From a virus, in the IMG/VR virus record IMGVR_UViG_3300032157_000366, positions 1 through 40,025 of that record: a stretch of DNA of 40,025 nucleotides; one strand, 5' to 3'. The notes beneath the pieces are model-generated. The model had not been told where the DNA came from and did no database searches. It was given only the letters and a program-made list of their open reading frames with translations. Both the position numbers and the translations under genes were made by a program. This document shows, one piece after another, positions 1 through 40,025 of this stretch; positions within the stretch are counted from its first letter, which is position 1; every line of letters starts with the position of its first letter.

Positions 1-240
1 CTAAACCTTAGGGTGTCCCATTTGGTTCTTGATCTGCTCCCGAGTTTTGGTTGTCCCATTAGGATTTTTACCAGTCAGGAATCCCAAAATGGAACCAGCT
101 ACTATGCCAGCAAGAATACTGTAGTTGACAATCACAGGAGCCAGAACAACCATTCCGGTGTTTACTGCCAAAACTATTCCTCCTGAAATTGCAATAACTA
201 AACCACAAATAGTGGCTACGGTGTCTTTAATGTTACTCAT
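1..240 (-). CDS. Small two-helix membrane protein, holin-like
   Basis: This 79-residue protein has two hydrophobic segments (about residues 8-27 and 35-57) joined by a short turn and followed by a polar, charged tail rich in Lys, Asn and Thr. The layout (small size, two membrane spans, basic C-terminus) and its place at the end of the structural gene run fit a holin, which would permeabilise the inner membrane at lysis. No endolysin is visible beside it, and small membrane proteins look alike, so holin is an inference. The stop codon lies exactly at the window edge; a lysis partner could lie further left. The spacing to the upstream membrane protein is about 15 bases, so the two are probably co-transcribed. 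Confidence 0.6.
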   Translation of the reverse strand: MSNIKDTVATICGLVIAISGGIVLAVNTGMVVLAPVIVNYSILAGIVAGSILGFLTGKNPNGTTKTREQIKNQMGHPKV

Positions 241-254
241 TTTGGTTTTTGTTT

Positions 255-683
255 TTAAATATTTATGTAATTTTTAAATTCCATCCAGACGAAAGCCAGT
301 CCGATAATCCCAAACACCGCCATTGCTGTACGGAACCCGGTTCCGATTTCAATAAGCGCGGTAGAGGTCTCGGAGTGATCCCACCACCTCTTCTTATAAA
401 TATGCGGGTTGAGCCAGTTGCGGGTTGTGTAGTACGTGCCGTTGTGGAAGAAGCTGAATATACCTACCGGAGTAACAATGTAAAATAAGGATAACCAAAA
501 ACTTGATTTCATATATACAATACCGAACATCAAGCTCAGTATTACCCCCCGGCAAATGTTGTAAAAAGCGTGCAGGTTAATATGTCCCTTATCTTCCGGA
601 TGCATGTCGTAATAATGGGCGTTGACAAATCCATCCACCATTGCATACAGTATCCAGGCAAATGTTAAGATGAATAGCAGCAT
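255..683 (-). CDS. Multi-pass membrane protein of unknown function
   Basis: About 142 residues with several hydrophobic stretches: an N-terminal one (MLLFILTFAWILYAM), two central ones (around GVILSLMFGIVYM and LSLFYIVTPVGIFSFF) and one near the C-terminus (MAVFGIIGLAFVWM). I chose the ATG at 683. The reading frame stays open to a TTG at 716, but that would overlap the previous gene by 26 bases and add a polar N-terminus. I recognise no family. Position next to a holin-like protein and after the tail fibres suggests a role in lysis, superinfection exclusion or host-envelope modification, but nothing in the sequence decides this. Confidence 0.6.
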   Translation of the reverse strand: MLLFILTFAWILYAMVDGFVNAHYYDMHPEDKGHINLHAFYNICRGVILSLMFGIVYMKSSFWLSLFYIVTPVGIFSFFHNGTYYTTRNWLNPHIYKKRWWDHSETSTALIEIGTGFRTAMAVFGIIGLAFVWMEFKNYINI

Positions 684-690
684 GGGTGAT

Positions 691-936
691 TTATTTGAAA
701 GACATCGCGCTGTCAATTTTTATGTTTTCAAAATGCTGAGTTACTCCGTTCGGATTGGCCGAACCTTCTTTCAAATATTCGGCGTACGAAGCAGCTGCTT
801 TTAATCCTCCCATAGGCTGACTAAAGCTTCTTTTATATTCGCACTGCCTTATTGTTTCTACTTGAATTTTTTTGCAATCCTTGCAAGGAATCTGCTGGTA
901 ACTTACCAAGCACCAGGTTACATAATAATACCACAT
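691..936 (-). CDS. Small cysteine-containing hypothetical protein
   Basis: An 81-residue protein with four cysteines (about positions 9, 18, 21 and 32), including a C-x2-C pair (PCKDCKK) that could bind a metal or form disulfides. The N-terminus is aromatic and hydrophobic (MWYYYVTWCLVSY) and may sit at a membrane. The rest is polar. It starts about 20 bases after the stop of the large fibre protein and ends just before the next membrane protein, so it is in the same operon. I do not recognise the family and assign no function. Confidence 0.5.
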   Translation of the reverse strand: MWYYYVTWCLVSYQQIPCKDCKKIQVETIRQCEYKRSFSQPMGGLKAAASYAEYLKEGSANPNGVTQHFENIKIDSAMSFK

Positions 937-957
937 AGTTTTTGTTTTTAGTTATTG

Positions 958-2313
958 TTATTGTACGATAAAAATGAATGTTCCTCCAATTCTTTTTGTT
1001 CCTGTAGCCGTCCAATTAGCTGCAACCCCTGCGATGGTCTGATAACAATTAACTGTAGACGCGTTAGGAACAAGTGAAGTGAACATTTGTTGTGAGTTAC
1101 CTCCATTATCAATTGCATATCCTCCGAATTGAAACTGATTTGCGTTTGTTGCAGCGTTTGAAACCTTACTAGCAGGTAATGTAAAAGAAGCTCCTGTAGA
1201 ATTAGATGTTCCGTCCACGTAAAAATGCAGCATCATTGTTTTGGAATCTATCATTTTATACTCTGCGTATTGGGTTGGGGTTCCGCTCCATCCTGTTAAT
1301 GATAGGCTAATTGATGTCCATACGGTATTGTCCGACAAGTCAGTTGTAGCAAGTTGCCCGACAGAAAACGCGTTGCCAACCCCTGTTTGTTTCACCACCT
1401 GAGACGTGCCGCCAGTAGCACTAAAGTCTGTTCCGGAAGGAAACACCATACTTCCATTTGCAGCTGGAGCAGAGGTTATGGTAACTGTACCGCCGCTAGC
1501 GCCAAGCAATTTCAATGATGATGTAATGAGGCCGGTTGCTTTGGCGTTACCATTAACATCTAATCTATATGCAGGTGTTCTTGTATTAATCCCAATGCAA
1601 CCGGAGCAAGAATTTGTATATGTATTGACTACTAAATTTGTTTGTCCGGTTAATAATACTGTATTATCAACGCCAAGACTTACTTGTCCATTATCCCCAT
1701 ATAAAGCAAGACCTCCAGGCAAACCACTTCCGGCAGAAATCCATCCCGCTGATAGTAGATTTGTGGATGCTGATGCTTCTGGAGGAATAGGTAGTATATT
1801 CATCATTCTTGATTTTCTCCAATTACCTATTTCAAGGCTTGTCCAAGCGTTCGCGCCTGTGTTTTTATTTCCTATTTTAAAAATTACCCTTTCGTTTGCG
1901 TCATAGTTAAAATTCCATCTTAAAGTAGGATTGGAGGCGTCGCCATCATATACATCTGTCGCAAGCTCTGTCGTGGAATCAGTGCCAAATCCGACAAATC
2001 CGTTGTCTCGAACTATTAGAGCCTTATTTGTTCCTGTGGAGTTTTGAATCTTTTCTGAGAAGGTTGCAGAGGTCGTACCTGTTCCAGTTACTGTTGGGGC
2101 GATAAGGGCAGGGGCGGTCCTCAGAACCACAGTGCTTCCCGTTCCTGTAGTTGATGGTATAGAAACAGTCCCCGAAGAAGCCGCCAGCGGTGCAACTGCT
2201 GTAATGCTTCCTGAGCCTCCGGGAGAAACTCCTCCGGTGGACATTTGAGTCGTTGAACCCTGCCCGTATGCAATGGATGAAATCAGCGATAGAAGAAAAA
2301 GTATTTTTCTCAT
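958..2313 (-). CDS. Tail-fibre-like protein with N-terminal signal peptide
   Basis: This 451-residue protein starts with a clear Sec-type signal (MRKILFLLSLISSIAYGQ, likely cleaved before or after GQ), followed by a Gly/Ser/Thr-rich, low-complexity shaft (residues about 20-110) and beta-rich repeats with motifs common in phage and Bacteroidota surface fibres (DNGFVGFGTDSTTELATD, CIGINTRTPAYRLDVNGNA). The last about 120 residues form a compact domain (from about WTSISLSLTGWSG) that broadly resembles the C-terminal domain of the protein at 18510-19517, as expected for receptor-binding tips. Its position among other fibre and spike genes supports a host-recognition role. The signal peptide is odd for a virion fibre, which is assembled in the cytoplasm. 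Confidence 0.7.
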   Translation of the reverse strand: MRKILFLLSLISSIAYGQGSTTQMSTGGVSPGGSGSITAVAPLAASSGTVSIPSTTGTGSTVVLRTAPALIAPTVTGTGTTSATFSEKIQNSTGTNKALIVRDNGFVGFGTDSTTELATDVYDGDASNPTLRWNFNYDANERVIFKIGNKNTGANAWTSLEIGNWRKSRMMNILPIPPEASASTNLLSAGWISAGSGLPGGLALYGDNGQVSLGVDNTVLLTGQTNLVVNTYTNSCSGCIGINTRTPAYRLDVNGNAKATGLITSSLKLLGASGGTVTITSAPAANGSMVFPSGTDFSATGGTSQVVKQTGVGNAFSVGQLATTDLSDNTVWTSISLSLTGWSGTPTQYAEYKMIDSKTMMLHFYVDGTSNSTGASFTLPASKVSNAATNANQFQFGGYAIDNGGNSQQMFTSLVPNASTVNCYQTIAGVAANWTATGTKRIGGTFIFIVQ

Positions 2314-2329
2314 TTTATATGTTTTGCTT

Positions 2330-2728
2330 TTAATCGAGATTTATAACAGCTCTTACGGTTCCCAGGGTGGCGTTGCCTTTCGTATACACAACCCTATACT
2401 CTGACGCGCTTTTATTTTTAATATCTACGGTGTAATTATGTTCTCCGGCAGACAGAGTGAATGTGATTGGAGTGGTATTGTCGTCGGCCATGACAGTCGC
2501 CCATCCGCACTGGTTATCGCCTCTCTTTTCAAAAGCTACCGTAGAAGTGCTTCCGTTGAATGCAGCATTGGTGTATATGTGTAACCCCCCACTCCTGCGG
2601 CCAGCAGCCACCGCAGAAGAATAGTTTCCGGTTGCTGTAGCAGCTAATGAGTTCATCAGGACAATTGTCTGAGAGTACCCGGTTGTCAGGGTTAGAGCGA
2701 AGCAGAGTAGCAGAATAAATTTTTTCAT
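2330..2728 (-). CDS. Secreted small beta-rich protein in the tail-fibre cluster
   Basis: A 132-residue protein with a strong signal peptide (MKKFILLLCFALTLTTGYSQ) and a mature part of about 110 residues made of alternating polar and hydrophobic stretches typical of a beta-sandwich (for example GEHNYTVDIKNKSASEYRVV). It lies 16 bases upstream of the fibre gene ending at 958 and just after the coiled-coil protein, so all are likely co-transcribed. I recognise no family. It might be a virion decoration, a fibre accessory, or an exported protein acting on the host envelope. Confidence 0.55.
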   Translation of the reverse strand: MKKFILLLCFALTLTTGYSQTIVLMNSLAATATGNYSSAVAAGRRSGGLHIYTNAAFNGSTSTVAFEKRGDNQCGWATVMADDNTTPITFTLSAGEHNYTVDIKNKSASEYRVVYTKGNATLGTVRAVINLD

Positions 2729-2731
2729 CTT

Positions 2732-3013
2732 TTATTTTTTAAGGTTAATAATATGTTCAAGCATTTTTGTGTGAGACTGATCGATACGGTCAACTATATC
2801 CGCCTTGTTTTTAGCCATGCAATCGTGTATCTCCAATTTTGTGTCGGAGATGTTCTTATTCACCTCCGCGAACCTGCCCAGGTAATTGTCGCGTATCTCC
2901 TTCGCCACCTCCTCGTTCTTTTCAATTTTCTTTTCCATCGACTCGATCTTCGCATTGATAGTTACGATGGCTAAAAAGAATTTGGCTATTCCGCCGAGTA
3001 CAGGGACGCTCAT
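2732..3013 (-). CDS. Small membrane-anchored coiled-coil protein
   Basis: 93 residues: an N-terminal hydrophobic stretch (about residues 3-20, VPVLGGIAKFFLAIVTI) followed by a long charged helical region with heptad-like spacing (KIESMEKKIEKNEEVAKEI onward) to the C-terminus. This one-membrane-span plus coiled-coil layout is seen in spanin-like, tail-accessory and superinfection proteins. Nothing here shows a lipobox or catalytic motif, so no specific role is claimed. It is flanked by signal-peptide proteins of the fibre cluster on the same strand. Confidence 0.5.
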   Translation of the reverse strand: MSVPVLGGIAKFFLAIVTINAKIESMEKKIEKNEEVAKEIRDNYLGRFAEVNKNISDTKLEIHDCMAKNKADIVDRIDQSHTKMLEHIINLKK

Positions 3014-3024
3014 GGTTTTCTATT

Positions 3025-4338
3025 TTAATAATGATGCACACATGGATATGGAAGATCGACCCAATTATCAGGAGCGGCCGAGCCGTTAGTTGAATAGAGA
3101 TAATCTCTTCCTGAAGTATAGATTCCAGTTTCGTAATTATGAAAACCGGTTCCGTCTCCATCCGAACCATCAAAAACAACATACGTGTTGCTCCAAATAG
3201 CAGAATCATCCTCCCTTTGTGAGACGGTCGTTCCAGAGTGTGTTGATGGATACGTCAATCCGCTTGCGTAACCCATGCTCAACCAATATGGATAAGCATG
3301 TGGATCACCGTCCACCCCAATACCAAATCCGAATCTTCCTCCGTACAAATAAAGATGATGAGCACGGATTGGCGCCCCTCTTGACATGTACAACCTTTCC
3401 ATTGGCTCATCCACCGAATGTGTACCATTTGATACGTATGCACTTCTATCAAAGAATTTGGTGTTGATTATTGAATCGTAATAGCTAACCATTAACCGGG
3501 TTGAGTAATAATTTTGACTACCCAACGCTCCTCCTTCGCCTTCCTGGCCGTGGCCATCAATAGCGTGCTTTGAAGGGTTGGCGGAAATAATATTCTCCCG
3601 TATCATATTATACCTGCTTTCATATACTGCACATCCTCCGGCCGCGATAGCGTGAGACTGATACTTGTAATTATTACCATCGATGTAGATCATGTTTCCA
3701 TCTGTATGGTTTTTATAAGCCATCCATTGCAAATTTTCGCCATAAATTACTACCCCGTATCCATAACCCAAACCGGTAGCTCCTTTGGCGTTCCAAACGA
3801 ATCCATTCTTTTGAATCAAACCTCTTGCAAAGAAATCTCTGTGATTAATGTAAATCGCACCATTACCGAAATACCAGAAGGCACACTGCGTTACCTCAAA
3901 GCCAGAAACGTTGGTGAATTTGAGCGCCTGGTCGAGAGCGATACTCTTCCCATCGGCGCCTGCATCGTCTACACTTGGAACTTTACTCATGAATTTTATT
4001 CCCTTTACCTGAACTCCGGAAGGGGCATAATTCCAACTTGTTCCAACAAATTCGAAGAATGGCTCGTTCAATAAATTTGCATCTGAACTAGAAGTATTTC
4101 TATACAGGATTGTATTACTCGAGTCCAATCCCAATATCTTTATTTTTATATTTATGGTGATGCGAGGATGACTGATATAAACGGAGCACGCCGGAAATGT
4201 AATCGTGTCACGATCAGTTAATCCAGACAGTGCATTATTTACATTGGTTTTATTATCCCCAGCAGTTATTGCCACTATGTGATTGGTCGCAAAAGCTTGC
4301 TGAGCAATCAGGCATAATATGAATAATATTCTTTTCAT
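3025..4338 (-). CDS. Tail spike-like right-handed beta-helix protein with signal peptide
   Basis: 437 residues. The N-terminus is a Sec signal (MKRILFILCLIAQQAFA). The region after it (TAGDNKTNVNNALSGL, then DTITFPACSVYI) matches the start of pectate-lyase-type beta-helix proteins, where a short amphipathic segment precedes the first coil. The middle has repeated short strands with Asn, Gly and aromatic residues (FEVTQCAFWYFGNGAIYI, YNMIRENIISANP), typical of a parallel beta-helix. Such proteins in phage tails bind or degrade surface polysaccharide. I see no definite catalytic residues, so lyase versus hydrolase versus binding only is open. It is 2 bases from the next fibre gene, indicating one operon. 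Confidence 0.65.
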   Translation of the reverse strand: MKRILFILCLIAQQAFATNHIVAITAGDNKTNVNNALSGLTDRDTITFPACSVYISHPRITINIKIKILGLDSSNTILYRNTSSSDANLLNEPFFEFVGTSWNYAPSGVQVKGIKFMSKVPSVDDAGADGKSIALDQALKFTNVSGFEVTQCAFWYFGNGAIYINHRDFFARGLIQKNGFVWNAKGATGLGYGYGVVIYGENLQWMAYKNHTDGNMIYIDGNNYKYQSHAIAAGGCAVYESRYNMIRENIISANPSKHAIDGHGQEGEGGALGSQNYYSTRLMVSYYDSIINTKFFDRSAYVSNGTHSVDEPMERLYMSRGAPIRAHHLYLYGGRFGFGIGVDGDPHAYPYWLSMGYASGLTYPSTHSGTTVSQREDDSAIWSNTYVVFDGSDGDGTGFHNYETGIYTSGRDYLYSTNGSAAPDNWVDLPYPCVHHY

Positions 4339-4340
4339 GG

Positions 4341-6305
4341 TTAGTTGTGATATATTTGAATAAATAAACTTCTTGATCCTCCCAGGCGATTTTTAATTCT
4401 AACGCTAGTGCCATTGTCAAAGACACAAATCTTTGTGTCCGTATCTGCCACAGCAGCATTCAAAGCGTCCCCCGTGTTCGTTTGAGTAACAACTGCGTTC
4501 CCGTCGAATCGGAAGTTGATTGCTCCATCCAGCGTGGTAGAAGTAGCGGTCTGGATATATCCCCATCCATGAACTCCGGCAGGTAAATCGATTGTTCCGT
4601 CATCTGCTACTATGACGTTTGTGTTATACTGATATAAACCATTTTGAATAATCTTACCATCGTATGTAGCCTCGATCAAATCAGTTCCATTGTTTGATAT
4701 AGTAAAAAGCGGGCCAGTTGCTGCATTACTTCTTGTTATCTGAAGAAAATTTCCAGTTGCAGTTTTCCCATTAAGTATTCTGTCGTCTTGAAATGATATA
4801 CCAACGTCGGTTGAATTTGCAGACAATGTCCCCACATTCTGCGCCCTAAAAACAAGTCCTGGAGAAGATACGGTTGCACCCGTACCCAATGATTGCACTA
4901 TTAACCCATCCCCTGCGGAATAAATTTTTGTTCCGAAAGAAGCCCCAGAAAAATTGTATATGTCAGCTCCACCTTGCATTCCAAGCAGTGACAATGCTAA
5001 AGAGTTAGCCGTGGCTATTTCCAATCCAGTTCTTCCGGATGCAGCATTGATAAACATCTGAGAGGCCAGTGGGAAAGCTATCCCAGAACCTACCGCGACA
5101 CCAGCGGAGTTATTGTTGTAGATGTCATTACCGACTGCTGTCCACTTGGTGCTCGGAGCTTGCCATTCTCCGAAGCCGTCGGCCTTTTTAGTGAATACGT
5201 ATCCTGTTGAACCTGTTCCGTCGTTTATTTTTACTTGCCCATTAATAGTGAGTGATTGACTTGCTACAGTAGTCCCAAATACCCCGTAGATCAAAGCTTT
5301 GACCCTACCATCGGCTTCATTTGATCTTAGCCTGTTATCAATAAATAATTTGTCGCTCCCGGTTTCATAAAACCCCGCGGCGAATCCAAGCGCCACGTTA
5401 CGATCTCCCGTACTGTTAGTAAACAATGCCTGATCGCCAATGGCTGTATTTTCATGCCCGTTTCCGAGTTTTAATGCACTCCATCCAATAGCTGTGTTGT
5501 CAAAGCCAGTTGTATTAGTATACATCGACCTAAATCCAATTGCTGTATTATAATCACCAGTTGTATTGTTTAATAAAGATTCTTTACCCACAGATATATT
5601 CTCATCGCCTGTAGTATTGGCTGCAAGTGCCGACACTCCAACAGCTGTATTATCAAGGCCAGTGGTCGAGCTATTTAAAGCACTAACCCCGAATGAAGTA
5701 TTGGTAACTCCTATCCTTCCGGAGGAAACAGAGTTTCTCTTGAATATCAGATCAATATTATCCGTTGTTCCCAGGAAATTAGTTCCTGCCGTAGTACCGG
5801 AATTACCGGTTATTCCCCATTTGTTATTGAATGTATTCCAGTCCGTCGAAGAGAGGTATCCGTTTGATCCCGTACCGCTTTGTGTTATAGTTAATGTTGG
5901 AGTCGATCCGCCCGTTGAAGATAAAGGAGAAGTTGCAGAAACAGAAGTAACCGTTCCAGCCCCTGAGCCTGATCGCTGTAACTCCCATCTCAGAAGGGAT
6001 AAGTTAAACCTAAATGCAAGCAGTTGATTTGCCGGGATGTCTCCAGCTATCAGGGCGGCTCCATTCAATACTATAGGATAAGCCGCCATTCCATTAACCT
6101 TCAAAGTTGATGCTCCGGAATTAACATTTGGAGTGCTGCATTGCACTTCCCTGTTATTAAGAAGTGTATTGGAAAGAATTGCATTGACCGTAACGGAATA
6201 TGAATTTGTTCCTGTCATCGTTCCGGTGAAGGCACGATAAGAAGCTTCCTGGCCAAAAGAGTTGATAGTGAAAATTAGAAATGCTATTAATAATATTTTT
6301 TTCAT
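4341..6305 (-). CDS. Large tail fibre with YadA-head-like repeats and signal peptide
   Basis: 654 residues beginning with a signal peptide (MKKILLIAFLIFTINSFGQ). A collagen-poor beta region follows, with motifs frequent in Bacteroidota phage fibres (GTVTSVSATSPLSSTGG, LSSTDWNTFNNKW). Residues about 205-320 hold about five to six degenerate repeats of 20-odd residues built on N-T-A-I-G and N-T-T-G (for example DNTAIGWSALKLGNGHENTA), very like the trimeric left-handed solenoid of YadA-type adhesin heads. This predicts a trimeric fibre or adhesin binding the cell surface. No S74-type chaperone domain is evident at the C-terminus. The signal peptide is unusual for a tail fibre. Confidence 0.7.
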   Translation of the reverse strand: MKKILLIAFLIFTINSFGQEASYRAFTGTMTGTNSYSVTVNAILSNTLLNNREVQCSTPNVNSGASTLKVNGMAAYPIVLNGAALIAGDIPANQLLAFRFNLSLLRWELQRSGSGAGTVTSVSATSPLSSTGGSTPTLTITQSGTGSNGYLSSTDWNTFNNKWGITGNSGTTAGTNFLGTTDNIDLIFKRNSVSSGRIGVTNTSFGVSALNSSTTGLDNTAVGVSALAANTTGDENISVGKESLLNNTTGDYNTAIGFRSMYTNTTGFDNTAIGWSALKLGNGHENTAIGDQALFTNSTGDRNVALGFAAGFYETGSDKLFIDNRLRSNEADGRVKALIYGVFGTTVASQSLTINGQVKINDGTGSTGYVFTKKADGFGEWQAPSTKWTAVGNDIYNNNSAGVAVGSGIAFPLASQMFINAASGRTGLEIATANSLALSLLGMQGGADIYNFSGASFGTKIYSAGDGLIVQSLGTGATVSSPGLVFRAQNVGTLSANSTDVGISFQDDRILNGKTATGNFLQITRSNAATGPLFTISNNGTDLIEATYDGKIIQNGLYQYNTNVIVADDGTIDLPAGVHGWGYIQTATSTTLDGAINFRFDGNAVVTQTNTGDALNAAVADTDTKICVFDNGTSVRIKNRLGGSRSLFIQIYHN

Positions 6306-6309
6306 AATC

Positions 6310-6963
6310 TTATTGTAAGAGTGCCGATGTCACCTTTCTTGCTATTCCGCTTCTGTCAGCCAGAACTATGAATCCATATCCTGTCAAAACAGCATCGGTA
6401 TTTGTTTCCAGAGCTAATTGCCCGGTACTTATTCCGCTCACCGCCGTAGCTTTTAACCGTACGGACATTCCGGTTACTTCGAATTGAATAGAGTGATCTG
6501 TGGGTAATGAAGATGGGTCTCCCATAGTTGAAATTTCAACGGCTCCAATCGGAACCTCCGCGTTCGCATCCGCCAGCTCCCATTTGGTTCCATCACTCAA
6601 TAAGTTACCCAGATTGGAATTAGCTAGAGATCGGTAGCAATAATCAGCGGTTCCGCCATCGCTCCCACTTGACTTCACAATGTTGTTAAGAGAATATGAT
6701 GTTGAATTGTCATAAAGAGAGCAAGCAAACTTTAACACTCCAGCATATTGCACATCCGCCGGAATAGTCAACTCTTTAGCAGTCCAGTCATAAATAGCTG
6801 GGTCGGCCAGATCAATGGTTTCTATTGCAGTTACATCCCCCTGGCTAACCATTGCGTTTATAATATCAATGATGAGTTTTTGCAGATTAGCGGCAGTAAC
6901 TTGCTTAGTGCTGTTTTGAAAAACATACGCTTGCGCTTCCGCTATGAGTTCTGCTTTTGTCAT
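6310..6963 (-). CDS. Tail/baseplate-associated protein with CBM-like module
   Basis: 217 residues. The N-terminus is helical and rich in Ala and Gln (MTKAELIAEAQAYVFQNSTK), as in adaptor segments that join fibres to a baseplate. The middle carries a degenerate motif of the type Y-x-x-x-x-x-Y-x-x-x-x-x-V ... Y-x-x ... W (YDNSTSYSLNNIVKSSG and later GTKWELA), related to small carbohydrate-binding-like modules present in three other proteins of this window. It has no signal peptide, unlike the next four large downstream genes. Its place between the LysM/baseplate genes and the fibres suggests it connects them. Confidence 0.55.
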   Translation of the reverse strand: MTKAELIAEAQAYVFQNSTKQVTAANLQKLIIDIINAMVSQGDVTAIETIDLADPAIYDWTAKELTIPADVQYAGVLKFACSLYDNSTSYSLNNIVKSSGSDGGTADYCYRSLANSNLGNLLSDGTKWELADANAEVPIGAVEISTMGDPSSLPTDHSIQFEVTGMSVRLKATAVSGISTGQLALETNTDAVLTGYGFIVLADRSGIARKVTSALLQ

Positions 6964-6966
6964 CTA

Positions 6967-7245
6967 TTAGTTGAATGAAAAATCAAATGAGTCATCAAAG
7001 GATTTTCCTATAAAATTTCTTGCCGTAGAGTAAATAATTTTTTCATTCTTTATTTTATTCAAAAAAGACAAGTCTGTGATATTGTCCGAATTGAATGTGA
7101 ATTTCTTCCCGGCTATTTCCTCATCATTTAAGCTTTTCAATTCTGAATCCTGAACGAGTTGAATGACCTTATCGAGATTTCCGTATGTAAGAAGGCAGAT
7201 GTCGTAAATTGTCTGACCCTTCCTTCCCGTATAGGTTAAATTCAT
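6967..7245 (-). CDS. LysM-like tail protein (gpX type)
   Basis: 92 residues. Residues about 8-55 form a LysM-like unit: RKGQTIYDICLLTYGNLDK, then QDSELKSLNDEEIAGKKF. In contractile phages small LysM proteins (P2 gpX and relatives) lie among hub and baseplate genes and help couple the hub to the tail. The C-terminal 35 residues are polar and aromatic. The start overlaps the end of the upstream gp25/W-like gene (ATG and stop share bases), which suggests translational coupling. The family call is by motif pattern and neighbours. Confidence 0.7.
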   Translation of the reverse strand: MNLTYTGRKGQTIYDICLLTYGNLDKVIQLVQDSELKSLNDEEIAGKKFTFNSDNITDLSFLNKIKNEKIIYSTARNFIGKSFDDSFDFSFN

Positions 7246-7550
7246 TTTCTTATCGCATCAGTTTGAACATCCAGAATGTCGTTCCTAAATTTCACCAAAC
7301 ACCTGTTTACCGTATATCCGTCTGCCTGGAGCTGAATTTTGATTTCCCTTTCAACCTCTTGTTCTTTTAAACTTGCGTTTAGGTAGTTCATTATCCCTAC
7401 TCCACACGCCGGGAACTCTTTCCACTCTCCTTTGTTCGACCTTATTACGTCCTCAATATGTTGAGCATCAGAGGCAGCTATTACAAGGTCTCCAGCTACC
7501 GGGTCAATATATAGAGCGCCATCAACTGTTTTAAGATCGAACGCTTCCAT
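7242..7550 (-). CDS. Baseplate wedge protein, gpW/gp25/Mu gp46-like
   Basis: About 102 residues from the ATG at 7550. The pattern DVIRSNKGEWKEFPACGVGI followed by an amphipathic stretch and ...EVEREIKIQLQADGY is characteristic of small baseplate proteins of the gp25/gpW/Mu gp46 group, which form part of the wedge and nucleate the sheath. The frame extends to a TTG at 7556, but that TTG lies inside the promoter -7 box (TATATTTG), so the ATG three bases beyond the box is more likely. If transcription starts there the message would be leaderless or nearly so. Followed by the LysM gene with a short overlap. Confidence 0.75.
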   Translation of the reverse strand: MEAFDLKTVDGALYIDPVAGDLVIAASDAQHIEDVIRSNKGEWKEFPACGVGIMNYLNASLKEQEVEREIKIQLQADGYTVNRCLVKFRNDILDVQTDAIRK

Positions 7551-7553
7551 AGG

Positions 7554-7596
7554 CAAATATAACTCGTTGCATTTTTAAAAACATCCTGTGGGTTAA
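7554..7596 (-). promoter_or_regulatory. Phage late-type promoter P1 (TTAACCCAC-N26-TATATTTG)
   Basis: On the minus strand GTTAACCCAC (box at 7588-7596) is followed by 26 bases and then TATATTTG at 7554-7561, which fits the Bacteroidota -7 consensus TAnnTTTG. No TTTG occurs at the usual -33 site. The box overlaps the stop codon (7593-7595) of the spike gene. Three more sites in the window share the box and the exact spacing. The ATG of the baseplate gene at 7550 lies three bases past the -7 box. Confidence 0.75.
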
Positions 7597-8168
7597 CTTC
7601 CGTGTTTTACAAGAGGGTTCTCTATTCCAGAGAAATCTCCAGCTGGTTTTCCTGCCATCCCTGCAATTGCCGCGGCCTTCAAAGCTGCCCCTCCATCCCC
7701 AGGAACAGGAGCCCATGTGGTCAAGGCGGTTATGACAGCTTGAAGTTGTGCATTCAGTTTATTGATCTGCGTTTTCAATTCCAAAGTTTTTGTAAGTCCA
7801 CCGAAACCACCATCATTGAACTGAGTCAACCCCTGAGATATTTTCAAGCTGCTTTTCTGTGTCCCATTGAACACAACCATCTCGAGAGAATCCAAATCAC
7901 TGAACAGGGCCACATATCCTGTATTCTTTTGAGACAGCGCAACTATTACAACACTATCAACCTTCGGGATAAGTAGAAGACCGTCGTTCGGTTCTGCTTT
8001 GAGCGAAACGGAAGGAATTTTTGCAGTACTGTTTCCGCTTACAGGAGTGCAATCGCACGTTTGAGAGGTTGTGTCTACCGAGTCCACGGTACATACCACA
8101 AAGCTCAACCCATCACTCTGAAAAGTTTTAGCTAGTTTTTGAATTGCCTCTGATATTACTCTATTCAT
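7593..8168 (-). CDS. Baseplate spike protein, gpV/Mu gp45-like
   Basis: 191 residues. The N-terminal part (about 15-95) has the OB-fold-like beta pattern of phage spike proteins (FVVCTVDSVDTTSQTCDCTP, then PSVSLKAEPNDGLLLIPKVD, DSVVIVALSQKNTGYVALFS). The region after it (KLNAQLQAVITALTTW) is a helix typical of this family. It ends in a short Gly/Ala-rich C-terminal segment (FSGIENPLVKHGS) also common to phage spike proteins of this kind. The protein would form the trimeric membrane-piercing tip below the hub. The start overlaps the hub gene stop by a few bases, consistent with coupled translation. Confidence 0.75.
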   Translation of the reverse strand: MNRVISEAIQKLAKTFQSDGLSFVVCTVDSVDTTSQTCDCTPVSGNSTAKIPSVSLKAEPNDGLLLIPKVDSVVIVALSQKNTGYVALFSDLDSLEMVVFNGTQKSSLKISQGLTQFNDGGFGGLTKTLELKTQINKLNAQLQAVITALTTWAPVPGDGGAALKAAAIAGMAGKPAGDFSGIENPLVKHGS

Positions 8169-9388
8169 AGTCCTGCTTGAATTTCTGCCTCAGTTAATTT
8201 ATCCAGGCGTATATCGATTGTGATCTCCTGCCTGAGTCCGTTGGAAAAAGAAAACGAACGAGCCACACTCTTCACCAGGTACGTTCCCTCCCTGTCAGGT
8301 AGGATGTTGTCCCTAAAAATAACTGCATCCCCATGATGAACCACAGGCAACCCGAACGTTACGAATGTCCCAACATACCCTTCGTAGTACATCCTGTTCA
8401 AACGTTGTCCGGCCAGCTTGACCAACTCATCCACTGTTTTAACATTCCAGAAGTAAAGTGTTCTTATCTCCCCCGTTGATTCTTTGTCAATTCCAGAATC
8501 AATTTGAGTGTGCATAAGCTTACCGCCTCTGAAAGTGACAAACACTTCCAGTCTTTTCCTTCTGCGTTTTCTATGGCCGTAAGAATTCACATCGTTCAGC
8601 TCCTCGGAATTTACGGAGTACGCTTTTATCCCGAGTTGGATGTCGTCCTTTCTTCTGTACTCGAGCTTATCAGAGATTATGTTTTCATGAAAGTCGAAAA
8701 TATGCTCCTTCCTGTCAGACGGATAATAGACTATACCCGAAACACGAAGTTCATTTCCGCGGAAGTAAGACTCCAGCATGTAGTCGTCCCGGAGACGCTT
8801 TAAGACCTGAGCCACGGTTTCGTTATGAGTTCTAAAATCTCCAATATTCGTTTTGATGTCGGTCGCCACTGAAACTCCTGTCACGACCGTAAAGGGAGTG
8901 CCAGAGATCAGCTCCGCAACCATTTCTCCAACCTCGGCATTCGGGAACACCTTATTTGGACATTGTATCTGTTTTAGCAAATACATATTGTCCTCGAATT
9001 CTATTTCAATAGGCATTCTGTTTATGACCTTTGTAACGAATCCTTCGAATACCTTCACAAGATCAGTAACTTCATTCTGTAGGTTGTCAAAATACATGTA
9101 TCCGGTGGAGATGGTTATTTTATCTCCCCTTAAAAGAATCGGAGGCGTATTGTCTCCACCTATTAAATTCTTTCCTTCCCAGGAATATTTCTTTCCGCTC
9201 TCATCAACGAAATAAATGTTCTTTGGGAAAACCATCTTCCCGGTATCAGTTAGATTATCCCAGCTCTCCGTATTACCGTAGGATGTCATAAATTTGAAAG
9301 AGAAAGTTTTCTTTCTGTCCGGGAACGTAGTGTTCGGCTGCTGCTCTATAAGAGTTGAGCAAATGAAACGCAACCCGGTTACCTTCAT
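8165..9388 (-). CDS. Baseplate hub protein, gpD/Mu gp44-like
   Basis: 407 residues. Its size, position directly before the spike gene, and sequence pattern (FEGFVTKVINRMPIEIEFED, then MVAELISGTPFTVVTG, VAQVLKRLRDDYMLESYFRG, and near the C-terminus HHGDAVIFRDNILPDREGTY) match late-control D/gp44-type hub proteins, which form the ring joining tail tube and spike. A very basic stretch (YGHRKRRRKRLEVF, about residue 270) is unusual. The upstream gene overlaps its start by four bases, so it is part of a tightly packed tail operon. Confidence 0.75.
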   Translation of the reverse strand: MKVTGLRFICSTLIEQQPNTTFPDRKKTFSFKFMTSYGNTESWDNLTDTGKMVFPKNIYFVDESGKKYSWEGKNLIGGDNTPPILLRGDKITISTGYMYFDNLQNEVTDLVKVFEGFVTKVINRMPIEIEFEDNMYLLKQIQCPNKVFPNAEVGEMVAELISGTPFTVVTGVSVATDIKTNIGDFRTHNETVAQVLKRLRDDYMLESYFRGNELRVSGIVYYPSDRKEHIFDFHENIISDKLEYRRKDDIQLGIKAYSVNSEELNDVNSYGHRKRRRKRLEVFVTFRGGKLMHTQIDSGIDKESTGEIRTLYFWNVKTVDELVKLAGQRLNRMYYEGYVGTFVTFGLPVVHHGDAVIFRDNILPDREGTYLVKSVARSFSFSNGLRQEITIDIRLDKLTEAEIQAGL

Positions 9389-10011
9389 TGTGAGATTTTT
9401 AATTCAACAGGAAGATCACTCAAAGCATTTATATCAAAAAGCTGGGAGGAATAAAAACCCTCACGCTGAGGATGACTTACATTTTCGATTACGATAGTAT
9501 CAATATCGAACAGTTGTAGCCACCAAGATGTGACTTTGATAGGAACAGGAGCTTTGCAAATTTTCTGCATGGCTATAACGTCGTCAACTGGGAATACTCC
9601 GTTGTCTCCCATGAATGCAGCTTTTATGTTTATCATTGAATCTCCATCCGAAATATATTCCTTCACCGTCCCCTTCCTACCAGATATTTGCGTCTTAACA
9701 ATATTTTTAGAATCGTTTACTGTCATTATCACGGTGTCTATTGTAAGGGAGGGATATTCGTAAGTGACGCCGTTCTGAGTATACGAGCCCGCTTGTATCT
9801 CTAGATTTGTGTAGATGGGGGTTCCCAGCTTTGATATGGCTATTACTCTATCCTTTTCAATTCCTGCGGGGGCTTTCCCTTCGTACGGGTTATTACTTGA
9901 CTGCTTGAGTGGATGAGTCGCCACATTAATAGCTGCCGCATACGCTCCTATCTTAACATATTTAAGAGAGAAGGCTCGGGAGAGAACTTCCTGCTGAGAT
10001 AGATTTAACAT
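9385..10011 (-). CDS. Tail protein between tape measure and hub (DUF6046-like)
   Basis: 208 residues, beta-rich. The order tape measure, this gene, hub is the position of the DNA-circulation or tail-adaptor protein (Mu gp43/P2 gpU type) in contractile phages. From memory the pattern resembles a Bacteroidota phage family labelled DUF6046 (EGKAPAGIEKDRVIAISKLG, GRKGTVKEYISDGDSMINIK), with GRKGTVKEYI as the most recognisable part. Function is probably a tail tube/hub junction component. It overlaps the hub start by four bases. The family name is recalled and was not checked. Confidence 0.6.
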   Translation of the reverse strand: MLNLSQQEVLSRAFSLKYVKIGAYAAAINVATHPLKQSSNNPYEGKAPAGIEKDRVIAISKLGTPIYTNLEIQAGSYTQNGVTYEYPSLTIDTVIMTVNDSKNIVKTQISGRKGTVKEYISDGDSMINIKAAFMGDNGVFPVDDVIAMQKICKAPVPIKVTSWWLQLFDIDTIVIENVSHPQREGFYSSQLFDINALSDLPVELKISQ

Positions 10012-10012
10012 A

Positions 10013-11584
10013 TTATGTTCCTGCGATTATCTGAGAATCATTTACCGCCTCAAGCAATGCTTTCGTAACCGCCTCCTTTATTTTAGATGCACTTTCCTCG
10101 AGGTTTGTAGTCGATATAGTAAACTTTTCGATGATGTTTCCTATTGTGATGTTTATAGTAGTGGCTTTCGTCCCTGAGACTTTACTTGTTCCGGCATCGA
10201 ATGAATCATTTCCGGATAATGAATTTCCTTTAGCTCCAAGAACAGAAGCAACAGGAGAAAGTATTTTCGTTGTTAAACCTAAAGCCGTCATTCGTCTTTT
10301 CGCTTCCCTTCCTTCTCCAAATGCTTGCTCGAATTTTGAATCCGCTCTTATTTTTATATCAGCAAGACTTTCATTCATGTGAAGGAATCCCTCACGCATA
10401 AAAGTGATTGCATAAATAATATTATCAACCCTGTCTTTTGTAAATTGCAACATTCTTCCAAGCATACTTTTTTCTCCGAAGGACTGCTCCAAATTACTTC
10501 CTGTTATATCCATGCCAAATAAATATTTAACAGAATCTATAACCATGTCAACTCCTTCTTTGAAGGATTCTGAATTTTGGTACGCTAAATAAAATGCTGC
10601 TCCAAGAGCGGCTATTCCGGCCACCATAAGCCATACAGGATTTGCCATTAGTGTCACCATTAGCTTAGACATTGCTCCAATTAAATCGTATGTGGCAATT
10701 CTCCAGACAACAAATGCAGCTGCGGCCAGCCCAACACCGAAAGCAATCGCCTTGAAAATCTCCCTATTGTCCTTCACGAATTTTATAAATCCCTGAAACA
10801 TCTCAATCAGTCTCTGGAATGATTTAATGAACGCATTTATAGCAGGTTGAAAAATCTTGAATATTGAATTCGCACTCTGAGTCAGCATGTCTTTTGTATT
10901 TGACCATTGGCCCCCAGTAGTCTTTGCCAATTCCTCGGTGAGGTTGTTAAACTTCCCTCCGGCCCCCGTCATGTTCTCGAAAGCTTTTTGTATCTGCGGG
11001 AATCCGACTTTCCCGTCCTCAATGTACTTCTGCAACGCAGCCCCCGTCTTCCCGGTAACTTTTGCTAACTCTTCGTATATCGGGATACCTCTATTCGCAA
11101 ACTGCCGTATATCTACGGTCATGGCCTTACCCTGGGTCTTTATCGTTCCGTACAGGTATGCGATCTCTCCCACTGGCTGCGATATTCCGGCAGATACATC
11201 GCCAAGTTTTCTAAGCGTAGGAATAATATCCTTTGCCGCGAAGCCATAAGCGAGTAACTGCTTTCCTGCTGTCTGTACTTCTGTTTGGCTGAAAGGAGTT
11301 GTTTGAGCAAACTTCACCATCTGACCGATAAGAGCATCGGCTTCTTTCTTACTCCCGAGCATTGTCTTCATCGATACATTCAGCGACTCCATATTAGTAC
11401 CCGCATTAAATACCTCCTTCGCCAGGAACCCAAATCCATATCCGGCAGTCAATCCAACAATACTATTCCTAACAGAGGAAAGGGTACGCTCAAAACTTTG
11501 AGTATTTTTCTCAGCATTTCCGATCATTCGACTGAACAAGTCTTTGAGGGAAATCTCGTATTCTACCTTATTATTGTCCGGCAT
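10013..11584 (-). CDS. Tail tape measure protein
   Basis: 523 residues. The N-terminal about 250 residues carry the tape-measure signature (MVKFAQTTPFSQTEVQTAGK, then LRKLGDVSAGISQPVGEIAY, FANRGIPIYEELAKVTGK, GKVGFPQIQKAFENMTG). Two hydrophobic stretches follow (FGVGLAAAAFVVWRIATY and LMVAGIAALGAAFYLAYQ, about 285-340), as expected for the region entering the host membrane. The C-terminal region is helical and Thr/Ala-rich. At the usual 0.15 nm per residue the length implies a tail of roughly 80 nm, short for a contractile phage. It begins 1 base after the stop of the frameshifted chaperone, a textbook arrangement. Confidence 0.9.
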   Translation of the reverse strand: MPDNNKVEYEISLKDLFSRMIGNAEKNTQSFERTLSSVRNSIVGLTAGYGFGFLAKEVFNAGTNMESLNVSMKTMLGSKKEADALIGQMVKFAQTTPFSQTEVQTAGKQLLAYGFAAKDIIPTLRKLGDVSAGISQPVGEIAYLYGTIKTQGKAMTVDIRQFANRGIPIYEELAKVTGKTGAALQKYIEDGKVGFPQIQKAFENMTGAGGKFNNLTEELAKTTGGQWSNTKDMLTQSANSIFKIFQPAINAFIKSFQRLIEMFQGFIKFVKDNREIFKAIAFGVGLAAAAFVVWRIATYDLIGAMSKLMVTLMANPVWLMVAGIAALGAAFYLAYQNSESFKEGVDMVIDSVKYLFGMDITGSNLEQSFGEKSMLGRMLQFTKDRVDNIIYAITFMREGFLHMNESLADIKIRADSKFEQAFGEGREAKRRMTALGLTTKILSPVASVLGAKGNSLSGNDSFDAGTSKVSGTKATTINITIGNIIEKFTISTTNLEESASKIKEAVTKALLEAVNDSQIIAGT

Positions 11585-11585
11585 A

Positions 11586-12106
11586 CTATTTTTGTTCTAT
11601 CAGGTTCATTTTCTTGCTGTAGTATATGAACTCGCCATATTTCTTAAACAATTCATCGTCGCTCAACTGGTCAGCATTACAACGGAAAAAGCAGCTGACT
11701 AACGCAATTACTTTCGTTAGTTCGCTGCTCTCCTCAGTAATTGCGTACTGCTCTAATTTTTTTTTAGAACGTCGGTGTAGAATTTGAACACGCGTTGAAC
11801 TTCCAAAAGAGCACTCATGAATATTTGGTCGTCCTCGGGCAAACCACTCATTATCCTGGAAGAACTTTCCGGCTCTATGATGCAGGCTTTAAGGAGCATT
11901 TCACAGCTTCCTGTTAAGGACTGCATTATCATGTCCATTGCCCTCATTTTCAAAAGACGCTCCGGGTCTCTCAGGTATGCCACCACCTGCTCATCTCCTT
12001 CTACGACGAACGCAAAGGCGTAGACTTTTCTTTTTAATTTTTCTTCTAACGATTTACGGGTTTCTTCGATTTGATCGTCAGTGAGGTGAGAATTTTTTTT
12101 AGCCAT
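11586..12106 (-). CDS. Tail assembly chaperone, long form made by -1 frameshift (G-T type)
   Basis: Reading the upstream chaperone frame to the A9 run at 11757-11765 and then slipping back one base continues as KLEQYAITEESSELTKVIA and so on for 57 codons, ending at a TAG at 11586-11588, just before the tape measure ATG at 11584. The extension is open, protein-like and fills the gap exactly. In lambda and many other tailed phages the G/GT pair lies directly upstream of the tape measure and is made by a -1 programmed frameshift; GT binds the tape measure during tail assembly. The slip would be on A AAA AAA. Expected full length is about 173 residues. The shift itself is inferred from layout. 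Confidence 0.8.
11753..12106 (-). CDS. Tail assembly chaperone, short form (G type)
   Basis: 117 residues ending ...TDVLKKN with a TAG immediately after the A9 slippery run. The protein is acidic/helical, starts with a basic MAKKNSHLTDDQIEETRKS, and has a central region (LRDPERLLKMRAMDMIMQ and GSCEMLLKACIIEPESSS) typical of the gp41/gpG/phage tail chaperone families that carry a RDP-type loop. It sits between tube and tape measure, the fixed position for this protein. The short form is predicted to be the main product, with a minority frameshifting into the longer form. Confidence 0.8.
   Translation of the reverse strand: MAKKNSHLTDDQIEETRKSLEEKLKRKVYAFAFVVEGDEQVVAYLRDPERLLKMRAMDMIMQSLTGSCEMLLKACIIEPESSSRIMSGLPEDDQIFMSALLEVQRVFKFYTDVLKKN
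11757..11765 (-). promoter_or_regulatory. A9 slippery site for -1 ribosomal frameshift
   Basis: Nine consecutive A residues on the coding strand (T9 on the plus strand), just before the TAG that ends the short chaperone form. In the zero frame the codons are CTA AAA AAA AAT TAG, giving the canonical A AAA AAA heptamer. The -1 frame beyond it is open for 57 codons and stops 1 base from the tape measure start. I did not identify a downstream pseudoknot by eye. Confidence 0.7.
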
Positions 12107-12123
12107 AAATATTTTTGATAAAA

Positions 12124-12537
12124 TTATCGCTCGATGCTTCCTATGATAAGAGGAATCTTTACGGTGATCTTTGTGTCACCCTGCTTTGAAGCAAGCGGGT
12201 TCTCTAGGAATTCAACCGCTCGCAGTATGTCCTTTTCTGGGGTTACATTTAACCCGCCAAAAACCACTTCGATATTAAAAGGAGGAATTGCTTTAGGGTC
12301 ACGACCTGGAGCGGCGGCAATGATTCGCTTCCACTCATCAGTATATAGCTCGATAGAACCTTCCGGCTCTACGTTCCCATAACCACGGGATACAGGTTGA
12401 TTGCCCGCACCGTAGTTGTTCTCCTTGATCTGCTTGTCATTGTAATCAATTGCAACTATCCCGACGACAGGAACACCGAACAACATTACTGTTATGTTTC
12501 CCCATGCGTAGTTTACTCCGTTGATTAATGGTGTCAT
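12124..12537 (-). CDS. Tail tube protein (Mu gp40-like)
   Basis: 137 residues, directly between sheath and tail assembly chaperone, which is the fixed place of the tube gene in contractile phages. The sequence is beta-rich with features of the Mu/P2 tube group: GVNYAWGNITVMLFGVPVVG at the start, a loop with YGAGNQPVSRGYGNVEPEGS, and strands IELYTDEWKRII and KITVKIPLIIGSIER. It would polymerise into hexameric rings around the tape measure. Spacing to the sheath is 13 bases. No membrane or signal segments. Confidence 0.75.
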   Translation of the reverse strand: MTPLINGVNYAWGNITVMLFGVPVVGIVAIDYNDKQIKENNYGAGNQPVSRGYGNVEPEGSIELYTDEWKRIIAAAPGRDPKAIPPFNIEVVFGGLNVTPEKDILRAVEFLENPLASKQGDTKITVKIPLIIGSIER

Positions 12538-12550
12538 TTGTCTTTTTTAT

Positions 12551-14080
12551 TTAGAGAGAAAACCCTACAGTTATTTCGATGGTATTGGCCACTCCTATGA
12601 TGTGGAGATTGGCTGTCATTACAACCTTTGACGTGGATGCAACATTCTGATTTGTAGGGATGACTATATCGTCAGCCTCTACGACCGAAAGCTCCCCATC
12701 CCGAGCCATTTGTTCCAGTGGATTTCTCGCTTTAGATGCAAGCGTCTGAATGGTTGTATCTTGCATCGTTCCATCGGAGTTCAAGGTCAAAGGAGAGTTG
12801 AGATCAGGAAGAATGACAGTTCGAATATTCCTTCCCGCCTTATCAGCTGTCCGCCCATTTTCTATTTTGCTGTAATCATCCGTGGGAGATACGGCGGTAT
12901 GAGAATCGTTGAAGTAGCTGTTCGAAAGTCCTACAAACTTTCTCAGGAAAATATATTTGTATGTATTGAGCTGAGAAATAAGTCCGTCTGAGCTTGTGTC
13001 GAACGCTGTTCCGTTTGCGAAACCGATCTGATCGTATTCAACTCCATCGGAAAGAGGAAACTTTCCAACCCACGCAACAGACTCACTTACTTTTGCCAGA
13101 GATACCGCCCCCAGGAGTGTTCCGAGACATGTAACGCTTTTGCTGTACGCTTTGAACAATTCATATCCGAAACCACGCTGATCTTGACCAATAGCAACAC
13201 TCACGCGGTTCGCTGATAGGGCCGAAAGGTCTGCCAACGTAGAAAGATCGCTCACGGCCGATATATCGCTACCCAGTATTATGTTTGCTGGCTTATGAGC
13301 TGCGAACATGATCGCGTACTGTGCTTGAGCAGCTGTAACGTGAGCCGAAGTGTATGCGGTATTATTTATATACACTCCGAACTGGCGAATCTTCCCTTGA
13401 GCATAATCTTGAACTGTTTTCACTTCTGCAAAGTCATACGTAGAAGGAACAGCGTAGAAAGCCAGGTATAGTTTACCTTGAGGCTGTATGCGAAAAAACT
13501 CACTCACATGATACCAGTAAAGAGCTTTCAAAGAAGCGACCCCGGCAACTACGCTCTGGGTCAACGTTCCTGCAATCGTAGAACCTGCGATGGTCTTTGT
13601 GTATGGGGTTCCTGTGTTAGGAAATACTCCGAGCCCTGGTCTTGCAGTGATCGTAACCGTATCAGTTGAAGACGTTGCGGTAAATTTATGAGTGGCAGTG
13701 CCAGCGTTAATCATATTCTTGATCGCCGTGGCCACCAGTGTAGCGGTTGAGTCACTTGCAACTTTCGTATAAGTTCCCAGATCAACTACAGTTCCCTTCG
13801 GGTCTGTGAAAGTCAGCTTCAATGTGTCGCCCGTAGTTCCTGCGGTGGTGATCTGCAAGGTTGCAGTTCCTTTTGTTTCGTCCGAAAAGTCCTTTACAAC
13901 ACCCAACGCCTCAGCCTCCGGAGTTGAATAAATAACCTTAATCCTGTCAGAAGAAGTGAAACCGGAAGGAAGAACTCCATTAGCGCAATGAAATATCAAA
14001 GAGGAGATGTGATCTTCGCCCGGCAGAGGTCTTCCAAGACCTCCATTTCCTTGAATAATCTTTACATCGTTTAAAGCCAT
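12551..14080 (-). CDS. Tail sheath protein (DUF2586-like) with an inserted domain
   Basis: 509 residues. The N-terminus (MALNDVKIIQGNGGLGRP) and the central and C-terminal parts (KLYLAFYAVPSTYDFAEVKT, HKPANIILGSDISAVSDLST, SVAIGQDQRGFGYELFKAYS, SESVAWVGKFPLSDGVEY, YIFLRKFVGLSNSYFNDSHT) fit Mu-like sheath proteins. Between residues about 70 and 170 lies an extra Thr/Ala/Ser-rich beta region (DLGTYTKVASDSTATLVATA, then TDTVTITARPGLGVFPNTG) that looks like a surface-exposed insertion. The sheath contracts to drive the tube into the cell. It precedes the tube gene by 13 bases. Confidence 0.8.
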   Translation of the reverse strand: MALNDVKIIQGNGGLGRPLPGEDHISSLIFHCANGVLPSGFTSSDRIKVIYSTPEAEALGVVKDFSDETKGTATLQITTAGTTGDTLKLTFTDPKGTVVDLGTYTKVASDSTATLVATAIKNMINAGTATHKFTATSSTDTVTITARPGLGVFPNTGTPYTKTIAGSTIAGTLTQSVVAGVASLKALYWYHVSEFFRIQPQGKLYLAFYAVPSTYDFAEVKTVQDYAQGKIRQFGVYINNTAYTSAHVTAAQAQYAIMFAAHKPANIILGSDISAVSDLSTLADLSALSANRVSVAIGQDQRGFGYELFKAYSKSVTCLGTLLGAVSLAKVSESVAWVGKFPLSDGVEYDQIGFANGTAFDTSSDGLISQLNTYKYIFLRKFVGLSNSYFNDSHTAVSPTDDYSKIENGRTADKAGRNIRTVILPDLNSPLTLNSDGTMQDTTIQTLASKARNPLEQMARDGELSVVEADDIVIPTNQNVASTSKVVMTANLHIIGVANTIEITVGFSL

Positions 14081-14087
14081 TTTGATA

Positions 14088-14252
14088 CTATTTTACTATG
14101 AATAATTTGTCTTTCTTTTTCAACTCCTCGCGCACCGTTGCTTCACTTTGATTACAGTATATGTGCCCGTTACCATCAACGATGACACTCTCGTGGTGCA
14201 TCAGGTGACGCGTTGCCTCTTGAGCTTCTTCGAGGGTATTGACTTTTGCCAT
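14088..14252 (-). CDS. Small 54-residue protein upstream of the sheath
   Basis: A short gene: ATG at 14252, two bases after the TAA/TAG of the previous gene, and TAG at 14088-14090, seven bases before the sheath ATG. The product begins MAKVNTLEEAQEATRHLMHH and continues with a mixed polar, soluble sequence with ESVIVDGNGHIYCNQSEA and a Lys-rich tail. In many Mu-like phages a small protein sits just before the sheath. I see no known domain; it might be a sheath or head-tail accessory. It is easily missed because of its size, but it fills its gap exactly on the operon strand. Confidence 0.65.
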   Translation of the reverse strand: MAKVNTLEEAQEATRHLMHHESVIVDGNGHIYCNQSEATVREELKKKDKLFIVK

Positions 14253-14254
14253 CT

Positions 14255-15097
14255 TTAACCTATTCTCGTTAGGACTGCTGCGGAAGTTGTCAGGAACGTT
14301 AGCCTGAATACAGCGGCCCCAACAGTTGCACTTCCGGTTCTTGTGAGAGTATTGGTTCCAGGGAAATCAGAAGCCACGATGCCAGAACCGACAGCAACCG
14401 TAACAGTTCCGTTCGATGCGCCGTTGTTTACAACGACGAATTCAAATGTCGTCCCGGCAGTTGCCCCGGTTTGAGTTACAATCTGAGCAGCAGTTGGCAG
14501 TGTGAAGGTTGTGGTAGTTGTAGACGTTGCTGCAACAAGTAAGCCTCCAGCTAACTCAGCGGCAGTAACGGTGATCGAACCGGTTGCAGTGTATGTCGTA
14601 GCAGTTCTTAATTGAAATGTTTGCTTTGAAAAAGTAATTCCACTACCAGATGTTTGCTCTGTTATAGAAGCTGCCGTGATAGCACCTGCACTTCTGCGGG
14701 AAGTTTCTTGCCACGCTGACCCATTGAAGGTAAACTCAACGGTGGCATAAGTGCTCGCTGCAACCACAAGGGTTCCGCTTGCACTAAATCCTGTACTGAA
14801 AGTCACTGTTCGCGCTGTACCGTCAGCGTTAAAAATAACAGTCATCTTGTCCCCTGTATACGTCTTGGTCAATATCGAAGTCATTGTAAGCGCACCAGTC
14901 AACTGACCTATTCTGTAGGTAGTTTGTTCGCTGAAAGGAGTTACCGCAATAGAGGCAGCGTAAGAAATTGACTTGATCTCTTTATATGTGGTCGCATACT
15001 TGTTAGTGCCTCCTGGAACTACGCTGTAACGATACCCGAGCTGAGCGTTTGACAGCGTGCTCAGAAAGATCAGGGAAAGGAAAAGTATTTTTTTCAT
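14255..15097 (-). CDS. Signal-peptide virion-associated protein, beta-rich (head decoration candidate)
   Basis: 280 residues with a signal peptide (MKKILFLSLIFLSTLSNAQ) then a Thr/Ala/Ser-rich beta protein. Residues about 85-135 (MTVIFNADGTARTVTFSTGF, then VEFTFNGSAWQETSRR) resemble the mature part of the neighbour at 15139-15561 (CHIEFTADGTTRLMTLTG ... VSFYYNGTKWVQYNR), so the two probably share a domain. The C-terminal half has TTTTTFTLPTAAQI and repeated VTVAVGSGIVASDF-like strands. Such proteins between capsid and sheath often decorate the head. The signal peptide is unexpected for that role. Function is inferred from position only. Confidence 0.55.
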   Translation of the reverse strand: MKKILFLSLIFLSTLSNAQLGYRYSVVPGGTNKYATTYKEIKSISYAASIAVTPFSEQTTYRIGQLTGALTMTSILTKTYTGDKMTVIFNADGTARTVTFSTGFSASGTLVVAASTYATVEFTFNGSAWQETSRRSAGAITAASITEQTSGSGITFSKQTFQLRTATTYTATGSITVTAAELAGGLLVAATSTTTTTFTLPTAAQIVTQTGATAGTTFEFVVVNNGASNGTVTVAVGSGIVASDFPGTNTLTRTGSATVGAAVFRLTFLTTSAAVLTRIG

Positions 15098-15138
15098 TCT
15101 TAGTTATATTTATATGACAAACCCGATCTGAGATTTTT

Positions 15139-15561
15139 TTAGTGCTGCTGGTATCTGTTGTACTGAACCCATTTTGTACCGTTGTAATAGAATGAGACCC
15201 ACGACTTCCGAGAAGACATTACAGAGATTGTATCCCGGTTAATATCTGAAAGCATGGCAGTCCCCGTAAGAGTCATCAGCCTGGTTGTACCATCAGCGGT
15301 AAACTCAATGTGACACCTGTCCCATGTTTTTGCGTAAGTACTTCGTATATGAATGGTCTTTGCCCCGGCCACCGCAACCTTGTAAAAGGATTCAAAAGCA
15401 TCTGGAGCAATTGAATCAGTGCTTCCGAGAGATGGCGACGCTGTTTTATACACAAGAACACCTCCAGTGTTGTCTCTGTTTGGGGTTGTCCCGAATCGCT
15501 GCGCCGATGCATTCAAGGTGAAAGCCAGTCCGATTATGAATAGGGAAAGTAAATTTTTCAT
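15139..15561 (-). CDS. Signal-peptide protein related to its downstream neighbour (head decoration candidate)
   Basis: 140 residues with a clear signal peptide (MKNLLSLFIIGLAFTLNASAQ). The mature portion has a beta pattern ending in WVSFYYNGTKWVQYNRYQQH, similar in layout to residues 85-135 of the 280-residue protein that follows (FADGT core, then an F/Y-NG-x-W motif). This suggests a duplicated domain. It lies between a small protein beside the capsid gene and that 280-residue protein. A head or neck accessory role is inferred. The export signal needs explanation. Confidence 0.5.
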   Translation of the reverse strand: MKNLLSLFIIGLAFTLNASAQRFGTTPNRDNTGGVLVYKTASPSLGSTDSIAPDAFESFYKVAVAGAKTIHIRSTYAKTWDRCHIEFTADGTTRLMTLTGTAMLSDINRDTISVMSSRKSWVSFYYNGTKWVQYNRYQQH

Positions 15562-15608
15562 TCTTATTTTTATTAGTTGTTTTTTTTGTTGACTGACTCT
15601 TTTTTTTA

Positions 15609-15797
15609 TTACTCCGCTTTGCCTTCACAAAACTTTATTGCCTTCGCTCTGTCCATTTTAACAGGGTAACGCTCCTCTTTGTCTTTGTTTTCTTTATTGT
15701 CCTTGTGCTGGTGAAATTGCCAGTTTGTTTTCTCTTTATTGAAGTATACGTTCTTTACTTCCGGATGAGCGTTAAGGTATTGGAGAAGTTTTTCCAT
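15609..15797 (-). CDS. Small basic/acidic protein after the capsid gene
   Basis: 62 residues from the ATG at 15797 (MEKLLQYLNAHPEVKNVYFN). A longer frame to 15854 exists but would run into the end of the capsid gene. The protein is highly charged (Lys/Glu/Asp-rich in the middle, about residues 30-45) and has a Trp/His-containing N-terminal half. I recognise no domain. Position directly after the major capsid protein suggests a head-associated or regulatory role, which is only a guess. Confidence 0.5.
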   Translation of the reverse strand: MEKLLQYLNAHPEVKNVYFNKEKTNWQFHQHKDNKENKDKEERYPVKMDRAKAIKFCEGKAE

Positions 15798-15837
15798 GAT
15801 ATTTTTATTGTGTTTTATGTATAATTTTCGATTTAAA

Positions 15838-16917
15838 TTACAGACCGTAAGCAACGCATTCAGAGCCCCAGCCGATTTGAACGTCCGCTTTCATCAGCAT
15901 TTTGATGAACCAAAGCTCCGAGTTGGCTTGTTTAGGAGCAAGCTTCAAGCCTTCATCTGCCACAGAGTTCATACCCACCCAAAGGTTTGACCCAGGAGTA
16001 GCGTTTCCTCTAGCAATCACATATTTATCATCCGGGAAATCAGCGATCTTAACTACTTGCTTGCCAATAAATTTGTCACTTCCAAGCTGAGTAATGTCCA
16101 CACCTTTATATACCTGATCTCTTTGGCTCTGCCCATACAGATCAAATGTTTTGTAGGAGCAGAAATATTTCATGTCCGGGTCATAGCGTAGCTCAGGCCC
16201 GATAGCATCATACCCCTTCTTGAGCTCCGCCTGAATGTTATTGGTATCGAAAGTCGTAGGAGAGCTTACGTCAACTACATCGGCATCGTTAGCCATATTT
16301 GTCAGATACCCATCCCAGTATTTATAAATCGTACTGAGCGTCATGTCGTTGTTCCAGATACCTTTATTGAAATACTTCGCATGGCGTTTCAAAACCTCCT
16401 GTACGACTACTGACTCCACGCTATAAGGAAGCTTCCTGTCAATCAGCGTAGGATTCAACTGAGTTGCAAACCAGTGATCTTCAAAATCACGAGGGTTGAA
16501 CTCTGTATATATCATGTAATCCTGCGGGTCAAGTACTTTCCCGTCAACAGTCATGCTTCCTTTTGATACCGGAGTAGCTGCTCTGTCTTGGATGAAATCC
16601 TCGTAGTTCGCATCCCATCGAGGTATCGTGTATTTCTTCTTAATATTATCCTTAATGTAAACGTGTCCACCCATGATCGTGTCGGCTCCAGTCAACGCCT
16701 TTACGATGAACTGGCTGGCCACCTCCCCAGCATAGGTTGTGTCATTAATAACAAATCCGTCAACAGTCAATGAGCCTGCTGGAGAGAATTCCGCCTCCCA
16801 TATTCCTTTTACCAATCCTATTGCAAGGAGTCCAAATCCCAGGAATGGATTGATCGCAAATGCTACTGCGAGCAGAAGTATTGATAAGATAAGGCGGAGG
16901 AAGTTTACTTTTTTCAT
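15838..16917 (-). CDS. Major capsid protein, with hydrophobic N-terminal leader
   Basis: 359 residues following the prohead protease/scaffold gene, the normal position for the capsid. The body (SLTVDGFVINDTTYAGEVAS onward, then KKKYTIPRWDANYEDFIQDR, IYTEFNPRDFEDHWFATQLN, VVQEVLKRHAKYFNKGIWN, MKYFCSYKTFDLYGQSQRDQ) matches major capsid proteins of Bacteroidota Mu-like phages by pattern. The first about 45 residues are odd: a basic start (MKKVNFLRLI) and two hydrophobic helices (about 8-22 and 24-40). This looks like a signal peptide or membrane anchor. It may be removed by the ClpP-like protease, or it may place early assembly at the membrane. No start downstream of the leader is convincing. 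Confidence 0.75.
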   Translation of the reverse strand: MKKVNFLRLILSILLLAVAFAINPFLGFGLLAIGLVKGIWEAEFSPAGSLTVDGFVINDTTYAGEVASQFIVKALTGADTIMGGHVYIKDNIKKKYTIPRWDANYEDFIQDRAATPVSKGSMTVDGKVLDPQDYMIYTEFNPRDFEDHWFATQLNPTLIDRKLPYSVESVVVQEVLKRHAKYFNKGIWNNDMTLSTIYKYWDGYLTNMANDADVVDVSSPTTFDTNNIQAELKKGYDAIGPELRYDPDMKYFCSYKTFDLYGQSQRDQVYKGVDITQLGSDKFIGKQVVKIADFPDDKYVIARGNATPGSNLWVGMNSVADEGLKLAPKQANSELWFIKMLMKADVQIGWGSECVAYGL

Positions 16918-16960
16918 CTTTGATTTATTAAGGTTTGTTCTTTTCTTTTTTTTATGTTGT

Positions 16961-18073
16961 TTATTTTTTGGCTTTAGCTTTCTCGTTTATCTCCGCCATA
17001 GCTACAGCCATATTGTAGTGAGAAGCTCCTTCAACTTTTCCAACCTCGATCTTTTCGGCTTTCTTATTCATTGGTATTGATTTCAAGAGAGCCTCTGTTC
17101 CTGCGAAGTCGGATTCTGCTTTTGCTTCCCATGCTTCAATGGACTCCTTTTTGTTTTCCACTTTTCCGTCTTTCACGGCAGCTTTGATAAGCTCCACGCC
17201 TTTTACTTTCGCTTCCGCTTTAAGAGCGTTTTCTTTTTCCGTTTTAACCGTTGCCAACTCTGCTTTAACAGAATCCAGCTCGGTCTTTACGGCTGTAATC
17301 TCTCCCTCCTTTTTAGTTACCTCAGATTTGAGGTTTGTGATTTCAGTATTTTTTGCTTCAACAGAAGCCTGAATGCTTTTAACTTCCGCAGCAATTGCCT
17401 TTTCACTTGCTGCTTCACTTAGGTTTAGGAGGGCGGTAACTTCTGACATTTGTATGGATTTAGGTTGATGTGCTGAGGCGATTATGTTTTTTATTTTTTC
17501 AAAATTTGCTTCCGCGTTGTCTGTCTTTTTCAATCGTGGGATATTCAGATCGTAAGTGTTTTCGATGACTGTACATATTCCCATTTCTTTTGCTTCATCC
17601 GAGGTAAACCATGTTTCCTCATTCATCATCTGGGAAACCTTGCCATCGTCCAAACCAGTCCTCGATACTATCGTCTTTCTGAGGCTTTCAGTAATCGGGC
17701 TGAGTTCCTTATCTGCTCCTCCGGCCGGATTGTGAATCATTCCTATCGAGTAATCTGACCAGTACCTAGTTCTGCCCATCAGGTATATACTCATTGCCAT
17801 GCTCGCACAGATTCCCACATTGTATGTATCAACGATTGTCTTTGTCTTGAGTATCGCTGAACAAATGCTATATCCGGCGTATACTTCTCCTCCAATTGAG
17901 TTGATGTGGATTCTGATTCTTTTCTTTCCCAGCGTGTCTAAGAACAGTAGCTCTTCCTGAAATTTCGCGCAATCAACTCCGTTTCCGTCTTTGTCTTTAC
18001 CAATCCTGCCGTTAATCAGCATTATCGGCTCAGAGTCTCTTACATCTACCACATAGCAAAGCGTGCGTTCCAT
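16961..18073 (-). CDS. Prohead protease (ClpP type) fused to scaffold
   Basis: 370 residues. Residues about 1-175 form a ClpP/S14-type protease: substrate strand KRIRIHINSIGGEVYAGYSI, nucleophile Ser91 in GICASMAMSIYLMG, catalytic His114 in GMIHNPAGG, and a region ending DEAKEMGICTVI that probably supplies the Asp. Residues about 215-370 are long coiled coils rich in Glu, Lys, Ala and Val (KSEVTKKEGEITAVKTELDS) typical of a scaffold. A Met at about residue 209 (ATG at 17449) could start a separate scaffold form as in lambda C/Nu3, but it lacks an obvious ribosome site. It starts 13 bases past the -7 box of the upstream promoter, so the leader is very short. Confidence 0.85.
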   Translation of the reverse strand: MERTLCYVVDVRDSEPIMLINGRIGKDKDGNGVDCAKFQEELLFLDTLGKKRIRIHINSIGGEVYAGYSICSAILKTKTIVDTYNVGICASMAMSIYLMGRTRYWSDYSIGMIHNPAGGADKELSPITESLRKTIVSRTGLDDGKVSQMMNEETWFTSDEAKEMGICTVIENTYDLNIPRLKKTDNAEANFEKIKNIIASAHQPKSIQMSEVTALLNLSEAASEKAIAAEVKSIQASVEAKNTEITNLKSEVTKKEGEITAVKTELDSVKAELATVKTEKENALKAEAKVKGVELIKAAVKDGKVENKKESIEAWEAKAESDFAGTEALLKSIPMNKKAEKIEVGKVEGASHYNMAVAMAEINEKAKAKK

Positions 18074-18086
18074 TTCCGATTTTATT

Positions 18087-18129
18087 CAAAATTAAATCTT
18101 GGAGAAGAGAAAAACTATCTGTGGGTTAA
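18087..18129 (-). promoter_or_regulatory. Phage late-type promoter P3 (TTAACCCAC-N26-TAATTTTG)
   Basis: On the minus strand ATTAACCCAC (box at 18121-18129) is followed by 26 bases and TAATTTTG at 18087-18094. The box, spacing and -7 element are shared with three other sites. It sits 13 bases before the ATG of the prohead protease. The box abuts a plus-strand -7 candidate, so the region may be a two-way promoter. Confidence 0.75.
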
Positions 18130-18151
18130 TAGTGCACCAATTATTTTTTTG

Positions 18152-18159
18152 TACTTTTG
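18152..18159 (+). promoter_or_regulatory. Plus-strand -7 box candidate (TACTTTTG)
   Basis: TACTTTTG fits the Bacteroidota -7 consensus TAnnTTTG exactly. The matching -33 TTTG is not evident, so it is a weaker call than the four minus-strand sites. It faces the only plus-strand gene in the window and lies beside the minus-strand promoter P3. A 12-codon ATG reading frame begins two bases after it. Confidence 0.45.
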
Positions 18160-18161
18160 TT

Positions 18162-18200
18162 ATGTCGAATGAATCACCCACACAACAACTCACTAAATAA
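18162..18200 (+). other. Possible 12-codon leader peptide frame
   Basis: ATG two bases downstream of the TACTTTTG box opens a frame coding MSNESPTQQLTK followed by TAA. If transcription begins near this ATG the frame would be leaderless. It might be a leader peptide, a small active peptide, or chance. Nothing but position and ATG placement supports it. Confidence 0.25.
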
Positions 18201-18255
18201 TTTTCATTTGTCTCCCGCAATTTTCATAAACAAGAAGTTCTCAACAACTAACTTT

Positions 18256-18315
18256 ATGATTACATGGGAAACGAGCAGCAGCGACATCCGAGGAAATGCC
18301 ACGAAAGGAAATTGA
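18256..18315 (+). other. Possible 19-codon upstream frame coupled to the next gene
   Basis: ATG at 18256 opens MITWETSSSDIRGNATKGN and its TGA (18313-18315) overlaps the ATG of the next frame by one base in a TGATG arrangement. Such overlaps support coupled translation. The sequence itself is not recognisable. Confidence 0.3.
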
Positions 18316-18509
18316 TGACCTACCCCAAAGAATTGTACTTTGGAATGTTTGTGGCAGATTGTTTTACAAACTATGAGGGTAAAAGCGAGAAACTTAAAAA
18401 CATTCTAAAGTCCTACTACGACAGACTCCCAGAGCCTGACAGACAGAGACTCCTAACAATATACAGGAGCATGACCCCTAAACAGATCAGTGACCCGGTA
18501 GGGTGGTGA
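18315..18509 (+). CDS. Lone plus-strand small gene (moron candidate)
   Basis: 64 residues from ATG at 18315 (MTYPKELYFGMFVADCFTNY ...). The frame also stays open to ATG 18264 (81 residues, basic N-terminus MGNEQQRHPRKCHERKL), but ATG 18315 has an AGGA-like sequence six bases upstream and a TGATG overlap with the short frame before it. The protein is helical and charged (EKLKNILKSYYDRL and PEPDRQRLLTIYRSMTPKQ), suggesting a small soluble helical regulator. It is the only convincing plus-strand gene and its stop abuts, without overlapping, the convergent gene ending at 18510. Separate promoter, opposite strand and small size fit a moron. No family recognised. Confidence 0.6.
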   Translation: MTYPKELYFGMFVADCFTNYEGKSEKLKNILKSYYDRLPEPDRQRLLTIYRSMTPKQISDPVGW

Positions 18510-19517
18510 TTAATCGCCGTCCCTTCTGTAATTTATAGCTATGTAAAATTCTACAGTGCCGTTTGCGCTTGCAGCGAATGCGGTTGCATCCAGCTTAGAA
18601 ACGGCAAGCCCTAATCCAGCCCCCGTGTGCCGTATTCCAATAGAAACCTGTTGCGCAGTGTAAGAGGAATTTGAAATATCTCCCCTCTTCGCCATGTTAA
18701 ATCCTTCCATATTATAGGGAGATATAGGGAGAGAAGTCGTGTTCAACTGAGTTGCCGGAAGAGAGAAGAGAAGGTTCTTTACAGTCGCCAGAATAGCCAC
18801 TGCTGTAACCGACATCTTAATATGGAGAATATTGTTTTTGAACAAATACTTTCCTGATGCTGTTCCGGTGAATCCGGATGCAACCGGAGACGCGCCGTCA
18901 TCCGCTGATAATGCTGGAGTATAGCTGAGCCACCTATCATTCCATTCGATAGCTGAAAAATCAAACGCGCCTGTTCCAGTTAACGCATCAACAAAAGTTA
19001 ACTTAACAATTGCGTGAACGTTCGCTGTGGTGGTATCTGCAAATATGGCAGGGTCTCCAGCGATGAACGTAGTAACAAATCTGGCCACCTTGACATTTGC
19101 CAAAGCCACTAATGTCACAGCATCAACGGAAAAGATTTGTCCGTCACCCGTATTTCCAAGGTATATCCAATACGCAGGATTTGTTTCCGGGTCTAACCCT
19201 GTTCCTCCTTGCAGAGCAGCGTAAACCTTTCCGCTCTTGCTTACTGTTTGTCCAGTTAGATACGCTGTTGCGCTACTCCATGCAGATGCGGAGAGCTCCC
19301 AGTAAATAGCTCCTTCACTCACTGCATGGTCTGCTCCGGAAATTGTGTTTTCAACTCCGAACATTCTCGTTGGAGCCGAATATGCTGGAATTAACTCCTG
19401 CATTATTTTCTCCATCATATATCTCGGCGCATCTTGCAAATGCTCAAGAGATCGGATTGCAAGCCTGTATCTTCTGTCTGGGTCAATCACGTACTGTACT
19501 GCTACATTCTTTTTCAT
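18510..19517 (-). CDS. Tail-fibre-like protein with CBM-like module
   Basis: 335 residues. The N-terminal part (MKKNVAVQYVIDPDRRYRLA, IRSLEHLQDAPRYMMEKIMQ) looks like an adaptor to the baseplate. Residues about 75-125 contain a carbohydrate-binding-like module (SASAWSSATAYLTGQTVSKS, then GKVYAALQGGTGLDPETNPA, with a terminal YWIYLG). The C-terminal half is a beta domain ending EFYIAINYRRDGD, generally similar to the tip of the fibre at 958-2313. It follows the baseplate-J-like and 230-residue genes, so it may be a fibre attached near the wedge. No signal peptide, unlike the other fibre genes. Confidence 0.6.
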   Translation of the reverse strand: MKKNVAVQYVIDPDRRYRLAIRSLEHLQDAPRYMMEKIMQELIPAYSAPTRMFGVENTISGADHAVSEGAIYWELSASAWSSATAYLTGQTVSKSGKVYAALQGGTGLDPETNPAYWIYLGNTGDGQIFSVDAVTLVALANVKVARFVTTFIAGDPAIFADTTTANVHAIVKLTFVDALTGTGAFDFSAIEWNDRWLSYTPALSADDGASPVASGFTGTASGKYLFKNNILHIKMSVTAVAILATVKNLLFSLPATQLNTTSLPISPYNMEGFNMAKRGDISNSSYTAQQVSIGIRHTGAGLGLAVSKLDATAFAASANGTVEFYIAINYRRDGD

Positions 19518-19539
19518 TTTATCCTTTTTTATTTATTTA

Positions 19540-20232
19540 TTAATAAGTCTGAACATCGTAAGTAACTCCTGCTGTCACATACATATCCGCAAAGGCTCTT
19601 ACTATCTTCTCTCTACTTGGTGGGTCTGGGCTTAGGGCTCCATACACAGCCAGCGGAACAAAAATTGTGAATCCATTTTGGTTCGATGAATATATATTCC
19701 CTATTGAATCGTCTGCAAATATTTCATTCACTGGTATTGAAGAGCTCAAATTGTCACTTTCAGCTATATCGTATCCACCCGAATCAATGACATTGTTTTG
19801 AATGTAAATATCACTTACAAAAGGTGCATATCTGAAATCGGTATCGAACCACTTGTTCAAGGCATACTCCAACACCATCTTTTGACCGTTGTATTTTGCC
19901 CTCTCTCTCGCTCCTATCCAGTTGTTTTGAACTTTCAACCAATCAGAATTCACATTTGGAGCTGGTTGGCCTATCAAAATCGCTGCTTGCGCCTCGTATA
20001 CCGAATGATCGCTGTACTTAACCCTTTCACCAGCAGCATAAGCCGTAAAGTTATTCCAAGATGCACCAGAAAACTCATCGGCATACTTAACAAAGAACAG
20101 GTCATGCAGCCATTGAATAGCTTTCATTATCACTGCTCCCCATGCAATGTTTGAGGGATTCCTTTTCTCTGGAGGAAGGGTATTCTCCCATACAATCGAG
20201 TAATCAGTGCTATATAGTAATGGGTTTATCAT
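19540..20232 (-). CDS. Baseplate-associated protein with CBM-like module
   Basis: 230 residues immediately after the baseplate J-like gene (start and stop overlap). Residues about 55-95 hold a module of the pattern W-x-x-x-T-x-Y-x-x-G-x-x-V-x-Y (SWNNFTAYAAGERVKYSDHS), then VYEAQAAILIGQPAPNVNSD and WLKV. The first about 50 residues are aromatic (STDYSIVWENTLPPEKRNPS) and the C-terminus is beta-rich (NGFTIFVPLAVYGALSPDPP). In Mu-like phages the gene after gpJ-like proteins is a small baseplate protein (gp48-like); here that slot holds this one. Role is inferred from place: fibre or receptor-binding adaptor. Confidence 0.55.
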   Translation of the reverse strand: MINPLLYSTDYSIVWENTLPPEKRNPSNIAWGAVIMKAIQWLHDLFFVKYADEFSGASWNNFTAYAAGERVKYSDHSVYEAQAAILIGQPAPNVNSDWLKVQNNWIGARERAKYNGQKMVLEYALNKWFDTDFRYAPFVSDIYIQNNVIDSGGYDIAESDNLSSSIPVNEIFADDSIGNIYSSNQNGFTIFVPLAVYGALSPDPPSREKIVRAFADMYVTAGVTYDVQTY

Positions 20233-21095
20233 TAATTATTAGCGACTACGAATGTTAAGGTGTCTGAAAATGTTTGACCTGAGGTGTTCTCCTGGACGAT
20301 GTACCCGGAGACTGTCTCCCAGTACCGCGCAATGGTGCTCGCTCCTGAGTACGGGATGGAATCAGGACGGGCCTTTACCTGATCGATCACTACATCGGTC
20401 ACGCCCGGAACTTTTTGTATCTCATCTTCAATAGCTGATACTTTTACAACCCCTCCGAAGTTCTCAAGGCTTGAAAGGTTGGCCAGAAAAGCATCGAGAG
20501 CAGCTATAACATCGGCTTGAATGGTTGCCGCGTACTGTCCGTTGAAGTAGATGGTGGCATCAACCCATAGTTTATCAGCCGTCAAATTAACTATGCTCCT
20601 TTGTATCCCTGCTGGAAGAACCTCTGCCAAATAAGCATCGAGTGCCGTTTCCTCTGCTGCTGCCAGGACTACAGGGGGATCGCTCTTTGCTACTTTGACC
20701 TTAACTGTATTATTAACATCTGTCTTGACTGAGCATCGGGTAATAATCCTTTTGGTCTCGTCTACAACTGCATACCCCGGAATGAAATCAACCAGTGTCA
20801 CTACCTGTGGCACGGAAGCATCGTATTGAAACCTCAAAACCTTGTCTCGTATCCACGGAGCTGTCGCCGGAGCCGCATTCGATACGATCTCTTCTATTTC
20901 TGATTTGAAAACATCCATCAATTGCTCGAAGATCGAAATACCCAGGGCGACTATGTATACGAGCTGCTGAAAAATGTTTGTTTGAGATACCGGACGAAGC
21001 ACGTTGTTTGTATCGTAGAAAATGAGCTTGAGCAAAGTTTGATTCTTTGCCTCGTCAATCATTTGCTTTTCTATTTGCGCTATTGTTCTGGCCAT
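20232..21095 (-). CDS. Baseplate J-like wedge protein
   Basis: 287 residues. The start (MARTIAQIEKQMIDEAKNQ) and the C-terminal signature (ALDAFLANLSSLENFGGVV, then EDEIQKVPGVTDVVIDQVKA) match baseplate J/gp47-type wedge proteins; the phrase VPGVTDVVI is typical. The middle has the expected helix and beta strands, including IVALGISIFEQLMDVFKSEI. It would connect hub and fibres in the wedge. It lies upstream of the capsid genes rather than next to the hub and spike genes some 12 kb away. Confidence 0.75.
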   Translation of the reverse strand: MARTIAQIEKQMIDEAKNQTLLKLIFYDTNNVLRPVSQTNIFQQLVYIVALGISIFEQLMDVFKSEIEEIVSNAAPATAPWIRDKVLRFQYDASVPQVVTLVDFIPGYAVVDETKRIITRCSVKTDVNNTVKVKVAKSDPPVVLAAAEETALDAYLAEVLPAGIQRSIVNLTADKLWVDATIYFNGQYAATIQADVIAALDAFLANLSSLENFGGVVKVSAIEDEIQKVPGVTDVVIDQVKARPDSIPYSGASTIARYWETVSGYIVQENTSGQTFSDTLTFVVANN

Positions 21096-21097
21096 TG

Positions 21098-21622
21098 TTA
21101 AGGGGTATTATCTATGGTCGTTTCGAGGTCAAGAGGTGCAGGAGAAAGAATTGCACCTGTTGGAGGCTGGGCTCCTGAGTCAATATAGTTCGTTGTGTAC
21201 TCCTGTATCCAGTGATATATATTATTATGGTTATAATCAGGTTTCTCGCTAGTTCTTATAAACGAACCCGCTCCAGATGGTTTGAACATCTGCATTTTCT
21301 TAAATATTTCATCAGCTAATAAATAAATATCCTTATTCTCATCCATTGTGCCACTTCCAGTATCTAACTGGTAGTGTACAATGTGTAAAATCACTCTTAG
21401 CGGATTAAATATCTGAAATCCGTTACCTAACTGTTCAGGTATTACATTTTCATATTCAATGAAACACGCTGGAGAATCTATAACACTTTCATCTCCTTTA
21501 TCTTGAAGAGCTTTCACTTGATCGTTCCATACACCAATAGTCTTATATTTCTGGACATTATTTGAGTCCTTTATAGTTGCTATTTGTGCAACTATAGCTT
21601 CGAATAAAGTGAATAATGACAT
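21098..21622 (-). CDS. Tail terminator or neck-type protein
   Basis: 174 residues between the gpG-like morphogenesis gene and the baseplate gene. The sequence (MSLFTLFEAIVAQIATIKDS, then YKTIGVWNDQVKALQDKGD, IEYENVIPEQLGNGFQIFNP, LRVILHIVHYQLDTGSGTM) has the profile of small tail-terminator/neck proteins, which cap the tail tube or connect it to the head. Neighbours and size fit a Mu gp37-like role, but I do not see a decisive motif. The start lies a few bases past the upstream stop. Confidence 0.5.
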   Translation of the reverse strand: MSLFTLFEAIVAQIATIKDSNNVQKYKTIGVWNDQVKALQDKGDESVIDSPACFIEYENVIPEQLGNGFQIFNPLRVILHIVHYQLDTGSGTMDENKDIYLLADEIFKKMQMFKPSGAGSFIRTSEKPDYNHNNIYHWIQEYTTNYIDSGAQPPTGAILSPAPLDLETTIDNTP

Positions 21623-21626
21623 TGGT

Positions 21627-22082
21627 TTATTTTAATGCTTTACCCATTGCTCTTATAACTGTAATCCGGACGCGGTCTTCAAACACTTTCGACTTCCCCA
21701 TAAACTGACGTTTGGGTATTTTTTTAGTTCCTTGATTATGATAGATCGCGTAATCGTTTGAAACCCTGAAACGAATCATTGTGAAGGTTGCTGTTACCAA
21801 AGAGTCCCCAACTGCTCTCCGCAGATCACCTCCAGGAGTTCCTACAAGTATCGCCTGTGTCCTCGCTGCATCGGATGCCTGATTGTATGCCCTCGTTCCT
21901 TTTATCCTTCGCTGAACCTCTCTCCACCTTTCCAGCGAACCATCAACGAATCCCTGAACTTCAAATGAGCTACGAAAGAAATTCTGGCCAGCGTTACCGA
22001 TCTCTTTCGGCAACGTCCTTTTCATTAAAGCCAGATTCTGCTTTGTTCTCTGCCAAATCGGATCAAAGGATTTGTGAGCCAT
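21627..22082 (-). CDS. Virion morphogenesis protein, Mu gpG-like
   Basis: 151 residues. The C-terminal half carries a strong signature of the Mu gpG/tail completion family: FRVSNDYAIYHNQGTKKIPK, then RQFMGKSKVFEDRV. The N-terminal half is helical and basic (FVDGSLERWREVQRRIKGTR, ARTQAILVGTPGGDLRRAV). gpG-type proteins help join head and tail. The gene lies after the MuF-type protein and its small followers, as in Mu-like phages. No signal sequence. Confidence 0.75.
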   Translation of the reverse strand: MAHKSFDPIWQRTKQNLALMKRTLPKEIGNAGQNFFRSSFEVQGFVDGSLERWREVQRRIKGTRAYNQASDAARTQAILVGTPGGDLRRAVGDSLVTATFTMIRFRVSNDYAIYHNQGTKKIPKRQFMGKSKVFEDRVRITVIRAMGKALK

Positions 22083-22084
22083 TG

Positions 22085-22462
22085 TTAGTCCATAATTGGA
22101 GTTTCGTCCTTATTCAAGAACTCAAACCGCATCTTCTTCCCTATCTCAAGAAAAGAACCTTCCTTCAAATCAACTCCTGCGAAGGAAATGGGCTGATCTT
22201 CTCCCTGGTACTTAACTCCAGCCTTCTTCATCTGGTACTCTACGTGCTTGTGAAATAGCTTCCAGTATATTCCATACAGGTAGATGGTTTTAACGGGGCG
22301 GCCCTGCCTGTTGTAGTGAATAATCGAAGCGGCCACAGCGTCAACAGCTGGATTCCCGGTGTTCTTGTGTTCGAGGAATACCTTTGCTTTCCTTTTCCCT
22401 GTTGCGTGGAGCATTTCGGTGAAAGACCACTTCCTAAATGATGCTATTTTGTTGTTTGCCAT
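22085..22462 (-). CDS. Hypothetical protein in head-tail gene run
   Basis: 125 residues with a basic N-terminus (MANNKIASFRKWSFTEMLHA, TGKRKAKVFLEHKNTGNPAV) and a central amphipathic segment (TIYLYGIYWKLFHKHVEYQM). The C-terminus has LKEGSFLEIGKKMRFEFLNK. No catalytic or membrane motif stands out. Gene order (portal, MuF protein, small protein, this gene, gpG-like) puts it among head-completion genes, so a connector-adaptor role is possible but unproven. Confidence 0.45.
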   Translation of the reverse strand: MANNKIASFRKWSFTEMLHATGKRKAKVFLEHKNTGNPAVDAVAASIIHYNRQGRPVKTIYLYGIYWKLFHKHVEYQMKKAGVKYQGEDQPISFAGVDLKEGSFLEIGKKMRFEFLNKDETPIMD

Positions 22463-22471
22463 AATGTAAAA

Positions 22472-22657
22472 TTAATTCATTCCGATTTTTAAAACACTGA
22501 TTGCACTAACAATCGTTTCGCGTTGTCCAGGAGTAATGTTTTCGGTTATAACGAGATAAAATTGATCGAAAGGGAAAGGGGTTATTCCCTCCATTCTCAT
22601 ATCCAGCCTCTCTTTACTGGTAATCTCTATCTTCTGTACTGACAATGAGCTATTCAT
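22472..22657 (-). CDS. Small hypothetical protein downstream of MuF protein
   Basis: 61 residues; the start overlaps the end of the MuF-type gene by a few bases, which supports coupled translation. The sequence (MNSSLSVQKIEITSKERLDM then RMEGITPFPFDQFYLVITEN) is mixed with a short C-terminal amphipathic stretch. No family recognised. Probably a head-completion accessory by position. Confidence 0.45.
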   Translation of the reverse strand: MNSSLSVQKIEITSKERLDMRMEGITPFPFDQFYLVITENITPGQRETIVSAISVLKIGMN

Positions 22658-23453
22658 CCTTATCTGGTATTGGGAGATTGAAGTTGTCTTGCGCGAACTT
22701 CTTGTATTTTGGCTCTACGTCGAAATAAGGGTGTTTACCTTTCCCGGAGTCTTTGAAAACAACCTTATCCTTTCCCGGATTCATTTTGAATGTGTCGTCC
22801 ATGACCGCACCCACATCTTTGTTCGCTTTCTCCACTCTCCACGATGGACTCTGGTTTCCTTCCTCTGCTGTTATTTGCTCCAGGATACACAAGCAGTTGA
22901 AGTGATTAAGTGGGGCATACTTATTCCAGAATGGATGTCCTACCGGGAGAGTCATTCGATTCAACCCTTCGCATATCTCACATGTGTTGCCTGAAAGAAC
23001 CGCAACATACCTAACCAGTGGGAATACTTCCTTATCCCTTTCAATCCTCTCCCACTTTGCGCCAACCCGACCCATTCCTTTAGCGGTTTCGTATTCCGTT
23101 CTCAAATAAGTTTTATTGTAAGTTTTGAATATCTCCTCCCCTTTGCTCATGAAATCGTTGAAGGGTCTGAATTTTTTACCATCAATTAACGCATCAGACA
23201 TTTCTTTAACCTGCTGAAAGGTCTTGGCCGCGGAGAACATGTAAACGTTGCTTCTTAGTTCTGCCAGAAGTATTTCGTCTGGCTTTCCGAATCCGAAATT
23301 CATGGAACCAAACCCACTGTACAACCCCTTTTTCAGGTAATCAGAAATTGCAAAGTATAAGTCCTTTGGTAGTTTTAAGGGAGTTATTTTTCCAGTATAG
23401 ATGCTATAAAGGACATACTCCATCTGAGCGTCCGTATATCTAAACTCAGCCAT
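22650..23453 (-). CDS. Minor head protein, MuF/SPP1 gp7-like
   Basis: 267 residues. The key signature is CEICEGLNRMTLPVGHPFWN followed by KYAPLNHFNCLCILEQITAE: the C-x2-C pair, PxGHPFW and NHFNCLC are the typical zinc-binding end of the MuF/gp7 domain. Upstream is the helical region typical of this family (KGMGRVGAKWERIERDKEVF). MuF proteins are minor capsid parts ejected with DNA or needed for head assembly. The gene follows the portal with a short overlap, the usual order. C-terminal residues after the domain are basic and low-complexity (KDSGKGKHPYFDVEPKYKK). Confidence 0.85.
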   Translation of the reverse strand: MAEFRYTDAQMEYVLYSIYTGKITPLKLPKDLYFAISDYLKKGLYSGFGSMNFGFGKPDEILLAELRSNVYMFSAAKTFQQVKEMSDALIDGKKFRPFNDFMSKGEEIFKTYNKTYLRTEYETAKGMGRVGAKWERIERDKEVFPLVRYVAVLSGNTCEICEGLNRMTLPVGHPFWNKYAPLNHFNCLCILEQITAEEGNQSPSWRVEKANKDVGAVMDDTFKMNPGKDKVVFKDSGKGKHPYFDVEPKYKKFAQDNFNLPIPDKDE

Positions 23454-24789
23454 CTTTGTGCTCTCCGTATATTTTGGCCAGCTTGTTACTTATGCTTTCT
23501 GGCAAATTCGGCTTTGTGGGTGGCTCTGGAAGCGGCGTGTCTTCAATGTCTATCCCCGTTTGTTCCTTTACCCACTCAGTAGGTACGGTCTTGCCCGCTT
23601 GACTGAATATGAGGCATATATCGGCTACCTTTTTGTTGAAGTCTGCGGTTTTGTTCTTTATCTCCTCACGCTCTTCGTCGTTCTTTATCTTCCATTTGCA
23701 GAACTCAGGTATGGGGAATCCAAGATTTCTGAGCTTGGGAAGTAGATAGTTGTTTACAATGTACTCGGCGAATGTCTTGTCTGAGCTCTGTTTTGCCTTC
23801 AATGCTTTCTCCACCGGATTGTCATCACCTTGCGATGAACCGATCTTTCCCGGCACGCTGTCCATTGCGTCAGCATGGCCGAGAATGATCTTTGAAATCT
23901 TCGCCTCACACCTCTTCTCGAGGTTGGCGTAAGTTTGCCACCCGCTACCACTCTTCGAGGATTCAACGAATTCAATTTCGTCGTCCTTGTCGAGAATTCC
24001 ATAACCAGAAGAACCGAGCTGCTGGAGTGCTTCCTCCAGAAAATCTCTTTCCTTGTCATCCTTGTCCGTTTTTCCAACTCTCAGCGGCATACCATACACT
24101 TCGGCGAAAGTTGTGTTGAATCCTAGTATATTCCTGAGAATGATCTCATAGTTGGCCACACTGTACAGGTAGCCGAATCCGCACTTGCTTGATGCTGCCT
24201 CCGATGGAGTCGGAACCCACAAAGTCCAGTCTGACAGAGGCTTTTCAAGAAAGTTCCACCCGGACGGCATGTAAGGGAAAGACCCGACATAACAATTATC
24301 CGGACTTATATTCTCTCTCTTCACAAGCTGCACGTTTTCAAAGTCTCCGTTAACGATGTCTCCAAAGTTCAACAGAGTGTACCCGTATGCTTGTGCGTCC
24401 AAGATGTAGTTAAGTATGTCGTGAAACCAACGTTTGTCTTTAAGGAAAATAGTTGCATCTTCAATTGGATTGTCTTTGTCGTCCACAATCTCGAACTCTT
24501 TCAATAGCGTCAAGTCCTTCCTCTTCTGCATGCACGCGCCCACATGACCGTTCAGCCTTGTGTCTTGAAGCATTCGCATTACTTTAACTCGGAAGGGATA
24601 ATAAGGCTGCTCACATTCATCAATAGCTTGCCTCCACATGGAGGTATCGTGCTTCAATCGCGTGAGCTGGAAAGGAACAACGTAGCGATTCGTATTGACG
24701 CTCTTTTTAGTCCCGGCAATTTCTTTACCTGGAGCTTCTGTCTTTGCCCAGAGACCGAATCCTGTTAATGGGTTTCCTGTGAATGGCAT
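23446..24789 (-). CDS. Portal protein, DUF935/Mu gp29-like
   Basis: 447 residues. Features of the Mu gp29 family: AQAYGYTLLNFGDIVNGDFE region, MPLRVGKTDKDDKERDFLEE, ALQQLGSSGYGILDKDDEIE, FVESSKSGSGWQTYANLEKR, KISKIILGHADAMDSVPGK, and SSQGDDNPVEKALKAKQSSD. This is the dodecameric ring through which DNA is packaged and ejected. It follows the CBM-containing 338-residue gene and precedes the MuF gene, matching Mu-like order. Length is near the family norm. Confidence 0.85.
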   Translation of the reverse strand: MPFTGNPLTGFGLWAKTEAPGKEIAGTKKSVNTNRYVVPFQLTRLKHDTSMWRQAIDECEQPYYPFRVKVMRMLQDTRLNGHVGACMQKRKDLTLLKEFEIVDDKDNPIEDATIFLKDKRWFHDILNYILDAQAYGYTLLNFGDIVNGDFENVQLVKRENISPDNCYVGSFPYMPSGWNFLEKPLSDWTLWVPTPSEAASSKCGFGYLYSVANYEIILRNILGFNTTFAEVYGMPLRVGKTDKDDKERDFLEEALQQLGSSGYGILDKDDEIEFVESSKSGSGWQTYANLEKRCEAKISKIILGHADAMDSVPGKIGSSQGDDNPVEKALKAKQSSDKTFAEYIVNNYLLPKLRNLGFPIPEFCKWKIKNDEEREEIKNKTADFNKKVADICLIFSQAGKTVPTEWVKEQTGIDIEDTPLPEPPTKPNLPESISNKLAKIYGEHKDG

Positions 24790-25806
24790 TTAGTAGCTGT
24801 TAGTATTTTTCACTTCCGAGCCGAATCTTATTCTGCGTCCTTGAGCTGGCTGGCGATCTACAAGTGTCGCGGCGGTGATTGTTCCTTTGCGTATTCCATT
24901 GAGCCACTTTATTGCTGAGTCATATCGCTCGCAACGAAGAGGAGGAATGTTCCGGGGGCTGATACGCGAATGTAGGTGATATAAAGTTATATCCACCATA
25001 TTAGTGACCATGAGCTGAGATCGGTTGTCCCCATAAGTCCAGGCCACTCTCCTCCACTTTAGTATGTCGGAGTCAGGTGCTACGTTCTGGCTTCCGGTTA
25101 CCGATTCCCATATAGAACCGAGATAGTTCACTCGGTTATCTGCAACGTACACCGTGCTGGAATTATACGCTGCATAATCTGTGTTGATTGCAGTGGTGTA
25201 CAGGTTCTTTACCGAATACGCTGCCCCCTTCTTCCATTGAAAATGCCCCAACGTTGCATCTGGGAAAACATTTGAGAAAGGAACCCTGTATGTCTGCTCG
25301 AATTGTAGTGCTTGCTGGTGATCTATAACACCTGTGTCTGTAAGTGCTTCATAAATGTAATCATTCCAAAACACTTTATCCCCTCTGACATATACGGCCT
25401 TTACGTTGAACTCGTCGTATGGAAGAGCAATACAGTAAATGTCATACTGCGCCCCGAGTAGCTTCCATTTTGCAGCGTCGAATGATTCCCCTGCTATGAT
25501 CGCTGTTGTGCAGATATACACGTTTCCACTCTGAACCGCCATCGCTTTGAGCGCATACGTTGCAGTGTTAGAGTAAGCTGTAGCGTCAAGCTCTACACGA
25601 TACCGAGCCTTGTATGTGGTGTCCATTGAAAAAGTTCCCATGCCTAGGAACTCTTTGGCAACGTCGTATCGTTTGGTCAAGTACCCTGTTATATCCTCCT
25701 GCGATGTGAGCTCACAAGACACACGGAGAGAAGAGTCGGAACCAATTACCTGAGTAAGTTGATCGGCCTGAATTTGTTTGAGGTAATCTCTGTATCGGAG
25801 GTACAT
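24790..25806 (-). CDS. Unknown protein with repeated CBM-like modules, between tRNA and portal
   Basis: 338 residues. It contains two to three copies of a small aromatic module: AYSNTATYALKAMAVQSGNV (then YICTTAIIAGESFDAAKWK), a shorter one near VKAVYVRGDKVFWNDYIYEA, and AAYNSSTVYVADNRVNYLGS (then IWESVTGSQNVAPDSDILKW). This pattern occurs in carbohydrate-binding and receptor-binding proteins. The N-terminal residues MYLRYRDYLKQIQADQLTQV are helical, and a C-terminal basic stretch (DRQPAQGRRIRFGSEV) follows. A protein of this kind just before the portal is not standard. It may be a head fibre, an adaptor, or a neck decoration. Confidence 0.55.
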   Translation of the reverse strand: MYLRYRDYLKQIQADQLTQVIGSDSSLRVSCELTSQEDITGYLTKRYDVAKEFLGMGTFSMDTTYKARYRVELDATAYSNTATYALKAMAVQSGNVYICTTAIIAGESFDAAKWKLLGAQYDIYCIALPYDEFNVKAVYVRGDKVFWNDYIYEALTDTGVIDHQQALQFEQTYRVPFSNVFPDATLGHFQWKKGAAYSVKNLYTTAINTDYAAYNSSTVYVADNRVNYLGSIWESVTGSQNVAPDSDILKWRRVAWTYGDNRSQLMVTNMVDITLYHLHSRISPRNIPPLRCERYDSAIKWLNGIRKGTITAATLVDRQPAQGRRIRFGSEVKNTNSY

Positions 25807-25816
25807 GATTGTTTTT

Positions 25817-25892
25817 TGGTTGCGGGAGCTGGATTCGAACCAGCGATGTCCAGATTATGAGTCTGGCGATTTAACCTCTAATCTACCCCGCG
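25817..25892 (-). tRNA. tRNA-Met (CAT), initiator-like features
   Basis: The minus strand folds into a complete 76-base cloverleaf with CCA encoded at 25817-25819. The acceptor 5' strand is CGCGGGG; the 3' strand is TCCCGCA. The D stem is GATT/AATC, the anticodon stem CCAGA/TCTGG, the loop CTCATAA (anticodon CAT), and the T arm GCTGG TTCGAAT CCAGC. Base 1 is C and base 72 is A, an unpaired C1-A72 that marks bacterial initiator tRNA, and pair 11-24 is A-T as in E. coli tRNA-fMet. The three G-C pairs expected in the anticodon stem of an initiator are absent. Alternatives: elongator Met, or Ile2 if lysidine is added. Confidence 0.85.
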
Positions 25893-25895
25893 ACA

Positions 25896-25938
25896 CAAAT
25901 TTAACTCTGTTAGGAGGAAAGAAAAGGACGTGGGTTAA
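25896..25938 (-). promoter_or_regulatory. Phage late-type promoter P2 (TTAACCCAC-N26-TAAATTTG)
   Basis: GTTAACCCAC (box at 25930-25938, just after the terminase stop) then 26 bases, then TAAATTTG at 25896-25903. Three bases (TGT) separate the -7 box from the first base of the tRNA at 25892, the same gap as to the ATG at 7550 in P1. Transcription would therefore start at or near the mature tRNA 5' end, or drive the head genes beyond it. Confidence 0.75.
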
Positions 25939-25940
25939 CT

Positions 25941-27413
25941 TTAATACGAATGCTTGTGGACATTCTTCCCGGTTCTGATCTTAACCGACCTGTGACCTAA
26001 TTGGAATTCACTATACTCTCGGGAGAATGCAGAACAAAGGAAGTACCTGGACAAATCTATGAAGTGGCCGTATGGCTGGTACGCTACTCTAGTAACAGGG
26101 TCGGTGACGGTCTTCTTATCAATCTTTCCGTTTTTATCTTCCTTTGTGTTCTCATAATCTACAATAGCGGGCCTGCACTTTTTGTTAACCCTGAACTTGA
26201 GACCTATGTCCTCCTCCAGTATGGAGTTGAAGAAAGACATAGAAGTAAGTACAGAGGGATTTGATTTGTCTACCTTCCTTCGAACAACGTACCCGGCTGC
26301 TTTGAGTTCTATTTCAATGAGCCTGAACAGGTCGTGCCCCTTCTCCTGCTTAACGTCTTCCTTGTCGCTCGTAGCATCACCGTAGATGCAGATGGGAAAT
26401 GATTTGTCGTATCCCCATGCCATCAGCTTTCTTACGATCTCCCGGCACATTGATTTGACGGTATTGTCTGGGTTCTTCATTGCAAGGCAATCTACCAGAG
26501 TAACGTCAGTTTGATTGTCATCTACCTGGAAGAAACCACAAGGGAAGTACGGGTTTACGTTCTCATCGAATGAAAGATGCAGCGGAAGTTTAGGATTATA
26601 CCCATCTTCTGTGATATGATGCTCGCTTCTCCACTTTTTCAGTATCTCTCCACCGAAAACAGTCTTGCCCCATTCGCCCAGCACGTTCACCTTGTATGAA
26701 TTGTAATTCTTCGCCCTCAGTGCTTCATACGTGTCGATCAGGTTCTGATCTCTGAACCCATACTTACCATCAGGAGAACCAACTATCCAAAAGTTATCGT
26801 GATAAGTTGTCTTTATGAGTACTACCTTACCACACGTAGATATTCTGACGAAAGAGTTTTCAGAAGGCAGCTTCCATTTCGTGTCCTTGAATGTGTACTT
26901 ATCAACAAGATCTGTTTTAACCCAGCTGTTTTCATCAACTGGATTCCACGAAGCAAATATCTTCTGCCCAGCAATACCACGGAGCGCAAGGTCGAACTGT
27001 TCAAACTCTCCAGGGAGGAAGTGATTAAGCTCGTCGAGATATAGGTATTTGTACGATTCTATCCCTTTTGCCTTCTCTTCATCGTCCAGCCCCTTCATAA
27101 CAATCTCCGCATCGTTGGTTTTGAAAATGAAATCGAGCTTTATGAATGCCGGGTCGAGATACATTTTCTTCATTGCCAGCTCGAAAGACTTCTTGAGCGT
27201 AGTCTTTATGATCGTCGACTCCTTACGAAAGGATATTGAAGAGTGTTTGTGGACAACCGCCTCCTTTGAGAATTGCTGGCACACCGTAACGGTCTTTGAA
27301 GAGCTCTTGCCTCCGTAGATCAGAACTATCCGGATGGATGTGTCTCGAATAACATCATTGAGAATGAAGTAAAGGGGATTGAACCACTTCTTTGAGAATC
27401 TGACCGACCCCAT
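25941..27413 (-). CDS. terL: Terminase large subunit
   Basis: 490 residues. An ATPase Walker A-like loop lies at about 34-41 (GGKSSSKT), a Walker B at about 125-130 (YLYLDELNHF), and further ATPase elements in FASWNPVDENSWVKTDLVDK. The nuclease half starts around residue 240 (YKVNVLGEWGKTVFGGEIL) with an acidic CIYGDATSDKEDVKQEKG segment that probably supplies metal ligands. It drives DNA packaging into the prohead. It follows the small subunit with no gap and is followed by P2 and the tRNA. The shape fits the PBSX/Mu-type terminase families. Family assignment is by motif pattern. Confidence 0.88.
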   Translation of the reverse strand: MGSVRFSKKWFNPLYFILNDVIRDTSIRIVLIYGGKSSSKTVTVCQQFSKEAVVHKHSSISFRKESTIIKTTLKKSFELAMKKMYLDPAFIKLDFIFKTNDAEIVMKGLDDEEKAKGIESYKYLYLDELNHFLPGEFEQFDLALRGIAGQKIFASWNPVDENSWVKTDLVDKYTFKDTKWKLPSENSFVRISTCGKVVLIKTTYHDNFWIVGSPDGKYGFRDQNLIDTYEALRAKNYNSYKVNVLGEWGKTVFGGEILKKWRSEHHITEDGYNPKLPLHLSFDENVNPYFPCGFFQVDDNQTDVTLVDCLAMKNPDNTVKSMCREIVRKLMAWGYDKSFPICIYGDATSDKEDVKQEKGHDLFRLIEIELKAAGYVVRRKVDKSNPSVLTSMSFFNSILEEDIGLKFRVNKKCRPAIVDYENTKEDKNGKIDKKTVTDPVTRVAYQPYGHFIDLSRYFLCSAFSREYSEFQLGHRSVKIRTGKNVHKHSY

Positions 27414-27812
27414 TTATTCCTCATATTTCTCCTCGGCTAAATCCTTTCCGAGTTTGGTGACTTGTATGTGTACCTTGTCGGTAATACGCGCTCTGAGCTT
27501 GTTGTACTCTCGTATTGCGGCCATCTTTGCTCCCAGGTCGCTGTTTTGGGTGATTGTTAAGAGTAGCTGCTTATCCACAAACTGATCGTTCAACCCCTCA
27601 GTATCAAGCAAGGAGTTTATTTGCTTCAAAATGTCAACATTGGTCAACAGGCGATGAGCACACGTACGAGCCGAATGGTAAGCCCCGCTCTTCTTGATGT
27701 CAATACCATAAGCCTCTACGTATGCAGCCACTCCGTTACCAAAGAACTCCTCGGTTACGTAGAGCTGGCAGAATCTAAGTTGCTTAGGGTTAAGCTCATT
27801 TTTGGTTTCCAT
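27414..27812 (-). CDS. terS: Terminase small subunit
   Basis: 132 residues with the Terminase_2-type pattern: NPKQLRFCQLYVTEEFFGNG, VAAYVEAYGIDIKKSGAYHS, ARTCAHRLLTNVDILKQINS, and a C-terminal helical part (AAIREYNKLRARITDKVHIQ). It binds DNA at the packaging site and delivers it to the large subunit, whose gene starts the next base after the stop. The upstream 71-residue gene overlaps its first 58 bases. Confidence 0.85.
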   Translation of the reverse strand: METKNELNPKQLRFCQLYVTEEFFGNGVAAYVEAYGIDIKKSGAYHSARTCAHRLLTNVDILKQINSLLDTEGLNDQFVDKQLLLTITQNSDLGAKMAAIREYNKLRARITDKVHIQVTKLGKDLAEEKYEE

Positions 27813-27970
27813 TGGATGTAATATAACTCTGCGTCTGTAAAGGATTTTCTTATCTCAAAATCAAAAGGATTAAATGTTTCATCGCACTTTATGATTGCTG
27901 TCAATAATTCAGTAACTGAGAATCTTCCATCTACCAGAAAATCATTTGGATTAAACAGTGATGATTTCAT
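27755..27970 (-). CDS. Small acidic hypothetical protein upstream of terminase
   Basis: 71 residues overlapping the terminase small-subunit start by 58 bases in another frame, and joined to the upstream gene by an ATGA overlap at its start. Sequence: MKSSLFNPNDFLVDGRFSVT, then amphipathic with EIRKSFTDAELYYIQWK. The strong coupling at the start supports translation. No family recognised. A regulator or packaging accessory is possible by position. Confidence 0.4.
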   Translation of the reverse strand: MKSSLFNPNDFLVDGRFSVTELLTAIIKCDETFNPFDFEIRKSFTDAELYYIQWKPKMSLTLSNLDSASST

Positions 27971-28221
27971 TTCTTGGGTTTGAATAGTGCCTTACTGAAA
28001 GAGCCGACTGTTATTTTTCTGCGGGCTCTTCGTATTTCCTTTCCACTTCTCTCGGCCCCGTTGGGGTGTTTGGTCAATACGATCTCCGTGATCTTTGGAG
28101 CAGGTGGTTCCGGAGTATGAATAAGGATTGTTTTTGTACCACAATCATGCGGGTACATCCTCTCTATTTCGGGATAAATTACCACTCCGCATTTATGGCA
28201 CGTTGTATAGCTCGAACTCAT
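27967..28221 (-). CDS. Zinc-ribbon-like small protein
   Basis: 84 residues with an N-terminal C-x2-C (TTCHKCGVVIYPEIERMYP) and a third Cys with a His (HDCGTKTILIH), suggesting a small metal-binding knuckle. A basic C-terminus (KEIRRARRKITVGSFSKALF) suits nucleic-acid binding. The start is joined by ATGA overlap to the 36-residue gene upstream. It could be a transcription or packaging accessory; it is in the first operon after P4. No direct evidence of function. Confidence 0.5.
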   Translation of the reverse strand: MSSSYTTCHKCGVVIYPEIERMYPHDCGTKTILIHTPEPPAPKITEIVLTKHPNGAERSGKEIRRARRKITVGSFSKALFKPKK

Positions 28222-28328
28222 AATGTTGTTCCCCAGAATAATGATTCCATTTGCCTTACGTACTCCAGGTGGCTTCTAATCACCGAGCGCAAGACAAACT
28301 CCTCTATTGTTATGTATTCAATTCTCAT
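28218..28328 (-). CDS. Very small coupled protein (36 residues)
   Basis: ATG at 28328 overlaps the end of the upstream gene by 11 bases, and the TGA at 28218-28220 overlaps the start of the next gene in an ATGA arrangement. The product starts MRIEYITIEEFVLRSVIRSH and ends in LFWGTTL: an amphipathic helix-like peptide with an aromatic end. The gapless packing on both sides supports real translation despite its size. Function unknown. Confidence 0.5.
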   Translation of the reverse strand: MRIEYITIEEFVLRSVIRSHLEYVRQMESLFWGTTL

Positions 28329-28542
28329 TTTTTGGTTTGAACCTTTTCAGGAACGCGTTTACCTGGCCGATGCTTTCAGCCCATTCGACGGGTGCGACTG
28401 GCTGGCCGTTCTTTTCTCTTTCCCGGAGATGCTCGAGGGTTCCCAGTATGTCAAGTGATTTTCTCAAATCCTGCTCTGCTATGTCGAGGGCGTTCATCAT
28501 TGCGATTGCTGACTGGGCTTTGCCGCGGTTCGCCAGAGGCAT
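28318..28542 (-). CDS. Small helical hypothetical protein, first gene after P4
   Basis: 74 residues from ATG 28542 (MPLANRGKAQSAIAMMNALD); the frame also reaches a GTG at 28578 four bases after the -7 box, which would add 12 residues and make an almost leaderless message. The product is mostly helical (IAEQDLRKSLDILGTLEHLR) with a C-terminal KRFKPKNEN. It is followed by coupled small genes and terminase. No family is recognised; a packaging or regulatory helper is an inference from position. Confidence 0.5.
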   Translation of the reverse strand: MPLANRGKAQSAIAMMNALDIAEQDLRKSLDILGTLEHLREREKNGQPVAPVEWAESIGQVNAFLKRFKPKNEN

Positions 28543-28582
28543 TTTTTCCCGGGAGGGAAGTATCCATACATGATTCACAGAA

Positions 28583-28625
28583 CAAAGGAATATATTTTTG
28601 TTTGCATTTTTTGATAGTGGGTTAA
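28583..28625 (-). promoter_or_regulatory. Phage late-type promoter P4 (TTAACCCAC-N26-TTCCTTTG)
   Basis: GTTAACCCAC (box at 28617-28625) then 26 bases, then TTCCTTTG at 28583-28590, a slightly relaxed -7 box. This is the first of the four sites in the reading direction and heads the packaging block. The intervening sequence is A-rich with no -33 TTTG. Confidence 0.7.
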
Positions 28626-28630
28626 CAAAA

Positions 28631-28849
28631 TCAATGATAGGTAACTACAGTTAATTTAACCGCTTCATAAGTAAATCCTTTCATCTTTAATTCATGTGGA
28701 CTTTGCCCCATTCCTGATTTGTACATCAGCTTCACAATACCCATGCAAGTTGGAATGTCTGGCGCGAGTGTTGTCAGCTGCGCACTTCCATCTGGTGCTG
28801 TAAGGCAGTAAAATTTTTCTTCAATAATTGGTTCGATAATTTTTGACAT
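28631..28849 (-). CDS. Small hypothetical protein before P4
   Basis: 72 residues from ATG 28849 (MSKIIEPIIEEKFYCLTAPD). The frame stays open 39 codons further to ATG 28966, which has a strong AGGAGGT ribosome site, but that extension would run through the hairpin terminator at 28883-28915. I prefer the short form. The protein has a central APDIPTCMGIVKLMYKSG segment and a C-terminal GFTYEAVKLTVVTYH. From memory similar small proteins occur in other Bacteroidota phages. Function unknown. Confidence 0.5.
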   Translation of the reverse strand: MSKIIEPIIEEKFYCLTAPDGSAQLTTLAPDIPTCMGIVKLMYKSGMGQSPHELKMKGFTYEAVKLTVVTYH

Positions 28850-28882
28850 GCTTTTTTTTGTTTTAAGTTTATATAGATGAAG

Positions 28883-28915
28883 AAAAACAGCGAGATTTTT
28901 AGCCCCGCTGTTTTT
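28883..28915 (-). terminator. Hairpin terminator, usable from both strands
   Basis: A perfect 10-bp inverted repeat (AAAAACAGCG ... CGCTGTTTTT) with a 13-base loop, ending in T5 on either strand. It lies after the NinG-like gene, closing the early/middle block. The bases from 28850 to 29034 hold this hairpin and no convincing gene other than the possible N-terminal extension from ATG 28966. A C-rich sequence could pair with the AGGAGGT before that ATG. Confidence 0.7.
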
Positions 28916-29034
28916 GTCTGTTTGCAATCTTACCGCTATGTCTTTATTCCCTCGCGGTTTGCTCATGCCAACCTCCTACAATCTAAATACTACCGGGGAG
29001 GAGATTGGTTAGAGAGAATGCACCCTCTTGACAT

Positions 29035-29469
29035 TTACCCAGACGGAGGCAAACGGCTTTCGCTTTTCTGAGAGAACCCCGAAATGAACTTGAGTTTGTT
29101 TTGTGCGATTAAACCTGTGAACTGTTCTATAAGTAGCTTATAGTCTTCATCCCTCATCTGGATGGTTTGGTGCTTGTCAATCTCCAGGGATTCAACGAAC
29201 TCTTCCCCGTTTTCCCTGATGAGGTTGGCTTTAAAAACATTATTCATCCCATCCTTCGCCCTGTTGCACAAAGGACATTGAGGCTTACATTGTCTTTCAT
29301 CCCACCGTAGAGCCGTGTACTTCCTTGAGATGAAGTGTCCACAATCCATGCGCTTCCAGTGTTCCCATTCCGGGCACGTGTAGCATTTTACTATTCCGAA
29401 CTCGTCAGCGTCCTTTGTGCGGATGTATTCCGAAAACTTATCGTCCAGTTTCTTTTGTAGGGGGTTCAT
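29035..29469 (-). CDS. NinG/Rap-like recombination protein
   Basis: 144 residues with the spaced Cys/His pattern of NinG: KCYTCPEWEHWKRMDCGHFI, then SRKYTALRWDERQCKPQCPL, then CNRAKDGMNN. In lambda NinG (Rap) is a structure-specific nuclease that aids Red-type recombination and Holliday junction handling. Together with the RusA and HNH genes nearby it makes a recombination set. Neighbouring small genes are on the same strand. Family assignment by motif spacing. Confidence 0.75.
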   Translation of the reverse strand: MNPLQKKLDDKFSEYIRTKDADEFGIVKCYTCPEWEHWKRMDCGHFISRKYTALRWDERQCKPQCPLCNRAKDGMNNVFKANLIRENGEEFVESLEIDKHQTIQMRDEDYKLLIEQFTGLIAQNKLKFISGFSQKSESRLPPSG

Positions 29470-29489
29470 AGTGTTTATTGTGTTGTTGT

Positions 29490-29804
29490 TTAGAATAAGT
29501 CGTAACGTCTCTTATTTTTCTTTTTAAAGACTTTTTTGATGCATGGCTTTAGCAGAGGGTAGATTATCCATACTGCAACTGTCAGCTCCGCGGTTGCCAG
29601 CGTTGCCGCTCCCACCTGGTAGATTGGTCTTTCGCACTTTACAGCTCCTATGTAAGACCCTGCGGACATGCCGCCAATCCATCCGAATAGAAATAACCGC
29701 TCGCTGACCTTCACCCCATATTCTTCTTTAGGGAGAAGTAGTATATTCTGCGAATGACAATAGCTAGAAACAGAGATAAGAAGGATAAGAATGATTGTTT
29801 TCAT
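29490..29804 (-). CDS. Small exported or membrane protein
   Basis: 104 residues with a signal-type N-terminus (MKTIILILLISVSSYCHSQ) and one or two further hydrophobic segments (about FLFGWIGGMSAGSYIGAV and LATAELTVAVWIIYPLL), ending in a very basic tail (KKVFKKKNKRRYDLF). The start overlaps the stop of the decayed zinc-ribbon gene (ATGA). An envelope-acting protein in an early/middle operon could exclude superinfecting phages, but this is a guess. Confidence 0.55.
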   Translation of the reverse strand: MKTIILILLISVSSYCHSQNILLLPKEEYGVKVSERLFLFGWIGGMSAGSYIGAVKCERPIYQVGAATLATAELTVAVWIIYPLLKPCIKKVFKKKNKRRYDLF

Positions 29805-30086
29805 TTTCGTTGTTGTTTAAGAAGTTGATAGCCTTTTGGAAAATTCTTTTCTGCTTTAAGGTTTTTGAAATATTCAGATTCGTCAAGGGTTAAGGATTGT
29901 CTCCTGTACTTTGTCCTTGCCGATGCGCTTTCGTAGTGATCGCATGAAGTGCATGTCTATCTTCGATAGTAAAGCACTTGTCCTGTTCGCTCGCTTTTCT
30001 TTGGATGGGTGTGAACCATTTCCAACCCACAATCCGGACAGGGGCTTTGTTAAAACACTGTTGTTCCTTTTTCTTGCCTTACTCAT
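29801..30086 (-). pseudogene. Decayed zinc-ribbon protein gene (frameshift plus amber stop)
   Basis: From ATG 30086 the frame reads MSKARKRNNSVLTKP; at a C4 run (30041-30044) removing one C continues in the next frame as PCPDCGLEMVHTHPKKSER, then TGQVLYYRR, an in-frame TAG at 29957-29959, then TCTSCDHYESASARTKYRRQ and a further soluble stretch to TGA at 29801. The restored product (about 94 residues) has C16-x2-C19 and C45-x2-C48, a classic zinc ribbon, and its stop overlaps the next ATG as ATGA. Two independent lesions argue for decay. An intact uninterrupted frame of 67 codons exists on the first half but is not protein-like. Confidence 0.7.
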
Positions 30087-30089
30087 GCC

Positions 30090-30668
30090 TCATAAAATAG
30101 TTAGCTGGTTGTCCGGTTGACTTCCTTTGAATCCAAAGTCTTTGTTTGTTTTGGCCCTGTGGTGTTTCCGGCACAATAGACGGTAGTTGGATAACCATGA
30201 AGCACCGCCTCCATGCTTCACTCCTATAATGTGATCGAGTTCAAGCCACTGTGTTTCGTCGCACTCGGAGCAATGATTCCCATAGTATATACTTATGTAT
30301 TTTCTGCCAACTCCGAAGTAATTATTTATTATACTCAATACATCCGACGCAAATCCATTACACACATCAGATGCCCATTTCCGAGTCTGGCAAGCTCCAG
30401 AATAAATCTCTTTAGGCTTCTTAAGACACCCGCACGCACACTTTCCCTCAACCTTAGGGAACAAATCATCCATTTGCAATCCAGCATGTCGCTTATAAGG
30501 GTCTAACCTGTGATGTATTTTATTATATAGTTTCGCGGGATTGAAAAACAGAACCCTGTCGACTATTTCGGCCCTCCGTTTATCCTTCATATACCACTCT
30601 GGCAACTGAATTGGCTTACGAGTGAGAGGGGCTCGACACTCCTTTGGCTGTATTTTTAAAAAGCTCAT
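30090..30668 (-). CDS. HNH endonuclease
   Basis: 192 residues. A Cys pair (GKCACGCL, about residue 77) and C-terminal C-x2-C (NHCSECDETQWLELDHIIG) with DH and RLLCRKHHRAKTN are the HNH core. The N-terminal half is basic and probably binds DNA (LTRKPIQLPEWYMKDKRRAE). It may be a homing-type or recombination nuclease, or assist packaging; the location near RusA and NinG favours DNA processing. The start overlaps the RusA stop by four bases. Confidence 0.75.
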   Translation of the reverse strand: MSFLKIQPKECRAPLTRKPIQLPEWYMKDKRRAEIVDRVLFFNPAKLYNKIHHRLDPYKRHAGLQMDDLFPKVEGKCACGCLKKPKEIYSGACQTRKWASDVCNGFASDVLSIINNYFGVGRKYISIYYGNHCSECDETQWLELDHIIGVKHGGGASWLSNYRLLCRKHHRAKTNKDFGFKGSQPDNQLTIL

Positions 30669-31069
30669 TGCTTTGTATTGTATCGTGAGTGTTTATAATT
30701 GAGCATTGTCTGCAAGTCTTTGTCCGCGGTGAAAATTTCAAACTTTATGAACTCCGAACCTTTATCCACCTTCTGTTTGTAGGAAGACATTGCGATTACA
30801 TGGCAGTCATTGAATCCGTAACGCTTTTGAAGTATGTCAACGAAAGGCTTGACCGGATTGTCCACGTCAGACATGACATTCGATAGCCCGAATATGAATT
30901 TCAAACAGTAAGGAGCTGGAGGAAGACAGATGTCCGGAAGAGCCCTGGTAATTTTTTTCTTATCGTTTCCCAACATGATGTCTTCGAAATCCTTATACAC
31001 CTTGGTCTTGAATCTTCTGCCCATCCAGCATTTGTTTACTGATAGAGGGACGAGTTGGAGTGTTATCAT
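30665..31069 (-). CDS. rusA: RusA-like Holliday junction resolvase
   Basis: 134 residues. Asp68, Asp70 and Asp88 with Lys74 match the RusA active-site pattern: SNVMSDVDNPVKPFVDILQK, then RYGFNDCHVIAMSSYKQK. RusA dimers cut Holliday junctions during phage replication and packaging. The first half (MITLQLVPLSVNKCWMGRR) fits the family N-terminus, including the conserved VNKCW pattern. ATGA overlap with the methyltransferase stop shows tight coupling. Confidence 0.8.
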   Translation of the reverse strand: MITLQLVPLSVNKCWMGRRFKTKVYKDFEDIMLGNDKKKITRALPDICLPPAPYCLKFIFGLSNVMSDVDNPVKPFVDILQKRYGFNDCHVIAMSSYKQKVDKGSEFIKFEIFTADKDLQTMLNYKHSRYNTKQ

Positions 31070-31747
31070 AATTGTAGTGATTGTTGCTGATTTGATGTGA
31101 TGTATTTTTTCATTGCAGAGTCGAAATATTCTTTCATTAATTCAGTTCCCTTAAAACTCCTTCCTTCTTTTTGGCATGCCATCATTGTACTCCCACTTCC
31201 AGAAAAAGGATCGAAGATTAGTTCTCCAGGAGAAGTGATGTCAAGTATTATTTTTCTAATCAATTCTACTGGCTTCTCGTTTGGATGAATTAATTTTTCA
31301 GCATCAACTCTTTTTTGCTTGTATATGGTCTTTGGTCTATTTCCCTTGAATTCGTATCGATCTTTTGTAGCATATATCATTAGCTCGTGCTGTGGAGCAA
31401 ACTCACCCTTCAAATCTCCCATTCCGTGCATTACTTTATCCCATACAATTTGACTCTTAACCACAAATCCAGCTTCCTTCACTGCGTATAAAAATTCATC
31501 CTGAACATCCCAACGATAAAAACATATCATTCGCCCCCCCCCCTTTGAGTATTTTGAAAGCTGGGGCAATCCATTCCGTATAAGGTTTTTCATCATTCTC
31601 TATTTTTGTTTTCCATTTCGTCTTATCAAAGCGCCAGGCGCTTTGGAAATCTATTCCATAGGGAGGGTCAGCTATAATACAGTCTACAGATTCATCCGGA
31701 AGGTGAATCATGTATTCCATACAATTAATGTTTTTTAATTCAATCAT
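31066..31747 (-). pseudogene. DNA methyltransferase, off by one base at a G10 tract
   Basis: The first part (31496-31747) ends in YGIDFQSAWRFDKTKWK ... FKILKGGG and contains the catalytic DPPY at residues 27-30. The second part, in the next frame, carries RMICFYRWDVQDEFLYAVKE, HPNEKPVELIRKIILDIT and the SAM-binding FDPFSGSGST. The join is a run of ten G on the coding strand (31534-31543). With nine G the two halves read in frame as one protein of about 226 residues (beta-class N4/N6 type). With ten it is switched off. This may be phase variation, a real mutation, or an assembly error. Its stop overlaps the RusA start (ATGA). Confidence 0.75.
31534..31543 (-). repeat. G10 homopolymer inside the methyltransferase gene
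   Basis: Ten consecutive C on the plus strand. Nine would restore the reading frame, so the tract acts as a one-base on/off switch if it slips during replication. Long homopolymers of this kind also collect sequencing indels, so read-level evidence decides. Confidence 0.85.
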
Positions 31748-31755
31748 TTTTATTG

Positions 31756-31828
31756 TGGCTGGAGGAGATTCGGACTCCTGTCTTCGAGTAGTAAGCTCGA
31801 TGCTCTTTACCTCCTGAGCTACTCAGCC
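31756..31828 (-). tRNA. tRNA-like gene, anticodon TAC (Val), irregular
   Basis: The D stem GCTC/GAGC and anticodon stem TCGAG/CTCGA are perfect, loop CTTACTA gives TAC. The T arm reads AGGAG TCCGAAT CTCCT. The acceptor is irregular: GGCTGAG against TCCAGCC leaves a mismatch and a wobble pair, or one extra base between acceptor and D arm if T at 31829 is included. No CCA is encoded, and base 37 is T rather than a purine. It may be a degenerating or divergent Val tRNA. It begins ten bases after the stop of the preceding gene. Confidence 0.55.
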
Positions 31829-31837
31829 AAACCGTTT

Positions 31838-32347
31838 TTAAACCATTTTCAACTGAAAGTCAGAAGGCAAAAGCTCTTCTGTTTTCAGTATTGTTTTCTT
31901 ATCCATCGCGTAGTATTCTCTCTGCTTGCTCTTGAAGTTTCTTTTCAGGTAGCAAGCTGCCGACCTGGTTTCACACTTCTTGTTGATGGCGTGGGAAACT
32001 GTTTTCATCTCAGCGACAATACCGTCAATCTGAGACTTGTAATCAGAAGCCATTGACTTCTTTGCCTCCTCCTTCTCAGACTTTTTGTTCACCAGCTCTG
32101 CCAGCCTGGAGCCCTTTTCATCCAGCTCTTTTGCTGTAAATTTGTATTCGAAGTCTGTAGTCGTTCTCTCGAAAGTTGGATGTCCCTTTTTATCAACGGG
32201 TGTTCCAACGCTCTCCTCTTCTTCTTTTTTCTTTCCTTTCTTCACAGGTTTTTCACCGGCATTCTTTTTGGGCCTGCCTCTTTTACCTTTTGCTGGCGTT
32301 TCTTTGTCCTGAGTGATTTCTTCCGAAGAATTGTTTTGTTCGGTCAT
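31838..32347 (-). CDS. Lysine/glutamate-rich hypothetical protein
   Basis: 169 residues. The first about 60 are low-complexity and basic/acidic (TPAKGKRGRPKKNAGEKPVK, GKKKEEEESVGTPVDKK) with an AT-hook-like GRPKK. The rest is helical (KFTAKELDEKGSRLAELVNK, KSEKEEAKKSMASDYKSQID) with CETRSAACYLKRNFKSKQRE near the end. AT-hook-like and basic segments suggest DNA binding. It precedes the odd tRNA and the methyltransferase on the same strand. No domain is recognised with confidence. Confidence 0.5.
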   Translation of the reverse strand: MTEQNNSSEEITQDKETPAKGKRGRPKKNAGEKPVKKGKKKEEEESVGTPVDKKGHPTFERTTTDFEYKFTAKELDEKGSRLAELVNKKSEKEEAKKSMASDYKSQIDGIVAEMKTVSHAINKKCETRSAACYLKRNFKSKQREYYAMDKKTILKTEELLPSDFQLKMV

Positions 32348-32365
32348 GTGATTTGGTTTTTTGGT

Positions 32366-32533
32366 TTATGTTTTGTTTAAAGAATCCTTTCTCTTATATA
32401 CTCCGAGCAGCTGGGCTTCCTGCTGTAGAGCTCTCGTCATCCTTGCGGCTCTGTATTTTAAATACAGATCGAAATTGAAACGATGCCATCCATCCGGGCA
32501 CGGAGCGTACTTAACCTTCTCTTGTAGTGTCAT
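32366..32533 (-). CDS. Small 55-residue hypothetical protein
   Basis: A short frame overlapping the end of the 218-residue gene: ATG at 32533 and TAA at 32366-32368. The product (MTLQEKVKYAPCPDGWHRFN, then FDLYLKYRAARMTRALQQEA, QLLGVYKRKDSLNKT) has a hydrophobic/aromatic first half and a helical, charged second half, which is protein-like and fits the gap. Function unknown; the run CPDGWHRF may be metal- or DNA-related but this is speculative. Confidence 0.55.
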   Translation of the reverse strand: MTLQEKVKYAPCPDGWHRFNFDLYLKYRAARMTRALQQEAQLLGVYKRKDSLNKT

Positions 32534-33167
32534 TTGATTCTGGTTTTATGGTTTTTAATAAGACTAGGTGTAGTCGTTGAGTTTCCCAGTTTGCCTTACT
32601 GTACATCTTCCTGAGAATGTCCTGAGTTTCTTTCACGCTGTATCCGGTGTCGAGTCCGGCGATGAAAACATTTATCTCATCGATTGTTATGGAGCGCACC
32701 GATTCCACCTCAACACTTTTTAAAAATTTTCCTTTCAGAAAGACATTGAACTTTGCTCCGTAGAAATACTTCTCTGTATTCATAAGTCGGAGTGTGGTGA
32801 AAAATTTACAGTTGAGTTTCTCGTTCCAATTGGTAGAGAAGTCTAGCTGTGGTGTTTCTGGTAATGGGGTTTGGTTGGTTTGTTCCATGAATTTTAGTTT
32901 TCCGTTGTTTATATTTTCGATTGTTCTTTGATAACTCTCTATTCCTTTTTTTGTGACATCTACCCATTCGTTGTAATCTCGTACCGAAAATTTGCCTTTA
33001 TTTAACTCCAGTTCTCTCAGCCAGATCAATTCACTCTCTATCCCTTCTTCTAGCATCGATATGGCCTCTTCCTTTGTCATATTACCAGAAGGCTTGCGGT
33101 ATTTCACAGCCTCCGTCCTATTCCTTTCCAGCTTAGAAAGGTGCGCCTTCCCCGCCGCTGCTAACAT
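32511..33167 (-). CDS. Hypothetical protein downstream of helicase
   Basis: 218 residues overlapping the helicase stop by 35 bases in another frame. The N-terminal half is basic and helical (MLAAAGKAHLSKLERNRTEA). The second half (NEKLNCKFFTTLRLMNTEKY, FYGAKFNVFLKGKFLKSVEV, ESVRSITIDEINVFIAGLDT) has beta-like hydrophobic pattern. An internal ATG at about residue 93 (MEQTNQTPLPETPQLDFST) could begin a shorter product after a natural break. Possibly a replication accessory, judged only from its position. Confidence 0.5.
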   Translation of the reverse strand: MLAAAGKAHLSKLERNRTEAVKYRKPSGNMTKEEAISMLEEGIESELIWLRELELNKGKFSVRDYNEWVDVTKKGIESYQRTIENINNGKLKFMEQTNQTPLPETPQLDFSTNWNEKLNCKFFTTLRLMNTEKYFYGAKFNVFLKGKFLKSVEVESVRSITIDEINVFIAGLDTGYSVKETQDILRKMYSKANWETQRLHLVLLKTIKPESNDTTREG

Positions 33168-34485
33168 CTATGTGCTTTTTATATTTATCCGGCATTTCAT
33201 TTTCGCTTACGAAAACAGGAATCTGCTTGATGAAGTCCACGCGAAACCTCATGGTTCCAATGTTACGGCCCTTTGCCAGGATGATCTCCCCCTTCCCTGC
33301 CGTTGATTCTCCCCCATCTTCAAAACTGTGTATCCCGTAATACTCTGGGCGATAGATGAGCATTACATTGTCTGCCGCCTCTTCTATTTGACCGGAGTCT
33401 CTCAGATCGGACAGAATTGGTTCCGGGCTTTTCCTTTTGTCTTTTGCACGACTGAGCTGAGACAGAAGCAGAACCGCCGAGCCTGTCTCGCGGGCGAAAT
33501 TTTTAAGAGCTCTGCATATATGTCCCGTCTCCTGCTCTCTGTTCATGCGATTATTACCTACAATCATTTGTAAATAGTCGATCACGAAAAATTTAATTCC
33601 AAACCTTGCTGTGTAGTACCGCATTTGGTTTAACAGGTAGTCAAGATTTATCGAGTAGCAATCGTCAATTATCAAGGCCGAGTTGTGGAGGTTTAACTGC
33701 TTGTTGAATTCGGTAAAATCAACTCTACCCCTGAGCATGTCCTTTGAAGCGAGTCCTGTATCTATGGCAAGCAACCGGGCCATAGATTCCATTTCAGACA
33801 TCTCGAGAGAAAACAAAGCAGTAGGAGTCTTGTTGACAAGAGAAACATTGTACACGGTAGACATAGCCGCTGTGGTCTTCCCTTGGGAAGTTCCTCCGGC
33901 CATGACTGTAAGACTCCCCGGCTGTAACCCGCCTGAGAACTTGTCGAACACTTTGAACCCGGTAGCTATCCCGGATACTCCAGCTGTGATCTCTTCGGTG
34001 TGAGAAATGAAATCCTTTACACGCTGCTTGATGTCCTTTATCGACTTCTCGGCAACGTTTGCGTACTCGTCCACAAATTGACGAGTGTCTGGAAGTATTT
34101 TGTCATAATTCAGTGAAGTGAGATTCCATGAAAGCGTATCAAGAAATTTAATTGTCTTGGCTTTCCTCTGCTCGTCCTCCAAACCTTGAAGACACGTTTC
34201 CATGTCAGTGTCTTGAGTATATAGGTTGATTCGAAGAATTCGGGCATAATCCTCTTTATTCCCAGTATGCTTTTGAATTGAACCTGCACTTGGTTTAATT
34301 GACTTTTCCAGCAACTCTTTGAATGCCCTGAATATTCTGAGCAAGTCTTCATCGAAAAATAAGTTTTCCCGGAGCCTGTTGGATAGATTGTAATACGACT
34401 TATTATCATGCAAAAGCAATACCAGAATACGCTCCTGAAAGTGAGTAAGCATGTGCAATGATTCTACTGGAGCAGCGTTAATCAT
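33133..34485 (-). CDS. dnaB: DnaB-type replicative helicase
   Basis: 450 residues. The N-terminal domain (HFQERILVLLLHDNKSYYNL to GSIQKHTGNKEDYARI) and a C-terminal RecA fold with Walker A (AGGTSQGKTTAAM, about residues 195-206), Walker B (KFFVIDYLQMIVGN), and the later SDLRDSGQIEEAADNVMLI typical of DnaB. It unwinds the replication fork as a hexamer. The start overlaps the initiator-like gene by four bases (ATGA), so helicase and initiator are probably made together. The two domains are complete. Confidence 0.85.
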   Translation of the reverse strand: MINAAPVESLHMLTHFQERILVLLLHDNKSYYNLSNRLRENLFFDEDLLRIFRAFKELLEKSIKPSAGSIQKHTGNKEDYARILRINLYTQDTDMETCLQGLEDEQRKAKTIKFLDTLSWNLTSLNYDKILPDTRQFVDEYANVAEKSIKDIKQRVKDFISHTEEITAGVSGIATGFKVFDKFSGGLQPGSLTVMAGGTSQGKTTAAMSTVYNVSLVNKTPTALFSLEMSEMESMARLLAIDTGLASKDMLRGRVDFTEFNKQLNLHNSALIIDDCYSINLDYLLNQMRYYTARFGIKFFVIDYLQMIVGNNRMNREQETGHICRALKNFARETGSAVLLLSQLSRAKDKRKSPEPILSDLRDSGQIEEAADNVMLIYRPEYYGIHSFEDGGESTAGKGEIILAKGRNIGTMRFRVDFIKQIPVFVSENEMPDKYKKHIDVSSGGEGAPF

Positions 34486-35117
34486 ACTTCGTCAGTGTCT
34501 CTTAAAAGTTTAGGGCGTTGAATCTGATGGACAGGCTCGTTTACATTGTTGATTTTTGCCGGAACTGATTTGTGCTCTGGCTTGAACCAATTGGTGTGCA
34601 TCTTCTGCTTCCAGTTTTTTACTGGCTTCTGATTTGAATCTGTCCAGTTACCTAGCTCGTAGTGTTTAAATGCACGTTCTGCGATCTCTTTTGAATAGCC
34701 GTTGTCTTGAAAGTATTTTACCACGTCTTCAAGAGCAGGAGGAGTGAACGAGATAGCTTTCTTTTTTGCTGGCTTTTCAGCTGGGAGGGAAAACATTATC
34801 GGCTGAGTAGATGCGCGCCCCATACTTGGAATAAATCTCATGGTTGACTTTAAATATCTTTTCCTTCCATCGAATCCAGTCTGTTCAATCCATCCCATAG
34901 ACATGAGCTTCGAAATGTGTGCTTTTACCTGACGCTCTGATATTTTCAGGAAGCTGGCGATATGCTCGTTACTCATGAAACATGGGAGGTCGTTTGAGGT
35001 GAAGCTGTCGATCTCCAGGAAAATGATCTTTGCCGACCAGCTCAATTCCTCGTTCAGATACACTTCTTTCGGTATCCAGATTCCTTTAAAATCTCTGACG
35101 TTATTGGTTTCCTGCAT
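34482..35117 (-). CDS. Replication initiation-type protein with helix-turn-helix
   Basis: About 211 residues from ATG 35117 (MQETNNVRDFKGIWIPKEVY), preferred over the ATG at 35159 because the latter would overlap the previous gene. The first about 85 residues form a winged-helix region: SAKIIFLEIDSFTSNDLPCF, MSNEHIASFLKISERQVKAH, ISKLMSMGWIEQTGFDGRKR, as in lambda O/DnaD-type initiators. The C-terminal half (LEDVVKYFQDNGYSKEIAER, AFKHYELGNWTDSNQKPVKN) includes the motif that meets helicase loaders. The gene precedes the DnaB-type helicase by an ATGA overlap, supporting an initiator/loader role. Confidence 0.65.
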   Translation of the reverse strand: MQETNNVRDFKGIWIPKEVYLNEELSWSAKIIFLEIDSFTSNDLPCFMSNEHIASFLKISERQVKAHISKLMSMGWIEQTGFDGRKRYLKSTMRFIPSMGRASTQPIMFSLPAEKPAKKKAISFTPPALEDVVKYFQDNGYSKEIAERAFKHYELGNWTDSNQKPVKNWKQKMHTNWFKPEHKSVPAKINNVNEPVHQIQRPKLLRDTDEV

Positions 35118-35121
35118 GGTA

Positions 35122-35415
35122 TCAGTTGAATAGTTTGGTTTGAGTTGATTCGGCGACATATAACACGATTACCTTCCTTGTTCTTTTCTTATACATTGTA
35201 GTTCCCGAGTACATTACCTTCTTCTCCCTTATCAAATCGTTGACGCGACCTGAGATCGTACTCTGTGGAAGGGTCATAATTTCCTCTAACTCTTTGAGCG
35301 TCGTCTGGCTCTTGCTTGTAACAATTCCCAAGAGAATCTCTTTCTGTATCTCCTTTCCCGTTTGATTCTCTTGATACGATGGAAGCGATGTCGTCCGGCT
35401 GTAATTGGTACGCAT
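35122..35415 (-). CDS. Small winged-helix DNA-binding protein
   Basis: 97 residues. The core (KEIQKEILLGIVTSKSQTTL, KELEEIMTLPQSTISGRVND, LIREKKVMYSGTTMYKKRT) is a winged helix, with the recognition helix near STISGRVND. This fold occurs in phage regulators and replication accessories. It lies just upstream of the replication initiator and could control the early-to-late change. The operator of this protein is not evident. Confidence 0.6.
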   Translation of the reverse strand: MRTNYSRTTSLPSYQENQTGKEIQKEILLGIVTSKSQTTLKELEEIMTLPQSTISGRVNDLIREKKVMYSGTTMYKKRTRKVIVLYVAESTQTKLFN

Positions 35416-35446
35416 TGGCTTTTATTTTTCTCCCGATAAAGTGCTC

Positions 35447-35746
35447 CTATGAGCACTTTGATGAAGGAGGAGTTTGAGTGATGAATTTTGAAAACTGAGA
35501 CTCTGTTACTCTTATCCCAGGAGCGAACTTTTGCTTCTTCTCTTCGATGCTCCTGTTTATTGCGTTGATTGTTATCTCGTCTTTAATGATTACAGACAAT
35601 GATCTATCCACTTTGCCCACAACTGTCGGAGAATAAGTCCTTGAGCACTTTATGCAGCGAGATTGCCGTCCATCCGGTGAAGCTGCACGCTTCCAGAATT
35701 TTACTTCATCCAGCCAAAGGCCGCATTTTCCAGCACACTTCTTCAT
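35447..35746 (-). CDS. Zinc-finger protein
   Basis: 99 residues with C-x3-C (KKCAGKCGLWL) near the N-terminus and C-x2-C (QSRCIKCSRTYSPTVVG), separated by FWKRAASPDGRQ. This is a small zinc ribbon of the HNH-associated type common in phage genes, likely binding DNA. The C-terminal part is helical and polar. The start overlaps the stop of the upstream gene (ATGA). It could be the regulator reading the late promoter, which is an untested idea. Confidence 0.6.
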   Translation of the reverse strand: MKKCAGKCGLWLDEVKFWKRAASPDGRQSRCIKCSRTYSPTVVGKVDRSLSVIIKDEITINAINRSIEEKKQKFAPGIRVTESQFSKFITQTPPSSKCS

Positions 35747-36162
35747 CTCCCCGCTTGTGTTTGCGTGCGTTGCTTTTCGTGTTTCAAATAGGAAATACGC
35801 TGAGACATGGACGCGATCACCTTATTTACCTGCTTGAGCAGAAGATCACTCGTATAGGCTTCCGCTTCTGTGTTGATCTCGTTCTGGTATGCCAGCTCGT
35901 TCTCTATCATGGCTTTGTTCTCAGCTTTGTTGTATGCCACCTTTTCGGTTTGCATTGCATGGGTTGACTTTGCAACTGAAATCTTTCGGATGAAATACGA
36001 AGAGTTGTATTTACTCTTTGACTGTCCGGCAATCTCAGCCAATCGGTAAGAATGAATAGAGAGTTTATCCTGAGCGTCCAGAAGATTTTCAATCGACTGA
36101 GTTGCTCCGTTCGCCTGATACCACGTGAGTATCGCTTCTATGCTTTGAAGAGTTGTAGCCAT
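35743..36162 (-). CDS. Helical coiled-coil protein
   Basis: 139 residues, almost entirely helical with charged heptads (SLENLLDAQDKLSIHSYRL-like pattern, then AYNKAENKAMIENELAYQNE and ASMSQRISYLKHEKQRTQTQ). No catalytic motif. The start touches the Toprim gene stop (TAATG) and its stop overlaps the zinc-finger start, so it is well embedded in the operon. It may be a structural or partner protein for replication. No family recognised. Confidence 0.5.
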   Translation of the reverse strand: MATTLQSIEAILTWYQANGATQSIENLLDAQDKLSIHSYRLAEIAGQSKSKYNSSYFIRKISVAKSTHAMQTEKVAYNKAENKAMIENELAYQNEINTEAEAYTSDLLLKQVNKVIASMSQRISYLKHEKQRTQTQAGR

Positions 36163-37037
36163 TAATCTAAAAGTGTTTTGAAATCTCTTTTTAAGATTCT
36201 TTTAAACTCCCGGTTTTCTTCCTCCTGCATTTCCATCAATTCATCGTACAAATCCGAGTCGAAATGCTTTTCAATAGCCGATTCCAGAAGAGAGACTATC
36301 TTCTTCGGCTCAACTGCATCTAACTCCACTTGACCGAGTCCGTCCCACGTTGCTGATCTGGAATCGCTTCTTTTTGTTGGGGCTGGAGGAAGTTTCCATT
36401 TAACAACCTGATCCTCCATAAGAGCAATTCTCTTGAGCTCTACATCCGTACCCATCTTGCCGAGATTCTCTTGAATGGAACGAGGAATGTCTTCTCCTGA
36501 GCAATCATAGTCTCCGAAGTAGAGTATTGTCGGCTCTTTCCCTGCATCGATTGCATTGCGGTAACGCTGACGAATCGTATTGAGAAAAGTAAGGGACGGG
36601 TATCCTTTGCAGGGATTCAGTGCAACGTCCCATTTGTTACATGGAGATTCGAACACCCCTTGAAGTGCTTTCTTCTCGATGAATACTTCTAAGTACACAG
36701 GTTGATTTTCCCAGCGATTTTTTGAGTAGCTTGTTGCCCATGCTTTAATCTGACGTTTTGCTAAATCAGATTTTTCCTCAACATTGGTCTCTTCATAATC
36801 TGTTCTTCCCAGTGTTTCTCTTTCGTGGTCAAGGAAGGCTCCAAATCGAACGAGTCCACCCCAACGCGCGTCTGTCATTGCACTCACTACTTTCTTGTAA
36901 TGATTGACATCATTTGTCATCCCAGCAGCTACGAGTTGATAGTGAAGTGCCCGTAGAGTTATGTTTCCTCCGTAGCTTTTCACAATTGGGATTCCCTTAT
37001 CGAGAATCCATTGTTTTGTCCTGGTCTCTGTGCTCAT
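36162..37037 (-). CDS. Spo11/Topo VI-A-like Toprim protein (Mini-A type)
   Basis: 291 residues. A winged-helix N-terminus carries TLRALHYQLV (residues 27-36), a match to the Topo VI-A/Spo11 active region T-x-R-(x)-(L)-(x)-Y with Tyr33 as catalytic candidate and Arg29 as partner. A Toprim fold follows, with Glu121 (VYLEVFIEKKAL) and Asp176-x-Asp178 (TILYFGDYDCSGEDIPRS). Family members without a B subunit occur in viruses and plasmids, where they may cut DNA or help recombine. The adjacent nuclease and RNase H genes fit DNA metabolism. No Topo VI-B-like ATPase is visible. Confidence 0.75.
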   Translation of the reverse strand: MSTETRTKQWILDKGIPIVKSYGGNITLRALHYQLVAAGMTNDVNHYKKVVSAMTDARWGGLVRFGAFLDHERETLGRTDYEETNVEEKSDLAKRQIKAWATSYSKNRWENQPVYLEVFIEKKALQGVFESPCNKWDVALNPCKGYPSLTFLNTIRQRYRNAIDAGKEPTILYFGDYDCSGEDIPRSIQENLGKMGTDVELKRIALMEDQVVKWKLPPAPTKRSDSRSATWDGLGQVELDAVEPKKIVSLLESAIEKHFDSDLYDELMEMQEEENREFKRILKRDFKTLLD

Positions 37038-37039
37038 GA

Positions 37040-37795
37040 TTATAGTTTTATGCGATCAGGATAGATCACATTTTTTGGTTTTGGATTTGGATTCTCTTCT
37101 TTCCAGATAGCTTGAACGTGTTGGAAGAGTTTGAATGCTTCGGTGTATTTGCGTCCGAAGGCTGTTTCGTCTTTCATCTGCCAGCCCGCTCCCTGCATCT
37201 TGTCTCCTTTCTTGTCCTCTCCTCGGGTCAAGGCTTTGAGGTGCAGGATTCCAGTGTGCTCAATTTGCATGTGAGGATTTTTTTCGTTCCACATCTCAGC
37301 GTATGCAGCGATCTGGAGTTCGTGGGAAGTATAGATCGCGTTGGAGCTCTTGTAGTCGATGAGCCATACTTTACCGTCTATTTTGCAAACAAGGTCTACC
37401 GTTCCTCCGTATCCCAGATTTTCAGAAACCATGCTGACCTCGTTGATGATTACTTCCGGCTTGTATTTGTCCCAGAACTCTTTGAAGCGCATTATCATCT
37501 TCCACTCTTCCTCAGTGTAGTTGGCAATACCATTCCCATCGGCCCAGCACACTTCAAGCCCAGTCACAGCGTTATCGATAGCTGAGTGAATCTTTGAACC
37601 TTGATCCCCGGCGCGCCTCAACACATCTTCCGCGCTTGCTCCCAGGTCTTTGAGCCATTGAATGAACCCGAATCCCTTTGGGTATACATCCAGTATGGAT
37701 GTGACAGATGGGTAGTAATTCTTTTCGTCCATCGTGTAGAAGCGGTCGTCAAGAAAATTGATCTGCTTGAGCTCTTCCCTGTGTAGTGTTTTCAT
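37040..37795 (-). CDS. PD-(D/E)XK nuclease, RecB/Cas4-like
   Basis: 251 residues from ATG 37795, joined by ATGA to RNase H. Active site: Asp134 (GYGGTVDLVCKIDG), Asp147-x-Lys149 (WLIDYKSSN), and Gln161 in SHELQIAAYAEMWNEKNPH, the RecB-type signature. These enzymes degrade or trim DNA ends and occur in phage recombination modules. The longer frame to 37864 would overlap RNase H by 73 bases and is unlikely. Followed by the Spo11/Topo VI-A-like gene. Confidence 0.75.
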   Translation of the reverse strand: MKTLHREELKQINFLDDRFYTMDEKNYYPSVTSILDVYPKGFGFIQWLKDLGASAEDVLRRAGDQGSKIHSAIDNAVTGLEVCWADGNGIANYTEEEWKMIMRFKEFWDKYKPEVIINEVSMVSENLGYGGTVDLVCKIDGKVWLIDYKSSNAIYTSHELQIAAYAEMWNEKNPHMQIEHTGILHLKALTRGEDKKGDKMQGAGWQMKDETAFGRKYTEAFKLFQHVQAIWKEENPNPKPKNVIYPDRIKL

Positions 37796-38262
37796 AGATT
37801 TTTTTGCTTTAGTAATTTTTTTAATTCCTTTTTTGCATTCTTGTCGCACCAATCGTTGACCCACTTGCGGGCTACATCCGTTCCGGAATGAGCTTTAACA
37901 TGTCTAAATTCATGCATCGGTTTTGTCCACTCTCTTTCAGACTGATACTTCTCCTTTAGTTTCCTTAGAATATCTGCAACTTTTCTTCCGGGACTACCCA
38001 CTGGTTTCTTTCTGCCTACTTTCTCGAAAGCGTAGAGAGCATCCGAGTTGATAATTATTTTCTTAACCCCAACAAAATCGGACTTCAATAATGTGTGAAG
38101 AGCATTTGCTATACATCTTAGCTCTGCATCCGTTGGATTGACCGCCTCCTTTAAGGCTCCGCTTTTCATTATCCTTCCCTGATCGCAAACAATCCAGAAA
38201 GCATACGCTCCTACTTTGTGCTGTATATGAAAGCTCGCGTCTGTATTTACTGTTACTATCAT
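37792..38262 (-). CDS. rnhA: RNase HI
   Basis: 156 residues. Catalytic Asp8 (VTVNTDASF), Glu47 (TDAELRCIANAL), Asp74 (IIINSDALYAF) and an Asp near the end (VKAHSGTDVARKWVNDWCDK) give the DEDD set. It removes RNA in DNA-RNA hybrids, such as primers. It lies between the putative OB-fold gene and the PD-(D/E)XK gene with ATGA overlaps on both sides. Complete and of normal length. Confidence 0.8.
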   Translation of the reverse strand: MIVTVNTDASFHIQHKVGAYAFWIVCDQGRIMKSGALKEAVNPTDAELRCIANALHTLLKSDFVGVKKIIINSDALYAFEKVGRKKPVGSPGRKVADILRKLKEKYQSEREWTKPMHEFRHVKAHSGTDVARKWVNDWCDKNAKKELKKLLKQKNL

Positions 38263-38642
38263 GCGCGGTTCAACCAGGTTTCGTACTTCTCCGCCAGCTT
38301 GATAATGTCATCAGAGCTTGCAGCTTCTTTCAGTCGGATGATGGAGTTGGTGGCGCACTGGAGAGCAACTACCCGGTTTTCTTTCGCCCAATTCTTTCCG
38401 GCAAATCCTCCACCCTTGCCGTTTCCTGATGCGGCTTTCGGATAGTTGAAATAGTACTGTGCGACCCCCTTGTATTCCTTTCCTGGCTTCACTTCCATCT
38501 CCAGTTCTTTGCCAATGTCCCCAAGTATTCGCGTATCCATACACGAACCGGAACGCCCATCTTCAAGCGTCACGTTGACAATGTCTTTATCCTGCCATTT
38601 CTTCCCGGTGCTTACCGCGGATTTTATTTTTACTTTTTCCAT
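38259..38642 (-). CDS. OB-fold-like protein, possible ssDNA-binding
   Basis: 127 residues: beta-rich first half (KVKIKSAVSTGKKWQDKDIV, then NVTLEDGRSGSCMDTRILGD), a Gly-rich loop (ASGNGKGGGFAGKNWAKEN) and a helical C-terminus (SSDDIIKLAEKYETWLNRA). The layout suits an OB-fold ssDNA-binding protein such as those paired with phage recombinases and nucleases. The next gene starts by ATGA overlap. The family is not proven. Confidence 0.5.
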   Translation of the reverse strand: MEKVKIKSAVSTGKKWQDKDIVNVTLEDGRSGSCMDTRILGDIGKELEMEVKPGKEYKGVAQYYFNYPKAASGNGKGGGFAGKNWAKENRVVALQCATNSIIRLKEAASSDDIIKLAEKYETWLNRA

Positions 38643-38646
38643 GTGT

Positions 38647-39072
38647 TTATGAAATTTTGTTTAGAACCCTCCAGAATGATTTCGGAAGATGTATGTTGTT
38701 TATTTCAACTGTCTCTTTGAATAAAGGAGCTATTTGCTCGGTAGAGAATCCTGCTATTCCGCATCCGATCTCAGTAACGAGGAAGATCGCCGGGACTCCA
38801 GTAAACTGCCTTACGTAGCGTATGAAGAAGTCAACGTGATTGTTTATCGTAGCAAGCTCGAGCTGAAATGCTCCTGTCATATTAAGATTAACCGTAGGGA
38901 TAGCATACGAACGACCTTGAAAACCCTCTGCCTGTCCGTATATTGCGCCGAATTTTAAAACTGCTGCCCTGGCCGCACCTCCATTGTGATGTCCTTTTGT
39001 GTTGGAGCCGAACACGAATACCTCGTTCTCCTTGAGAGCCGTAATATTCTCAGGCGTAGTTCTGTTAATCAT
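38647..39072 (-). CDS. Macro-domain protein, ADP-ribose-binding family
   Basis: 141 residues. The loop VFVFGSNTKGHHNGGAARAA and later KFGAIYGQAEGFQGRSYAIP and FLVTEIGCGIAGFSTEQIAP, then LFKETVEI are the typical phage macro-domain signatures. Macro domains bind or hydrolyse ADP-ribose derivatives. In phages they may counter host NAD-linked defence. No dedicated toxin partner is visible, so function is inferred from fold. The start overlaps the preceding gene (ATGA). Confidence 0.75.
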   Translation of the reverse strand: MINRTTPENITALKENEVFVFGSNTKGHHNGGAARAAVLKFGAIYGQAEGFQGRSYAIPTVNLNMTGAFQLELATINNHVDFFIRYVRQFTGVPAIFLVTEIGCGIAGFSTEQIAPLFKETVEINNIHLPKSFWRVLNKIS

Positions 39073-40025
39073 GCCTTTAATTCTTTTCCGAAGCGATTAC
39101 ACTCAAACAGAACAATACATTTCCTGAAAGCTATTTTATGCGGATAGGTAGGATTTTTCCATTCGTGCAAATCTTTTTTATTTACTTGGATAGCTATATA
39201 TTTATCCCCTTTATTGCTCCTGAACTCATCGCAGAAGTAGGGTCGCGAGCAAGCGTGATATTTACCTTCTCCACATTCTCCATTGCCAGGAGTCCAATTA
39301 GGATGCTCAAGTGTAGAACCAACAGACCATACAGTTTCATTCTTGGTTCCTTCTTGTGTCTTGAAATCTGAGGAAACTCTCTTGAATAAAATAACATTCC
39401 CTTTTTCAATCTCAACCCCCTCCCTATCCAAATACCCTCCCTGCTCATAAACTATTTTTGTCGCTGTTTTCGATTTTATTTCCAGCTTAAACTTTAATCC
39501 ATTCGGAATCCAGATTGCAGAATAACCGAACATCTTCGCAACACCTCGAAAAAGATCATTTAAAATTTTTACAGAAGAGTTCTCCCATGCTTCCACAGAA
39601 GAGTTCTCCCGTGCTACCACAGAAGAGTTCTCCCGTGCTACCACAGAAGAGTTCTCCCGTGCTTCCACAGAAGAGTTCTCCCGTGCTTCCACAGAAGAGT
39701 TCCCCCGTGCTTCCACAGAAGAGTTCTCCCGTGCTTCCACAGAAGAGTTCTCCCGTGCTTCCACAGAAGAGTTCTCCCGTGCTTCCACAGAAGAGTTCTC
39801 CCGTGCTACCACAGAAGAGTTCCCCCATGCTACCACAGAAGAGTTCTCCCATGCTACCACAGAAGAGTTCCCCCATGCTACCACAGAAGAGTTCTCCCAT
39901 GCTACCACAGAAGAGTTCTCCCGTGCTTCCACAGAAGAGTTCTCCCGTGCTACCACAGAAGAGTTCTCCCGTGCTTCCACAGAAGAGTTCTCCCGTGCTT
40001 CCACAGAAGAGTTCCCCCGTGCTTC
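39069..40025 (-). CDS. Octapeptide-repeat protein with C-terminal domain, 5' end outside window
   Basis: At least 318 residues; the frame is open to the window edge, so the start is not here. The N-terminal half is 19 copies of an eight-residue unit (VARENSSV / EARENSSV / VAWGNSSV), each encoded by 24 bases. Such short repeats form a beta-solenoid rod. A helix follows (ILNDLFRGVAKMFGYSAIW), then a domain with VWSVGSTLEHPNWTPGNGEC, GEGKYHACSRPYFCDEFRSN and IAIQVNKKDLHEWKNPTYPH. The Cys, His and Trp positions suggest a catalytic or binding fold. From memory this domain type appears in other Bacteroidota phages. Function unknown. Confidence 0.7.
   Translation of the reverse strand, partial: EARGNSSVEARENSSVEARENSSVVARENSSVEARENSSVVAWENSSVVAWGNSSVVAWENSSVVAWGNSSVVARENSSVEARENSSVEARENSSVEARENSSVEARGNSSVEARENSSVEARENSSVVARENSSVVARENSSVEAWENSSVKILNDLFRGVAKMFGYSAIWIPNGLKFKLEIKSKTATKIVYEQGGYLDREGVEIEKGNVILFKRVSSDFKTQEGTKNETVWSVGSTLEHPNWTPGNGECGEGKYHACSRPYFCDEFRSNKGDKYIAIQVNKKDLHEWKNPTYPHKIAFRKCIVLFECNRFGKELKA
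39571..40025 (-). repeat. 24-base tandem repeats, about 19 copies
   Basis: Plus-strand unit is acagaagagttctcccgtgc followed by ttcc, with C/T and T/A changes at a few positions. Copies run without spacers to the window edge. Because the unit is divisible by three it codes an eight-residue repeat. A second minus-strand frame through the array is also open (GELFCGST). Copy number could vary by slippage. Confidence 0.9.

Follow-up and report, generated by a model that had tools for sequence, protein, structure and literature searches.

Sec-type export signals on fibre-type proteins and a capsid-neighbour protein of tailed Bacteroidota phages

In a group of tailed phages of Bacteroidota, fibre-type proteins and a small protein coded next to the capsid carry Sec signal peptides. 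We lean towards the reading that distal proteins of the virion leave the cytoplasm by export, are trimmed and join the particle at lysis, and that a hydrophobic hairpin on the capsid protein is a separate membrane device. The current view is that virions of tailed phages are assembled wholly in the cytoplasm. As the export tags are found on fibres and on a neighbour of the capsid, and as MS/MS annotation lists such proteins as part of the virion in two cultured phages, some of the particle may be built outside the cell's interior. The window (the whole 40,025-nucleotide stretch analysed here) is the record of a 40-kb contractile-tailed phage with Bacteroidota as host phylum. Portal, terminase, sheath and tape measure are all present, which is a gene set of the tailed-phage type, and no inovirus gene set replacing these genes was found in the window.

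Signal peptides were called with a custom, written-out rule, which asks for a positive n-region, a hydrophobic core free of charges and small residues at -3/-1. It is passed by 9/58 window genes: the six proteins under study, the capsid, a membrane protein at 255-716, and 29490-29804. The background is 238/11600 for shuffled N-termini and 145/8672 for internal stretches. A stricter version, the Q-rule test, also requires Gln after the cut (+1); 6/58 window genes pass it (958, 2330, 4341, 14255, 15139 and 29490), against 92/28500 shuffled N-termini from the genes of relatives. A sequence-only reading had assigned Sec signals to six open reading frames on the minus strand, and the rule confirms this for every one of them, as n-region, core and -3/-1 residues typical of Sec and signal peptidase I are present in 6/6. 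The details of that reading were less exact: the MKK or MRK start does not apply to 3025-4338 (MKR) or 15139-15561 (MKN), and of the GQ, SQ, AQ or FA ends five obey the Q-rule, while 3025-4338 is cut at AFA/T and has Thr at +1. Surface cargo of the T9SS was also considered and rejected, as no C-terminal sorting domain was found at E 0.1 in the six window proteins and four fibres of relatives with the NCBIfam library, which we take to contain models of that domain.

Four of the six proteins lie in the fibre region, all on the minus strand. The largest is a fibre-type protein of 654 aa (4341..6305, signal MKKILLIAFLIFTINSFG followed by Gln) whose repeats have matches among tail spike and virion structural families. 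The other three are a 437-aa protein (3025..4338, signal MKRILFILCLIAQQAFA followed by Thr), a 132-aa protein (2330..2728, signal MKKFILLLCFALTLTTGYS followed by Gln) and a 451-aa protein (958..2313, signal MRKILFLLSLISSIAYG followed by Gln). No relatives of these three were found in the viral contigs searched and no recognisable virion domain was found in them; the 3025 protein also had no match in the phage collection. A signal-less protein of 217 aa (6310..6963, minus strand) separates the baseplate genes from the fibre genes with signals, and from this position is perhaps a fibre adaptor. The tail sheath (12551..14080, minus strand) has no signal and serves as a control. The remaining two proteins, both on the minus strand, are forms of gene X, which lies between capsid and sheath. 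The single-domain form has 140 aa (15139..15561), with signal MKNLLSLFIIGLAFTLNASA followed by Gln and then a nine-strand beta domain; the longer form has 280 aa (14255..15097), with signal MKKILFLSLIFLSTLSNA followed by Gln, the X domain and a second, C-terminal domain.

The same placement is seen in 89 related loci, where two kinds of gene were counted together, namely X between capsid and sheath and the fibre genes after the baseplate. Q-rule signals are found on 34/127 of these genes and on 6/1298 others (Fisher p 6e-32). They are found on 0/480 sheath, tube, tape measure, hub, spike, gp25, LysM and protease genes and on 0/89 capsids. Signals arising by chance or from mis-called starts were rejected on the strength of the low shuffle rates and the 0/480 among conserved structural controls. 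Known tailspike domains are present in signal-bearing fibres of relatives, and pectate-lyase-type domains in several signal-bearing proteins. One set of relatives consisted of the best 80 of 92, the sheath search returned one locus, and a search with the L041 fibre found nothing.

Gene X was detected in 71/89 related loci and carries a signal in 20/74 copies, with Gln after the cut in every one; with the two copies of the window included, Gln is kept in 22/22 signal-bearing copies (SP-X). The trimmed end of SP-X aligns with the start of signal-less X (AQ/STTPRFGT against MATTPRFTG), so that the signal-less orthologues begin at the predicted mature N-terminus. Checking homologues for the same leader, as the sequence-only reading had proposed, gave a mixed result: 51/71 distinct X proteins (the window's two counted) have no leader, and for the 4341 fibre the leader is absent in domain relatives from 9/10 loci with a readable start. 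These leaderless homologues do not refute the signal; they mark it as a removable N-terminal module. The signal state of X changes at least nine times on the capsid tree as against twice on the X tree, and the capsids of L041 (X without signal) and L043/L044 (X with signal) are nearly identical, so that phages hardly different from one another carry X in either state. Branches in the signal-bearing group of 17 are long. In 12/22 SP-X copies a codon that could serve as a start lies 2-5 codons ahead of the cut, so a cytoplasmic form started internally is possible there.

The structural model of X (pLDDT 87.1) has a predicted fold closest to tailspike and adaptor domains of phages. The predicted structure matches CBA120 TSP4 (7rej) with Z 10.3 over 109 residues (rmsd 3.8), T4 gp9 with Z 7.9 and the Pa223 capsid spike with Z 6.9; matches further down the list, with Z below 4 and copper nitrite reductases among them, were counted as noise. 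X would thus share the adaptor fold of the gp9/TSP4 type. Unlike gp9, TSP4 and the Pa223 spike, it stands alone, is coded beside the capsid and may bear an export signal. No X-bearing isolates were found in the phage collection.

A link to the virion comes from cultured phages. In Cellulophaga phage phi10:1, Q-rule-type signals are found on 4/12 virion proteins named in deposited MS/MS notes, and in Cellulophaga phage phi39:1 on 2/14, the second of these judged by eye. All of these signal-bearing proteins are coded within the distal tail gene cluster. Virion membership was here taken from the notes in the deposited records. Such MS/MS notes might stem from membrane vesicles in the virion preparation. 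In two other cultured phages, signals are found on 0/14 MS-noted proteins (phi40:1) and on 0/12 structural or tail genes tested, which were named by similarity (phiST); the trait is therefore not general. Export followed by attachment, one of three readings offered for the window, is thus supported for X by its signal-less orthologues, and for fibres by tailspike domains on signal-bearing genes and the annotation in phi10:1 and phi39:1.

The signal-bearing proteins may also be secreted helpers made during infection or lysogeny, such as free depolymerases, receptor blockers or surface proteins coded in the late operon, and not virion parts. The Q-rule proteins of Porphyromonas phages have earlier been interpreted in this manner (PMC10367356), and the pectate-lyase-type domains would fit, as would the 958, 2330 and 3025 proteins with no recognisable virion domain. 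We consider it unlikely, since X is orthologous to signal-less proteins in the identical slot of the head-tail operon, the 4341 protein has repeats with matches to families of tail spikes and virion structural proteins, and MS/MS notes do list signal-bearing virion proteins in two phages. The same idea, raised in the sequence-only reading, is less likely, but keeps some probability for the window's own fibre-region proteins, as the searches found no relatives for three of them.

According to the reading we prefer, the outer proteins that join last in this group of tailed, mostly contractile phages (distal fibres, tailspikes and the small beta-sandwich protein X) would often be synthesised as preproteins for Sec. 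After export by the host, they would be cleaved in front of Gln by signal peptidase I and receive a cap at the new end from glutaminyl cyclase; in many relatives, host O-glycosylation would modify the exported proteins as well. Heads and tails would be built in the cytoplasm as usual and would meet the exported parts at lysis by holin and endolysin. The signal is an add-on module, and orthologues do without it.

General O-glycoproteins of Bacteroidota are exported and rich in the motif D-S/T-A/L/V/I/M/T (PMC12871550). In Q-rule fibre-locus genes from 17 relatives we counted 157 D-[ST]-[AILMTVS] motifs as against 62.4 in shuffles, while the reversed motif shows no excess (61 against 62.1) and signal-less genes of the fibre locus show no enrichment (69 against 68.9 expected). 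Identical sequences were merged, and L046 was omitted from the per-phage test as a near copy of L041. In relative L083 a mis-called start had concealed a true signal of the Q-rule type; the motif test had scored this locus as a signal-less outlier. The motif is not enriched in the window's four signal-bearing fibre-region proteins (5 against 8.1 expected), in the four MS-noted proteins of phi10:1 taken together (6 against about 13), or in the long fibres of L079 (3 against 5.4) and L082 (6 against 6.8); in the window's X proteins there are two sites in the 15139 protein and none in the 14255 protein. Glycosylation as the reason for the signals is thus not supported in the window itself or in phi10:1. 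Motif counts alone are also not specific, because SP-X also shows an excess of the reversed motif (25 against 15.4) and because 183 motifs, as against 111.9, were counted in capsid cores, which are cytoplasmic.

It is also conceivable that the leader plays no part in export during infection, and that proteins assembled in the cytoplasm retain it as an anchor or merely fold more slowly because of it. To our knowledge, tail assembly is cytoplasmic in every known tailed phage, which counts in favour of this reading, and late proteins made in large amounts could be exported incompletely. An anchor needs neither small residues at -3/-1 nor Gln at +1, yet Gln is kept in all SP-X, and the tagged fibres of relatives show an enrichment of motifs for a glycosylation found only in the periplasm; we regard the reading as quite improbable. 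Recent capture of secreted host adhesins, with signals still attached and of no use to the phage, would account for tagged fibres rich in a motif typical of exported Bacteroidota proteins and for three fibre-region genes of the window without viral relatives found, but is very improbable, as X is a phage family with both states, in which the 17-member signal group is long-branched and keeps Gln throughout, and as the tagged fibres carry phage tailspike domains.

The capsid is a different case. The sequence-only reading, which overall is partly supported, had described a similar hydrophobic leader on the capsid; a leader exists, but it resembles the others little. The major capsid protein (15838..16917, minus strand; HK97 fold) starts with a hydrophobic two-helix hairpin of about 45 residues without a Q-rule site. 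In the model the helices span residues 3-22 and 24-43 (pLDDT of the blocks 61-75), and the predicted structure matches the phiRSA1 capsid with Z 13.0 over 215 residues (rmsd 4.7). The window thus contains both an HK97-fold capsid and a gene for a head maturation protease, of the ClpP type (16961..18073, minus strand). Among related capsids, 28/87 readable ones carry a hydrophobic leader, the denominator being 87 because L011 and L056 are 5'-truncated. The leader is found together with SP-X in 6 loci and with signal-less X in 20; leaderless capsids are found with SP-X in 14 loci and with signal-less X in 31, and in 18 no X was found. One uniform leader for capsid and fibres was rejected, given the two helices, the lack of a Q-rule site and the different distribution. 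We suggest that the hairpin would keep unassembled capsid protein at the inner membrane, the body of the protein remaining in the cytoplasm, and that the head protease, for which the ClpP-type enzyme is the candidate, would then remove the hairpin in the way of a delta-domain leader. Assembly tied to the membrane, as had also been proposed, is possible for the capsid only, where the leader is a membrane hairpin and not a cleavable Q-rule signal.

A bolder version, which we put forward tentatively and with more doubt than belief, is that the outermost layer of some tailed Bacteroidota phages is built outside the cytoplasm: fibres, together with a beta protein bound to capsid or neck, would pass through Sec, be capped with pyroglutamate, be O-glycosylated in many lineages and be added as the cell opens, with the signal as a swappable on/off cassette and the capsid of one clade held by its hairpin at the inner membrane. 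With parts added so late, progeny would leave with fibres, and perhaps heads, coated in host-type sugar, and in the one clade head building would be membrane-bound too. Were distal parts exported beforehand, this would call for a new view, in these phages of an important bacterial phylum, of assembly order, lysis timing, the display of host glycans, adsorption and recognition by defence systems. Such export would also account for fibre genes in Bacteroidota viromes that are possibly annotated as secreted host proteins.

Coat proteins of filamentous phages (pIII and pVIII of M13) have Sec signal peptides that are cut before assembly, and inoviruses are assembled in the membrane during extrusion. 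The phages described here are like M13 in having Sec signals on proteins that would be virion parts, and unlike it in that the heads and tails are those of tailed phages. Bacteroides hankyphage p00 (BK010646) has a capsid homologue at 31% identity and a ClpP-type protease just before the capsid, and differs in having neither a leader on the capsid nor a signal on the putative tail gene of 2245 aa. In comparison with the O-glycoproteins of Bacteroidota, the proteins here are from phages, and the enrichment, a count of motifs, is found in relatives and not in the window's fibres. A full-text literature search, with most subscription papers outside its coverage, found no description of Q-rule signals on virion proteins of tailed phages. 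The closest case is that of the Porphyromonas gingivalis phages, for which there are five reported Q-rule genes of unknown function, taken as possible outer-membrane modifiers, and capsids with predicted signal peptides that are supposedly removed by the prohead protease (PMC10367356). Common to both are Sec signals exposing Gln on phage genes and signal-like N-termini on capsids. The difference is that the signals described here belong to fibres of the tailspike type and to X, which is orthologous to a head-tail operon protein without a signal, and that in other phages MS/MS annotation lists such proteins with the virion. Q-rule proteins and capsid signal peptides are thus already known from Porphyromonas phages, and it is their use on virion parts that looks new.

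All six morphogenesis-region proteins that the sequence-only reading had flagged for Sec signal peptides (958-2313, 2330-2728, 3025-4338, 4341-6305, 14255-15097 and 15139-15561, minus strand) do carry such signals when scored by a written-out signal-peptide rule. The rule passes 9 of the window's 58 genes; its background is 238 hits in 11,600 shuffled N-termini and 145 in 8672 internal stretches. The Q-rule, a stricter test, also asks for a Gln right after the cut, which Bacteroidota habitually expose once signal peptidase I has cleaved (PMC5837995, PMC10653852). Five of the six proteins pass it, together with one unrelated small gene (29490-29804), while in 3025-4338 the predicted cut precedes Thr, not Gln. 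The small gene sits among replication-side genes and encodes 104 amino acids, with a further hydrophobic stretch after its signal; a family search with it gave no match.

The window is a complete virus record of 40,025 bases. Its gene order, running leftward, is small and large terminase, portal, a gene for a Mu F-like protein, baseplate genes, ClpP-type head protease, capsid, tail sheath, tube, tape measure and hub, with fibre-type genes beyond the hub at the left end. The names small terminase, Mu F-like and some of the baseplate names are presumed from gene order and sequence rather than from a family match. Bacteroides hankyphage p00 has a capsid with 31% identity to the window's, and relatives occur in contigs of Sphingobacteriales, Mucilaginibacter and Hymenobacter. 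The host is therefore very likely a member of the Bacteroidota. A tRNA-Met (cat, 25817-25892) and a tRNA-Val (tac, 31755-31829) are lodged among the phage genes. At the right end, 39069-40004 encodes a protein in which many short, nearly identical repeats of the VEARENSS type (about 39556-39900) precede a unique C-terminal part. The tail gene ahead of the protease (18510-19517) has a weak match, under the Pfam cut-off, to a CBM5/12 carbohydrate-binding module.

Across the related loci, Q-rule signals are found on 34 of 127 genes that belong to the fibre locus or to X, a family encoded between capsid and sheath, versus 6 of 1298 others (1425 genes of at least 80 amino acids), and on none of 480 conserved structural genes used as controls. 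The window has two X members, 14255-15097 and 15139-15561, and the family is present in 71 of 89 related loci, with 74 copies. The expectation that homologues share the leader holds for 20 of these copies, all 20 with Gln after the cut; the remaining copies are signal-less. The mature part of signal-bearing X mostly starts QSTTPRFGT...DNT and signal-less X mostly M-[AS]-[TN]..PRFTG...DNT. Because these starts correspond, the signal occupies the place of the starting Met. In 12 of 22 signal-bearing copies, the window's two included, a start codon, which is not conserved, lies 2-5 codons ahead of the cut, and in these a cytoplasmic X made from the internal start is possible.

The signal state of X needs at least nine changes on the capsid tree (72 rows), five of them forced by well-supported branches. 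On the tree of X itself (75 sequences, few columns, several long branches including the window's two) it needs two. Loci L041 and L043/L044 differ in X signal state although their capsids are nearly the same. X, with or without its signal, therefore appears to move as an exchangeable cassette. The near-identical capsids of L039, L041, L043, L044 and L046 are accompanied by three X genes that differ from one another, one of them bearing an export signal, as in a swapped cassette. The structure model of X has nine strands (pLDDT 87.1). Its fold is closest to the CBA120 tailspike TSP4 (Z 10.3, rmsd 3.8 over 109 residues), with lower scores for T4 gp9 (Z 7.9) and the Pa223 capsid spike (Z 6.9); judging by its position and modelled fold, X may decorate the head or neck or serve there as a spike or adaptor.

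Of 40 loci examined, 16 have fibre-type genes with Q-rule signals after the baseplate LysM gene, and L011 is one more, recognised by eye; in L083, outside those 40, the fibre-locus signal appears at another start. Full-length signal-bearing fibres have 1170, 1248, 1274 and 1488 residues. For the L084 fibre there is a match at 1e-31 to PHROG tail protein family 13768, and this fibre also contains a pectate-lyase-like domain with kinship to the LKA1 gp49 tailspike. The L027 fibre matches a tail spike family. In a single comparison (E 0.002), the L074 fibre start after the signal, QVKISDMP..., weakly resembles the signal-less L047 start EIKISELP.... L018 19448-21280 and 21285-21593 and L096 15715-16389 are three Q-rule signal genes in succession in one phage, and L041 has two consecutive ones (L099 8268-10438). 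In hankyphage p00 a small Q-rule gene directly after the lysin gene (L019 20053-20439) may encode a lysis protein.

Deposited Cellulophaga phage records note which proteins were found by MS/MS proteomics. In phi10:1, four of at least 12 such proteins have Q-rule signals (gp091 to gp094). The adjoining gp095 (L126 47388-48878) is pectate-lyase-like and has a Q-rule signal, without an MS note itself. In phi39:1, gp26 has a Q-rule signal among 14 noted proteins, and gp25, also noted, has a signal by eye that the rule rejects for a Glu. Such signals are found on 0 of 14 noted proteins in phi40:1, on 0 of 12 tested structural genes in phiST (named by similarity or as tail protein), and not on the one protein tested of at least two noted ones in phi14:2. 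Thus, according to the record notes, virion preparations of two cultured phages do contain proteins with Q-rule-type signals, but not all phages share the trait.

Bacteroidota O-glycosylation targets D-S/T-A/L/V/I/M/T in exported proteins (PMC12871550). Q-rule fibre-locus genes (25 from 17 phages) contain 157 copies of the motif, where shuffles give 62.4, and 61 copies of the reversed motif, where shuffles give 62.1; signal-less fibre-locus genes (36 genes, 25 phages) have 69 versus 68.9, and 11 with other signal-like starts 22 versus 15.6. The per-phage difference has p 2e-6, from 16 versus 25 values with some phages in both groups and kinship ignored. In X, counts are 33 versus 12.4 expected with signal, where the reversed motif is also raised, and 31 versus 35.0 without; a wider motif has at least one site in 19 of 20 distinct signal-bearing X and 24 of 51 others. 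There is no enrichment in the window's own fibre-region proteins (5 versus 8.1 expected), in the four MS-noted signal-bearing proteins of phi10:1 (6 versus about 13) or in L079 and L082, and capsid cores have 183 versus 111.9, with N and E variants raised too. Given these counts, O-glycosylation is a good guess in many of the relatives, but it is not proven for the window's proteins.

The signals, their placement, their add-on nature and the virion notes are direct observations, and the most likely mechanism to go with them is that late in infection the host would export X and fibres, that these would be trimmed and capped, and that they would join heads and tails, probably once the envelope opens. 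A bolder case is that virion building may be partly extracytoplasmic.

The sequence-only reading had also given the capsid a similar leader. A hydrophobic leader is present, but it is not like those of the six proteins, as it has two hydrophobic segments, and a Q-rule site is found in 0 of 89 related capsids. Two segments with a short turn between them are seen in 28 of 87 readable capsids and in the window's, where the model has helices at 3-22 and 24-43 and then the HK97 core. The conserved DGFVINDTTYAGE comes after the leader, at the point where leaderless capsids start. The alignment includes eight leadered capsids, which share on average 38% identity in the leader and 63% in the core. Positive residues lie ahead of the first helix and often also behind the second, so that both leader ends would stay inside.

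Phage Q-rule proteins with function unassigned are already known (PMC10367356, PMC10653852). The literature searched contained no report of signals on tailed-phage fibres or on a protein whose signal-less orthologues belong to the head-tail operon, together with MS/MS notes and motif enrichment. The capsid leader has a counterpart in Porphyromonas phages, whose capsids are reported to have signal peptides supposedly cleaved by the prohead protease (PMC10367356).

Follow-up and report, generated by a model that had tools for sequence, protein, structure and literature searches.

In the P2-type Ogr/Delta system, several late operons are read from promoters that have a host-type -10 element and no -35 element, and a small phage activator is bound upstream; Ogr is a zinc-finger protein, and its site lies near -55. 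In phage Mu, the C protein, a small dimeric helix-turn-helix activator, binds a dyad site just upstream of the missing -35 element at several late promoters. How late genes are switched on in phages of the Bacteroidota, a phylum that is dominant in the gut, in soil and in water, appears to be little described, and no description of a late-control system such as the one proposed below was found in open-licence papers. Here we analyse the window, that is, the whole stretch of 40,025 bases, a linear IMG/VR record that is possibly a fragment. On the basis of sequence comparisons, we propose that late transcription by the host sigma-A polymerase is probably driven by a phage-encoded ribbon-helix-helix (RHH) activator positioned near -43.

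The window carries a myophage gene set that includes sheath, tape measure, baseplate hub, terminase, portal and a ClpP-type head protease. Homologous terminases occur in a Chitinophagaceae MAG, a Taibaiella MAG and Flavobacterium phages, which makes a member of the Bacteroidota the very likely host. The coding sequence of a DNA methyltransferase (Pfam N6_N4_Mtase) is divided between two frames of the minus strand (31496-31747 and 31066-31596); the frame changes in a stretch of ten C/G (31534-31543), through an error in sequencing or else because the tract is phase-variable. At 39571-40025, nineteen 24-bp tandem repeats (96% matching) extend to the contig end and encode VEARENSS-like units at the N-terminus of ORF 39069-40004. 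The presumed early region (28631-40004, minus strand) has no TWnnTTTG on its coding strand, and the early promoter therefore probably lies beyond the contig end.

Four modules of the form TTAACCCAC-N26-TWnnTTTG lie on the minus strand of the window. Site A (28583..28625; box 28617-28625, -7 element TTCCTTTG at 28583-28590) stands at the head of the packaging block, site B (25896..25938; box 25930-25938, -7 element TAAATTTG at 25896-25903) at that of the tRNA and portal block, site C (18087..18129; box 18121-18129, -7 element TAATTTTG at 18087-18094) at that of the protease/capsid block, and site D (7554..7596; box 7588-7596, -7 element TATATTTG at 7554-7561) at that of the baseplate/fibre block. 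These positions, the nine-base box and the 26-base spacing agree letter for letter with those in an earlier note on this DNA, and they are the only exact copies of TTAACCCAC in the window, each of them exactly 26 bp ahead of TWnnTTTG. The same note had recognized a -7 box of the Bacteroidota host type, which is found as TAnnTTTG at three sites, the box TTCCTTTG of site A being off-consensus, and had reported that the -33 TTTG is missing, as it is at all four sites. Its claim that each site heads a different block also holds, and its view of the sites as late promoters is supported. In Monte Carlo simulations (n=300 Markov-1 sequences), the largest 9-mer family at one fixed distance from TWnnTTTG had at most two members, compared with four in the window, and a three-copy family arose in 0 of the 300; a chance origin of the four-site repeat is excluded. 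The window box can be refined to 10 bp, [G/A]TTAACCCAC, and is nearly asymmetric, unlike the dyad boxes of its relatives described below.

In F. johnsoniae, the mapped -7 element extends from T-12 to G-5 (PMC6847099). When this numbering is applied, the 9-mer occupies -47 to -39 at all four late blocks, abutting the -33 region, with the box centre at about -43/-44; the class II-like position suggested earlier is supported. The predicted +1 of site A, 28578, is the G of the GTG of ORF 28318-28578, and that of site D, 7549, lies no more than 1 nt from the ATG at 7550 of ORF 7242-7550. For site B, the predicted +1 (25891) is within 1 nt of the 5' end of its first gene, a tRNA with a CAT anticodon (25817..25892, minus strand), and for site C it is 18082, which leaves a leader of 9 nt to the ATG of the first gene, the ClpP-type head maturation protease (16961..18073, minus strand). 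Among F. johnsoniae transcripts with a probable promoter, 87% have leaders of more than 10 nt (PMC6847099). The placement of predicted starts at start codons and at a tRNA end gives an independent, anatomical indication of a promoter role for the modules, and several transcripts would start at, or 1-2 nt from, the start codon or tRNA end. The tRNA-Met(CAT) at 25817-25892 (minus strand) has an initiator-like C1-A72 mismatch, but the three G-C pairs normally present in an initiator anticodon stem are missing; the gene encodes the CCA end, and the predicted start of site B coincides with the 5' end of the tRNA.

The earlier note had looked to related genomes for the box and its spacing, and this expectation was borne out for the architecture and not for the letters. 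The exact box, with up to one mismatch allowed, is absent from all 50 related records, and exact-pattern scans of IMG/VR gave only single-copy, chance-like matches, whereas the spacing, the -7 element, the genomic position and a diverged box are present. A module private to this phage is thus the wrong description: the exact box is private, but the box diverges while the architecture recurs, and the window's GTTAACCCACA is one of the diverged forms. The related loci were collected by capsid protein; the portal protein as query found no relatives, and a search for an exact 7-mer at a fixed offset in relatives found nothing comparable beyond the window. The position of site C is conserved across relatives, with the boxes TGTAACCTACA, TGTAGCCCACA and TGTGGCGTACA recurring within 100 nt before the protease gene, and the protease upstreams of relatives combine an 11-bp dyad box (about TGTRnnnYACW), a gap of 25-26 bp and a Bacteroidota -7 element without the -33 TTTG. 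EM with a free gap on 47 non-redundant protease upstreams returned this 11-bp dyad box, with a gap of 26 in 21 of them and of 25 in 7. On held-out loci, the frozen model identified the module in 16 of 37 protease upstreams, against 0.27% of shuffles, and among control late genes in 0 of 36 sheath upstreams and 1 of 25 upstreams of another late gene. When a strict pattern was run over 44 relative records, nearly every match lay at the protease position, and the reversed control gave few matches. TTTG is found at -33 in 1 of 23 family promoters, and the distance from the -7 element to the ATG is usually 4-5 nt (mode 4 nt), which would make transcripts from these promoters nearly leaderless.

Divergent clades (L129/G006, G011 and L357) hold the spacing with different boxes. 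Most relatives have the box at the protease only; a second copy of the phage's own box precedes the portal block in L266/L268, G125 and G006, and the L129/G006 box GATAGCATAAA occurs at packaging and post-tRNA positions. The pooled PWM recovered site C best in the window and ranked sites A, B and D low, and for this reason it was rejected as a universal detector; about half of the held-out loci with an RHH gene are unmatched by the pooled model. It is improbable in the extreme that the repeat arose by chance or has no promoter role, given the simulations, the conservation in divergent phages of the strand, the -7 distance and the place just before late start codons, and the lack of the module at the control late genes.

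The comparative evidence points to a candidate regulator that the earlier note did not mention, the 81-aa RHH-like protein of ORF 18264-18509 (plus strand), which is divergent from site C and is the only convincing plus-strand gene in the window. Its candidacy as the activator reading the box comes from the gene cluster on the protease side, an HMM, co-occurrence, box co-variation and an AF2 model. When all proteins from 22 genomes were clustered, a single cluster of small, conserved, non-structural proteins turned up next to the protease, present in 16 genomes with a median length of 68 aa; this ORF is its window member. The family is marked by a basic N-terminal segment, R-x-[VIL]-x-x-Y, and two helices after it; in the AF2 monomer model of the window protein the two helices are of high confidence and the strand region of low confidence. 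PDB fold matches of the window protein are weak and include RHH-type antitoxins. It has no Pfam match; the RHH protein of the relative L218 passes the Pfam RHH_1 gathering score, and the window member is tied to the family by the HMM. Other members score weakly against the CopG, Arc and VapB families and have weak PHROG matches to CopG-like and Arc-like repressors, and the RHH alignment was too divergent for use as a database query.

By HMM, an RHH gene lies beside the protease in 34 of the 50 loci. The module is present in 24 of these 34 and in 1 of the 16 others (Fisher P=3.4e-5), a comparison among phylogenetically non-independent loci made with a PWM trained partly on the same loci; the lone HMM-negative locus with the module carries an RHH gene overlooked by the HMM, and the gene is nearly universal in the held-out set. 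Box distance tracks RHH distance when capsid distance is given (partial Mantel r=0.34, P=0.0004), and shows no such relation to capsid distance when RHH distance is given (r=0.04, P=0.26). Within a phage, the half-sites of the relatives' dyad boxes co-vary (0 of 2000 shuffles).

This co-variation bears on who reads the box. The late activator sites might be read by another phage protein, such as a winged helix or zinc finger of the early region or some other DNA-binding gene product, with the RHH gene a linked neighbour; G006, in which the module is present and no RHH gene was detected, and the Winoviridae, with an HTH-like gene in the same slot, would fit such a reader. In the G006 loci L129/L207, the RHH gene's place is taken by a 188-aa protein (14680-15246) divergent from the protease, and the box module is kept. 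We nevertheless regard another phage reader as quite unlikely, because the box co-varies with the RHH protein beyond capsid phylogeny and no homologue of the early-region candidates could be detected among the related loci that were examined. The two candidates offered in the earlier note are therefore not supported; the supposed zinc finger (35447-35746) resembles PHROGs of the HNH/endonuclease VII type and not Ogr, and the winged helix at 35122-35415 matches phrog_1123. A host transcription factor, also suggested there, would be in keeping with the host-type -7 element; it is a very improbable reader, since the box varies from phage to phage and follows the phage gene. The broader suggestion of a phage-controlled late switch, in contrast, is supported by these comparisons.

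A relative much like the window is L360, whose RHH protein is the closest homologue of the window's (39% identical) among eight records with divergently placed RHH genes. All five copies of its own box, CTAACATA, are on the coding strand, and the sites that they form lie at the terminase end, ahead of the portal block, ahead of the protease and within the baseplate region, an arrangement similar to that of the window. In both, a box sits in the divergent region shared with the RHH gene, and in the window this region, between the RHH gene and site C, also contains an imperfect inverted box copy at 18172-18182. Both features, together with the family's weak similarity to PHROG repressors of the CopG and Arc types, would suit an RHH protein that binds the box and represses, either holding the late promoters off or regulating its own gene until it is removed; late transcription would then begin independently of it, through the polymerase or some other factor. 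The known RHH proteins of phages, such as Arc and Mnt, are mostly repressors. Repression of the late promoters nonetheless seems unlikely to us: the box is upstream of the promoter core and not over it, at a fixed 25-26 bp, a promoter missing its -33 element should be weak unaided, and the order in most relatives is RHH gene, box, protease. What favours activation is thus the missing -33 element and the fact that the box precedes, in most relatives, the protease and not the RHH gene; the divergent arrangement and the inverted copy at 18172-18182 leave room for RHH autoregulation in the window.

We therefore return to the RHH protein as activator. The four sites would be the late promoters of a Bacteroidota myophage, in which the host RNA polymerase with the Bacteroidota sigma-A may recognize the -7 element TAnnTTTG; because there is no -33 element, recognition would need a phage activator on the 9-11 bp box centred near -43/-44. 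Most likely this is the protein of ORF 18264-18509, a dimer of which, placed just upstream of sigma region 4, could bring the polymerase to each of the four morphogenesis blocks after the protein has built up; its binding, its activating role and this timing are what we infer. Across relatives, divergence of the RHH protein goes with divergence of the box, and the spacing, the -7 element and the position remain constant. With slightly less assurance, we lean towards a large family of Bacteroidota phages with RHH late-gene activators, each matched by co-evolution to a 9-11 bp box of its own at a constant distance, 25-26 bp, from the host -7 element; their diversified promoter-regulator pairs would drive leaderless or nearly leaderless late transcripts. 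The analysis provides a testable promoter architecture, a candidate regulator by coordinates and box-regulator co-divergence over dozens of phages; should the RHH protein prove to be the activator, every such phage offers a ready-made regulator-promoter pair for Bacteroidota.

Compared with known phages, the Winoviridae (pippi8-1 and FPSV-S1) and hankyphage p00 share homologous terminase, protease or capsid proteins with the window. No family-type module lies upstream of the protease in either, and they were rejected as users of the same box. The Winoviridae resemble the window in having a small gene divergent from the protease, but that gene is HTH-like and not RHH (about 8691-8950 in L330, pippi8-1, and about 8583-8854 in L331, FPSV-S1), and it may be another kind of regulator at this position; in L330/L331 the intergenic region between this gene and the protease holds a tandem TAAAGAC repeat. 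Compared with the Bacteroidota sigma-A promoter, TTTG / TAnnTTTG (PMC6847099), the -7 element is common to both, and here the place of the -33 TTTG is taken by a box whose end lies 26 bp ahead of that element. A box in fixed position next to a missing -33 element, repeated at several late operons, is the arrangement of an activator-dependent class II phage late promoter, to which the four sites would probably belong. As in P2 Ogr/Delta, there are several late blocks, a host-type core, a missing upstream element and, as proposed here, a small phage activator; however, the candidate is RHH-like and not an Ogr-family zinc finger, the box is centred at about -43/-44 and not at -55, and the host belongs to the Bacteroidota. 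Membership of the Ogr system was rejected on two of these points, the Ogr-family zinc finger and the dyad site centred near -55. Like the RHH regulators Arc, Mnt, CopG and the antitoxins, the candidate is a small protein of dimeric type, predicted to have a basic strand at its N-terminus and then two helices; the known phage members mostly repress, whereas activation of late promoters is proposed here. The working plan of late control would be like that of P2 Ogr or Mu C, although C is a helix-turn-helix protein, of another fold than the RHH-like candidate, and no homology is claimed.
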